Shown one piece after another: positions 1 to 64,000 of a stretch of 64,000 nucleotides of DNA. The DNA comes from Liolophura sinensis (taxonomy: Eukaryota; Mollusca; Polyplacophora; Chitonida; Chitonidae): the NCBI RefSeq assembly GCF_032854445.1, contig NC_088295.1, positions 57,393,249-57,457,248 of the forward strand, read 5' to 3'. Every line of letters begins with the position of its first letter. The stretch's first letter is position 1. A program made the translations under genes and the position numbers. The notes under the pieces are model-generated. The model searched no databases, was not told the origin of the DNA, and saw only the letters and a program-made list of their open reading frames with translations.

Positions 1-839
1 CCAGCGTTCCTCGGGGAACCACATGCTCTCGATCACGTCCGCACTTTGTGATTTGCCCAGTACCTAGGAGCCGGATATGAACGATCGCCTCCTCCCTGTG
101 TGGGATGGCTAGGAGATTTGTATTGTGCAAATAGACTTCTTTTTTTTGGTCATGAGTAAATTACTTTTCATAACCAAACGACTTAACTGATTGACAACCG
201 ACATTTTCTACGAGTATCGAACGCCATAGTGATATCAGACCTTACGTTAATGGCTTCACTATATTTAGCTGATTCGTCCTTTAGATAAATCTACAATGTG
301 TGTTACGGACACCGAGGGCAGCTCTTTTGCTGAACTATTCATAGGCCAAATAACATTCAACCTATTGTTGTTACAAACATATGTTATAGGACTACTAGAA
401 ATTGTATTCTAAAGATTATTCCTTCAACGGAATTCAGTGCACATCCTATCACCTTTTTCTCGAAAATGTGGCGATAGAATTAGGCCTCCTGTTCAATAAA
501 ATATGAAGTATTCTATTTCTACTGACCATCGCGTTCCTCGTCTTGGCACATGATGTATTGGGATACTTGTGGGTTCTATATTGCACATGTACATCCGCTG
601 GTAGCCGTCTATCAGACCCATTTAAAGATATAATGACGTGCAATCTGCCAATAGCTCTTTGATAAAATGATGCATTGATATAAATAAGAAATTTCCTCTT
701 CCGTTTAGTAAAGAGCTTTCCGCCAATGTGAGACAGTATGTGGACTTACAGAGTGGTAAGTTAATAGGACTGCTTAGTTAGTTATTCTCGCGAACTCGTG
801 AGGATTGATATACGAAACTGGGTGGTAATACATAAGCGA
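1..839. other. No gene recognised
   Basis: No reading frame here resembles a known protein, and no repeat of the families described elsewhere in the window was seen. The longest open frame is about 64 codons and looks like chance. Confidence 0.5.
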
Positions 840-2570
840 TAGTGATGATACATGGACGTTAGCGATGATACGTGGACGTTGGTGATGATACATGAACGTT
901 AGCGGTGATAGATAAACGTTAGAGGTGATATAAGAACGTTAGTGGTGATACATGGACGTTAGTGGTGATACACGGACGTTAGTTGTGATACATGGGCATA
1001 GGTGATGATACATGGACATTAGTGATGACACATGGACGTTAGTGATAATACATGAACGTAAGTGGTGATACATGGACGTTAGTTGTGATACATGGGCATA
1101 GGTGATGATACATGGACATTAGTGATGACACATGGACGTTAGTGATAATACATGAACGTAAGTGGTGATACATGGGCGTTAGTGATGATACATGGCATTG
1201 GTGATGATACATGGACGTTTGTGGCAATACATAAACGTTTAAGGTGATACATAAATGTCAGTGGTGATATATGAACGTTAGTGGTGATACATGGACGATA
1301 GTGATGAAACACGGACGTTAGCGATGATACATGGACATTAGTGGTGATACATGGACGTTTGTGGCAATACATAAGCGTTTAAGGTGATACATAAATGTTA
1401 GTGGTGATATATGAACGTTAGTGGTGATACATGGACGATAGTGATGAAACACGGACGTTAGCGATGATACATTGACATTAGTGGTGATACATGGACGTTT
1501 GTGGCAATACATAAACGTTTAAGGTGATACATAAATGTTAGTGGTGATATATGGACTTTAGTGGTGATATATGGACGATAGTGATGAAACACGGACGTTA
1601 GCGATGATACATTGACATTAGTGGTGATACATGGACGTTTGTGGCAATACATAAATGTTAGTGGTGATACATAAATGTTAGTGGTGATATATGAACGTTA
1701 GTGGTGATACATGGACATTACTGGTGATACTTGGACGTTTGTAGTTATAGATGAACCTTTGTGGTGATTCATAAACGTTACTGGTCATGATAAACGTTAG
1801 TCATGATAGATGAATGTTAGTAGTGGTACATTGACGTTAATGATGATACATTGACGTTAGTGATGATACATTGACGTTAGTGGCGATAAATGGGCGTTAG
1901 TGATTATATATGGGCGTTAGTGATGATACATTAACGTTAGTAGTGATACATGGACCTTGGTGGTGATACATGAACGTTCGTGATGATACATAAACGCTTT
2001 TGGCGATACATAAACATTAATGATGATAGATGAACGTTAGTGGTGATACATGAACGTTAGTGATGATACACTGACATTAGTGATGGTATATGGACATTAC
2101 TGGTGATACATGAATGTTCGTGATGAAACATGGACTTTTGTGGTGATACATAAACGTTACTAGTGATACATAAACGTTGTTGATTATAGATGAACTTTAG
2201 TGGCGATACATGAACGTTAGTGGTGATATATGGAAACTAGTGGTGATGCATGAACGTTTGTGGTGATAGATGAACGTTTGTGGTTATACATAAAGGTTAC
2301 TGGTGATACATAATCGTTATCGATGATAGATGAACGTTAGTGGTGACACATAAACGCTATTGGCAATACATGAATGCTATGTTAATGAGAGAGGTAAACT
2401 CTAGTGATAGTACATAAACGTTAACGATGGTAAATAAAAGTTAGTGGTGATACATGGATGCTAGTGATGATACATGGGCGTTAGTGGTGATACATGGGCG
2501 TTAGTGGTGATACATGGCCATTAATGGAGATACATAAACGTTAGTGATGACACTTGAACGTTAGTGGTGA
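840..2570. repeat. 20-bp satellite with higher-order periods
   Basis: About 85 copies of a 20-bp unit close to TGGTGATACATGGACGTTAG occur head to tail. Higher-order structure is visible. A block of five units (100 bp) is repeated almost identically at about 976-1,175. A block of seven units (140 bp), marked by GTTTGTGGCAATACATAA, recurs at about 1,218, 1,358, 1,498 and, in part, 1,638. Units to the right of about 1,740 are more diverged, as expected if recent amplification was in the left half. Open frames on the minus strand (CITTNVHVSPL-like) follow from the repeat and are not a gene. Confidence 0.95.
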
Positions 2571-5500
2571 TATATATATCATAAATAAATGATGACATAA
2601 TACAGAGAAATTGACTAGCAAATAAGTGTAATGGTAGACGTGAATATTTATAGCATAACGCAGAACCAGATACTCAACTAACTCCTTTTCAACAGCATCG
2701 TACAGAGGTTCATCTTGGAAACCAGATTCCATAAATGTAACACTGAGCAGGACTAAAAGGGGAATGAACATTGGAGACATGCAAGTGTCAATTTTGCATT
2801 GCATGAAACTTCATTTATAAGGTTTTATGGCACACGGGTCCTTACCATCACCACAAGACTACTACAATCAATGTGTCAAGTTCAAGAAGGTCCATATTTA
2901 TCGACAAGTAGGAAGAATCCAAATGGTTAAGGAATGGTGTGAATGAGCAAGTCAGGATTTCATTGCACCAAAATGCTCTAATTTGGCAAATAAACTGACG
3001 TCAATAACATATGACTGACGTATTTTCCAAGTCATCGTTCTATTTGACGTGTGCAGCCATTCGAATTGCTTAGTTCACTTCTTCATTGCAAGAACTGGTC
3101 GTTTCATAAATACTCACCAATGCAAGTCTGTTTACACTGTCAGCAAAAAAGGGGACATCACTTTTGGAACCCTAATCTTGTCATGGTCTATTTATCAACC
3201 GGAAAAACGTAAATAAAAAGTAACAATAATACACGATATAAGCCTATGGCTTCCTGTGTAAGCAATTGAAATAAATAGGTTTAAACCAACCGGAAAAACA
3301 CGTATGTCCAATATTTTACCGTATCGATTTGGTGTGGGTCCGATTATGCAGGGGAGCAATTTCCTGTGTAATTGCCGGAAGACAAACACAGATACCGTCC
3401 ATTATGTAACGATATACCATGCAATTGGTGGTAATACGACCGAGCCGTACACCCAGATAACGAGCCACTGGGGTGTGGTTCTGAGTCGTCATCTCTTGTT
3501 GGAAGAAGAACAGAAAAGGTTGTTTTCAGTCAAAGGCTTTGATTCCTTTTTATTATGCTTGTAATCTTTATCACAATGTCATCTCTGTGAGCCCCAATTC
3601 TTCCAGTGGTAAGTTCATAGCGTTCGAACCGACCATTGTTGTAACTTATCCAAGGGTTTGAGGCTTAGGACATGGGTTCTGGTATAGGATATTGGTTTCT
3701 AGATTTAATGCTATGAAGAATTGTATCAACATCCAAGGGCAAGCGAGGAGTATTGTTGTCAGTTCACTATTCCTGACAAACAGGGGATAACAGGTGTAGG
3801 GGTTAAGTCATCGTCCGTGTCTTTGCTGACTTGGTCTGACCAATCAAATGCAGGATCGTGTGATTCAAATTGGAAATTATTGTACATATGGCTTGACTCT
3901 CCGTGGATTTAATATGTGGAAAGATGCAGCAAGCATGTCAGAACTTTTGTTGCACTCATTTACTTTTTCTGATTGAGATGGCCCTCACCACTGAGTCAAA
4001 CAAAGAAATAAACGTCGCTTCTCTCCAATATAATACGTATAAATGCAAACCTTCACAATTTAAGACAAATTTATCTTTTCAATGTAGATGGTAATATCCT
4101 CAGGATACTCCGGATAAAATCAACGAAAAAAAAGCCGAATAAAAACCCCCTCAGTAATCTGCTATCAGGCTGAAAAGACTGCCGACGCCTCTCTAATAGT
4201 TTGGTTCTGTGCATGTATTCCTTATTTTCAGTCAGATTATTAAGGCTACCAATTATCTTCTAGCTCTTTCCATTGGCATACAAGGGAGGTAGCACCTGGA
4301 TTTTTTGCAGAAAAGGTTCAAGGTCACGAACATTTGCGTCATTTCTTATCTCATTACATATTTTTTATTTGTGACAACGTCTGTGTGTCCAATAATAAAT
4401 GCTGTTCTTGCGAGAATACGGTCGGTCGTGACATCGAGCGGAAATACGATCCAGCGTTAGTAACAGCCAACAGCTCCGGAGAAATGGTGACCCTACAACC
4501 ACAAAGACATCTGCTTTATCTTTGCATCGATAATTTTCAGGTGTTTTTGAATTATTCGTCAAACAGTATACCTCAGACCTGATTAGCAATCATTTTGTTT
4601 GGGGTTTTAAATTCAATATATGCACCAAACATTTCATCTCGTCTATTTACAATCAAGCAAGAAGGAGTTTACTATGATACGCTGAATTACAAAGATCCAG
4701 AAGTCTTGCTAAACCATAAAGCATTGGAGCTCTTCCTAGACAATACATATCTATTCTGCATAACACATTATACGTTCATTTCCTAAGCCGATTTTCCCAG
4801 CATATATACATATCTGGGAAACAATATGGCATATTTTTACCTTGAACAGTATTGTTTGCTCTGTAAACAGTATTGTTTGTTCTGTATTGATAACTAAATT
4901 TAGATTTAGCGATTTAATTCTTTACCTCATTGTTCATTGTTCTAACGCCATGCATACCCCAGAACTTGATGATGACGGTCGGTTCCATGGATATAGGAAT
5001 AAGTGGAAATAGGTGGCAATAGGCACCAACACGAGATATGCATATCACAAGGTAAAAGACGTCTTCACCGAACGTCAGACAGTGCAAAAGCTGGCACGGG
5101 CAATGTGGGCAGCCTCTTGTCACAAAGGCCCAACGAGCAGTGAGAGAGGGTGTTTAACCAATACCAGATACAATGTTCACTATATTCTTTTTTTGCATTG
5201 AGTGTTTTCTGTTGTTAACCAACTTCCTTTTACGGGTTTCATTAATTTATATTATTAGTATTAATGCGTTGCTTTCTGCGTTATCAGGTATCTTTATTTC
5301 GGGAAAACACCAGCAATGCTTGGCGCACTCGAATGGTCGTCTTAAACGGCAGAGGTTGCACAGATGACAAAGATTAATGCTTTTCTGCGCATGCTCGATC
5401 GATCAATCCAGAAGAACATTCTAGATTATGAGGTCAAGGTCGTTTAGCCACGCTATCAATCAACACACATCTTTACAATAACAGCATTCATCTCACCACT

Positions 5501-6106
5501 CCTCGGTTGTAAATTTCCTCGCTCAATCTTTTTCACCATGAGCAGAACGTAATTGAACGGCCAATGTCCGCGCGCAAAAGGCGGCAATCGATCGAATACT
5601 AACGCCGTGGCATCGCCGCGTCGCAGTGTCATAAGGCAGCCATCAAAGCAGTTACAGGACAGGTGACCAGTCTAACATTGCCACCGCCGTTAAGCAATCA
5701 CATCAGCCGTCAATTAACTTCGGACTAATTATAGCTCAGGACTCTAATGGATTGTGTTGGCGGTCTCGTGGAATGAACCGGTACTTAACAAAGAGCCCTT
5801 AGTTAATACAAGTTCCAAGGGCACGCGTGATGTCATTGATCGTATATACACGCGACGCGGAGTGCACATGACTGTGGCGCCCTGGGACGAAACTTCATTT
5901 CCTTATCTCCACACTCCTGTTACTTTATCTTGGCTTCCATGCTTCCCCACCCCAGGATACCGCTGTCTCCGGGTCATCCGGCCTGTCCGCCTTCTTGTCT
6001 ACATGTGAAGTAGCTATCGTTACAGCTCCATTTGTTACACGATCAGCAACACCACAGCCTGCAAAATATAATCTGCGTTACATGGTCGATGGGAACACGA
6101 AATCAT
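2571..6106. other. No gene recognised
   Basis: This is unique-looking AT-rich sequence. Open frames are under 90 codons, overlap on both strands, and lack recognisable domains or a chain of splice-compatible exons. Confidence 0.45.
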
Positions 6107-6139
6107 GGAAGTGAGTGGGTGAGTGAGTGAGTGAGTGCT
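6107..6139. repeat. GTGA microsatellite
   Basis: A short run of GTGA tetramers with one GTGG interruption. Confidence 0.85.
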
Positions 6140-6379
6140 TGGGGTACTCAACAATTTTTCAGTCCACCACTGCGCAACATTTTACCACCCCTTAGTGCCA
6201 TATAGGCTTTAATACTTTAGGAACACACATATTAGGAACACACATATGTATTTGAAGAAACTCGCCGCTCTATGTGTTCTTCGTGGCCTTGATAACAATA
6301 AAAGGTTGACGCCGCGCAGTCACAGGTTCACTCAAGTCTCGAAGAGCTTTTGTCTTCCACCAGCTCTATACGTGCAAGG

Positions 6380-6540
6380 CTGTGCGTCACATATGGTAAA
6401 ATTCCTCAGTATCTTACCAAATGTCCGTGGTTTTCTCGTGCTCTCGGTTCCCCCAACCAATAAAACTTTCCGCCATCGTATAAGTGAACAATTCTTAATT
6501 ATGGTGTTTAAAAACAACAACCAGTAAGCCAATCAATCAA
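6380..6540 (+). repeat. SINE-tail-like fragment, second subfamily
   Basis: Shares the series of short blocks seen in the main SINE: a CTCAGTATCTTACCAAA start, a CGTGGTTTTC-like segment, an ACCAATAAAA segment, ATCGTATAAGTGAACAATTCTT and a tail that should read GGTGTTTAAAA. It belongs to a diverged subfamily with GTGAACAATTCTT instead of GTGAAATATTCTT, also seen at 9,560 and 16,242. Confidence 0.55.
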
Positions 6541-6639
6541 TTGCTAAATCTTTTGACGTCATGTGCATATATCTTTCACTCACTCATCACAAAATACATC
6601 ATGTACATCAATTCCTCCGTTTAACCAAGCACATTCCCC

Positions 6640-6789
6640 ATGCCGGATTCCTTTTCTTCCAGCAATCTGCGGATGGTCGAGGGTTTCCCCCAGGTTATGC
6701 CCGGTCTCCTCCCACCATAATGCTGGACATCGTCATCTGAGTGAAATATTCTTGAGTATGGCGTTTGACACAAACCAAATAAATAACTA
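6640..6789 (+). repeat. SINE (main family), 3' part
   Basis: The body and tail of the main tRNA-derived SINE are present: AGCAATCTGCGGATGGTCG, CTCCCACCATAATGCTGG, GTGAAATATTCTTGAGTATG and an AAATAAATAA tail. The tRNA-like head is missing. Confidence 0.8.
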
Positions 6790-7727
6790 AATCAAACAGT
6801 GCGGACTTACAGTGTTATCTTGTAAACATGGATACTATGTTATCTATTTATCAAGAAGTCGTCATCAGCAATTTCAGTTATGGGCAGTAGACTACAGTCC
6901 GAAGTAGTTTTGACAGGAACTGTGCTCCACTGATATTCCCAAAGAAAGACAAACCGTTGTAGAGTGAGTATGAAACTTTCTGTAAGGTATACTTCTGTTC
7001 CACCATACGTTGTACCGTTAATTGATCTCATCCCTTGATTCATTTGGAACGCACAGATGAAGTCATATGTAGAAATCATGAATTATTTAAGGAACATTTT
7101 GTGAGGCTGGCGTTGTTGTTCGCCAAAAAAGTTAATTAGATCCAGATAATTCCGAACACAAAGCTTTGTCTAAACATCATCACATTATCAAGTATCCATA
7201 CGTTGATAATATCATCTAGCAATTTAACTGAGCGGAAAGGCTTGTTTATTATTCCTATGATTGCATAACATAACAACGGTATACTGACGCTGGATCCAAA
7301 GTTTTCAGTTGTATTCAAAACAGATGAAATTCTGATATATTTATCTGTTATATATAATAGCTGTGCCGAATTTATTAAGTGTATCAAGAATGTATAATGT
7401 CTATACGGCAGTAGTATCCAATCAGTGTGCCAGCACCTCAATTACACTAATGACGGGGATGTAACCTAAACGAATCCTTTAGATTGCTTAACAACGTTTG
7501 AACTGATGTTCCACTGGTGATGTATCAGATGATTTACCTGGATACCTGACCATGCGTATTAGTTTCCATGCCCCACTTCTTCACGTGTCTCTTTTCTGTT
7601 GTTTCCACAAGTAACTGGCGATGTGTTTCCTCGTGGATTTACTCGATTTTTTTCACCCCAAAACCTTACTGCGTCATGTTAGTGAAATGGCATTGAATGA
7701 GGCGTATAGCACAGGTCTAATAAACCA
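6790..7727. other. No gene recognised
   Basis: AT-rich sequence. A 101-codon open frame on the minus strand (7,136-7,441) has no recognisable domain and is probably chance. Confidence 0.4.
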
Positions 7728-7937
7728 ATATATATGGAAGCCGGATGAGGCCATGCTGTCTCTCCCGGTTTTGCCTCAAACTAGTAACAGTGATATTTGA
7801 ACGACACTACGAGACATCGCCCTAATCTCGACTGAATCTCGACTAAATCTCGCAGTGTCGTTCAAATATTACTGTTACTAGTTTGGGGCAAAACAGGGAA
7901 AGACAACATGGCCGCATCCGACTTCCATAAATATATA
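7728..7937. mobile_element. Foldback/MITE-like element with ~85-bp inverted arms
   Basis: The left arm (7,728-7,813) and right arm (about 7,850-7,937) are inverted copies differing at roughly ten positions. They share AACTAGTAACAGT and ATATTTGAACGACACT on opposite strands. The short centre holds a partly repeated AATCTCGACT. The nearly full-length hairpin without an open frame fits a non-autonomous foldback DNA element. No target-site duplication was confirmed. Confidence 0.8.
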
Positions 7938-7959
7938 AATAATGCTAATTGCTATACTT

Positions 7960-8035
7960 GTTTGTTTTGTTTTTTTTTGTTTTATTCTTTTTTTTTCGTT
8001 GTTTTTTTTTTCTTTTTTTTTTTTGGTTAACTTGA
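7960..8035. repeat. T-rich tract
   Basis: About 75 bases of almost pure T with scattered G and C, adjoining the foldback element. Low-complexity sequence. Confidence 0.85.
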
Positions 8036-9550
8036 TTTTTATCATCGAAAAACTTTACACTGGCTGACGTAGATCCTACGGAATCGAAGCGATGTCGTCG
8101 AGCTTGATGCCGCTCGAATGCTCGGACTGCGGCGTTGGTAGACCCATATATAACGAGCCATCACGCTTAGATGAGCACTAATTTGCTCTAGCGTTTCCGT
8201 ACCAGTCAATGAAAGACCTCGGCTATCTCTGCCTGCCAGGATCTAAATTTGGAGATATTTTCACTTAGGGGCAATCGATTTCGGCTATTTTTGTCTCGCT
8301 ATATACAATTTATTAGTCCACCGAAGCTGAGACTGCGCCAAATCTAACTGGTTTTTGCTGATCTTAAATGACCGGAATCTCTTCGCTGTCATCCGCTCGG
8401 AAACTGGGGCGGAATTTATTAATCACGTCTGTTTGGCACGGCCTGAAACGAGATCGATCCTTGTCTAGTGATGAGAACGCGGATATTCCGGCTGACCATT
8501 TCGTTTATCTCAAACACTGAGTAATCTATTAAAACATAAGACACAAACAAGTCACGAAATAAATCTCACACTGTGCCCACCGCTCTCCCCAACTCGATTA
8601 TGGGCATATCATTCAGTTGGTCACGATTTGATTATATATTGTAGCCAAACGCAGCCGTTGAAATACTGCAATTTAGCTAGAAACGTCATTTTTGTGGATC
8701 GGTAATATGTAATCTAATAACATGGCAATTCTAGTTACCAACAGACTACCAAGTCCATGGCGTACGCAAGATACAAGGGGTTCGATCCCGAGTACGGTCA
8801 CACCTAAGACTGTGAAATTTGTTGTTTTTGGCGTTGCTTTTGTTCTTCTTGTTAAAGAAGATATACTTTACTTGTTTTTAATCATAGGGTGCGTTTTAGA
8901 AACACGCATAACACGCACCGTATGATTGCACATTGGCCAGTTTTCTTGTTCTTCCCCACTAAACACTCCAAGCACTCGGGACAAGGTTACAGGTAGGCGT
9001 CATAAGTGATTAGAACGCCATGCATGGGCTCGATCTCACGTCATGTCTACTATTTTTTTGACTTCCGAAGTCGATATTTTTTTGGCTCAAGTCCAACAAA
9101 AAAAAAATGAAAAAAATAAAAACATCTAGTAAACTAGGACTAAATGTTTGCTAAGGGCAAACACTTAAGAAGTTTCGTAAGAGCGGATCATGGTTTCACC
9201 GACTTGGCATTTTAATTTTGGCAGCAACATAAATGTACATGTTGGCATTGCGACCAGTCTACCATGCAAAAACACACCGTCCTGTAATATGGCCATGCGA
9301 TGTTAAGCGTGAAGCAAACAAACAACGAAACAATCTGTGATGACAACGTATTAACGAATATATGCACCAATGACATGAAGGAACCCAATCATGAGTAATA
9401 TACGCGACTCTTGATCATGAGGCACAGGAGGTATAGGTTCAATCCTGACCTTGGACAAATAATTTGTGAGATTCCCCGGTCCCACTGTTTGTAGGGCTTT
9501 GTTGACATTAAGTGAACGATGGCTCTCGTGTGGCCGACTGAGCAGTCCAA
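8036..9550. other. No gene recognised
   Basis: Non-repetitive apart from a possible SINE remnant near 8,715-8,830, where GGTTCGATCCCGAGTACGG resembles a B-box followed by ACACCTAAGACT, words also present in the second SINE family at 29,170. No coding exons were found. Confidence 0.4.
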
Positions 9551-9559
9551 CTACTAGTT

Positions 9560-9790
9560 CCCCCTCGCAACAGGGTGTGCAAGTGTTGCATCACTCAGGG
9601 AAAAGTTTGTCACTAACTTGCCAAAGGTTGTTTGTTTACTCCGAGCACTCCGGTTTCCTCCACCCATAAATCTACCTGCAATCGCCAAAAAAAAAAAAGA
9701 AAATGAAGAGTTCTTGATTATTGTATTAAACAGTAAATAAATAAATGGATACATGGATATATAAGTAAGTAAGTAAATAACTCAATAAAC
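9560..9790 (+). repeat. SINE-like fragment, second subfamily
   Basis: CACTAACTTGCCAAAGG, CTCCGGTTTCCTCCACCC, a GAGTTCTTGATTATTGTATTAAACA segment split across the end, and an (AAAT)n tail. It is related to the copies at 6,380 and 16,242. Confidence 0.6.
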
Positions 9791-10319
9791 AAATAAATAA
9801 AGATAAGGACGTGGTGTGGAATGGGCACTTGCCACTCTGCGCCCAATCACAGTCTTATAAGGTAAAACAGCGAAAAAAAAACCTGAAGCCAGGCGTCATT
9901 GTCATTGGATGCATTGTCCTTGGCCTGTTGGTATTAGGTTGTTGGCAGCTGTCAGTTACGTAAGATCGTTTCGCAAAAACCAGCCTGTTTACGCGTTCTT
10001 TTTCTTCACTTCAATGACATAAAACGCATCCTATTTCCTCCTCTCTGGCATATCCCCATTTATCAATCCAGATGAAATGAGGACGTTGTTCGGAAGCCAA
10101 TACAGCATTGTAAAAAAATCTATTTACTCGAAGCCCTGTGTTGGAACTAACCTGGCAACACTGAAGAATGTCCGAAAGATGAAGTCAATTGAATTTTGAA
10201 AAAATGAAAACTGGATACTGTACTTTTGCTTCGAATGACTTAATAGATTTGTTTTCGCTGGTTTGACGAAGTTTCTGATTCAAGACTCTTCGTGAAACAT
10301 CAAATATAATAAATAAGTA

Positions 10320-11215
10320 AAACACTCCAACCACCGCTCCTGGTGCGCTCCTGGTGATGCCCAGGGTTCAAACCACGGCTCCTGGTCATGTCCCCGGTTC
10401 AAAGCACTGTGCCTAATAAAATATCTGGCTAAAACTACCGCTCCTAGAGATGCCCCCAGTTCAAATCACCGCTTCTTGTAAAACACCCGGTTCAAACCAC
10501 TGCACCTGGTGAAGTCCCCGGCAGAAAACCACTGCATCTGGTGATGCCCCCGGTTCAAACCACTGCTCCTAGTGAAGACCTCGGTTCAAACCACCGCTCC
10601 TAGTGATGCCCCTGGCTCAAACCACCGCTCTTGGTGATGCCCCGACTCAAACCACTACTCCTAGCGTAGCCTTCGGCTCAAATCACCGCTTTAGGTAAAA
10701 CATCCATTTCAAACCAAAGCTCCTGATGATGACCCCGGCTCAAGTCACTGTTCGTGGTGAAGCCTCTGGTTCAAACCACCGCTCCTGGTGATGACCCCGA
10801 CTCAAACCAACTTTCCTGGTGATGCACCTACTTTAAACCGCCGCTCCTGATGAGGCATCTGCCTCAAACCATTGTTCCTTATGATGCCCAAAGTACAACT
10901 CCTGGTGAAGCACCTGCCTGAAACCACCGTTCCTCATGGTGCCCCGGCTCAAACCACCGCTCTTGGTGAAGCCCCCGGCTCAAATCATCGCTCCTGGTGA
11001 CGCACCTGCCTGAAACCACAGTTCCTCGTGGTGCCCCCGGCTCAAACCACCACTCTTAGTGATGCACTGTCCTCAAACCACCGCTCCTCATGAAACATCC
11101 GTCTCAAACCACGGGTCCTGGTTAGGCACTCGGCTCAAATCACAGCTTACGATATTAAACCCCACACACGCAAATCACCACTCCTCGTGAAGCCTTATGA
11201 CCAAACTAACGCTTC
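10320..11215. repeat. ~30-bp tandem array
   Basis: Roughly 28 diverged units of about 30-31 bp, built on CCGCTCCTGGTGATGCC followed by CCGGCTCAAACCA. Copies differ at many positions and some have indels, so the array is old compared with those at 840 and 20,348. No open frame persists through it. Confidence 0.9.
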
Positions 11216-11664
11216 TCGTAAGAGCAGCCGACGGAGTTCATTACTTAAAGCGTAATCAGTGAGATTTGGATTCGATACCGAAACCTTGCTGGACAAAGGC
11301 TAACAGTCCAGGATGTATCTATGCCTTTAAACGTCATCGTACACACGTGCTGTTTCATTTCACTATGAAGCGTATGTTTAACCTCGGAATCTGACAATGT
11401 ATACCATTCACATGTGGACTGATAAGAAGTCCCTTTACATTTCTGGTAACAACAAGGCGTTAAATCAGTGAAAATGATAAAATACTAAAAGGCTTTTAAT
11501 TTCGTTTGTTCAGTAAATATTTTGAACTGCTAACGGTTGATTTGGTTATTGACGTTGCAATGGTTGATCCTGGTGGACTAGTATTGCGCATGCCTAACGT
11601 ATTAGGCCTACATAGAAATTTACCCCAGGATCAAACCCTGGTCGACTTATACCAGAAACTTTAA

Positions 11665-11905
11665 AAAAGGTACTTGGCGCTCCTCACTGAGAGGCTAGAG
11701 CAAGGAAACATGACAGGTTGGCCGTTGGCAGTTGGTCGGTGTCATGTCTGGTGTTTTCGACATGATGCTTCAGTGGTGCGAGCACTTTGGCGGTATGGAC
11801 TCGCCCTGCCACAAGAAGACACAATGTATGTACACACACCTAATGACTCCTCGTCTTCATATGACTGATAAAAAGTACGACGTTAAATCCCAAGCATACA
11901 TATAT
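11665..11905 (+). repeat. SINE, second family, 3' part
   Basis: The 3' end contains TTCATATGACTGATAAAAAG, then ACGACGTTAAATCCCAAGCA. The copy at 29,170-29,402 has the same tail. The upstream part includes blocks close to GTGTCATGTCTGGTGTTTTC. Confidence 0.6.
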
Positions 11906-13190
11906 ATACATACAGAAATTTTACAGCCGATCGTTAAGGAATAAGATGCCGCACAATGTACATTGGGAACATGCCGGTTTGGGAACATGAACGTATGTAA
12001 ATAATGATTTCGATTTTGAACTCTGCAAAGCGCATAAATTACGACCCACTCTCTGCATTATAGCGATGTTTCTGTCATCTCAGCTATTTTGCAGCTGTTC
12101 AAATCGTTATCATTAGAGTGTTTTTCAAACACAAATATCTAGGTTATGTAGGTAGTGAAGCCTTATGTATTTGTGTAAGGCCATATGTCGGCTTAATAAC
12201 TTCTCACTAAGAGGTTGTTTTGACATCGACGATAGAGCCATTGGGAACAGGTGCTTGGTAGGGATTATTTGTCTTTGAGAAAACAGGCCTTGAATATGAC
12301 ACCGCCTGTTCTAGGTCGATGTTTCACTGTTATAATAACGACAAACAGAACAGGAGAAATATAACAAAGAATTAAACAGGTCATTTAACAAAAACATTAC
12401 CCAGTTAATGGGAATATAAAACCTGTCCGTCTACAAGGAATTGACACACTCTTATGAATGGTTTAAGATGCTGATTACCGTGGGAGTTCTTTGTAACGTT
12501 TGGTTTTCCAACATGAACGTGTTCTACACTGTCATAGCTTAACCAATTGATTTACCAAGGACGTGTTTTTGAGTGTTGATTTTCAACCGTTTTCGGGGTA
12601 TTTTATCCCCAAATCTGGCCCCAGTACCTGAGTGCACTAGACTAACGGCCCAATTCCACTATCTATTTTTGACCAGTCAAAATTTAGAATCTCGGTTTAG
12701 AGCTTATTTTTGACCAGTCAAAATTTAGAATCTCGGTTTAGAGCTTATTTTGGAGCACAAAACTTTTTACCATCTTAAAATTGTCATCTGAAGATAAATG
12801 TGTCCAAATTTCACTCTTCCTGTACCAAAACACTAAGTGTAATGACGAGGTTTTAAATTTTGATTTCAGCCATACAATTGTTTATGGAATCGTCCTTAGG
12901 ACATTAAAAGACATGAGCAACTTCTATTCCTAACTTCATTTGCACGTTCCAAACTTTCAATCATTAAATTTGGTTTGTTCCTTTCCGTTATTTTAGCTGA
13001 AATTTCTTGAATGTGGTTTTTAAAACACCTTTGCATTGTTCGATGCAACTCATTAAAGGCATTAAATCTCGGACACATGCAACATTAATTACTTGCCGCG
13101 CTACACTGGATTTTGAATGTTGGAAGAACAATTTTCAGGGAAACGCTTTAGTATTGAAATTCTACAGAATTTTTAAATGACTATCCTATT
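11906..13190. other. No gene recognised; one short duplication
   Basis: Unique AT-rich sequence except for the 41-bp direct duplication listed separately. No exon-like segment was found. Confidence 0.45.
12665..12746. repeat. Perfect 41-bp tandem duplication
   Basis: Two identical adjacent copies beginning ATTTTTGACCAGTCAAAATT. A third copy starts and breaks off after six bases. The lack of differences implies a recent duplication. Confidence 0.95.
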
Positions 13191-13192
13191 AA

Positions 13193-13418
13193 ACAGAACC
13201 CAGAAGCCTCTTACCAATGGCGTCGCTATGAGTTCAAGTCCAGCTCATGCTGGCTTCCTCTCCGGCCTTAAGCGGGAAGGTTTGTCAGCAACCTCCGAAT
13301 GGTTGTGGGTTTCCCTCTTGCTGTGCCTGGTTTCCTCCCACCATAATGCTGGCCGCCGTCGTATAAGTGAAATATTCTTGAGTACGGCGTAAAACACCAA
13401 TCAAATAAATAAATCAAA
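13193..13418 (+). repeat. SINE (main family), nearly complete
   Basis: The B-box region GAGTTCAAGTCCAGCTCATG, the core GGTTGTGGGTTTCC, CACCATAATGCTGGCC, the end GAGTACGGCGTAAAACACCA and an (AAAT)n tail. The A-box end is absent. Confidence 0.9.
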
Positions 13419-13420
13419 TA

Positions 13421-15025
13421 TTAAACAGATGTGCAAAAAAATGCTGGAAAATGTTGTGCAAATGCTTTTCTCTTAATTGACCGATGGATCCATACTTGAT
13501 TTTTGGATTGATTCATTTGATTGTGAAATTGTCACACGACTGTCTATTTGACTGATCGACTCTTTGATTGATGGCGATTTCGTTATTTCAAAAATGTTAC
13601 AACATCTCCACTACGGTGCTATGACAATTCCAGTTTCGCTAGAATTGCCGGGTTGAGCTGTACTAAACACACCGTCTTCTGGCTTATATAAGTGAAAAGC
13701 ATTTTCGTTAAGGGATCTCGACAGCTGTCAGCATGCTGTCAAACGGGACTGTCTCCGGCTGACAACTAGTGTCAAAGCCTATTCTTGATAGGCTATGCTA
13801 ATACGCATCGGATAGCCGAGAGCTTCCGCTCTAGACAAGTAACTAACCAGCTGTCATGGCTCCGCGCTATGGAATTGCCCACTTGCTTGTTATGTTACTG
13901 CGGCTTTCTCCTATAAAATTCATGCGCCTCTGTTACTTTCTCACCTGGATGTCTATATTTCGCCAAACTCCTCACAGCGGATGTGCGATTTGTGGTGTTT
14001 TGTGCAGGGTATTACCATCAGTTCTGGCGCCCTCTGCACTATCCGATGCACTCGAATGTCCTTACCATGTGATATCCTCGACTTGATATCATGTTTAGTC
14101 GCTAGAACACACGGAGTGTGGGCTCGTGTGTTCGATCTCTGCCTTGTTCAGGTATGTTTAACTGGTAAACACCAATTAATCAATCAGTTAGTCAATTAAT
14201 CAGCAAATCTCAGTCGTTATCTGCCTTGCTGAACAGAATCCCCTGTCAAAAATACCAAATTCATAGTGAAGTCGAACCAGACCAATATTTTCTTGTCTTT
14301 TCCTCCGAAAGCTAATTAACGGCCAAGCGAAGAAATCCATAAGTATACTGACAAGCAAGAAAAACTATATACACGTGATATCCGATATCTTTTTCTGCGT
14401 TGGACATATGTTTCACTCTTAATGACGTGGTGACGTTTTCGTAAACTTTTTCGTAAATCCGTTCAACTACAAGATTCGCTATACCGATTGTTATTTGCCA
14501 AAATCAAACATTACCTGCTTAGCAGATAGTAAGAGCACTTAACTAAAGGATATTTAGCAGTAAGAACGCTTCGTGAATGTGACCTTAGCCAACAAACGAT
14601 CCAACCACCATGGTGGTGACGACGTCCGAAACCGTCAAAACATAAACATTGGCGACAGCGACCAGTTATGACCAAAACGAAGAAACACTCAAAAGCTTAA
14701 GTATTCTCATAGTGGATGAAAACTAACCACATTACCAAATTTCTACGTCCTAAATTCAGGCCAGTGGTTCTTTGACGCTCGTTTTTCTTGTATAATCCTT
14801 TTCTTGTTAAATCCTGTATAATATATATGTCACATGTGGAAAGCTGGTTGCTGTCGCAAAAATTGTCGAAAAGATTCATCTGGAATTAAGGTGAAAAAAA
14901 AAATATTTGGTCAAATGCATTGATTGACCAACTTTGACCAACTTAACTGTACACAGTGCAATATCTAGATTCCCTGTGTAGGTTCAGCTCGAAATAAAGG
15001 TGAAAAAACAAAAACTCTGACACGT
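13421..15025. other. No gene recognised
   Basis: No coding exons were recognised. A (CAAT)-rich segment at about 14,170-14,205 (AATTAATCAATCAGTTAGTC) follows a B-box-like GTGTTCGATCTC and may be another SINE tail. Confidence 0.4.
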
Positions 15026-15067
15026 CCCCCCCCCCCTCCCTCCCTCCCTCCCTCCCTCCCTCCCCCC
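15026..15067. repeat. C-rich / (CCCT)n homopyrimidine tract
   Basis: About 40 bases of C and T only, largely (CCCT)n, followed by a CA-rich stretch. It could form triplex or i-motif structures. The glycine/arginine-rich minus-strand open frame across it is an artefact. Confidence 0.9.
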
Positions 15068-15805
15068 AACACACACACCCACCCAAACTACATGTAATAT
15101 AATTCTTATACGCTAATAGGTTGCGGGATGAATGATGGTCTTTATTTGTCCACGCGGTAAGTTTGCGGCTTGCGTGTGACAGTGCTTTCCTCTGGTACAG
15201 GATATTAATACGGCTCTTGTCGGCCCACATTGGCGACATGGACAATTGATCTATATAGCTTTGTCTCAGTTCTTGTGCAATTACCACAGATGGCTGGACA
15301 ATCTGAGAGGCCTATATGGAAGGTTGATTTGAAGACTGACTGATTAGTCTTGTTTACGGAACAGATGTCAGTTCCTACGCCGATGCTCACGTCTAAAGGT
15401 ACAACTATATACATGTAAATGTATACAATGATTGGAGCACTTTACTGCAAGACTGGTGTTCGTGTGTTGCAAAGAATAACTAAATTGTATATTTATGGTA
15501 TGACTAATGCATTCTGAACAAATGAGATAAAGAGTGAAAGGAAATTAATACGGAAATATGGAAACGACGAAGCGTTTCTTTCAGGTCTTCACGCTGTGAG
15601 AAGCGTCTATATAATAAGTTGGTCTTAACATCGCTGCATTTTTTGGTACATAATTCTGCTTAAACCCTACATGGTGCTAAAGGAGGTGGGTGGGTGCGTG
15701 TTTTACTAAAGCTGCTACCATTTATCCATTTACATAAGCAGGAGGCCGGATTTCTCGGATGACGTGTCGCCATTGCATCACACTGTGATTGCTGCTCTGC
15801 TTATA

Positions 15806-15869
15806 GTCTCCATAAAGCGAAATATTCTTGAGTACGGCGTAAAACACGAATGAAATAGATAAATAAATA
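15806..15869 (+). repeat. SINE (main family), tail only
   Basis: GCGAAATATTCTTGAGTACG, GCGTAAAACACGAATGAAAT and an (AAAT)n tail. Confidence 0.8.
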
Positions 15870-16241
15870 TAGTGTCCACGCTGTATAGCCCTTTGTATTA
15901 TATAGGGTATGGATAGGATTCTTCTCTAAAGCGACTGCCTGGAACTTTCCTTGCGTCTTTCCAACATCATTAAAAACTGTTGACTGCTTCTCTTTGCATG
16001 AATTCGTCTTAATTTCGTACTTTATATAGGCCTACTTTCTTAGTTCCTTGGTGGTTTGTGTCGAACGTTGTTTCCAATGGCTAGGGTACACAAGATGCAG
16101 CCTTGGACCAGAAATTTGCAGTTTCCCACTCTCATGATTCGTGCATGCTAGCTTGGTGACAATGAGCGGTCTAGGATAATCGGTAGACGTTTGCACAGTC
16201 TATAACGTTGGTGAAGACTGTTTGTCTTTCACGAACATCTA

Positions 16242-16558
16242 TAGACAACACGTGAGAAAGCCCCTCAGTAATTTGCCAAAGGTCGGTGGTTTAACTAAGA
16301 ACTTCGATTTACTCCAACCAAAATAATGAGCACAATCTTATAAGTGAACAATTCTTGAGTATGGCGTTAAACACCAATTTATCTCATCAAAGCTACCACA
16401 GACAACACGTGAGAAAGCCCCTCAGTAACTTGCCAAAGGTCGGTGGTTTAACTAAGAACTTCGATTTACTCCAACCAAAATAATGAGCACAATCTTAGAA
16501 GTGAACAATTCTTGAGTATGGCGTTAAACATCAATTTATCTGATCAAAGCTACCACAG
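16242..16558 (+). repeat. 158-bp tandem duplication of a SINE-tail-like segment
   Basis: Two adjacent copies, 16,242-16,399 and 16,400-16,558, both beginning AGACAACACGTGAGAAAGCC and differing at only a few bases. Each contains CAATTCTTGAGTATGGCGTT, so the segment derives from the SINE subfamily also seen at 6,380 and 9,560. Confidence 0.9.
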
Positions 16559-16744
16559 AATATTACTCATGGTTTAAAATGTTCATATCTCTCGAGAAGA
16601 ACGACCATTAAAACCTGACAACAGGTTAAGTACACAACAGAACAACGGCCATTATTTTGACAAAAATAGCGTGAAACGGTCTCAAACTCGAACCTGGCGG
16701 TGACCTGTCTAGTTGTCTTGGTGAAAGCTTACAAGAAATTTCGA

Positions 16745-16950
16745 CTCAAAATGGCAGCATCTGCGGAATAGTGGTTAGCGTGGATAAAATTATGCTGGTT
16801 TCATCTCCAGTTGTACGTGGCAAGGTCTGCCAACAAGCTGCGCATGGTCATGACTTCGTCCGGTCTCTGCTCTGTTTCTTTACAGCGTAATATGGCGGCC
16901 ACCATGGTATAAGTACGACGTAAAGCTCCAGTCAAATAAATAAGTAAGTC
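16745..16950 (+). repeat. SINE (main family), strongly diverged
   Basis: Blocks in order match the SINE with many changes: ATAGTGGTTAGCGTG (A-box region), CTGGTTTCATCTCCAG, GGCAAGGTCTGCCAACAAGC, CGGCCACCATGGTATAAGT and a tail of AAATAAATAAG. Confidence 0.65.
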
Positions 16951-17427
16951 AGCTCAAAATAACGAAGCATTCTGAAAAACGTGAGGAAAACTGTTTCGTG
17001 ACAGACTACGGAATAACAGTAAACCTGTAGTCCTCCCGCCTTCGCCGGGTGCCGCACAGGGACTACATGTTATGAGCAAATCCAGCGACATCACATTTCG
17101 CGTTAAAGATGCACACTTAAGCATGAAGCAAGCTGTTTTGAACTTAATATGAGTGGTCATAAAATCAGTCTGCTGGACCTATACCACTATATCTGAAGTA
17201 ATCATTGCGCGAACGTTAATTTCCAATCATAACGAGGAAAACCGTTAAATATGGAAACTTTCTACACAGATCCAACTATTTTTTTCTGTTGGGAAGTTTA
17301 ATAATGCGCGGAAACTAACGACCAATGAGCATCACGAAATTAGTTAAACTTGCTGAAATTATCAAAGAATAAGACTTTTTTTCAAAGCGGGTTTGAGATT
17401 TGTTCAGCTGAACACAGAATTTCAGCA

Positions 17428-17492
17428 AAACCGGATCAGGGAAACTCAAAACCGGATCAGGGAAACCCCAAAACCGGATCAGGGAAACACAA
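17428..17492. repeat. Three ~21-bp tandem copies
   Basis: Three copies of AAACCGGATCAGGGAAAC with slightly different spacers. Confidence 0.9.
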
Positions 17493-19446
17493 TCGTCACA
17501 GTTGAAGAGACGTACAGGCGGATGGACACAATAACTATTTTCCTTCGATTTTTTTTCTGCAAACGTTTGCTAATAAGTTAAACAGTCCTCCATGGAATCT
17601 ACAATAAGACCTACTACGTGTCTGTATATGATGCATAATTTGGTGCAACGCAGATGAAAATTTCACAACTTCATAGGCCTGCTGTATACAAAAGTAAAAG
17701 AAGTAGTCGGCCTGCCAGGTGCGCCTGTTTAGCATCGAGTGTTCCCAAATATAAAGGAACCTAGGAGACACGCTTTTGTTATACAACCTAAATTCCACGA
17801 CATATTTATGATCCTTCAGAAATGATCAACCAGTGTCTACGACATCGAGTATTTGATCAGGTGTAACTTACGGGCTTGTATCAAACAATGTATCTACAAT
17901 ACAAGGTGGTGGTGGTTGGAGGAATGTGATGGGAGTGTTATGGACGGACATGCCTCCAACAAAGACACATAAAAATTAACATGAACCGACCACTGACAAA
18001 CGGGCGACAACTCTACACCTCAGTTGACTTAATAGAGTGGTCTCCCATGCCTTGGTAGTGCTGTTAAATGAACAACACTACAGTACTATGTCTATATTCT
18101 CTTCACATTTATAAGTATATGAATATTTACAAGTGCAACAAGGTGCATGTGTAATATAGAGGCAATAATACCTGTGTATTTAAAATCATCTTCAAACCAC
18201 AAATACATACATTTTGAACACTCGAACAACGAACAAAGCTTCATTGCCACTGGTAGCCTTGGTGCGATCACATTTACAACATTTTGATTAGTTGATGAAA
18301 CATTTACCGTAAAGCCTGATACAAGATGATGATTGGTCGATTTAAATGAAAGCAGCGCCTACATGTACACTTTTGCAAATCACCAGATTTTTTTACCGGT
18401 AACTGAATTACAACGTTCTTTTCCTACAAAACAATATATCTTTACATATTTGCGCGTTTATACTGCATGTAAAATACTTCATACCAACCAGAGTGCTATA
18501 AAACAAAACACAAAAAGCTATCAACAAATTGAGATAAACAACTTGTACTGTCACGAGAATTAAAATCAAGAATTAAATACAGCATGAATCTCCTTACCTA
18601 TCCTAAGTTCACCAAACAGTTCTTGGATTAATGTCGTCTGACACAATACATCATACCGTCGGGTAAACAAAGCATACGTGTATTCGTGTACAACTGGATT
18701 TCTCTTCATTTAAATGTCTTTTTTTTTCTCTGAAACTTTTACATTTTAAGTCCCACAACTCTTGTTTACCAAATTAAACGCGATACATGGACCTCATAGT
18801 CACCTCACAGTGTATATATTGATGTATTCGTGTACTAATAAGTAGGCCTACAAAGAGGATTTTCCATCATTTTAAATATCTCCCTTTCTCTCCTTTTTCA
18901 AGTGTCCTTTACTCTCAATGCACTGATATAACCTACATTTACAATTTATAAACGGGTGTTTGTTTGAAAATAATATATAATTACACCTAATAAAGTTTTT
19001 ACAGTACGATTTATTTTTAACAAAATTACATTGTTATAAAAATAATGTACAAAAATATTTGAAGTATTTTACTTACATGTACAGTGTACATGTATTTACC
19101 TTCATGTAGGACTACGTGAATTTTAACTCTTATGAAATATTTTACTTTATGGCCAAAATGTTCATCATTGTAATTTTTATGATGTAGTTGAATGTTTTTT
19201 ATCTCATTTCTTCAAGCTACCGAATTTTTTACTACATTTATCTGAACAGAAATAAAATGGTTGACTATTGTACAGTGTTAACAATTACACAACGACATAT
19301 TATTTGATTTAAATTAATATCAAAATAAATAGCCTAAAACTTCTGTTTCACATATCTAATTAATGACTGAGAAAATTCTTGTTCAGTATTTAGATCACAT
19401 TAAAAAATCAATAGGTGTTAAGTATGTTTCGACATATAACACATAC
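17493..19446. other. No gene recognised, AT-rich
   Basis: Sequence becomes strongly AT-rich to the right. Open frames are at most 87 codons and lack recognisable domains. Confidence 0.45.
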
Positions 19447-19652
19447 TGTAATTCTTCAATCTTTTTGCATGTTTGCAAGGTGTTCATTCAGAAATATTCT
19501 AAAGACATTATTCTGTGTAGACTGATAAAATTAAACTTTTTTTGAAGCCTTGAAATTGACCAATCCAACCAATGTAGTTTTGTCTCCAAAATGTGCTCAA
19601 AGTGCATTGAAAGTTGCCCTTTCACGTGCAAAAAAGCTTGAGGAATTAGAGT
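19447..19652 (+). mobile_element. MITE family A, copy 1
   Basis: The ends are imperfect inverted repeats: GTAATTCTTCAATCTTTTTG at the left, and on the right an end that reads as its reverse complement (AAAAAGCTTGAGGAATTA). The interior shares ATTATTCTGTGTAGACTGAT and TTTTGTCTCCAAAAT with the copies at 23,748, 32,853 and 44,147. No open frame, so non-autonomous. Confidence 0.8.
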
Positions 19653-19956
19653 ACACGTAATTCAGTTACAACGTAAGAATTAAATAAAACTCATCACAAA
19701 AATTTATGGTATACTGCAACAACTGTTCCATTGCACATCACATATACACTAAATGCCTTTTTTTTTTTTTGGCAGTGTGAATATGACAGTACAAATTCAC
19801 ACTTATTCACTTCATGTACAGTTTTTGTACCGCTACTTGATGGTCACTGGTGCTTACATATTCTACTCAAGAACATTTCATTTACATCAAGACTTGCAAG
19901 ATTATTGGTGGACAAATCCAGACAATGAACGGCTCACCTTGTGAACTATGACTAAA

Positions 19957-20300
19957 TACTGTCCAGGAAAATAATTTAATATGTATGCTTAGAATTTTTT
20001 CAAGTAAGTAATTTTAAAATGCAATTGAAACATTGAATTCTATGATGGCCTTTATGGGCCTTATGTTGGCTACTTAACAGAGGCTAACGGATTCACTTCT
20101 GCATTTGTAATGCACGTAAACAAAAACATGGACACCTTTGCTTAATGAAACTTAAAACGAACTATTTGAAGCCCAAAATATTCATAAATGTGGTGTCATC
20201 AATGCCCAATTGGTCTGAACAAGCCACCATAAAATCTGATGTTTTAAAAACATTTTACTCTGACTGGATATATACTTCACTTCAGTGTTTCCTGTTCCTT
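19957..20300. mobile_element. MITE family B-like copy
   Basis: Begins with TACTGTCCAGGAAAATAATT, as in the element at 51,284, and shares AAATCTGATGTTTTAAAA near its far end. The right terminus is degraded, so its position is approximate. Confidence 0.5.
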
Positions 20301-20347
20301 TAAATAACTGGAGAGCTGGGTGTCAATCTCCTTCTGACAATTTAAGC

Positions 20348-21057
20348 ACCACAAGTACCCACACAGGTACCCACACAGGTACAACCACAGGTACCCACAC
20401 AGGTACCACACAGGTACCCGCACAGGTACCACCACAGGTACCATCACAGGTACCCACACAGGTACCACCACAGGTACCATCACAGGTACCATCACATGGA
20501 CCCACACAGGTATCACCACAAGTACCCACACAGGTACCCACACAGGTACCACCACAAGTACCCCACACGGGTACCACCACAGGTACCCACACAGGTACCC
20601 GCACAGGTACCCACACAGGTACCATCACATGTACCCACACAGGTACCACCACAAGTACCCACACAGGTACCCACACAGGTACCATCACAGGTACCCACAC
20701 AGGTACCCACACAGGTACCATCACAGGTACCCACACAGGTGCCATCACAAGTACCCACACAGGTACCCACACAGGTACCCACACAGGTACCCACCACAAG
20801 TACCCACACAGGTACCATCACAGGTACCCACACAGGTACCACCACAAGTACCCACACAGGTACCCACACAGGTACCATCACAGGTACCCACACAGGTAAT
20901 CACCACAAGTACCCACACAGGTACAACTAACAGGTACCCACACAGGTACCACCACAGGGTACCATCACAGGTACCATCACAGGTACCATCACAGGTACCA
21001 CAACAAGTACCCACACATGTACCCACACAGGTACCATCACAGGTACCCACACAGGTT
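20348..21057. repeat. 12-bp (Kpn-site) tandem array
   Basis: About 58 units of 12 bp, nearly all of the form CCNNCACAGGTA, mostly as the variants CCCACACAGGTA, CCACCACAGGTA, CCATCACAGGTA and CCACCACAAGTA. Because the unit is four codons long, several frames stay open on both strands (PQVPTQVP, THTGTHTG, GTCVGTCD), which explains open frames of over 200 codons. It lies about 0.9 kb beyond the GDAP2 stop codon. Confidence 0.95.
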
Positions 21058-21798
21058 AAGGACTGGAAAAATATTCTACAACCTCTCTTTCGTTATCACA
21101 CGCTTCATCACAAAATACAATTCAATTTTATAACACGATCAATTGCGTGTCCTCCACAACCTTCACCAAATTGTCGTAGCCTACACCTATACATGCTTTC
21201 GGAAGTTTTTATACTTCAGAATACTTCCAGATTTTTTTTGATTTTTTACCTTTTCACAACCAAGATCCTTTGTTATCATGTCATTATTGAATGAAAGATT
21301 TGATATTATTCTGCATTAATTTACAATTAACGTCCAGCATGACACCACGTCCCTTCCTATACAATATACCCCCTGGCTGTCAGTGACTGTGACTACCAAA
21401 CTTCATACAACTTAAATCACTTGCATCAGTCTTGATATATTTTTCCTCCATCTGCATCGCCTGCAGGTTGTAAACCATCATAATTTGACATGGATGTTGA
21501 GTTGAGACAATCATTTTTTTGTCTGTTGTCAGCTTTTTAAAAAAAAAAAAAAAAAAAATCTAATTTCAATTTACATTTTGGAATGGTATATTGAGCTTTT
21601 CATACTGGGCAATCCTGATGTATCTCTCTTAGTGAATTTTTTCCTATTTAAATATTTCTTACGTCTATCGTGGAACAGCAAGTGAAGACACTCTGGAATA
21701 TATTCTGGTTTCATGCAGGCCAATACATATCAGGCTTACATCAGATAATGGATATTAAGTTACAACACTGAGAGTCTAACAAGAGAAGCTGGTCTATG
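21058..21798. other. Downstream flank of GDAP2
   Basis: AT-rich sequence with an A run at 21,539-21,558. It may include the distal GDAP2 3' untranslated region, but I could not place a convincing polyadenylation signal. Confidence 0.4.
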
Positions 21799-21928
21799 TC
21801 ACAGTAGTGAATATGCAGGTATAGTCACAGTAGTGAATATGCAGGTATAGTCACAGTTGTGAATATGGAGGTATAGTCACAGTTGTGAATATGCAGGTAT
21901 AGTCACAGTAGTGAATATACAGGTATAC
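21799..21928. repeat. 26-bp array, five copies
   Basis: Five copies of a unit starting TCACAGTAGTGAATATGCAG, with occasional substitutions. It begins about 67 bases past the GDAP2 stop codon and so probably lies in the transcript's 3' untranslated region. Confidence 0.9.
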
Positions 21929-21994
21929 TGCACACCAAAACTATCTATTCAGATCGAATGATGGGCACCCAGGTCAAAGGTCATCTGTTGAAGG

Positions 21995-22051
21995 TCAAAG
22001 GTTGTCTACACTGTCATGTTGTGAAGGCACATAGTAGCGTGTGCCGTTAAT
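21995..22051 (-). CDS. GDAP2: GDAP2 exon 12 (terminal)
   Basis: Encodes residues 494-511, INGTRYYVPSQHDSVDNL, then TGA at 21,997-21,995. The acceptor is TTTTCAG. The tail is typical of the family (ENGPYYTS in human). Confidence 0.93.
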   Translation of the reverse strand: MNGTRYYVPSQHDSVDNL

Positions 22052-25000
22052 CTGAAAATAAAGCAAAAACTAGTATATAGTTTTTAAATCAAACATATTT
22101 TAAATTCATGGAATTTTTTTTTCCACCAATCACTCCAAGTGCAGTACTAAGAATGTCAAACAGAATGGTGAGTAGTTGTTGAAAAATCATGAAATCATTT
22201 GTGGTTCTGTATAAATCACATAAAATTTCACATGATTTTTCAACAAGTTCAAATAATACCAGAGTTATTTATTGAAATATTCAATTAAATTACGGGTGAT
22301 TAAGTTATTAACTATGTCCATGAGTGCACTGACCAAGCAAATCCCACTCTAGCATATTACATTCTGTCCTCTACGACGGATGGTCTGGTAGCAACCTACA
22401 GATGGTTATAGGTTTCCCCTGGGCTCTATCTGATTTTTTCCCAACAGAATGCTGGCCACCATCGTATAAGTGAAATAGTCTAAAGTATGGTGTGAGCACC
22501 AATCAAATAAATAAATCAAATAAATATTACACTCAGTTTATGCTTAAAAATTCCATGAACTGCTTCACAAAAGTCATTCTGCGTCATTAAAGTTCAAAAC
22601 TTTAATCTTACTAAAATATTTGAAGACGAAGTTGATGCTGAAAAAATGCAACCACAACATAAATTTAATCAACTTAATGCATATATTTGGTTCAATTTGG
22701 ATTCCAATTTTTAGGATAAAGATCAAATTTTTTATTGAAATGATCCCTATATCTCTCTTACCTGCATGTCATAATCCATGACAAAGGGAGGGATATCCAG
22801 CTGGTCCGGGTTAATCCGTGTGTACAGGTATTCTATCCCTGGCAGGTTCTTCACTTTATTCTTGATATCAGAAGCAGTAAACGTTGTGAAAAACCATGTG
22901 GACAACTGTGTGGACAAAAAAACATGATCATTTATTCTTACATTTCAGTATATACTTATATGAGTAAATATATAACAACATATCTGTAACAGCATTTTAA
23001 AATGTGCCTAACTGCCATGCAAGAGGACACCATTCAAATACCATATCTTAATTTATTTAAAAATTGAAACTTGAACAAAAATATCCCCACACCTCCCGGC
23101 AAATTCAAATGTGATGATGTTTGGGTCTGAAAGTCTTGGAAACACTTTAATTTTGTGCAATAGTATACTTATGTTACTAGTTTTATATCACTTGGTTACA
23201 AGTTGCTTGAAAACTGATTAGACAGTATTAACCACGTTCAGATGTCCACGATGAGCTGTTAGCGGTGACGTTGTTAGGTTAGTACATGCTTTTATTTCAG
23301 TGACAAGCATGCAGCAGATGAGAAAAATGAAGAAAGCTACAGGTACTTACTCTTGACCAGAATGTGGGATGAACAATGTAAAATGCTTTCAAGTTTTTTC
23401 TATATCTGGAAATGAAAAAGAGAAACAATTAATTAGAGAGAGGAAAAATCTGGTAAAGACAGTGTATGATCAGAACTATTTCACATTCTGCATCATCAAT
23501 GTATGAACTTAATTGTGATCAACTGGAGAGTATATATCTTCATTCAGTGAGCTTACTTGTGATCAACTAGACAATATATATCTTCCATCTGTCAAATTTC
23601 TTGTGATCAACTAGCAAAGTTGATATTTAACTTAACTTATATGTATATATCTTAGAGAGTATATATCTTTCTTCAGAGAACTTACTTGTGACCAACTAGA
23701 GAGCATATATCTCTGATGTGTGAACTTACTTGTGATCAACTAGAGAGTACTGTAATTCTTCAACCTTTTCATATTTTTGTAAGGTGTTTATTCAAGCATA
23801 TCCAGGGGGCATTATTCTGTGTAGACTGATAAAATTAATATTTTTGTAAAGCCCAGAAATTGTCCAATACAGCCAATGTAATTTTGTCTCCAAAATTAAA
23901 TTGAAAACATACGTGAATTGCACTAAAAATTGCTCTTTCATATGCGAAAAGGTTGAGGAAAAAGAGTCTATAGCTTCCTTGATGATCAACTAGAAAGTTC
24001 ATCTTTCACGTCTTAACTTACTTGTAATCAACCAGAGAGTATATATCTTTCATGAAGCCAGACTCAGGCCTGTTCCTAGCTGTGGTCAGGGTGTGGAAGT
24101 ACACAATGACATACTCCTTGTCCACTACAGGGTCCATCACATGGAGAAAATACAACAGGGCCTGCAACAACACAACATCAACTATCATATCAAATCATTC
24201 AATGCCAATGTGTCACCTAGGACAAACCAAAAACAATACAATGTGTCACATGTGGTGAATTTCTCTCAAATCTCATAATCGAAAACTAAAAACAATTCAA
24301 CCTCATGATCAAAAACTTAAAAACAATACTCTTGTAAATATTTACATGTATCGCACATGGGGGCCTCTGTGGCTCAGTTGGTTAGCACGCTAGCGCAGTG
24401 TAATGACCCAGAAGCCTCTCACCAAGGTTGCTGTGGGTTCAAGTCCAGCTCATGCTGGCTTCCTCTCCGGCCATATCTGGGAAGGTCTCTCAGCAACCTG
24501 CGGATGGTCGTGGGTTTCCCCCGGGCTGTGCCCGGTTTCCTCCCACCATAATGCTGGCCAGCGTGGTATAAGTGAAATATTCTTCAGTACAGCGTAAAAC
24601 ACCAATCAAATTTATAAATAAATTTATCGCACATAATGAATTACTCTATGATACCTCATCATAACAAATGTCATTTTTTGTACAGAGTGCTACATATCTG
24701 TAACTGCATGTGTGATGGTGAAAATAAAAATATTCAGTGACACCTTAAAAATACTAAGAAATAACTGCTTAACTACATATATTTCATAATTATAGAAGTG
24801 TGATCGGGCTTTCCAGGTTGGGACTCGAACCAGCGATCTCTGGGTTTACAGTCCATGCTTCTACCACTAGACTAAAGGGAAATTCCCTACAGGACAGACA
24901 GATATCGCTGATAGCACTTCTACATCTATTGTTACACAAGCATGCAAATATCTGCCCGAAAGGTAATTTCTTACTGGAAACTTTCCATGTAAGCTGTTCT

Positions 25001-28000
25001 TTATCTTTAGACAATTTATTGCAAAGCAGAATCTTTTTTTCACACCATTCATCTTAAGATTATCTCTTGACTATAAACTATTTCTCCTCTTACCTTGTCC
25101 AGGTCTATTTCCTCAGAGCAAAAATGTTTTCCAATGAACACGACAACGTGTCTGCCATAACGATCAACTCCTGATAAATACAGGCATCGGAGAGCAGCTA
25201 TCTGGGACAGGTCACATGTCCGCGCTCTTTTCAATAAACGTTCATATCTGCAAACACAAAAATGCAAAATTTGCTGAAAAACTAATCTGGCTGCCATCAC
25301 ATAAGTTAAATATTCTTGAGTACAGTGTAAAACTTCCATCAAAGAAATAAATGAAAACTAATCCATTTTTCCAGGAAGTACTACCGATACACCTGCTAGC
25401 GGTTACTAGAGGAAATGTTTTCTCAGGTCTTTGTTGTGAAACTCTATGACAAAATTATTGCAATTTTCAAAACTTTCCGGCTACTTAGTCTAGGCAGCTA
25501 GCAGCTTTCACATAATTTCCCTGATAATAATTAAATATACACTTGGATTTCATACTGAAGCTAGAGCGGAAACCTTTGTTCCATCTGTCCACATCACCGC
25601 AGACAAAGGGGCAATACTCAGCATTTTTAGCCAAGAATGGCTTAAAAAGCTACACGTACTTCAGTGTCAAAACCGCTCTGTTTTCAAAGCAAGGTTAACT
25701 AATAAGAACTGAGATGGTATGAATTGTTTTCCTACATTTAAAAAAAAAAATAAATAAATAAATGTAGTGTATTAAAACTGGTAGTTAGCTTTGGAAGATA
25801 ATACAGAAACAAATGTTTCTAGTTGGTCCAGTTTGGCCTGGTGTGATATCACACAATAGCCCATGATTAGCACGCTAGCACAGTGTAATGACCCAGGAGC
25901 CTCTCACCAATGCGGCTGCTGTGAGTTCATCTCATGAGTCCAGCTCATGATGGCTTCTTCTCCGGCCCTATTGGGAAGGTCTGGTACCAACCTACGGATG
26001 GTCGTAGGTTTCCCCCGGGCTGTGCCCGGTTTCCTCCCACCATAATGCTGGCCGCTGTCGTATAAGTGAAATATTCTTGAGTACAGCGTAAATCACCAAT
26101 CAAATAAATAAATAAATAAAATAACCCATGATGTCACCCATTGATGATGCACAGCCACACATGAAACTGTAAGGCTCTTGGTGTCATCCAGCATGACTGC
26201 CTTTAATACTTGATGCTATATCTGGAACAATGTCATCCATGGAACAATGTCACCAATGTCACCCATGGAACAATGTCATCCATGTCACCCATGGAACAAT
26301 GTCACCCATGAAACAATGTCACTCATGTCACCCATGGAACAATGTCACCCATGTCACCCATGGAACAATGTCACCAATGTTCACCCATGGAACAATGTCA
26401 CCCATGGAACAATGTCACCCAGGGAACAATGTCACCCAGGGAACAATGTCACCCATGTCACCCATGGAACAATGTCACCCATGTCACCCATCACCCATGG
26501 AACAATGTCACCCAAGGAACAATCTCACCCAAGGAACAATGTCACCCATGTTACCCATGGAACCATGTCACCCAAGGAACAATGTCACCCATGTCACCCA
26601 TGGAACAATGTCACCCATGTCATCCATGGAACAACGTCACCCAAAGAACAATGTCACCCATGTCATCCATGGAACAATGTCCCAAATGGAACAATGTCAC
26701 CCATGTCATCCATGGAAAAATGTCACCCAAGGAACAATGCCACCCAAGGAACAATGTCACTTCAAACCAGGCATATATAGAATTAGTAGAAACAGCCAAT
26801 GACTTTTAGTTTTCTGGGATTCTTCGGTTCTCTGAGTTAAGCAGTGATATTTGGTGTAAACCCTTTTCAACCGTGGTATTAACTCTGTTCCATATAATTT
26901 TGATTTGGAGTTTCCACTTGATTTGGAGTAACATTTTTAATAATACAAGGATCTGGATCACTACCAAAATTTAATGAATTTGTTCTTCAATACCCCAACA
27001 CGTGCACAAAATTTCATAAACATCCGAGCATGACATATTTTTGTACAGTATGATTTGCTGACAAATGAATGCAAAGGCCTGCAAACAAATACCCTCCATG
27101 GACGGAGGTAAGAAACAATTGACACAACCGACCCACAAACCTTCTCTTTTGCTCCAGCAGTTGCTGTTCCCGCACATTCTTGCCGTACAACACAGCAGTT
27201 TTTTTCTCTTTGTCCACATCTGACTCCATCTTGGCAAAAGGATGATGGCCAACATCGAGAGCTGTTGACGTGCCAAATGCCTGGTTCAGGTCTATCGTCT
27301 CCTCAAAGTCATTTTCACGACTCTCTGCGGAAAAAAGAAATGAAAATATATATATATATATGTTTTCTCATGCACTGTTTCCAAGTTCCCAAGCCTTAAA
27401 TGTTGGGAGTAAATGATCGCAGACAGTTTATGTATTAAGTTTACTTTTTTTTAATACTACAAGTACATGGGTGCAAGCAGGCAGAGCCTGGTGGAAACCC
27501 ATGTAGTTTGCAAACCAGAACTCAAGGCGATTGCATTGGTGAGAAGCTTCCTTGTTACTGTGCTGTGCTAGCAGGCTAACCATTAAGCCACAGAGTCTCC
27601 CCCCCCCACCCTCCCGCCCGCCACCCCCTTCAAAAAAAAGTTAGATAAAAAACATGTTCTGCAGTATGTTAGCAGTTAAGCCTGGTACTAACTTTAGTCC
27701 TACAGGTCTTGTATTAGGACTAGACTGGTACTAAGGCTTAAGACTGGCTTAACTTTTAACACACTTTGAACAACCGCTCCCATTCACAATATCAAAGCAC
27801 TAGAGCAGATGACTCACTGTACGCAGCAAAGGTAGGCTTATCCAGAATCCTAATCTGCCTGTCAGGTATGACAGGTTCTCCGTCCTCGTTACCCAGGTCA
27901 GGGGGCAGGTGGCTGACAGCAAACACCTCTTCCTCATGGTTACGGGGGAAGTAGAGCGGCAATACCTGACGATATATCTCCTGTGGGAAGGGAAGACACA

Positions 28001-31000
28001 TGCAAAGCTCATTCAATGCAACTGTTCACAGTGTGAAATAGGAAAGGTTTTCGATTTGCTTCTGAAATTTGTGATTGTTTCATTATTTTGCACGGGTTAT
28101 AATAAATGAATCATATCTCATGTGTAGCCAGAAGTAAACTGGACACTTCCGGACAGGTTAAAATTTTTTTCCAAAATGCCATGCTCGTCTTCTTTGGAAT
28201 TTAGAGCCCTATGACACCATAGTGACCTTGGCTGATGCATCTGGCAGTCAATTACAACCACAACAAACTACTGTAAGAAATAAGAATGCGGGAATACCTT
28301 TTCAAGCATCCTTAATGTCTGTTTGTAGCTCACTCCCGATCTGATGTGAAACAACCTGAGTGTTCTACATAGAAATCCCAGTACCAGATGTAAATAAATC
28401 ATATTTTACAATGCTGACATTGAACACGTTTATGTACATTAACATGTTGACTGCCAGCTACGAAATGGCTGGAAACTGGGAAACTTTTGGCAGTTTTAAC
28501 CTGCCAAAAGTTTCCAAGTTGTGTTATCAGCATTGCCAGCCGATCAGTGGTGCAAAACGTCACCATGTGTTTTAGTACGAGATGTCTCGTACTGGCATAT
28601 AGGATAACACATGCTGGCACGAGATATCTCATGTTAATTTCCAAGAAGCGTTTGATAAAGTTTGATCAAGGCAGCAATTCAATGCAGAAATAACCGGATG
28701 GCATGTCTTCAGAGAACCCGACGCTTCGCTGTAGAGTGAGATATCACATTTCATGTTTGCAGTTTGGCAGCCCGCTATCTGTACTTTCTTTTACTTACAG
28801 GTGATTTGAAATTAAAGACATCACTAGACCAAATGTGTGTATGCAACGCTAAGGTACTCCAAGGGAAGGTGAAAAAAAAAGCACAACTTTTTCATTTTTG
28901 TAATGCTATACAACCAAAATATCGCAGTTCAAAGAAAGCACAAATGTGTACACTGAGACTATCATAGGTGCTGCTACATGTATGTTATCAGTTTTAACTG
29001 ATCTGGCGAAGGTAATTTCTTTCAACAGAAGACAAAACTGTTTCTGTTCACATCACCTTGAACTACTGTGCATGGGGTGTGGATGATGCAACATCATGTT
29101 TCTGGTTGCTCTAACATGGTGCATCCCATTCCAGATTAAAAGTTGATTGACACAGTTACCAAGCCACAGGCCCGGATAGCACAGTTGGTAGAGCATACGC
29201 TCTAGAAGCAGTACATCCAAATCCTGAGTCGAGTCATACCTAAGACTTGAAAACAGGAAGTTGTAACTTCCTCACTTGGCGTTCAGCATGAAGGGGATAG
29301 TGCAACGACTTGTTGACCTGTATCAGTATAATGCCTTCGTTGTCATATGACTGAAAAATTGTCGTCGCACGACGTTAAACCCCAAGCACTCACTCACTCA
29401 CTCAGTTACCAAGCCCATCAGGAAAAAGAGTTTCTGAATAACCTCTTCCTAAATAACATAGGTGATATTATTTCCTATCCTTTTTGTTAAAGTAAAGTTA
29501 AAACAAGATAAAGAGTACAAGCTGCTAACGTGCACAGATGGCAGACTAAGACTAACCTTTGCAGACTCTTCTGTCATCACAAATATAATTGTGTCAAAAC
29601 TGTCTCCATACTTCTCCAGAAACCTTCGCACTGTTCCTAAAACCAAGACGATGCAACCTTAATAAAGAGTCCATCAACATTTCGAGGATTTTGTTGAGAC
29701 TAAAAGCAAAATGCTGGTCTCTCTTATACATATATCTGCCTGATATTCTCCTCATACACCCAAATTCGTATATTACAGTGTAACATTGTTACTTTGGCCA
29801 TGATAAATGTCTTGTGCAGTGCTCATATTCTGACATAAAAGTATACTGGTAAATAATGGATTCCTCCCAAAAATGTTATGAAATTTGAAAGATTTTTGCA
29901 CCTATCTATGAAGTGGCCCTATTTAAAGGGCTACAGTAACTTTTTCTAATTAAACAAAAATACAGGCATGGTTGGCTTATTGTAAGGCACCACACAAAGC
30001 ATAATTTCACAAATCAAGATAATAATGCATATATTTCAAAAGATTTCATTTCAAAAATTTCATTTATTTATTTATTTAATCGTTTAATATGATTACTGAA
30101 GAATTTTTCACTTAATATATATGACGGTGGCCTGTTTTAGGGGTGGAGGAAACCCGACTGCTTGGGGGAAAACCACCACCGGCAGGTTAGTGCTGAACTT
30201 TCCTTTGTGACATGTGATGTACAGATATGCACGTCAAATTAGTGGGAGACAAGTGGTCTTTAACGAGCGTCATGTTGTGCAAATGACCACATGAGTGTCC
30301 ATGATTCAATACTGTCTCCAAGGTCTCATGAACCAGACAAACAGCAAGAGCGGTTTGAAGAATTACAGCATCTTTACTGTATTCCCATACTCACTTGTGT
30401 TTATACAACATAGATTCCCATACTCACTTGTGCCTATACACCATGTATTCCCATACTCACTTGTGCCTAAAAACCATCTATTCCCATACTCACTTGTGCC
30501 TATACACCATGTATTCCCATACTCACTTGTGCCTATAAACCATGTATTTCCATACTCACTTGTGCCTATACACCATGTATTCCCTTATTCACTTGTCCCT
30601 GTACAACATCTATTCTCATACTTTAATACTTGTGCCTATACAACATGTAATCTGATACTCTCTTAACTCTAAACAACATGTATTCCCATAGTCACCTGTG
30701 CCTATACAACATGTATTCTCCTACTTACCTGTGCCTATTCAACATGTATCCCATACTTACTTGTGCCTATGTGTGCTCCATCTTCCAAAGGATACCCCCT
30801 CCGTAATGTGTGTATATTACATAGGGCTAGAGATCGGATACCATTTTCCCTAGGATTCAACAAAAGCAGGTAATGGCATGCTTTAAGAACTTTATGAACA
30901 TAAAATCGCCTTCACTTACTCAATTTCCTTCTTAACATTTAAAAGAAAAAATTTATTTAAAATTGCATATGTGGATTGCAATTATCAGTGTTATTTACAT

Positions 31001-34000
31001 GGGTTATGTATTTAAAAATTATGTTAAATTAAAATAATATTCAATTAAAATAATTAAAATTATGTATGTTTCTTATGAGAATATTACACTTGAACTATAA
31101 TTCAAGTTTGAGAATATTTAAAAACAATTCTTCTTAAATACGACAACTGTTTACAAGATGGCCCTAAAAATTTATTTTTTACAAAACAGGTAAAGATGTG
31201 TTTCAATAGCTTATTATATAATGAGGGCTTGCTCTTCTTACTTTGACAATTGTAGAACATTTCTGTAACAATTATAGAGGGCGCTCTCAGCCGCTGTCAA
31301 GTATTTAACGTTGTAACGCGGGCCTACTGTATGGATTACATATCGCGCTAGCAGCCCGTAACCTTTCGTGATTTTGGCTTCCCCTGTTCTGCAACCTGTA
31401 ACAGCATAATAACCAAGTTGTACGTACTGCTACAAGGCTCATGTTTCTTCAACAGAATTAACCGTTCTTAACCGTTATTGTATATAGCAACACAGGTATG
31501 GAAAAAATGTTTTTCCAGTCGCTTTTTAGATTTACACTTTTACAGTGTTTGACAACTTTAGAATTTAGAATTAAAAAACAGAGCATATTACTCAAATTTT
31601 GTCTAAATAACCAGCATGGGGAAAGTTTAATAATAGATTGCAGTAATAAGGACGATACAAGGTAAAACTACAAACTGAAAACTTAAAAGATAGCAATGAA
31701 TCAATTCCCTTGGTAATGATGTTAAATCATATATGCAATTACGTATTATTTTAATGCCGTATGCGGGAAGGTCTGTCAGCAACCTGCTGATTGCTGTGGG
31801 TTTCCCCCGGACTCTGCCTGCTTTCCACCCACCATAATGCTGGCCGTCATCGTATAAGTGAAAAATTCTTGAGTACAGCGGAAAACACTAATCGAATAAA
31901 TAAATAAATAAATTGTTTTAATGAATTTTGCTGTTAAAAAGTACAGTATATATAAAATGAATGGAGCTATTTACAAAAGTATATTCATTTTTTTTTTATC
32001 AATGTTCTGTACTCAAGAAGTTTTCATTGATAAAATGGCAGTCAGGTATTATGGGTGGGTGAAACTGAAATGGGGTATGTAATCCTCCGTCTTTCACCTG
32101 GAACAGCTTATTGTACCTGACACATGTAAAAGCCCGAGCCAGACAAGCGAGTCAAGCATGTTTACTCATTGGTCAAGTCCCTGACAGATGCAGCAAGCAA
32201 GCATATAACAGTAACTTTTTCCCTTTCATTATTTGAGACCCACAACAAAGTTGATTAGACGAGTCATATAGTCAGAATAGAATATAGGTACAGAATGAAC
32301 ATGCCCTAGGTCATGACATCACAAAAAATATCTCAACAAAACTTCTTCCTCTCCCTTTAACAAGTGTTACATAGTGAAAACGAAAATGGAAGAGAGATGG
32401 AAGAAATGGTATCCTGTTTCAGTGAGACATTCAATTAAAGTTTACGGGGGCCTCTGTGGCTCACTTGGTTAGCGCGCTGGTGCAGCGTAATGACCCAGGA
32501 GTCTCTCACTAATTCGGTTGCTGAGAGTTCAAGTCCAGCTCATGCTGGCTTCCTCTCTGGCCATACGTGGGAAGGTCTTCCAGCAACCTGCAGATGGTCT
32601 TGAGTTTCACCCCCAGCATAATGCTGGCCACCGTTATATAAGTGAAATATTCTTGAGTACGGCATAAAACACCAATCAAATAAAATAAATAAACAGATAA
32701 TACGAAATACCAAAAGCTTATACCAGTACGTCTCCATGATATGGCTGAGATATTGCCGATGTAGCGTTAAGCCATAATCATTCATTCATTCATTCATTCA
32801 TAAGATTACATGCATGAGCATGGAAATATTATATTAGATTAAAACCTAGCTACCCTAATTCCTCAACCTCTTCGCATATAAAAGAGCAACTTTCAATGTA
32901 ATTTATGCACAATTTAAATTTGATTTTGGACACAAAATCTGTTGATTGGATCTGCCAATTTCAGGGCTTCTCAAAGACTATGATTTTATCAGTCTACACA
33001 GAATAATGTCCTCAGAATATACTTAAATAAACACTTTGCAAATATGCGAGAAGGTTGAAGAATTTCAGTGGCTGTATATTTTCCATCATGAGTATAAATT
33101 TGAAAATTAATTTCATACACATATAATCTTTTAAATTATGGTTTCTGAATTTATGGCAAAAGAAGGAAATACAGCGATTCAAATTTCTTGAAGCTAGAGC
33201 TTATCGAAGTATTAGATATCATGTTCACTGCTGATCAATTTACTATTGACTGAATGGCTAAAGTTAACTTCCCTTGTTACCTTTAAGGTTTGTGTTCACT
33301 TCCTGGGTCAGTTGTTTGCCAGCTTTTCTGAATATCCGATCAGACAGAGAATTTTTGTCATTGAGAGCTTCATTTGAAGAGTTCACCAAAGCATGGACAT
33401 TCAGTAATGTGGGATCCCCTTCCCTGTTTGGTTAAAAACAAGAAACTAACATAACGCAATGCATTCTCTATCTTCTGTCAACACAATAAACGTATTAACA
33501 CACCTTTACCGAGATTCATATAGAAGCCCATATGAGCTTTAATATGTGTGAAGGTTTTGGGGGCAACCTGCGCATGGTTGTGGGTTTCCTGCGGGCTTTG
33601 CCGGGTTTCCTCCTACCATAATACTGGCTGCCGTTGTATGAGTGAAATATTCTTCTGTACGACATAAATCGCCAATCAAATAAAATCAATAAAATAACAA
33701 TAACAATAGTACAAGAACTGTGCTTTCCCTCAAATCTGCATTATTTTCAAGTAGTTAAGTGACATCAATTTCCTGTTATGGTTTATGGGCAGGTGGAGAG
33801 TTTTAATATCCATATATGGAATAAAAGTAAAACGCAAAATGTATACCTATTTTAAAATATTTTAATAAAATGTTACTTTTGGTGCTGAAACTTACATTTC
33901 TCCAAGAGGACATCAACCTACTTTACAAACGAACCTCAAAATACCTTTCTAAAGTGAATAAAACTCTGGGATCAGGCAAACTAAGTAATTTAGTCATAGT

Positions 34001-35640
34001 TGTAACAGTCCAAATCTTGAATTTTCCATACACTTTGACAGGTTTGAAATGCACCTGTTGCTTCCATTTCCTGAGCAGATGATAGATGTGTTTCATTTGT
34101 CAATATGTAAAATTACAGCATTTGATTTATTTACTTTTTTTTTTTACTGGGGTTGTACTTCATGTTTTACAGGTTACAATATACAATTTAACCCAGGCAG
34201 CAAGAGTGGTGTCCTCACATATGCAGTTACTGAAACAGTCCGTGACCCTTGTTGCATCTGAAGTAACTACAGGTACATGTTTATCATTTTAATGCACTAT
34301 ATATGAAATGTTCTTGAGGCATAAAACACCAATCATATATATAAATATAAATATGTTAATGCACTATATATTCTTGAGTATGGCCTAAACCACCAATCAA
34401 ATAAACAAATAAAATCATTAATACACAATACCTCTAAATGGTTAGGTGACATCAACTTTATGTTATGTTTTACAGCCGACCTGACACTAAGATATAAAAA
34501 AATATAATAAAAATAAAACAGAAAATGTACCTATTTTGATCATGATATTTTTATGAATTTCACGTTTTCCTGTCTTTCATCAATCAGCAGAGGAAGGCCT
34601 ACATTTTCCAAAAATTTGATGAGTTGTGTTTTTATTTTCATACCCTTCTACGACATTGATTTACTCTTCCTAGACAACGATTTAGTCTTCCTAGAAAACA
34701 ACTATTAAAATTGGTATGGCCTTACTGTTAGACTGGGAACTTGGGCTCAAAAATAAAAGCGCTGACTGCACTCCTAGCCATTTGTACCTATAGAGTTTGC
34801 TCAAACAATTACTTATCGTATAACTTACACATATCTTCAGCTTTCCATGTGCAAACAGCTTTAAACAAGTGCTTCTAAAGCACTTACAAGAAACTGCAAC
34901 ACAAGCCTAGGAGATTATTTTCATATTTCCTGGTTGTTAACATTACACCTAAACTGACATGACTGACAGAGAGCATGCTATGAGCTGTAACTAATTCAGA
35001 CTGGATTGGGGTTGCCCTCAAAACAGGAAGTTAAAAGACCTGATGTACCCAATTAACATTAATTTAGTTGCAATTCCAACAGCTAGAAATCAAAGGAGGC
35101 AAGGTGCAACAGTACATCTCTCACACAAAAAAACAAAAGGACCGGGTGATAATTTCCACTGCCTATCTATTAACATTGTTTCATGCAGCACCTTTCTAAA
35201 AAAACCTAGCTGGGGGTTTATTTTCCAGTATTCTTCAGCATACACTCATATTCCGACAGGCTTGCCAGAACATCCAGTGTCATCTCAGTCTTTTTAATAA
35301 GTAATCATAGCTGATATTAAAGACATTTGATTAATGCAGCACCGGAATATAGCTGACGTTAGCAATATAGCTTAGCCCGACACTGACTCAGGGGCTGAGA
35401 CACGATATCTCGCCTTACTTTGTAAAGGTGAACTTAAATAAATGAATGAACATCCTGCAGATATTACCACAGAACAATTTTGGAATTCAGGTCGTTCCTC
35501 CAGGGAAATGGGCTGGGTTGAGCCTTTTCAGCTTCAGTCTTCTCCTTATATTCGGGGAGTTGTGTGAAGTTCCATCTCGTCAACTGATCGACTTCTACCA
35601 CTTCATGTCTGGCTCCAAGTGGATCAGGATCTGAACTCAT
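21995..35640 (-). CDS. GDAP2: GDAP2 (macro + CRAL-TRIO domain protein), 12 coding exons
   Basis: Orthologue of ganglioside-induced differentiation-associated protein 2, whose molecular function is poorly defined. Coding exons in transcript order: 35468-35640, 33281-33423, 31242-31395, 30761-30849, 29557-29636, 27818-27980, 27141-27324, 25094-25247, 24022-24161, 23351-23405, 22762-22905, 21995-22051. They join in frame to 511 codons plus stop; human GDAP2 is about 497 residues. The N-terminus (MSSDPDPLGA, cf. human MDPLGA) fixes the start. Residues 57-235 form an Appr-1"-p-processing (macro) domain: ALVNSSNEAL, GCRTGEAKITKGYGL, YVIHTVGPRY, RRGYPLEDGAHIGTRTVRRF. Residues 350-505 form a Sec14-like CRAL-TRIO domain: LYLSGVDRYGRHVVVF, YVIVYFHTLT, FYIVHPTFW, STWFFTTFTA. 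The family macro domain is thought to lack hydrolase activity; this copy was not tested. All introns are GT/AG. Two introns carry arrays copied from their own donor. Confidence 0.97.
22373..22527 (+). repeat. SINE (main family), 3' part
   Basis: In GDAP2 intron 11, antisense to the gene. AGCAACCTACAGATGG, CCAACAGAATGCTGGCCACC, CACCAATCAAATAAATAAAT. Rather diverged. Confidence 0.8.
22762..22905 (-). CDS. GDAP2: GDAP2 exon 11
   Basis: Residues 446-493: LSTWFFTTFTASDIKNK, then INPDQLDIPPFVMDYDMQ. C-terminal lobe of the CRAL-TRIO domain. Acceptor CACAG, donor GTAAGAG. Confidence 0.96.
23351..23405 (-). CDS. GDAP2: GDAP2 exon 10
   Basis: A 55-bp exon encoding YRKNLKAFYIVHPTFWSR, the signature CRAL-TRIO strand. 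Acceptor TTTCCAG, donor GTAAGTAC. Confidence 0.96.
23503..24057 (-). repeat. Splice-donor array of GDAP2 exon 9 (~44-bp unit)
   Basis: About six degenerate units contain, on the plus strand, CTTACTTGTGATCAACTAG followed by a GAGAGTATATATCTTTC-like segment. That is the 3' end of exon 9 plus its donor (real copy: CTTACTTGTAATCAACCAG at 24,017-24,035). Three intronic copies, at about 23,556, 23,683 and 23,729, keep a GTAAG donor on the minus strand; the others have lost it. A family A MITE (23,748-23,970) interrupts the array. Confidence 0.88.
23748..23970 (+). mobile_element. MITE family A, copy 2, nested in the exon 9 donor array
   Basis: Left end TACTGTAATTCTTCAACC, right end GCGAAAAGGTTGAGGAA, interior ATTATTCTGTGTAGACTGAT. 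The array unit is split by it, so insertion came after at least part of the array expansion. Confidence 0.85.
24022..24161 (-). CDS. GDAP2: GDAP2 exon 9
   Basis: Residues 381-426: ALLYFLHVMDPVVDKEYVI, VYFHTLTTARNRPESGF, MKDIYSLVDYK. Core of the CRAL-TRIO domain. Acceptor TTGCAG, donor GTAAGTTA. Its last ~30 bases seed the tandem array that follows in the intron. Confidence 0.97.
24359..24623 (+). repeat. SINE (main family), full length
   Basis: A near-intact reference copy. The tRNA-like head has A-box GTGGCTCAGTTGGTTAGCAC and B-box GGGTTCAAGTCC. The body has CAACCTGCGGATGGTCGTGG and CACCATAATGCTGGCC. The tail is GCGTAAAACACCAATCAAAT plus an AAAT-rich end. It is antisense within GDAP2 intron 8. 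Confidence 0.95.
24805..24893 (-). pseudogene. tRNA-Tyr-like pseudogene or tRNA-derived SINE head
   Basis: The minus strand has an A-box-like TAGTCTAGTGGTAGAAGC, an anticodon-loop-like GGACTGTAAACCC and a B-box GCTGGTTCGAGTCCC, resembling animal tRNA-Tyr (anticodon GUA). The acceptor stem does not pair well and the anticodon stem has mismatches, so a functional tRNA is unlikely. Confidence 0.55.
25094..25247 (-). CDS. GDAP2: GDAP2 exon 8
   Basis: Residues 329-380: YERLLKRARTCDLSQIAAL, then YLSGVDRYGRHVVVFIGKHF and EEIDLDK. Start of the CRAL-TRIO domain. Acceptor TTTGCAG, donor GTAAGAGG. Confidence 0.97.
25288..25354 (+). repeat. SINE (main family), tail fragment
   Basis: TAAATATTCTTGAGTACAGT followed by an AAATAAATGA tail, 40 bases upstream of GDAP2 exon 8. 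Confidence 0.7.
25867..26125 (+). repeat. SINE (main family), nearly complete
   Basis: From TTAGCACGCTAGCACAGTG to (AAAT)n, lacking only the first bases of the A-box. Contains an internal duplication around the B-box (GAGTTCATCTCATGAGTCC). Confidence 0.93.
26222..26768. repeat. Tandem array of GGAACAATGTCACCCATG units
   Basis: About 30 units of CACCCATGGAACAATGT or CACCCATGT in mixed order with variants CACCCAAGGAACAATGT and CACCCAGGGAACAATGT. It lies in GDAP2 intron 7. Plus-strand open frames of 155-190 codons (MSPMEQCHPCHPWNN) arise from the repeat and run antisense to GDAP2. Confidence 0.93.
27141..27324 (-). CDS. GDAP2: GDAP2 exon 7
   Basis: Residues 268-328: linker with an acidic start (SRENDFEETIDLNQAF), HHPFAKMESDVDKEKK and a basic/glutamine helix REQQLLEQKR. 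Human GDAP2 has SFIGSHAFARMEGDIDKQRK here. Acceptor TTCCGCAG, donor GTTTGT (weak). Confidence 0.95.
27596..27636. repeat. C-rich tract
   Basis: About 40 bases, mostly C, in GDAP2 intron 6; the complementary minus (transcribed) strand is G-rich. Confidence 0.8.
27818..27980 (-). CDS. GDAP2: GDAP2 exon 6
   Basis: Residues 214-267: EIYRQVLPLYFPRNHEEEVF, then LPPDLGNEDGEPVIPDRQIR. End of the macro domain and start of the linker. Acceptor CCCACAG, donor GTGAGTCA. Confidence 0.96.
28479..28515. repeat. Perfect 15-bp hairpin
   Basis: GGAAACTTTTGGCAG and its exact reverse complement separated by seven bases, in GDAP2 intron 5. Nearby palindromes TACGAGATGTCTCGTA (about 28,576) and GCACGAGATATCTCATG (about 28,618) suggest a degraded inverted-repeat element spanning about 28,400-28,640. 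Confidence 0.8.
29170..29402 (+). repeat. SINE, second family, complete
   Basis: tRNA-like head GCCCGGATAGCACAGTTGGT then AGAGC (A-box), a weak B-box, ATATGACTGAAAAATTGTCG, GACGTTAAACCCCAAGCA and a (CACT)n tail. It is antisense in GDAP2 intron 5, and the tail family is shared with the 11,665 copy. Confidence 0.8.
29557..29636 (-). CDS. GDAP2: GDAP2 exon 5
   Basis: Residues 187-213: TVRRFLEKYGDSFDTIIFVM, TEESAK. Late macro domain. Acceptor GGTTTTAG, donor GTTAGTCT. Confidence 0.95.
30060..30180 (-). repeat. SINE-related fragment, inverted
   Basis: A TTTATTTATTTATTTAATCG start, then CTGAAGAATTTTTCACTTA and GGTGGAGGAAACCCG. It reads as a diverged SINE tail on the minus strand. Confidence 0.5.
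30381..30775 (-). repeat. Splice-donor array of GDAP2 exon 4 (33-bp unit, 12 copies)
   Basis: Eleven units like ATTCCCATACTCACTTGTGC (plus strand) followed by CTATACACCATGT run into a twelfth copy that is the real exon 4/intron 4 junction (CCATACTTACTTGTGCCTAT). On the minus strand each unit carries about ten exonic bases (TAGGCACAA) and a GTGAGTATGGG donor, so the intron starts with a row of donor copies. Units at 30,579-30,665 are more diverged. The 11-residue repeat FPYSLVPIHHV on the plus strand is a by-product of the 33-bp period. Confidence 0.93.
30761..30849 (-). CDS. GDAP2: GDAP2 exon 4
   Basis: Residues 157-186: ENGIRSLALCNIHTLRRGYP, LEDGAHIGT. Macro-domain loop; human has SAKRGYPLEDATHIALRTVRR. 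Acceptor ATCCTAG, donor GTAAGTAT. Confidence 0.96.
31242..31395 (-). CDS. GDAP2: GDAP2 exon 3
   Basis: Residues 106-156: GCRTGEAKITKGYGLLARYV, IHTVGPRYN, AAESALYNCYRNVLQLSK. Central macro domain. Acceptor TTACAG, donor GTAAGAAG. Confidence 0.97.
31763..31914 (+). repeat. SINE (main family), 3' part
   Basis: GGGAAGGTCTGTCAGCAACC through GAGTACAGCGGAAAACAC to (AAAT)n. Antisense, in GDAP2 intron 2. Confidence 0.88.
32446..32697 (+). repeat. SINE (main family), full length
   Basis: A-box GTGGCTCACTTGGTTAGCGC, B-box GAGTTCAAGTCCAGC, tail GGCATAAAACACCAATCAAA. A deletion in the middle removes most of the CCCGGTTTCC segment. In GDAP2 intron 2. Confidence 0.92.
32719..32802 (+). repeat. (CATT)n-tailed repeat fragment
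   Basis: GATATGGCTGAGATATTGCC, GATGTAGCGTTAAGCCATAA and a (CATT)n tail. A related but diverged end occurs at 58,066-58,114, so this is the 3' end of another dispersed family. Confidence 0.65.
32853..33072 (-). mobile_element. MITE family A, copy 3 (inverted)
   Basis: Left end CTAATTCCTCAACCTCTTCG, right end GCGAGAAGGTTGAAGAATTT, interior ATCAGTCTACACAGAATAAT. The orientation is opposite to the copies at 19,447 and 23,748. Lies in GDAP2 intron 2. Confidence 0.85.
33281..33423 (-). CDS. GDAP2: GDAP2 exon 2
   Basis: Residues 58-105: EGDPTLLNVHALVNSSNEAL, then SLSDRIFRKAGKQLTQEV. Start of the macro domain, including the ALVN.SNE nucleotide-binding motif. Acceptor AACAG, donor GTAACAAG. Confidence 0.96.
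33553..33700 (+). repeat. SINE (main family), 3' part
   Basis: GGCAACCTGCGCATGG through CGCCAATCAAATAAAATCAA, in GDAP2 intron 1. Confidence 0.85.
34296..34415 (+). repeat. Two adjacent SINE tail fragments
   Basis: Two tails in series share AATGCACTATATAT; one ends in ATAAAACACCAATCATAT and the other in CTAAACCACCAATCAAAT. The pair looks like a local duplication of a tail. Confidence 0.7.
35468..35640 (-). CDS. GDAP2: GDAP2 exon 1 (first coding)
   Basis: Residues 1-57: MSSDPDPLGARHEVVEVDQL, then PFPWRNDLNSKIVLW. The ATG at 35,640 was chosen because MDPLGA is the conserved family start. The exon continues upstream untranslated to an acceptor at about 35,697 (TTTAG). Donor GTAATATC splits the last Trp codon. 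Confidence 0.95.
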
Positions 35641-36440
35641 TCTGCTTCTTCTTCCTCCAGATAGATTAGCTTGATTCCGTCTCTTGGGTAAAGTTCCTAA
35701 AGAATGGCATTTACAGAAATCTATTAACAATATCATCTAGGCCTAATCAATTGAGAAAACGTGTTGGTTAAGTGTCCATATATAAGAAAAGTCAACAGTT
35801 TTTCATGTATGCATGTATGTGTATGATGACGAGGAGTCGTTAGGTGTGTGTATCACATTACACTGACACCGGGCCGACCAGTCCTGTTTCATTGATCTAA
35901 ACTCTCAATGCTGAGCAGCAGAAAGTACCATTTGTACAGTCTTTGGTATGACTCGACCTAGGCTTGATCCCAGGGTTTCCGCGACTTTGAGGCGGACGCT
36001 CTAACCATTAGGTCATGGAAGCTGTCCCCAGTTTTTCATGATCTTTGACAAAGATATACTAGTATGTGTATGACCATTTCCAATAATGAGATGAAGTATA
36101 TGTGAGCATAGTTACACAAGCTTTAGCATACCAGTATACCCGTTAAAGGCAAGATGTGTGTATCTGCAGGAGTATAGGCCTACATCCCTTCACTCATCTC
36201 GCTAGACACACCAGCACTCCCAAAGCGGGACATTATTAGCTTGATGAAACACAATATGGCTAGACATGTTTCAGTTGTAGGTCTCTTTTGCCATGTTTAT
36301 GCTAGCTGAGGAAGATCACTCGATTACACTAGAATCGGTAAATTTGAAGAAAAAAAAAAGTCAGCGAAAGCCAAACTTATTCTTTGCAAACTTATTTTAA
36401 AAACAAAACTAACACCAGTGCATCTGGGGAGTTAGCTTAC

Positions 36441-36830
36441 CTTACTATAGTACACTAAGAAACCCTTGTCAACTGTGACTCAGTCTAGTGGGATGGAATA
36501 AAGATCTATCGCGATCACCATCGAAACATCAGCTGATCACTGGCTGATACCATCGGAATATCTTACACTTTTTGTAACTTCCCAGCTGCAATACTCAACA
36601 GTTCGTTTGACAACTGTTGTAAAATCTTCACAGGCTTTGTCACAAATGCTAGAGATGACTTACTTCCTCGTTTTTATCATTATCTGCTAACTTTTAGCCT
36701 GTGCGCTAACAACAGCATCAACTGACCTACCACCATTTTGAGCGTCACATGACTAACAACAGCATCACCATCACGTGACTCAGTTCTACAGGGCGTTGAC
36801 CAATCCGCAACTCGTACGATGTAGAACCCG
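36441..36830 (-). promoter_or_regulatory. Candidate GDAP2 5' untranslated exon and promoter area
   Basis: A good minus-strand donor (TAGTAAG then GTAAGC) sits at 36,441, and the sequence to its right is less AT-rich and free of repeats. This would place a non-coding first exon and the promoter here. There is no transcript evidence and no clear TATA box. Confidence 0.3.
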
Positions 36831-36856
36831 GGAAAATATGAAAACAACTCACCGTG

Positions 36857-36935
36857 AATTATTTTTTTATTTATTTGATTGGTGTTTTACGCCGTACTCA
36901 GGAATATTTCACTTATGCGGTGGTTATTCTCAAGT
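36857..36935 (-). repeat. SINE (main family), inverted tail
   Basis: TTATTTGATTGGTGTTTTAC, GCCGTACTCAGGAATATTTC. Confidence 0.85.
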
Positions 36936-37282
36936 AGAGCATTAATAATTCACTATACACCCATCAAATAGTTTCTAGGCCAATGACACTCGATTCCCAT
37001 TTTCCCCGTCTGAATATTTTGGGAAACTGATCCTGACTGTGGAACAATTTACATTATCAATATTTCAGCTATCTTTATAAAGGGCATGTAAATACATGCT
37101 CAAAAACGAAAACAGTGAGAAGAGAGAGAGGAGAGAATAAATCAATGTAGCACAGTGGAAGCTAACCTTTAGAAACCCTGCAAAAAAGAAAAAAGACATC
37201 TAAAATCGAAGTACACTTCACTTGATACACTACTTACAACTTAAATATACTTTCATTTATTTTTTTACATTTTTTTTGGAAG

Positions 37283-37543
37283 AGAGTTAAAGGCATTCAA
37301 ACATTTGAATTCTATGGTGAGCTTCATGGACCATACTATCAGAGTTTAGGAACTCTGAAGTCACAGGAAGTTTTTCCAATTCTAATCACAACACTGAATG
37401 TTGAAATAACTCTTTTCAACCATGAGTAAAAGATTACTAAAACAATGTTCTCAATTATTCCTTCCTTCTGGTACACATCAGGAAAAATAGATGATATAAC
37501 TTCAGAGTTCCTAGATACAGATATCTGAATGCCTTCAACACTC
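37283..37543. mobile_element. MITE-like inverted-repeat element (family C)
   Basis: Ends AGAGTTAAAGGCATTCA and TGAATGCCTTCAACACT are inverted with two mismatches. Just inside, GTTTAGGAACTCTGAAGT and ACTTCAGAGTTCCTAG form a second inverted pair. No open frame. Confidence 0.65.
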
Positions 37544-40500
37544 TTGAAATAAATCTGCTAAAAATACACGAAAGTAATTTTACGGATAGTTGTCAGTTGG
37601 ATGTATGATGAACCTCACATCATACTTTAGCCTTCTTTTACTGTATGAAGCCAGAGCAAAGTTATGTCCTACATCTCTCAGGAAAACTGCGTACCACACT
37701 GGCAGATAACATGGGAAACACATGCTCAAAGACAGGAAACCATAGCACGATAGGAAGGAAATGATAATGGTTACATATAGATCAGGAAACCAAAAGACAA
37801 TGCCTCATGGCAAAGGTCTGCACTTCATCCCTCAAAGACGCACATTAAGGCACATTGTTCCCTGTTTTTGTTTTTTTTCTTCTTGTTTATGTTTTTTTTG
37901 ATAATGTAATAAACAATGTACCACATAAAAATGTAATAAACAAAAGCAAGACTTGGTACGTTCCTATTATGTACATGTTTATTACCGGTACTATATGTGG
38001 TAATTGAGAATCTGTTCAATAACAGACCTCCAGACATTCTGTACACCAAATATCACTGTACAAACCATTCAAGTAACAACAAAGGTCCTCTGCCTTATAT
38101 ATTTTAACAAGTACAGGTATATCCAATAATACGCAGCATTTCTTGATGTGCCGTCTTCTCAATTATTTGCATACATTCGATGGGTTTACCAAAAACAAAC
38201 AAACAAACAAAAAAAAAAAAAAAGAAAAATTAGAAAAAAAAAACAACAAAAAAATAATATATGTATATATAACAATCTTTGGATTTGATGCTGGTTTCTT
38301 AGTTTAAACATGTTGTACATGAAGCCACTGTCCAAGAGCTGAGTGTCCCGTCTGAGTGACAAGTTTAACAGTTTAAAACCACACCTGCACCATCAATAAT
38401 TAAACAATGGCCTCACGCTGTCACGATCATACTGCTTTCCAAGCAAATCAAACCAAGGTGACATATAACAGGTTTTCTTTGGCTTGGATGTGACAAACAC
38501 CATCAGCAGCTTTCCATGCCACCCCAGAAATACATGCAGCATGTGGCTTTCTCTTCATGCATGTGAAATTTCGTCACCTTCACCATAAGGGTGAGGAAAC
38601 ACAAGTGACAAATATATGTAGCAGAAAGTATTCACTGAAACCACACTTCACATATTGGACGATCCAATGAACACTAAGTCTGCACTCTTGTTGAGCGGGA
38701 AAAGTTATACAATGTACACTATCAAACTGTAAATCTTTCTGGGAATGGGCCAAAGTCACTGTTTTTTTCCAAAGCATGTCTACTGACAATTCAGCCCTTA
38801 GTGTATCTAGCCCTTTTCATGTAATTATATTAAATTCTAACCCAACCTCAAAGATCATACCCACAATTCACTTGAATGTTATTTGTCAAGGTTCTGCAAG
38901 GGGAATAACTGTACAAATGGCAGCAAGACTGGAGGTTCTATCTTTGAAACTTGGTTAGATTACCATCTCTATAATATGCACGCTGAAGGTGACCGAAAGA
39001 AGTTAGTTATCTGTAGTGAACAAGAAATTACCAAAAGCCTAGACTATGTTGAGTTGTGTCACAAATGTGTCACGCATAAAATATTAGGTTAAAGTAATTA
39101 CAAGGTCTGTTCAAAACGACAGTCGCTTACGGGTTTCGTTCTGTCAACAAATTCTGTAAGTAAATTAAAACATCTGTTTCCAAAATGTCTATAAACTGCA
39201 GGTAAGAAAAAAAAAACAATACCTGAAACTCTATATTTAAGAAAATTGGATGAGTTGTTAATTTTTGTAGGAAAAAAAAAGAAAAGCATCACACAAGTAT
39301 CACAACATGCATAAAAAACACTTTTAAACCTTTGTGTGGAAATGAAAATATATGCCAAATATTTTGTAATAATGTAATAGTTATTACATGATCGCACTCA
39401 TCTTGACAATACAGGATAAATCAGTTGCTTAATTACTTGTGTGTAATTTTCCTGCAACTACTCGGAGTCTATGCGAAGAGAAGCAGTAAAACATGAATAT
39501 TCATACATGTCATAACTGAAATAAACGTACATACAAAACAACCGCAAGCTGGAGGAATGTCATTTTGCAGGGGAATAAAAAAAAAAAGTTTACTGTTATT
39601 CTGGTGCTACATAAGTAATTTAGATTACTCGATTAGACCAATTACTAATTTACTGCACATATACAGTACATATACATTTTGAGGTCAGGGGTGGGGGGTG
39701 GGGGGGGGGGGCTTGAAAAGGAAGCTGCCACCGACTTATCTTATATGAAGCCCCTCCCTTGCCAACTTACTGCATGCATATGTAGTAGCAAACTAACAAA
39801 CTCATGGATGAACAGTACCATGGGACACTAACTGGGTCAGTAGCGTCATGGATGTAGCAACTGCTTAACAAAATTATTATTGTTGTGGATGGTCCAAGCT
39901 ACAATTACTTGCAAACTGAATGTTGATTGGTACTGTCCAGAGCAATGTCTGAAAGATATTAGTTTCTAAAACACGGTGTCTTTGCTGGTACATTCATCAC
40001 TGCTACAGAGAGTTATATTAGTTAACTGACCAAAAACTATAGGCAATGGATTTAGCACACTCAGTTAAACTTGATGTTGGAAATCCAGAATTGTAGTGAT
40101 TGCAAAGTAAAATTATAAAGGTCATCATTATGGTAAACACAGGTAGAGCTATTTTACCAACTAAAAGCCTTAGCTACAGCCAACAGAAAAAAGAAAAAGG
40201 TGCATGTACATGTAGTGTGCGAGTAAAAAGAATTGTATTAGAGGACACAGTCTATTTACTGAAACACTGGACATCAAGGCCAATGTTGACAAATCCCGAA
40301 ACACAGTGAAAGCTAAAGGAAAAATGACAAGTTACTCAAGCTGACCAATGTCGTATTAAGACATGAAAACTGAACTTCAACACTGACAAACTACAGTATA
40401 AAGCTTGTTGAGACTGACCAATAGATGAACTACAGAGACAATGGTTTTGACCAAAATAAGAAGAATTGTAGTACCAAACTCCACACAACTATCAACACTA

Positions 40501-40837
40501 CTAAATGCTAAAAATTACACCAGTGTTGATGATGAATGGAGGTATTCAGGAAACAGAAACAAAAAAAAACAAAAAAATACAGCTGTGGAAATCCACCAAA
40601 GCTTTCAATTCTGTCCTTGAAGATTCAGTTCAGTTGTTTACTTTCTTTGACCTCTATGAGACTATGCTTGTAATACTAGATGTACGCCACTAAACAACTG
40701 CTACATTTAGTACGTTTTGCTTTTTTTTGTCATAGTTACTGAGGATACTTGGTTCTTCCCTGTTCATAAAAGATGCAATATTGTTTGAAGAAAAGCTATA
40801 GATTTATATCTGTACACGTACATCACACAGATAGGGC
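37544..40837. other. WDTC1-GDAP2 intergenic region
   Basis: No coding exon was seen. It holds T-rich (37,863-37,900) and A-rich (38,203-38,253) low-complexity runs and the G tract at 39,687. Confidence 0.5.
39687..39711 (+). repeat. G-rich tract
   Basis: Runs of G separated by single T on the plus strand; G-quadruplex-capable. It lies about 1.1 kb beyond the predicted WDTC1 poly(A) signal. Confidence 0.7.
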
Positions 40838-40843
40838 TTTATT
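40838..40843 (-). terminator. Candidate WDTC1 poly(A) signal
   Basis: AATAAA on the minus strand, about 90 bases after the WDTC1 stop codon. It would give a very short 3' untranslated region; later signals are possible. Confidence 0.45.
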
Positions 40844-40931
40844 TCCCTGTCATAACTAAACGAAACCATCCATGGATTTATACAGGCTGGACTGGATAAT
40901 AATAAGCACTGTTGTTGTTGCAGTAGGCGTT

Positions 40932-41120
40932 TCAGCTCGGTCGACACTGGACGGTATGATCTGACCGATCGGGGTCCTCCTCATCAACATCTAGGACCCC
41001 AGTTATTCTGTACCCCATATTCATGAGCATCACCTCCAGAGGGTCAGCGTTCATCCTCTTCTGATTGGCTACAGCAGCATCGTCGGAGTTGTCAACCTCA
41101 CGGTCATTCTTACTGCCATC
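40932..41120 (-). CDS. WDTC1: WDTC1 exon 14 (terminal)
   Basis: Residues 652-713: NQKRMNADPLEVMLMNMGYR, ending TVQCRPS, then TGA at 40,934-40,932. Acceptor TCTCCAG. Confidence 0.97.
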   Translation of the reverse strand, partial: DGSKNDREVDNSDDAAVANQKRMNADPLEVMLMNMGYRITGVLDVDEEDPDRSDHTVQCRPS

Positions 41121-44100
41121 CTGGAGAACAGATATATGCAGTACACATGAATATCTGGACACAGCAGAAACAGATTTCATTTTACTATCAGCACTGTTTG
41201 CATACTTAAAACAAAATGGAAAAAAAATAAAGCATTTTCAATGAACGGGCATATATGAAAATGCAATAAATACACATACACGAATGAGAAAGAAGAAAAG
41301 TGTTGCGAAGAGCTTCCAAAACTACTTTTATTCACCTATTCAAAATTTTTATGAGAGATTGAAATGTGTTGCAAGTTAATAACATTGAGCATAATTGATT
41401 CTCTCACACAATGTATTTGACCTACAATTTTGTTCATGATATTACGCTACTCATTTTGCTGTATTCTGAGAGTTCAACTGACATGGGTAAGGTGTGCTTT
41501 TTATTTTTTGGAATGCAAGGTTATATCCTACTAGAAAAATGAGCTCCAAAAGAAACATTTTAGACCCTTATCTGCCTCTGAAAAAGCATGTCTAATGAAT
41601 GATTGAGTTGTGACATAAAGCATAAAGTATCGTGGTCCGCAGCAACCTGCGGATGGTCGTGGCTTTTTCCCCGGGCTCTGCCCAGTTTCCTCACACCATA
41701 ATGCTGGCTGCCATCGTATAAGTGAAATATTCTTGAGTACGGCATAAAACATCAATCAAATAAATAAATAAATAAATAGATAAAACATCGTACAGAAGAA
41801 TTAAAACGGTGTAATAAGTCATTTCAGGAAGTACCTCAGCTCTGGGGCTCCAGAGTCTCACGACAGGGTCTATCCCACTGGTGGCCAGCAGACAGTTGGT
41901 GGGGTGGGACTGTAGACAGTTCACTATGGAGTCGTCTCCCCTTAGAACACGCACAATGTTCGTAGTCTTCTTTTCCCAGATAAAGAAGGAGCCATCATCA
42001 GAGCCAGCCACAATATACTGACCATTGCTGCACAAAAACAACAACATACAGCTCAATAACAGTTTTGAAGTGCCATATAAGGCCTAAGAGAGACATAAGT
42101 TCACGGGAGTTCCGCATGGGGGTGCTCACTCATATACCTGAAGTTGGGGTTAGAAAATGCTCCATTCGCAAAGGGCGTGTACTACCAGGGTTCCGGTATA
42201 CATGCACGAGCACCCCCATTCAGAACTCTAGTAAACTTGTGTCTCTGATAGGCCTATTTTGCTTGATCAAGATTTAACAGTCTAATTTCCAAAATCAAAG
42301 TCATAACTGTATCGAAACTGTATTTCAAGCATGATTAAAACAAACCTTCCAAAGAAGTTGGCCTCTTTGATGTCGGTGGTTGTGTTGCAGTGCCCGCAGA
42401 ACCTCTGCGCATAATCACAGGCTTCACTCCGCCAGATCTTCTCCTGGTCGGAGATTTTCACCACTGTCTTCTTGGAAGGGGAGGTATCGCCTTTCTCTGT
42501 TGGACTAGGAGGCTCACTTTCTTCTGAAAATTAATTTACATACGTACATTACGACCTCACCTAAAGCTTACCTTACACACAAACAAATTAGCTATTCGTT
42601 CCCTTTAGACTGTTCAGGCTTTTAGAATAAATACTGTGTCACGTTTAAAGTAAGTAGACTCCAGGTCTAGAATATTTAACAATTTCATGACCTGAAGTCT
42701 TCGAGTCGTTTTAAAGTCTTGAAATGACTGGATTATTACTCTTCACAAAAGTACCCAGGGTTCTCTCCAGTATCAGGTGAAAATGGGAAACTTTAGTCTG
42801 GAGAAAAGATAGGCACAGTGAAATTATATACACATATTATATATATATATATATTATATTATAGTATATTGCAAAAAGAAAATGACAGTCGCAAGTCATT
42901 TGAGTGGTAATTTTTCTGCTTTCAGAGGGAAAAATGAGAGAAAAGAAAGGAAAAAATGTTCTTTTGCTGGCCTGAAAATAATAGTCATGAACACTCTGAT
43001 ATCCTTCATACAGTCTACTAAACATATATCCAAAAAACAATGGGCATGATTATTCAACTTTTCCTGCCAACACAAGCCAACTCTAAGCTGTGGAAGAGAG
43101 CAGCATTATGGTGTTTTGCTTGTGAACTGCCTTTTGCTTTTCCAGCACAACGGTGGCATGTATGACAGAAGAGGACAGAACAAAACAAAAGTTTACACCA
43201 CTTGGACCAACTTGTTTTAAACAGGTAAAGCTCCCCACTGGGATTGAGAAATATGCATTCAGCAGTCACCTGGAAGTGGTGAATCGGTCTGTGAGAATAT
43301 AGCCGCCTTGATATCCCGATCTAAGGCCGCACACGCATGGCTTTTTGCATAATCAGGAAATTTATCTTTGAATTGCTGTAGACATTCATATGCCTCCTTT
43401 GTCCATGACAACTCGTAAAGGCAGCGAGCCAATCGGAAGTGGGCTTTCAGATGATTGGGATCAATCTTAATGGCTGTGTGGCAGTCCCGGAGAGCAGCGT
43501 ACAAATCCCCATCCCTGCAAAACGCAAACAAGCATAATTTGAATAAGACCAGAGTTTGTGTATTAACATGCCAAACATTAAAGTCAATAATAATTACTTG
43601 GCAAATTTGGTCGAACATTTAAAAAGACACTGTCAAATGAATACTGTTGAATAATAAAAACTGTGTCCAAAATTAAGAAGCAGTCCTGCTTTAACCGTTG
43701 CTTTCAAAAGAGAAATCAAAATAGCTACTCTGGTTCTATCTGATGTGGCTATCAGTTTTCAGAGCTCCCTCATTAAAAACACAAATATGAATAAAAGAAA
43801 TATCAAATTTGTAACAATCAGGTTGAAGTACACTTATTATAAACTCTCAGCTTTTTAAACAGTCAATTTCAATGCCTCTCTACACTGAATGTCATACATT
43901 GTATCAAGTTTCAAGCAAAGTTACAGACCGTGCGTCATGTAATCTGCCACGCTGTTTTTTTCTTTACTGATCCAGTAATTTTCTCTACTGAACAGTAAAT
44001 TACATATGACTCCACATGATTTTTCACTTACTAATCATCCTTCAGTATGATACATGAATAATGTAGTTTATATTAAAATCAGAGCAATTTTGCAAAATTC

Positions 44101-47100
44101 CAAGAATTTGATTGATTTACTGTATATATCAGGCCCATATTACATGCTGTAATTTTTCAAGCTTTTCACATGTTTTCAATGCGCTTATTCAAGCATACTC
44201 TAAGGGCATTAGTCAGTGCATACAGACGTATAAAATTATATTCTAAAATTAAGCCCTGAAATTGGCCAAAACAACCAACATAGTTTCCACAAATGTGTAT
44301 TACTTCCCCCCACTCTTTCATATGCACAAAAAGGTTGATTAATTAAGGTACTGACCATCTTCTCTTCATGAAAGCTGCGGCTCTGTTACCATACAGTACA
44401 GGTGAGTCAGACGCCATGGCCACAGCCTGGTTATACAGGATAATGGCTCGGTGGTACTGCTCATTCTCAAAGCAACTGTTCGCTGCCTTCTTTATCTTCT
44501 CCACAGCGCTGGACAGAGGCCTCGGGTCAGGTCGGTGTCTGGTAACATACACAATAGATAACAGATTGATTGACAGAGTGATGGAGTGGACCAGTCGTAA
44601 ACACTTTCAGTTTCAATGACATTGGTACTTTTAACTAATTAACTACTCATTTGACCATATTTTTTATGCCATTATATTTATAGTTCACTTGTAACTGTCA
44701 GGCACCCACCTCTTAACATCCCTGTAACTATCAGACACCCGCTGCTTAACACCCCTGTAAATGTCAAGCACCCACCTCTTAACATCCCTGTAACTATCAG
44801 GCACCCGCTGCTTAACACCCCTGTAAATGTCAGGCACCCACCTCTTAACATCCCTGTAACTATCAGACACCCACTGCTTAACACCCCTGTAAATGTCAGG
44901 CACCCACCTCTTAACATCCCTGTAACTGTCAGGCACCCACCTCTTAACACCCCTGTTGGTGACCAACTGCTTAACACCCCTGTAGATGTCAGACACCCAC
45001 CTCTTAAAACCCCTGTAACTGTCGGTCACCAACTGGTTAACACCCTTGTAAATGTCCGGCACCTGCCTCTTAACACTCCTGTAACTTTCAAAGACACCCA
45101 CCTTTTAACACTCCTGTTTGAAGCCTCTGTGTCCATCCTGGCAGACAGGGCAGAAGATGAGGGGAGAACTCCGTGTTTGGTCACACCATTTGTTACCCCA
45201 TTGGCTGTTGTTCCATTCCTGTGTAGGCTATAGCCATTTGTGGAGGCACAAGCTTCTGTATGATAAATGATATGGCAGGAGATGGTGAAAAACACGCATA
45301 TTGTAAATATACCTAATTACAAGGGAAGAAATCTTTCTACATATGTCTGCTATTCAATTTTCTTCATAACTGCCGATTAGATCAACCTCCTGCTTCCCTG
45401 ATGTGTTGCTGAAGATTCCAAAAAGTGAAAGTGTTGAGTATTGAAAAAAAAAGTATGCAAAATAGGCCATACTGACTTCACACATCTTTTTTAGCCAGAT
45501 GAGCTAATAGTTCAATCACACTTCATCCCTTACTACCTGTAATTTCTAGTTTCAACAAAAATTTAAAAGTTTGCATTTAATGAAGGCAAGATATTGATGA
45601 AAATGTTAAAGTATGACATCTCAGTGGCTTTAAACATTTCATCCGTCATTTTAAAACTTTTCATTCATGTCTCAAGTCAGTATAACACTTTTAAAAGTTT
45701 CTTTCAGTAAGCAAAATGTCACATACATGTACTTCAGCTGGAATTCTACAAACCTTTGACCAGTCCATTTGCTGCTAGGCACAGTGACTTGTCAAATTTC
45801 TGAGGTCTCTCAGGTTTGTTGACATCAAACATGTAGATCTGCTCCCCACCCAGATTGACTAATAGCTCTGATCCATCAGGTCCAAACGTGAGAAAGGTGG
45901 AGGCTAGGGTGCGGTACTTTTTCCTGTACTCTTGTTGCTTCTGGGGAAGGTGACCTGCAAATTTGTTCACTACTTATATACATGTATCTATTGTTTAGAG
46001 ACATGTTTTCCAATGCAGAATTGCAAAGGAACAGATATTTAATATAGCAAAAATTAGCAACCAGTACCCGTGTATTGTGAGATAACTCAGCATTTCTGTA
46101 AATAAAATGGTGGCCATCTCGAATTGCGAAAGTGACTTATTCCTTTAAGTTTATGGTTTAAGGAAACTACACTGCCTAGAGAAAAGCACTAGACATTTAG
46201 AGGTTACTGACAAACTTTCCCTTGTTTGATTTATAGATATATACACCTTACTGGTGAAAGACAAGTGGCCTTCAACAAAGGATGGATGGTACAAATAGCC
46301 ACATGCTCGTCATCGACCGGTCCACTTATCGTTTGCTCCATGGTCACCTTAATGGTGAGAGTTGGAGGAATCAACGAAGCTTTATATCAAAAAAAAAGTG
46401 CTGCCCAAGTTTCTTCACCTGTGGAAGTTTATCCTGAACAATGTTGTCGTGGAACATTTTCGTACAACATGGTAATAAACTGTAAACAACCAAATCAAAT
46501 TTTACAAAACCTCAATCAGGTATTCCTCTCTACACTTAAGCAATCTCTCCAAGTCTAAAATATAAAAAATGGCCAAACTGACTAATGACAGTTTTAACTT
46601 AAAACACAAAAATAGGATATTTGATCCACAAAACATTCTGACAAGCCTGAAAATAGCTGACCAATATTTTGGAAAACACCCCTAGGGAGAAAGACCAAAA
46701 AGTCCATGTTATATAATACTATATAGAAAAAGAGTCTTCAAAGAAGCCAGGCACCTATTTTCAGGTTTGCTTTCTGATAGCGACAATAGAATGGTAGCAT
46801 CTTCTCACCAGCAATCAGGTACTTGGCACAGCCCTGGGGTAATGCGTAATCTTCTGCAGACATGAAGTTTGCCAGCAAATTCTGTCTCTCCCATGGTGAT
46901 CTGAAAAGGACACATGTTCTGTCAATTTGCACAGTAGGCCTGAGTCTGAGCAGATAGAAAGCTATGTGTACATGTATGTAGATTAAGAGCCTTGCCATGA
47001 TATCAGTATGCTACAGAACCGTATTCAACTTAGACACACATCTTTCTTTGTCACAATACTTCAGATCTTTGCAATAGGTAAAAGCAGTTGCTAATAATTT

Positions 47101-50100
47101 TGTAAATGCTTACTGTCACTGACTGATGTTTTCCTACCAGCCCTGAAGGCATCTGGATGGAGTTGATACATCCATCATCTTATATCCAGAGATCAGCTTT
47201 ACAGAAGCGCTGTATATGGGCATGTAAATTTATGAAGTCTTTTTGGGTAGACATATTTGTGATGTTTATGACAATATTGTCAGACCCATATATACTTTAC
47301 TTTAAACTTAGTTTTCTAGGAACAATGTAGCCAGGGATATATATATACATATATATACATATATATATATATATTATAAGATTTATCACCCATTAATTTA
47401 CCTGAATCCGTTGTCATTAGGGAACTTGATACTCTTACAAGACAACATGCGTCTGTCGTAGAGACGAACATAGGGGTCATTGGCCCCGACAGCCAGCTGC
47501 TCGGGCCGGATTGGGTTAAGGGCCACACACTTGGCCTCAGCATGAGGCCCCATGTGGGCATTCAGGTTTATCAGGACATTCTGCGGGTAGTTTGCGCTCA
47601 GCTCTGGGGTGCGAAGATCAAACTGCCTGTTTGTGTAAACATATACGTGTATATATTATTTGCTGATTGGCACAACTGTGTGATAATATCACATTAAACG
47701 TAATATTTATCAGAACGATTAAGTCAACACATGACAACATCTGATAGGTACAAGTGCTTCAGAATATGCAGGTTTTGAGTTTCGTCCTCACAACAACAGG
47801 GTGATGTCCTATTGCAAAATGACAGTAGTCACGTTCAACTACAAGTACGTGTACACGTAGAATTTAACTTTCAGCATTTAACTTTCAGACCCAAACCCAT
47901 CCCAGGAACATAACTGAGAAGATTAATCCAATCCTCGTTTACATTTGAACTTTTAACCTTGATTTCTAAATTCTATATACCACCAAATGCTGAAATGGAC
48001 AGAATGACCCTACAGTGCTGTAAAGAGAACACGTCATATCTCAAAGGGACGTCACTCGACCTATTGTCATATACAGACACTAGTGTAATGTAATTCTACA
48101 AGCCATGGATGTACAGGCAAGTGACACAATCTTCCCGTTTTACATGTCCGTACATAATGGTTCCATCTTCAGCAGCACTCCAGAACATGAAGGGGACATT
48201 GGGAGCAGTGGCAATGCGCTTGACTCGGCCGGCATGACAGCTGAACACGTGGGTGGTCTCCTTCACATTCAGGTCATGAACGCGGATCTTACAGTCAGCT
48301 GCCCCGCTTACGATGATGGAATCGCTGGAGTTAGGCAAGAACTGTAATAAAGTTGGTGCATGGTTACCACGCAACATAGGGCAAATGTTACCTTCGATCA
48401 CATTCCCATTCATGAAACTCACTGCAGTACATACATCGAGTACATATTTCCAACAGCCAAAACACTGGCTCAAATAAGACCCCAGGAGAAGTAAAGATAT
48501 TTATATGTTGTTTGTAAGATGAACTAATCATGTGAGGAAAGAGAAACTGTGTAATCGTATTACAATTCTAAGTATATTGGGTAGAAAGAGCAGAGCAGGT
48601 GACCAAATAATGTCCACATTATAATAATGCACATTCACTCGCTTGGCAAAATGTGGAATGGCGTAATACTTGGTAGTTATAAGACAGCTGTGAAACACAT
48701 TCCAGGCTTACCTTGACAGAGAAGATGTTTCCCTGATGTCCAGTCCGTATGGTGGTCAGTGACTTGTGCCTGAGAGGATCCCAGATAATCACCTGGACAT
48801 CATCTGATCCACTAGCCAGGAGCCTGCAGAAACACAAAAACAGCTGTTATGTTCTACCTGATGCAAGACCAAGTATTACATGCTAAATATTTGGCCTTGT
48901 TTCATTTATAATTTCAAAAGGAGAAGAAAGTGTAAATATCAAACAAATACCACTGAAAGGAGTATGCACTTCCCCGCAGGTGCATTCCATAAAAAAAATT
49001 CTAATATGTATCTCAAGTTGATAAATTATGAATACTCTGCTGTGGGCGACTCCATTTTGTCTAAGAACTAGTCCTGAAGTCTTCTACGTTAGGAGGAGAA
49101 TTGTTGTCGGAAACCACTGAAGTGCAGTTAGTACATTTCCGAAAGAACTCTTCTTCCCAGAAGGTAGCGAACAGTACAGTTCGTTTCTCACTTGACGATC
49201 AGAAAACCTAACTAAAGCATTACCTTGTTTGGGCAAAAAAGCTTCTATTCTATTATACTACTCCACGTAATGCTGAACCTAAATGGTTCTAATATCAGAG
49301 ACGCACACTTGGGAACACGCCCGAGTCACAAAACTCCACCTTGGACAATACCATTTCAAAGTAAGGGGTTATCACAGGTGTTAACAAATACATTAATGCA
49401 GATGACAACAAACTTATGCTAAATGCTTTACCCTTCTGCTTTGTGTGTGTGTGGTACTCTCGAGCAGATATTGACAGTAGGCGAAAGACTGCAGAGAAAT
49501 GGGGGAGGAAGGTTGTGCAATTTGACCTCCATTCGCGTCATTTTTGTGTCAAATAAACATGTAGAAGTATAAAGTAGGTATAATAGAATAGAACTAATGA
49601 CTTGATAAGAGTCATTGTTGTTAATTCAGACCGGCAAATGTGGAAGGGTTGAAATTTTCGAGAACGAGGCCCCGTAGGCGTCCGAGGCCTAAAATTTCAA
49701 CACTTCCACATTTACTGGTCTAAAATCAACAACAATGACTCGATAAAGAGTCATTATTGTTGATTTTAGACCAGTAAATGTGCTCAGAAATTCTGTATGA
49801 GATGTAATCCCATGTACACAAGTATATGTAACTATATTATAGGTTGAGAATATGGGAGTTTCGAGATACAACATTGTAACTACAGAGTGACGTACCTTTG
49901 CGTCGTGTGTTTCAGCGTAGTAATTTTAATATGGGCTGGTATTTAGAATATAGAAATCCAACTAAATATGATTACATTATTCTTAGGAATTATGTTTTTG
50001 GGTTGGTTTGGTTTGGAAATATTGGGCAAATAACAACATTCTGCTGGTAGTTTTATCTGAACACGAATACTGCCACATTAAAAGATACAATGTAGGGAAG

Positions 50101-51425
50101 CAGTCCTCCTGTGCTACAAACAGGCGAAGTCAGTTGACTCTGTTGGCATTATAACTCTGTTGGTGTTATCTTTATACATTTACAGTGCTGCATCATTAAA
50201 GCATCAAGCCAAGAACACAGCATGACACCTTACCTAACCCTGTGAAGCAGCAACAAGTGCACATACAAATTCAAGGTTACCCTCAAGATATTCCATATAT
50301 GAAGATGAATGTTGAACATTTTAGTGAAAGAGAGTCTGAGAGTGTAGACAAATTTGTTTACAAATATGTACCACTGTACCAGTGTGTTTGAAAGTGTATG
50401 TACTCACGTTCCTGACTCGTTCCATTCTAGACAATTTACACACCCCTGATGTCCCTGGAAAAACAATTCCATTAAATGTTAAATACCATTGTGTTCAATA
50501 AAAAATTTAAACACAAGATGAATGAACAAAATGACATACTGTACAGCAGCATTTAATTTGTCAGATAAGAAACTGATCAAGACCAAACGAATGTTCTTGC
50601 ATACCCCCTACATATAAATCAGAAAATGACAACAGCTGTCTCTTTAAAAATACAGCTGCACAGCCTTTCTATGCTGTCAAAGTTATAGTCACAAATGCTG
50701 AAATACATATTGGTATAACAGAGAATATTTGCAGAAGAAATTTATTTATTTATTTATTTGACTGGAGTTTTATGCTGTACTCAAGAGTATTTCTCTTATG
50801 TGACAGCAGCCAGCATTATGGTGGGAAGAAAGCAGGAAATAAACATGTACGTTGACAACCATGTTTAACTGGTAACATTTTATTATAGATCTACATGCAG
50901 AGTAAAACTGTAACTCAGTCTCTTAGATTCAGAGTACAGATTATTACACAGGCAAGACTAAAAAGGTTTCTATACGTACAACTTTCCCCACAACTTTTTA
51001 ACTCATTAAATTTTTAAATTTAGTTAAATTTAGTGAATTATCACACACATGCACACAAAGATAATACCATGCTATTATTTATTTACTTAGTTCAGTGTTG
51101 GTTAACACTGTACTCAAGAATTTTTTACTAATATACTATGGTGATCAGGCTCATTGGTGGAGGAAAGAAACTGCCTGGAGTGTTGAGACTAATACAGTCC
51201 TTCCTCAGATATCTGAAAAACCCTAGAGGCTAAGAAAACATTAATGTGAAGTATATGTCATATGAAAGACAATTATTACTAATCACTGTCCAGGAAAATC
51301 ATTCAATTCTATTTAGAATTTTTCCCCCTTGTAAAACACATTTAAAACCTTTGGAATCTGCGATGCCCTTTTTTGACCATACTGAGACTAGTGACACACA
51401 AACAGTTAGATTTCATCACTGAAAA

Positions 51426-51459
<34 letters not shown>

Positions 51460-53282
51460 AATGAATGCATTCACCAAATGGACCTTGAAACAAACTATTT
51501 CAAGCAAAATGTGATGTCCCTTTTCAAGTCCGGTTCACTACAGACCACCACAGATTCTGATGTTTTAAAACCATCTCACTTAGTTGGAAAAAATCTAAAC
51601 TATTTTACTGGACAGTGTTCAATGATCTTTTAACTTTATACTTCATTTTCAGTGTTTTCTTTGCTTTCACAACTTAAAACAATAACCAAACCACCCAGAG
51701 TTAGGTTTGAACACATGACTACTTGATCAAGGGCATGACAAGAGCCATCACAGTTATATAAATTTACCAGACACGAACATAAACAAGAAACTGTATAGGT
51801 TACCTCAAGCTCTGCCTCCAAACCAAGCCGGTTAACGAAGTCTGATGTAACATGGAATCTTCTCTGAAAAGAGGCATGGCCTCCATCCTGTCAGCAGCAA
51901 AGAACGTATTCATTAATTAATTTATTTATTTGATTTGGGTTTATGTACGTACTGAAGAATTTTTCCAGGGCTGTATGATTTATTTATTTATTTATTTGAT
52001 TGGTGTTTTATGCCGTACTCAAGAATATTTCACTTAAACGACAGTAGCCAGCATTATGGTGGGGGAAGTTCACGACCATCCGCAGGTTGCTGGAAGGCTT
52101 CCCATGTACGACTGGAGAGAGAAGCCGGCATGAGCTGGACTTGAACTCATCAACCGCATTGGTGAGAGATAACTTTGCGATAGCGCGCTAACCAAATGAG
52201 CCACGGAGGCCCCTCAGGGCTGTATGATGGAAGGCGGTGAGATTATTGGGGGAGGAAACAGAGTACCTAAAGTAAATCACCATCGTTTGCAATGTTTGCT
52301 AGGTTCCTCACAAACCCCCTGACCTAAGGCTGAAGCCATATTCAAGCAGGCAACCTCATTGAACAAATCAGGCCTGATTCATTTGTCTGCAGTTCTCCTG
52401 CATCTGTCATTTTTAAGCATAAGAAATGAAAAATTACACCATGATGTAATGTTCAGAGTATATACTTTATACCCTTTCTGTCTCATTAAATATCATCAAC
52501 ATAGAATGGGTTAATATGACAAAATGTGTTACTACAGGCCCTTTTACATTCACAACTGTCAAGCAAATCAACAACTAGCCACTTGCCCCAGCCAGGCACA
52601 ATTACTTTGCTTAGGACAGCCACAGCTGCAATAATGGCTGTCCCATGACAGATGCTTTCATAAAGTTTAGTTCTAAAATTTTCTGTGATTTGTACAAGTG
52701 GTTTTATTGTTCGGTTGCTCGAATATCTAACTTTGAGCCCTGAAAATCTTGGCTTACAATAGAGATTTGGCATATTTTTTATCCTTGTGAGTTGGCACTC
52801 GTGTAATTAAGCAGGAACCGGTATCGTACTGGTACGATCAGCATTTTGCCCATTTATCAGCATTTTGCCCATTTAGCTCTGTGTTATTTATTGCCTTTTA
52901 CTCCTTGAGAGGAACCTGGGTACTCAAGATCCCGAATATGCAGTAAGTCCTCAATTACAATGTACAACTGACAGTTCTTCAGAAACTTTGACTCATTAGA
53001 AAGCGTTCTGCATCATAACTCTTTTGGCGGTGCCACTCGAATTCAAGTTACAAGTTACATGTTTGCAAATATGTTGTGTCTCCCCTTTACTGTGGTCTGA
53101 TGACTGAATGAGTTCTTCACTGAAAAAAACTTCCACAACCACATGTTTGAGATTCGTTTCAAGATTTCAGGAATAAATAAATTAAAAAATAAGAAATATA
53201 TAAATTAAAATAAATCCAGATAACACCTCACCTCAATTTCACGTTGGATCGTCTTAGTTAAAATATTTCTTGACAACATCAT
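40932..53282 (-). CDS. WDTC1: WDTC1 / DCAF9 (WD and TPR protein), 14 coding exons
   Basis: Orthologue of WD and tetratricopeptide repeats protein 1 (fly Adipose), a substrate receptor of CUL4-DDB1 ubiquitin ligases linked to lipid storage. Coding exons in transcript order: 53232-53282, 51804-51887, 50408-50454, 48712-48823, 48154-48341, 47402-47626, 46809-46900, 45754-45954, 45102-45255, 44356-44538, 43270-43514, 42346-42523, 41835-42027, 40932-41120. They join in frame to 713 codons plus stop; human WDTC1 is 677. WD repeats span residues 44-320 (GHQGCVNCLEWNESGTLLAS, VIIWDPL, GHQGNIFSVK, VSGAADCKIRVHDL). TPRs span 390-510 (LYGNRAAAFMKRRWDGDLYA, HLKAHFRLARCLYEL). FCGHCNTTTDIKEANFFG precedes the C-terminal WD segment (YIVAGSDDGSFFIWEK, LATSGIDPVVRLWSP). 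The tail ADPLEVMLMNMGYRI...VQCRPS matches the human protein. All introns are GT/AG. Confidence 0.97.
41636..41782 (+). repeat. SINE (main family), 3' part
   Basis: CAGCAACCTGCGGATGGTCG through GGCATAAAACATCAATCAAA to (AAAT)n, in WDTC1 intron 13, antisense. Confidence 0.9.
41835..42027 (-). CDS. WDTC1: WDTC1 exon 13
   Basis: Residues 587-651: NGQYIVAGSDDGSFFIWEKK, GDDSIVNCLQSHPTNCLLAT, SGIDPVVRLWSPRAE. C-terminal WD repeats. Acceptor GTGCAG, donor GTACTTCC. Confidence 0.97.
42079..42257. mobile_element. Foldback/MITE-like element with ~48-bp arms
   Basis: The left end AGGCCTAAGAGAGACATAAG and right end CTTGTGTCTCTGATAGGCCT are inverted. Deeper, CATGGGGGTGCTC pairs with GAGCACCCCCATT. It sits in WDTC1 intron 12 within about 60 bases of exon 13. 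Confidence 0.8.
42346..42523 (-). CDS. WDTC1: WDTC1 exon 12
   Basis: Residues 528-586: low-complexity EESEPPSPTEKGDTSPSKK, then EACDYAQRFCGHCNTTTDIK and EANFFG. Acceptor TTTTCAG, donor GTTTGTTT. Confidence 0.96.
42838..42870. repeat. AT-rich microsatellite
   Basis: (AT)n with interruptions, in WDTC1 intron 11. Confidence 0.8.
43270..43514 (-). CDS. WDTC1: WDTC1 exon 11
   Basis: Residues 446-527: DGDLYAALRDCHTAIKIDPN, HLKAHFRLARCLYEL, ACAALDRDIKAAIFS. TPR motifs. Acceptor TTTTGCAG, donor GTGACTGC. Confidence 0.97.
44147..44347 (+). mobile_element. MITE family A, copy 4, next to a splice donor
   Basis: Left end CTGTAATTTTTCAAGC, right end GCACAAAAAGGTTGATTAAT, interior ATTCAAGCATACTCTAAGGG and CTGAAATTGGCC shared with the other copies. 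Its right end is about 9 bases from the end of WDTC1 exon 10. Confidence 0.8.
44356..44538 (-). CDS. WDTC1: WDTC1 exon 10
   Basis: Residues 385-445: RPDPRPLSSAVEKIKKAANS, ENEQYHRAIILYNQAVAM, LYGNRAAAFMKRRW. First TPRs. Acceptor TTACCAG, donor GTCAGTAC. Confidence 0.97.
44691..45121 (-). repeat. Splice-donor array of WDTC1 exon 9 (33-bp unit, ~13 copies)
   Basis: Units such as GTAACTGTCAGGCACCCACC (plus strand) followed by TCTTAACATCCCT run without a break into the real exon 9 junction (CACCCACCTTTTAACACTCC). On the minus strand each unit carries about 14 exonic bases (GTGTTAAGAG) and a GTGGGTG donor. Copies alternate in a 66-bp dimer: one type keeps CACCTCTTAAC (donor intact), the other has CGCTGCTTAAC or CACTGCTTAAC (donor GT lost). 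Confidence 0.93.
45102..45255 (-). CDS. WDTC1: WDTC1 exon 9
   Basis: Residues 334-384: linker ACASTNGYSLHRNGTTANGV, TNGVTKHGVLPSSSAL, ASNRSVK, comparable with the human NGVSNGVSNG linker. Acceptor ATACAG, donor GTGGGTGT. Confidence 0.94.
45754..45954 (-). CDS. WDTC1: WDTC1 exon 8
   Basis: Residues 267-333: RTLASTFLTFGPDGSELLVN, LGGEQIYMFDVNKPERP. Human has SPNGTELLVNMGGEQVYLFD. Acceptor TTTGCAG, donor GTTTGTAG. Confidence 0.97.
46809..46900 (-). CDS. WDTC1: WDTC1 exon 7
   Basis: Residues 236-266: SPWERQNLLANFMSAEDYAL, PQGCAKYLIA. Less conserved segment. Acceptor TTTTCAG, donor GTGAGAAG. Confidence 0.9.
47339..47377. repeat. (AT)n / (ATAC) microsatellite
   Basis: TATATATACATATATATACA-type repeat, 25 bases from the exon 6 donor. 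Confidence 0.85.
47402..47626 (-). CDS. WDTC1: WDTC1 exon 6
   Basis: Residues 161-235: QFDLRTPELSANYPQNV, AKCVALNPIRPEQLAVGAND, PYVRLYDRRML. WD repeat. Acceptor AACAG, donor GTAAATTA. Confidence 0.97.
48154..48341 (-). CDS. WDTC1: WDTC1 exon 5
   Basis: Residues 99-160: SIIVSGAADCKIRVHDLNVK, AGRVKRIATAPNVPFMFWSA, AEDGTI. Acceptor TTACAG. The donor is read as GTACGG because only this joins to the QFDLR frame of exon 6. Confidence 0.96.
48712..48823 (-). CDS. WDTC1: WDTC1 exon 4
   Basis: Residues 61-98: LLASGSDDVQVIIWDPLRHK, TGHQGNIFSVK. Second WD repeat. Acceptor TCTGCAG, donor GTAAGCCT. Confidence 0.97.
49602..49795. mobile_element. Foldback element with an extra arm copy
   Basis: Arms of about 65 bases (GTCATTGTTGTTAATTCAGA at the left; the right arm reads CAACAACAATGACTC) face a GC-rich centre CGAGGCCCCGTAGGCGTCCG. 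A third, directly repeated piece of the arm (GTCATTATTGTTGATTTTAG) follows at 49,750-49,795. It lies in WDTC1 intron 3. Confidence 0.75.
50408..50454 (-). CDS. WDTC1: WDTC1 exon 3
   Basis: A 47-bp microexon-like exon encoding GHQGCVNCLEWNESG (human GHSGCVNCLEWNEKG). Acceptor TTCCAG, donor GTGAGTAC. Confidence 0.97.
50737..50830 (-). repeat. SINE (main family), inverted tail
   Basis: (TTTA)n, GTACTCAAGAGTATTTCTCT, CAGCATTATGGTGGGAAG. Confidence 0.85.
51074..51170 (-). repeat. SINE (main family), inverted diverged tail
   Basis: TATTTATTTACTTAGTTCAG, ACTGTACTCAAGAATTTTTT, ATTGGTGGAGGAAAG. Confidence 0.6.
51284..51617. mobile_element. MITE family B with perfect 10-bp inverted ends
   Basis: Begins CACTGTCCAGGAAAAT and ends ATTTTACTGGACAGTG: perfect inverted CACTGTCCAG ends extended with one mismatch. 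It contains a (TA)n microsatellite at 51,428-51,457. A second, degraded copy lies at 19,957. WDTC1 intron 2. Confidence 0.8.
51804..51887 (-). CDS. WDTC1: WDTC1 exon 2
   Basis: Residues 18-45: DGGHASFQRRFHVTSDFVNR, LGLEAELE (human FERRYHVTDPFIRRLGLEAEL). Acceptor TGACAG, donor GTAACCTA. Confidence 0.96.
51975..52215 (-). repeat. SINE (main family), full length, inverted
   Basis: (TTTA)n, GATTGGTGTTTTATGCCG, CATCCGCAGGTTGCTGG, GAGCTGGACTTGAACTC and GCGCTAACCAAATGAGCCAC (B- and A-boxes reversed). A shorter (TTTA)n-led tail stub lies just left at 51,914-51,970. It is in the sense orientation of WDTC1 intron 1. Confidence 0.93.
53232..53282 (-). CDS. WDTC1: WDTC1 exon 1 (first coding)
   Basis: Residues 1-17: MMLSRNILTKTIQREIE, comparable with human MAKVNITRDLIRRQIKER. 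Two ATG codons are adjacent (53,282 and 53,279); either may start. Donor GTGAGGTG. Confidence 0.88.
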
Positions 53283-54996
53283 GCCTGGGTTTTGTCACTT
53301 CTTCACCTTTGACTTAGCTGGGTTGCAAGAAAATAAAAATCAGCAGTTCCCCCAATATGAGACGAAATCACCGATCGACATACTAACTCTTTTTTTCTTT
53401 TTGCCGGCTCTATGACCAAAATTCTATGCCATTTACGGTAATTAACTGAAGCCACCACTTGCTGATCTTGTGGGCATGTTTCTGCGCCGAACTTCCGAAA
53501 ACGGGGATTTTGACGTTTGTTGTCGCCGACTTCATCACCCAAAGAAATGACTGTTAATGAACGCCTCAAAGCGAGTTTTTTTCATTTAAACTCTTTCATT
53601 GACACTGACACATAAAAACCATGCCTTTATCAATAACTGGAAAACAGGTGATTTTTCGTCAGAAGCACGCTCACGAAGAGAACAAAGTTGACAGATTTGT
53701 TGATGTTTCTGCAACACGTGAGTTCTTGAGACAACTTCTATACCGGATCTGACATCGATTACTATAATAGTGATACAATGCGCATGTCCATACCCACTCA
53801 TTCTCTCAAACATGTGCCAGCGCCACAGGTCATGCGATGATTCGGATAATATCCACGGTACACTGGACTGGGAAAAAGACGTCTTTATTATTAAAACAAT
53901 TCAGACTGAGGCATTCTGAAAACGAAATAACCAGAAAAACGATGCATTCTCACTGAAAAACGACTTTACTGAACACCGACATGGACTTGGATGGTTTCAA
54001 AAATGATCAGCTTTGTTCTAATTTTGGTTTATATTTGAATTTATGTTGCCCACATGTATGAACTGTTTTCAGCTTGAGTCACGTTTTGGTTTGTTAATGC
54101 TTCATTACCTAATTATAACAATTATATATTATATATTTATATTATTATTATAATTATATATTATAAAAATTTCATTTTATTTTTTGTTTATGCTTTGATT
54201 TTTATTATCATATTTTTGTTTATTATATACAATATTTCTCAGTTTACAAAGTTCACAAAGCTACATAATATTAACAAACAGAATTAATAAAATAAGCCCT
54301 ATGCATTTCTTTCACATATTTCTTGAAGATTGTGCATATTTTTTTATAAATGTATTGCCAAATGACGTCAGATCCGGTGTACAAATACTCTCGCGATGTC
54401 CTCTTTTGCTCTGTTCCTTGAGAGGCCGGAAACAGTGTCGTAAAAGATAGGTTTTGAAAAGAATTAACCTAGAGAAAGAACGACAATGAGCTCCACTTTG
54501 TGCCACCGTCTTCCCCTCATAGATAGGTGTCATATATGCATATACCAATGCTGAGATATAATATGAAATTGCATTCCAAGTTTAGGTAAAAATTATAATA
54601 ATGAAATAAAAAGATTTTAACTTCTGCTTTATTGGAATTAGTTTTTCATTTATGCAGAATCTCATATCCTTGCGAAAGATTATTCCTGAAAGGAATTTAA
54701 AGATAAGCATATGACTCAAAATATGTTGTATTTAATAAGTGTAAATTTAATTTAAAATAATAAAATTACCTGTATTTAGCTTTTGGCGGGTATACGACGA
54801 AAAGGGAAAATAAATAGCAAACAATAATTTTTCCAGTCGTATACTAGGTCCTATCACTGAATCAGCCATTTGACCATGAATTCTGCTCTCCATAATTCGG
54901 TAGTTTTCTGCATTATTTTGACATTCTGTTGTTCATATGCTGCACAGACGAAACATGCCGCATTGTAAGGAAATATCGCATTACTTTACGGTAAAG
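53283..54996. promoter_or_regulatory. Divergent WDTC1/PAAF1 promoter region
   Basis: The two genes' start codons face away from each other 1.7 kb apart with no other gene between. GC-richer sequence at about 53,300-53,850 is the likelier WDTC1 promoter; an AT-rich block at 54,110-54,310 separates it from the PAAF1 side. No clear TATA box or transcription start can be read from sequence. Confidence 0.45.
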
Positions 54997-55058
54997 ATGT
55001 CAGCCCCCAGTGATTCTGACAGATTAATTTTGCAAAGCGACTGGGACGAGGCACTAAG
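54997..55058 (+). CDS. PAAF1: PAAF1 exon 1
   Basis: Residues 1-20: MSAPSDSDRLILQSDWDEAL, with the next Arg codon split. Human PAAF1 has IQSDWAQALR. Donor GTTCGA, a weak one. Confidence 0.88.
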
Positions 55059-58000
55059 GTTCGAAACCAATATTTTGAATGGAAATGTTCCAAATTAAGA
55101 AGTTATATTTTAAATCAACTATCTACAACTTGTCACTCAGTGTCACTGTCAGTAATTGTCCTGTGTAATGTTGCTGTGTCACCGCTTGAAAACTGAAAAC
55201 TACAAATTACAATTACAAATTAAAGCTGTTACGTTCCTTACAGCGATACTGGTGGTCAAGCATCAGCGCCCAATTGAATGTCAAATAAGAAAACAGTATG
55301 AAAGTAATGCGCTGAACGAATTTGCCATGATCGGAAAAATTAAGCTTTGGAAAACATTTGTTTACCGGTACCAACAGATGCTAACTCACATAACGACGAA
55401 TAGCTTTATTAAACTGGCGAAGTACATAGGCAGTGGAGATTCAACACATTCAACCTGCCTGTACAAATTGTAACAGTATTTACAAAAACAGGCAGCATGG
55501 AGGAAAAGCATGACAAAAATGAAAAATAATCAACTGCATGGGTTTGAACACCACACCACCAGATATATTCATTGCATCTAATGCTGACAACCATCACAGC
55601 ATCTTGATTGAGTTAGGCCTTGGCGATCACTGGACCTGGTTAAGTATGTACATTTCAGGTTACTTGACACATGGTGTGCAATCATCCCACTGTAGTGTCT
55701 CATCTGGTATGCCTGGGCTCAGTTCAGTTTTGAGAGCGGGAGAGGACAGTGTGCATGTTGGTGACAGAAAATGTTAGGAGACTACAAAGATATGAAATTT
55801 TGGTCTAAATAGTTTGGAGGAATTGTGTGTTGTTTTCTTTAAAAAAAGATCCTCAGTCCAAAGCCATGGCGTACGGTTTTGTAGTTACTTTTCTGTGGGG
55901 CATCCCAAATCCCATCTCTTCCTTACGGGCATGTAAGGTCTAGACCGGAACAGAAACTGGAATCTGTTATATTTCTTAGATGTTTGAATTTGACCAAATG
56001 TAGTAACATGTTGAACATGTTTTGGGCTCATCATGACTCAAAGTACATGTGTGGATAGACATTTTTCGTATATTTCGGCATGGCTTTGGACTTATATTAC
56101 TGATAGCATGGAGGTACCGGTATGTGGGAATTCTGTCAGGATTGTTGAGAATTACCTATAATGCATTGAGAACAGGGCTGGCTTTATGTGCAAACATTGA
56201 AAATTGTCCATTGATAACTGTGGAGAGGCGAGAGAGTTGTGCATTTCTCGGTTTGAGTGACAGGCTGCCGACCTATGGGGTAGGTTACCTGTAGCACGTG
56301 TATAGTAATACACAGTTACCGCCAAAGTCTATATATGTTAAATACACAGGCTTACATTTCTATGTCTGAAGTAAGGTGGTGTCATTTAAATATTTCTAGC
56401 AAGAAAACTATAGATCGTAGCTCAAATCCATTGGCATGCACCAGAAACTAGATGTCTTGGGCTACAAGTTGGTGCAAGTCTCAGATCTGTAGATTTCGTA
56501 GTTCTTGAATTGCACGTCATTGAAATTACGTGACTGAAAAATGTTTTTGACCATATCTCAAAAAGATACAAAGATAGACAAAATCCAAAAGCGGATTCAG
56601 AATCAATGTACGCTGCCAAATGCACCAGGGTATATGAAAACATTTTCAAACTTGGACACTTTTTATGACATCATAAGTTTGACCAATGTCAAGCTTCCAA
56701 AGTTTTCAATGCATGTCCAAGAGTTTTCAATCTTAGTCTAACTGGGATTACCGTACAAGTATATCAAATTCTTGATAAGATTTTTTAAGGTTTTGAACAA
56801 AATCCAAGATGGCCACCAAGTCACATGACCAAAGTTAACCCAGAACAGCCAAAATTTGCCTTGTAACCTTGTTCCTAAAATCACGAAATTTCAACTGCAT
56901 CCAATAAAAACTTTTCTTGTTACAGCTCGTACATCTTTCAAAAAGAAGGAAGAAAAATAATATAAATCCAAACGATTTCCGTAGGTGTAGAACTAAAACC
57001 GAGCCATCATGTAGTATGCGGGTATGGCAGTTTTAAGCAGATGAAGTACTGAGGCTGTAGAACTTAAATAAATTATCTATTCAAGCAGGAATCAAATTAA
57101 TATTAATACAGAGCAGCAGCAATGGAACATCCCCCATGTGTCATTCTGCTTTATATGCACGTAAAACTTCAGGTCAATGCATCCTGTATTCTTTGAAATA
57201 TCAACCCTAACATTTTATGTACCATTAATTTTAGTACACAATACACTAAGTCAGGAATTTGGTAATTAACGATCCCTGAAATGACAACTATGCCTCTAAG
57301 ACAGCATGACCTAAGGAGAACCATTTCCTGTATGGTGGGAAAGTATGAGGTCCCTCATACAGGAAAACACTGGTCAGCTGAAGAGTCTCACAGTTCTCCA
57401 TAGCCTTTCCCAGAAACTCTTTTAACAAATCTAAGGGGACAAAAAGGAATTAAGATCAACAAATCAAGAACAGAATTAAAATCACTTAAGTGACATAGTG
57501 CGACTGCATGATGTGATTTATCAGACTTTTAGTTTGGACTATAGATGTTGCCCAATTTTTTTTTACTATCATGTTAATGGAGCTTCTTATTATTTTCCCG
57601 AAGAGTGTTCAGTATATCATACTTACCAATAATAATTATCTGCCAGAGTTCATATATAAAACCATAATCCAATCTAATTATAATACCGTTTTTACTTTCA
57701 GAGAACATGATGGAAAGGCTTGGGTTACATTTGCATCCCCAGGTACATGGGCCTATGTCTTATCTGAAGTATTTAGTGTAGAAAGAATTTTAATGTTTAG
57801 ATATGTTTAGATGTTTAGATTTAGGCGGGTGTAATTGCTAGGAATGAGTAACACACTCCTGTGTGTTGTCTTAATTCAACATGACATTGCAGTGAGGGAA
57901 CACTATAAATATGTCAGTATTACTGCAAGGAGACTCGTGATGTGACCGAAACAATGTTGAAAGTGAAGTTAAACCCCTATCAAACAGACGAGTTTTCATT

Positions 58001-61000
58001 ATGACTCATCTTTATATTTCATCTTTTATTTGCCGGTGTCATTGTTTTATTAATTATCTAAACATCGCTGAGATATTACTGATGTGGTGTTTTCCATAAT
58101 CATTCATTTATTATCTAAACGTTTTTGTATTCCGTTCTTAAACCTTTTAGATTTCTTGCCATACACATATAATCTGTTGTCTCTCAGTTACTTTAATCAA
58201 GATGTCACAAAATAAAAGACTCATTTTAATGAAGTATTCTTTCTTTCTTTCTTGCGATATTTTTTGGCATTGCACTTATGTATATGATGAACTGATCTCT
58301 CAGACAGATGGATTGAAAGTGTGACAATCAGCCAATAATCCATTTTTCTCATCACCAGGGAAACCGAACACATATGAGGATCTGCGCACAGAGGCGGTGT
58401 CCTCTGGGGGAATCCCCTACGTTAATGGAACTGACAGTCTGCATGTGAAACATGTGACCAGGGTGAGTTTCTTATGTGTCATGTTTGGAGTTTTGTTTCT
58501 GATATCTAACAGTGCTTAACGCCAAAATAAAACCACAGCTAAACTAGACACAAGATATAGGCTTTGATAATGAAGTTAACTCCAGGAATCTTAACATTGA
58601 TTACTGACAACTAATAATTAAATCACAAATAATTAAATCATGAAATAATTGTCACGAAGAACCTTTTTCAGACTAGAAGATTGATGCTGGTAATTCATGT
58701 TTTTTTATCTTCTTTTATTACATGTTCCCGCAGCTTCTTTTTAATTTGGCGTTTATTGTTTTCAGAGAACCATAACATTGTCATACAGGTGGGATAACAA
58801 TGTGATAACTCGCAAATTTATGGCCCCCCAAGTCAGATATTCCACAGTGCACAAGAAAAAGGTAAAGAGTAACAAAGGAAACTTCTCTAACTGTCCAAAA
58901 TGTCCTGATATATGCTGGAGAAAATGTTGCCAAAAAATTGCTGCAAACATATTTTAGATTCAGAGAAGAATTACAAAGATGTATTTTTATTTTGGAGGGC
59001 GTAGCAAGAGTAGTGGTCAATATATTCATATGTGGACAGTGTACAGTATTTTCTGATGTTTACTGAAGTGTACTGGTTTAAAACTGTATTATATTCATAT
59101 TTTGTCACTGTATACCAGCTCCAGTTGTCTCATTGTTTAAAATTGTATAGACCCATTGTATACGTCAACCGTGAACGTGAACTGTGTTCACCATGAAACT
59201 TGTACATACTGGTTTGTTCAGTTTGGTTTTGTATGTAACTTGAATATAAATAGGGATTCTTTTTGTTTAACACCTTACTCTGTTGAAGGCGATGGGTTGT
59301 CGCCGCAATGTCAGGAAATAATATACAGGGTGTCCCAGAAGTCGCGCACCATCCAGGTTAAGGTTGAATGCTTGACCTACAGAGTGGTGTGTTGCCCCAT
59401 CTCTTCCAAACATAAAAACCAATTCAACTCTTTCTTGTACTGTTAGTTTATTAGCCATAATTAACTCCGAAAGAGAGAAAAAAAAATCAAAATCAGTATT
59501 AAATCTGAAACAGAGAAAAAAAGTGAACATCAGCATGGTGCACGGCTTCTGGGACACCCTGTACATTGTCCAGTAGAACAGTGTTATAGTCTTATCTTTC
59601 ATAGTCTTATTTTTCATAGTATACAAACTTGGATGTCTGAAAATCTACATTCCTATACTCAAAAACTAGTGTTTTTTGACATTTAGCAGTTCAGGGAAAA
59701 CACAGTTCGTCAGGTTTACTGTACTGGAAATGTTTGTGAAATTCAGGTGAACAGTTTGGATGTGACGGATGGAGGACTGGCTGTATCTTCTGACATGGAA
59801 GGTCACCTGAAAGTCTGGGAGACTAGCTCAGGGGACATCCGCGTAGGTGTTCTTAAACCCAGTTCAAAGGTCAAGATTAGTAATTGTAATCTTTCACCTA
59901 CAAAAACATTCCCTGCTATCCACTCCCTACAAGGTTTAATCTGCAAAATGGATCCAACGTAGGAAGAAGTTCATATGTCCTGATCATCATCAAATAAAAT
60001 GTTTATATCTTGATGTACTTATAACTTTATCATGTAAGTAAGGTAAAATATATATAAGTCCAGATTAGTTAACAATTTTACCTGACATTAACGTGATGCA
60101 GTTTAAATATTTAATACCAGTGTGTCATTAAGCCATATTAATTATTCATTCATTCATTCATTTCTGCTCTACTGCCTTTTGTAGTGGCTTTATAATTTCT
60201 TGGATTATATGAGATATCCCAGATAATTTCTAATTTTCTTGTATCTCCGCTGAGTAATCCGGATCTTTTAATTCATTTCTAGTTGCCTTGTCACGCTGCT
60301 GGTTTTGTAGCACATTTATGGTTTCTAATGTGTTTTTTTTAATTTCTTCACTTACAACTGGTTGGTAATTACCCCTGTTGGTTTTCTGTGTATTGCTGGT
60401 GTCCCCAGGGCAGCAGGGAAAAATGACATATGTGACAGAATAAAGCACACATATGTAATACATTTTTATTATCAACGGGTGCCTCTGTGGCTCATTTGGT
60501 TAGCGCACTAGCGCATTGTAATGACCCAGAAGTCTCTCACCAATGCGGTCGCTGTGAGTTCAAGTCCAGGTCATGCTGGCTTCCTCTCCGGCCGTACATG
60601 TGAAGGTCTGCCAGCAGCCTGCGAATGGTTGTGGGTTTCCCCTGGGCTCTGCCCGATTTCCACCCACCGTAATGCTGGCTGCCGTGGTATAAATGAAATA
60701 TTCTTGAGTACGGCGTAAACACCAATCAAATAAATAAATTTAATATCAACATGTCTGTCACTTCAGATGTTGTTGACTGGTCACATAGGATATGTTTACA
60801 CCTGTCCTTCATGAGTATGCTTGTCTGTCTGTTCAGAGGTTGCTGATTGGTCACATATGAGATGTGTACACCTGTCCTTAATGCGTATGCTTGTCTGTCT
60901 GTTCAGAGGTTGCTGATTGGTCACATATGAGATGTGTACACCTGTCCTTAATGAGTATGCATGTCTGTCTGTTCAGAGGTTGCTGATTGGTCACGTATGA

Positions 61001-63833
61001 GATGTGTACACCTGTCCTTTATGAGTACACATGTCTGTTCAGTCACGTAGGAGATGTGTACACTTGTCCTTAATGAGTATGCTTGTCTGTCTGTTCAGAG
61101 GTTGCTGATTGGTCACGTATGAGCTGTGTACACCTGTCCTTAATGAGTATGCTTGTCTGTCTGTTCAGAGGTTGCTGATTGGTCACGTATGAGATGTGTA
61201 CACCTGTCCTTTATGAGTATGCTTGTCTGTCTGTTCAGAGACTGCTGATTGGTCACGAATGAGATGTGTACACCTGTCAGTAATAAGTATGCATGTCTGT
61301 CTGTTCAGAGGCTGCTGATTGGTCACGTATGAGATGTGTACACCTGACCTTAATGAGTATGCTTGTCTGTCTGTTCAGAGGTTGCTGATTGGTCACGTAT
61401 GAGCTGTGTACACCTGTCCTTTATGAGTATGCTTGTCTGTCTGTTCAGAGGTTGCTGATTGGTCACGTATGAGCTGTGTACACCTGTCCTTAATGAGTAT
61501 GCTTGTCTGTCTGTTCAGAGGCTGCTGATTGGTCACGTATGAGATGTGTACACCTGTCCTTTATGAGTATGCATGTCTGTCTGTTCAGAGGCTGCTGATT
61601 GGTCACGTATGAGATGTCTACACCTGTCATTTAGTATGCATATCTGTTCAGAGGTTGCTGATTGGTCCTGCAGGGTATGTTTAAACTTGTCTTTAACAAG
61701 TATGCATGTCTTTTCTGTTCAGAGGTTGTTGACTGGTCACATAGGAGATGTGTACACCTGTCGTTTCTTCCCCTCTGGGGTAGTGATTCTGAGCGGAGGG
61801 GCTGACATGCAGCTTAAGATCTGGTCAGCAGAGACTGGGCAATGTGCTGCCACCCTTAGGGGGCACAAAGGGGGTGAGTCCGGCAACACAGTTATCTCCC
61901 TTTATTACTTGCACGTGGTGAGAGATATGGAAATAAACAGTTAGCTAGACAGCTGTTTCTGGTGGACAAGGCCAAGATTTCTTACCTTCAGGACTGATAA
62001 ATCCATGTGGCTATATTAAAGCATTGTAACAATTGGCAGGAACACACAGTTAAGCAAATTTTGTGCATGTTATGTAAGTCTTCGTGACATCTGAAAGTTT
62101 CTGTTGGTTCGGGATTTCAAGTCAAAAACCTCAAAATGCACATAAAATAATTAGGCCTGAGCTGAATCGTGGAGTGTTGCCCAAGTCTGTAATTTTTTAG
62201 CCTATGCATTAATGGCCATTTATTCTGTTTTTTTCTTATCCTACTTATGATGCATTTTGACGCTCTACTCGAAACAGCCACCCGTTAACTCCACTACAGT
62301 TGTTCATCCTCTTTCATCTGAATTACAGATAGTATTGCATGATTAAGTTTAAGTTTTTCATCTGACAGATAGTATTGCATGATTTATGAGTACCGCTGTT
62401 CTTCTATTTTGACAAATTGAATAACGTGGCATATGATTTGAGTATGAACAATCTATTAAAATCAACAACTTATAAACTTGTGACTAGCCTTTCACAATTG
62501 AGTGACTCGTTTTTGGCAATATTGGAATTACTATCATGGTTTATTGAAACTCATTTTACTTACTTACTCTAATTTATATTGGAGGTCTGCCAGCAACCTG
62601 TGGATGGTTGTGGTTTTCCCCCGCGCTCTGACCGGTTTCCTCCCACCATAATTCTGATTACGATTGTACAAGTGCAATTTTCTTGAGTACTATGTAAAAC
62701 ACCAATAATAATAAATGAATTATACAAATTTATCTTGGAAACATAGGTATTCAAGACACAGCCATTGTTGACCGAGGTCGCAATATTGTATCTTGTTCCC
62801 GAGATGGGACCGCTAAGTTATGGGACTGTGGACAGTCCACATGTTTGGTTACATTTGCTGAGTGTGGAGGAATACTGAATGCTTGTGCCCTGGGAGCCAC
62901 TGCCAGTGGGATCAACCTGGGGACCTCACCGTCAACCATCAGTGGGTTTCTCTGTTATTATTAGTACCTATTATTTCTGTAAAAGCTCAAACATCAGGAT
63001 TTCTATATTTCACACTGTGTATGCCTACTATATCACTTTTTGTTATTATAGGTCTGTTTTTACATGGTGAGGAAAACTGCCAATTTATTCAACCCTTTGG
63101 TTCACACCATTAAAACAGAACTGTTGATATACAAATAATAAATAGATCATTGCATTGTAAAGTTTGAATAGGGCCCTTCTGTGGATCAGTTGGTTAGCGC
63201 GCTAGCACAGCATGATGACCCAGGAGTCTCTCACCAATGTGGTCAGTGTGAGTTTAAGTCCAGCTCATGCTGGCTTCCTCTCCGGCGGTACGTGAGAAGG
63301 TCTTCAGCAACCTGTGGATGGTCGTGGGTATCCCGCGGGATCTGCCCGGTTTCCACCCCCGTCGTTGTATAAGTGAAATATTCTTGAGTACGGTGTAAAA
63401 CACCAATGAAGTAAATAAATAAATAAATAAAGTTTGAATACCATTAAAATTTTCCTGGTGGAAGTTAGCTTAACATCTAGTGTCCCATGGGTACCACCTC
63501 TCTTCTTTGAACAGTGTCTATGATGTGCAAACTTGACTGTACATATTCAGTGTCCTCTACATAACATGTATGTGAAAACAGCTGATTCAGCAAATGGAAA
63601 AATGAATATTTTGAAAGTTAACAATTTCCACTTCAGCTGGTTTACATGTTTTCATTTATGAGTCTGAATCATTGTGAAGAAGTTGAACATGTTAAACACA
63701 GCTGTTAATAGCTTTTCATTTGTATGATGTATGTATTTCAGGTGACCGTGAAGTTTTGACAGGTGGAAAGATGTTGTTGCTGGCTTGTGAGAACAAAACA
63801 CTTCAGGCCTATGGACTACAGAGCAGAGAAAAG
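54997..63833 (+). CDS. PAAF1: PAAF1 (proteasomal ATPase-associated factor 1), 5' part, 8 exons
   Basis: Orthologue of PAAF1 (Rpn14 in yeast), a WD40 protein that binds proteasomal ATPase subunits and restrains 26S assembly. Coding exons: 54997-55058, 57702-57742, 58359-58462, 58766-58861, 59747-59842, 61723-61873, 62747-62941, 63742-63833. They join in frame to 279 codons and end in phase 0 at a GTTAGC donor; the human protein is about 392 residues, so roughly the last quarter lies beyond the window. Diagnostic segments: LQSDWDEALR, PGKPNTYEDLR (human PPGKPSLYGSL), RFFPSGVVILSGGADMQLKI (human RFFPSGLVVLSGGMDAQLKI), QDTAIVDRGRNIVSCSRDGT and KMLLLACENKTLQAYGLQSR. WD repeats start at about residue 100. 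The start codon follows the weak context GTAAAG. Intron 5 carries a long array of copies of the exon 6 acceptor. Confidence 0.96.
55059..57701 (+). other. PAAF1 intron 1
   Basis: 2.6 kb without a recognised repeat or exon. Open frames of up to 105 codons (55,156-55,473) have no recognisable domain. Confidence 0.5.
57702..57742 (+). CDS. PAAF1: PAAF1 exon 2
   Basis: A 41-bp exon encoding REHDGKAWVTFASPG with split codons at both ends (human RKDEGEAWLSCHPPG). Acceptor TTTCAG, donor GTACATGG. Confidence 0.9.
58066..58114 (+). repeat. (CATT)n-tailed repeat end, diverged
   Basis: CATCGCTGAGATATTACTGA, TGTGGTGTTTTCCATAATCA then TTCATTTATT, related to the fragment at 32,719. Confidence 0.5.
58359..58462 (+). 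CDS. PAAF1: PAAF1 exon 3
   Basis: Residues 35-69: GKPNTYEDLRTEAVSSGGIP, VNGTDSLHVKHVTR. Acceptor CACCAG, donor GTGAGTTT. Confidence 0.94.
58766..58861 (+). CDS. PAAF1: PAAF1 exon 4
   Basis: Residues 70-101: RTITLSYRWDNNVITRKFMA, QVRYSTVHKKK. Acceptor TTTTCAG, donor GTAAAGAG. Aligned by position to the human FLAPYTTFSRIHTK segment. Confidence 0.9.
59324..59563 (-). mobile_element. IS630/Tc1/mariner-type short element with transposase start
   Basis: Terminal inverted repeats TACAGGGTGTCCCAGAAG and CTTCTGGGACACCCTGTA enclose about 240 bp. On the minus strand an ATG at 59,458 opens MANKLTVQERVELVFMFGRD, then a Gly-Ala-Thr-His-His-Ser-Val run, which resembles the N-terminal helix-turn-helix of mariner-superfamily transposases. 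After about 38 codons the frame runs into the terminal repeat, so the catalytic domain is gone. In PAAF1 intron 4. Confidence 0.85.
59747..59842 (+). CDS. PAAF1: PAAF1 exon 5
   Basis: Residues 102-133: VNSLDVTDGGLAVSSDMEGH, LKVWETSSGDIR (human CLDISSRGGLGVSSSTDGTMKIW in pieces). First WD repeat. Acceptor ATTCAG, donor GTAGGTGT. Confidence 0.96.
60477..60740 (+). repeat. SINE (main family), full length
   Basis: A-box GTGGCTCATTTGGTTAGCGC, B-box GAGTTCAAGTCCAGG, tail GAGTACGGCGTAAACACC. Sense orientation in PAAF1 intron 5, abutting the acceptor array. Confidence 0.94.
60767..61765 (+). repeat. Splice-acceptor array of PAAF1 exon 6 (70-bp unit, ~14 copies)
   Basis: Copies of a 70-bp unit run into the real exon 6. 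Each has a pyrimidine stretch and acceptor (GTCTGTCTGTTCAG), about 38 exonic bases (AGGTTGCTGATTGGTCACGT, then ATGAGATGTGTACACCTGTC) and a spacer (CTTAATGAGTATGCTT). The real junction differs as AGGTTGTTGACTGGTCACAT. Most copies carry TGA in the exon frame where the real exon has GGA. A shortened copy (about 61,025-61,080) and a diverged one (61,645-61,700) are present. Confidence 0.95.
61723..61873 (+). CDS. PAAF1: PAAF1 exon 6
   Basis: Residues 134-183: RLLTGHIGDVYTCRFFPSGV, VILSGGADMQLKIWSAETGQ, CAATLRGHKG. Second WD repeat. The acceptor chosen is the last TTCAG before the conserved frame that stays open. Donor GTGAGTCC. Confidence 0.96.
61874..62577 (+). other. PAAF1 intron 6, left part
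   Basis: AT-rich intron with a small local duplication: TCATCTGAATTACAGATAGT and TCATCTGACAGATAGTATTG near 62,318-62,385. No exon seen. Confidence 0.5.
62578..62726 (+). repeat. SINE (main family), 3' part
   Basis: GTCTGCCAGCAACCTGTGG, CCTCCCACCATAATTCTG, TGTAAAACACCAATAATAAT; ends 20 bases before the PAAF1 exon 7 acceptor. Confidence 0.85.
62747..62941 (+). CDS. PAAF1: PAAF1 exon 7
   Basis: Residues 184-248: IQDTAIVDRGRNIVSCSRDG, TAKLWDCGQSTCLVTFAECG, ASGINLGTSPSTI. Third WD repeat. Acceptor ACATAG, donor GTGGGTTT. Confidence 0.96.
63172..63432 (+). repeat. SINE (main family), full length
   Basis: A-box region GTGGATCAGTTGGTTAGCGC, AGTTTAAGTCCAGCTCATGC, GAGTACGGTGTAAAACACCA, (AAAT)n tail; a short deletion removes the CACCATAATGCTGG block. 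In PAAF1 intron 7. Confidence 0.92.
63742..63833 (+). CDS. PAAF1: PAAF1 exon 8
   Basis: Residues 249-279: DREVLTGGKMLLLACENKTL, QAYGLQSREK (human EAKMLLLAREDKKLQCLGLQSR in pieces). Acceptor TTTCAG, donor GTTAGCAT. The gene continues to the right of the window. Confidence 0.95.
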
Positions 63834-63865
63834 GTTAGCATGCCAAATAAACCATAAAGAAAGAC

Positions 63866-63955
63866 TTTTTTATTTATTTATTGATTTATCTGATTGGTGT
63901 TTTATACCATATTCAAGAATTTAGCTAATAGAGACATGAACAGAAGTATGGTGTT
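63866..63955 (-). repeat. SINE (main family), inverted tail
   Basis: TTTATTTATTGATTTATCTG, ATTGGTGTTTTATACC, ATATTCAAGAATTTAGC. Diverged. Confidence 0.75.
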
Positions 63956-64000
63956 CCATTGAATTTATGCTTAACATGGGTGATGAGAAATGTGGAAGAT

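Follow-up and report, generated by a model that had tools for sequence, protein, structure and literature searches.

Four tandem arrays in three genes of the chiton Liolophura sinensis, a marine mollusc, end at the exon in a unit that is a real splice junction, a donor in three cases and an acceptor in one. We consider it highly probable that these arrays, in GDAP2, WDTC1 and PAAF1, are 'mirages', that is, minisatellites of exon edges that arose by tandem duplication, expanded into the intron and were tolerated as the exon-proximal copy is the one spliced. All four lie in a single stretch of 64,000 nucleotides (chromosome C1, 57,393,249-57,457,248), referred to here as the window.

To determine exon edges, the window was searched by tblastn with the WDTC1 and PAAF1 proteins and with GDAP2 relatives, and the boundaries were then fixed by matching phases and GT-AG sites; this gave 30 exons and 27 introns for the three genes, every intron being GT-AG. 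The WDTC1 translation was 94% identical to a Liolophura sinensis protein with the whole query aligned, and the PAAF1 translation 99% identical over 79% of the query. The database proteins P0121 (WDTC1) and P0241 (PAAF1) of this species cross the array junctions exactly, and both GDAP2 array junctions (24022 and 30761) were placed by homology to other animals. Each of the four array junctions (24022, 30761, 45102 and 61723) was the top-ranked pair; at four array-free GDAP2 junctions the second-ranked pair was taken, having better splice sites. The arrays, a comparison array and the exons concerned are as follows (window positions).

Array 1, 23504..24057, minus strand: units of about 44 bp with the end of GDAP2 exon 9 and its donor; TRF and unit splitting.
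Array 2, 30378..30775, minus strand: 33-bp units with the end of GDAP2 exon 4 and its donor; functional donor after 30761.
Array 3, 44690..45121, minus strand: 33-bp units with the end of WDTC1 exon 9 and its donor; functional donor after 45102.
Array 4, 60750..61765, plus strand: 70-bp units with the start of PAAF1 exon 3 (43 bases) and its acceptor; functional acceptor before 61723.
Comparison array, 26223..26760, minus strand: interior of GDAP2 intron 7, touching no exon edge; TRF.
GDAP2 exon 9 (of 11 exons found), 24022..24161, minus strand: tblastn, phase and GT-AG matching.
GDAP2 exon 4, 30761..30849, minus strand: tblastn, phase and GT-AG matching.
WDTC1 exon 9, 45102..45255, minus strand: tblastn, phase and GT-AG matching; junction crossed by P0121.
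PAAF1 exon 3, 61723..61873, plus strand: tblastn, phase and GT-AG matching; junction crossed by P0241.

The original prediction had described units that each hold an exon edge plus its splice site, with the last unit of each array as the functional junction, and both TRF (spans 23504-23749, 30378-30770, 44690-45117 and 60750-61762) and exon mapping bore this out, as they did the count of three donors (24022, 30761, 45102) and one acceptor (before 61723) in three genes. In sense orientation the exon edge and splice site are repeated about 7, 12, 13 and 15 times in arrays 1 to 4, the units of array 3 alternating partly as 66-bp dimers. The exon bases inside the arrays number 36, 15, 20 and 43 with the originally predicted ends, and 0, 10, 16 and 40 with the TRF ends, the zero for array 1 arising because TRF misses its exon-side units. 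In that array the functional copy stands at the high-coordinate end, with the donor after 24022; two units at the exon are followed by just over 200 bp of non-repeat sequence and then by five units, and TRF reports only this distal part (23504-23749), the exon-side units having been found by unit splitting. The idea that the arrays are continuous with the junctions held in that all four end in one, but array 1 is broken. Compared with the rest of its intron, the array 1 junction scored 24, while array-free junctions scored at most 12; among the remaining 50 junctions of the window no low-copy or decayed array was detected, no score exceeding 12.

No sequence is common to any two of the four arrays, in agreement with the prediction that their units are unrelated. 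The arrays derive from the exon, since the exonic part of the unit encodes conserved protein. When the assembly was searched with 153 bases from the edge of the PAAF1 exon, very common words being skipped, 11 matches were obtained at E <= 0.001, all 11 at the PAAF1 locus, as expected for birth in place. In array 4 the two end units have, by eye, some exon-like bases in common; identity of the functional unit was 0.797 to the distal unit and 0.831 to all spares. By eye, a SINE-like repeat tail stands directly before this array, at 60500-60740. Across the four arrays, the mean divergence of spare units from the functional unit is 13-31%, a level that stutter in assembly would not give, and arrays of this kind are present on both C1 and C8, at loci distinct from one another; both observations argue against an assembly artefact, which we regard as extremely improbable.

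Elsewhere in the window, the intervals 1-22.6 kb and 53.4-58.7 kb were scanned for genes on whose exons further arrays might be placed; among the 103 of 203 open frames of at least 48 codons that were scanned no credible gene emerged, Pfam giving two matches, both weak (E 0.0044 and 0.0063), and Rfam gave no match at gathering scores. Minisatellites outside any recognised exon were present at 822-2572, 10346-11119, 20350-21056 and 21798-21927.

As the comparison array at 26223..26760 is the sole large array of the three genes lying wholly inside an intron, four of the five large genic arrays reach an exon edge by at least 8 bp. Under a null in which arrays were placed randomly in the three genes, running at most one unit into an exon, this was obtained in 0.055% of 20,000 trials (P=5.5e-4, using the originally predicted span for array 1 and two GDAP2 edges that lie 1-2 bp from their final positions). 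An exon overlap of this length is thus commoner than chance in a window that had been picked for the feature. With TRF spans alone, three of the five overlapped an edge (P=0.0095, same trials), and all 13 genic arrays of period 10 or more gave P=0.0039 (0.385%). When coverage was counted instead, 4 of 54 junction windows of these genes lay in arrays, as did 192 of 2160 one-sided intron-interior comparisons at a threshold of 18 and 181 of 2160 at a threshold of 20. We regard the test at the level of arrays as fairer, because a junction can be covered only by an array seeded on it.

Since the window had been chosen for the feature, a second, independent set of genes was drawn from this genome. 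A search for PF00118 gave 50 listed matches, from which four multi-exon chaperonin (CCT) genes were picked by match rank; their 27 exons were bounded by reading frame and splice scores, the sites being hand-chosen and a few edges (among them one CCT5 acceptor) not phase-checked. Three of seven CCT arrays lay at exon edges (P=0.02; 2.1% of random placements), and 3 of 54 CCT edges scored at least 18 (5.6%), as compared with 4 of 54 in the window (7.4%). Edge arrays thus recur in this genome, in a small sample in which two of the three cases belong to one gene, CCT3. The CCT5 donor array holds 97 exon bases, and the two CCT3 donor arrays 25 and 44. A CCT3 acceptor closes a further array whose units end in a near-identical acceptor with almost no exon overlap, its junction score of 17 being just below the threshold of 18. 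When CCT5 and CCT3 (exon 6541-6727) were joined at the proximal donor, the products aligned without gaps to the best-matching solved CCT chain; for CCT3 exon 5118-5297 the next exon was sought and not found. One CCT3 exon (L036 sense, between 1-249 and 358-1528) is flanked by arrays on both sides: one runs up to its acceptor, and the other begins 13 bp beyond its donor.

Outside the window, coding score was also used to look for exons; of the 251 candidates, 98 were scanned in bulk and 20 singly; nine of those scanned singly were accepted as exons, and one match below the Pfam cut-off was dropped. Arrays were absent from these nine Pfam-verified exons (best score 15) and from three further PAAF1 exons (best score 10). 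Open-frame length in the family search was discarded as a sign of arrays, since only one of the six frames examined reproduced its listed length.

Minisatellites are abundant in this genome. In 20 stretches of 10 kb sampled within the initial 31 Mb of C1, 35 arrays took up 33,146 of 200,000 bases (about 17%), so that minisatellite birth is very active and raw material plentiful. One entire stretch (C1:2100001-2110000, array at 3-9999) is a single 56-bp array of about 178 copies. Splice-motif excess among these minisatellites was tried as a proxy for exon-edge origin and rejected: the 35 sampled units were not enriched in splice motifs relative to neighbouring sequence (mean P 0.56 for donors and 0.60 for acceptors), with P <0.1 in 3 of 35 for donors and 1 of 35 for acceptors. 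In another stretch (L013, 5603-9995), a 49-bp unit resembles, on visual inspection, a very small exon preceded by an acceptor and followed by a donor; its donor score was high (P 0.045) and its acceptor score was not (P 0.725).

In both sets together, 108 edges were scored alike and 7 of them carried arrays: six were donors and one was an acceptor. The nulls expect about 0.5 edge arrays in the window and 0.7 in the CCT genes, and four and three were observed, so that the combined probability of a sum of 7 or more is 5.5e-5. This speaks, as does the P of 0.02 for the CCT set alone, against uniform seeding, under which the window and CCT3 would be chance concentrations in a genome rich in minisatellites. 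We consider such clustering unlikely, although the minisatellite share of the sampled bases, the selection of the window for the feature, the two of three CCT cases within one gene and the 12 other exons without arrays all point towards it. A better though still tentative possibility, short of an even chance, is that exon edges, and 5' splice sites in particular, act as genuine mutational hotspots of minisatellite birth, for example through transcription-linked breaks, R-loops or slippage at exon ends. It is favoured by the array-level excess in both sets and by the distribution of arrays over 6 of 54 donors and 1 of 54 acceptors (Fisher P=0.11). Against it stand the sampled units without splice-motif enrichment, a base composition of the arrays that is ordinary as a group (GC 0.32-0.49), the weaker result with TRF spans alone, an array coverage no commoner at junction windows than at intron-interior windows, and the small numbers. 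The originally proposed amplification seeded at exon-intron boundaries is accordingly supported in part: the process is repeated and independent, and was met again in the CCT genes.

The mirage reading would account for the arrays by a simple route. A stretch of about 30-110 bp that spans an exon-intron boundary would be duplicated in tandem, and the array would then expand into the intron via slippage or unequal exchange, the exon-proximal copy remaining the spliced one. Because that copy would stay spliced, mRNA and protein would be unchanged and the array tolerated. Duplication might thus occur anywhere and survive where splicing hides the array, a tolerance that, mainly at donors, would explain why arrays persist, with a possible added mutational bias at exon ends.

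The alternative that arrays are kept by selection for spare splice sites, also raised in the original prediction, found no support in what the spares would do, since their use would give a stop or a frameshift in six of the seven arrays. In array 4, a stop would be reached within 7-21 codons from each of the 14 spare TTCAG acceptors; translation continued past the donors of arrays 1, 2 and 3 would end after 1, 8 and 25 codons, respectively, and the first spare of array 3, 35 bp further on, shifts the frame. In CCT5 and the first CCT3 array, read-through reaches a stop after 22 codons and 1 codon, respectively. In the second CCT3 array (L036 sense 6684-7538, C8) the reading frame continues for 144 codons beyond the donor, because its first units are 66 bp long, a multiple of three, and stop-free; spare use would there add 22 residues per 66-bp unit and not truncate. 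The functional site had the highest score in arrays 3 and 4 and was tied in array 1, and one spare donor of array 2 outscored the functional donor (11.0 versus 9.1). Several spares do retain strong sites, a point in favour of selection. The AG/GT core bases were kept in 8/12, 21/22, 21/24 and 26/26 cases in the spares of arrays 1 to 4, leaving out one rearranged spare of array 4. Splice dinucleotides were thus kept at 76 of 84 positions, compared with 1471 of 1810 elsewhere in the units, an excess that weakly favours some use of spares, though the copies share descent. We judge selection for spares very unlikely; on balance the data fit spare copies being decoys, ignored probably by position, and not backups.

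Mirages are reportedly named in a paper by Canestro (2002). They have been described in amphioxus Adh3, the globins BflGb6 and BflGb9, and TnC, and PGBD5 repeats have been likened to them; Adh3 units measure 10-72 bp and globin units 150-160 bp (PMC3087553 and PMC3902484). The original statement that there is no named class for such arrays therefore does not stand. Amphioxus mirages and the chiton arrays are alike in that tandem units span an exon-intron boundary on the donor or acceptor side, that the authentic copy is the exon-side one (in the chiton by protein continuity or homology), that AG/GT is kept in many, not all, copies (PMC3087553), and in the unit size range and the presence of both boundary types (PMC3087553). 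They differ in the host, a mollusc and not a cephalochordate, in the frequency being measured here over edges, and in unit number, up to 15 in the chiton as compared with 3-6 in BflGb6.

Related systems differ in outcome. In intron gain by tandem duplication (PMC4974935) the duplication likewise crosses a boundary and copies splice signals, but a new intron arose, while the chiton proteins crossing the junctions have no extra intron. In human duplicated genes (PMC2812944), internal tandem repeats or minisatellites also lie at exon edges and affect introns, but these are recent segmental duplicates in which 66% of intron changes also have repeat-retaining transcripts. The dual-specific AGGT sites of polyubiquitin UBC (PMC10809524) similarly place splice signals in repeat units, but those repeats are coding and variably spliced, whereas the chiton arrays are intronic. 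Among the matches listed in the open-licence literature, judged by title and start of abstract, there was no molluscan or chiton mirage, and a molluscan candidate, PMC3862624, was not a mirage case in the part available. In the literature so covered, mirages are reported only from amphioxus.

Exon edges, chiefly 5' splice sites, may be a birthplace of minisatellites throughout the genome, a preference of splicing for the exon-proximal donor letting arrays accumulate there and not at acceptors; we give this nearly, though not quite, an even chance. If true, mirages would be present at roughly every ninth donor (6 of the 54 tested), and so at thousands of junctions. The 7 of 108 mollusc edges, found partly in genes not picked for arrays, suggest that mirages are a recurring outcome in minisatellite-rich genomes. 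They may trip gene predictors and read mappers, are a possible intermediate of intron gain, and offer natural tests of how the spliceosome chooses among many near-identical splice sites.
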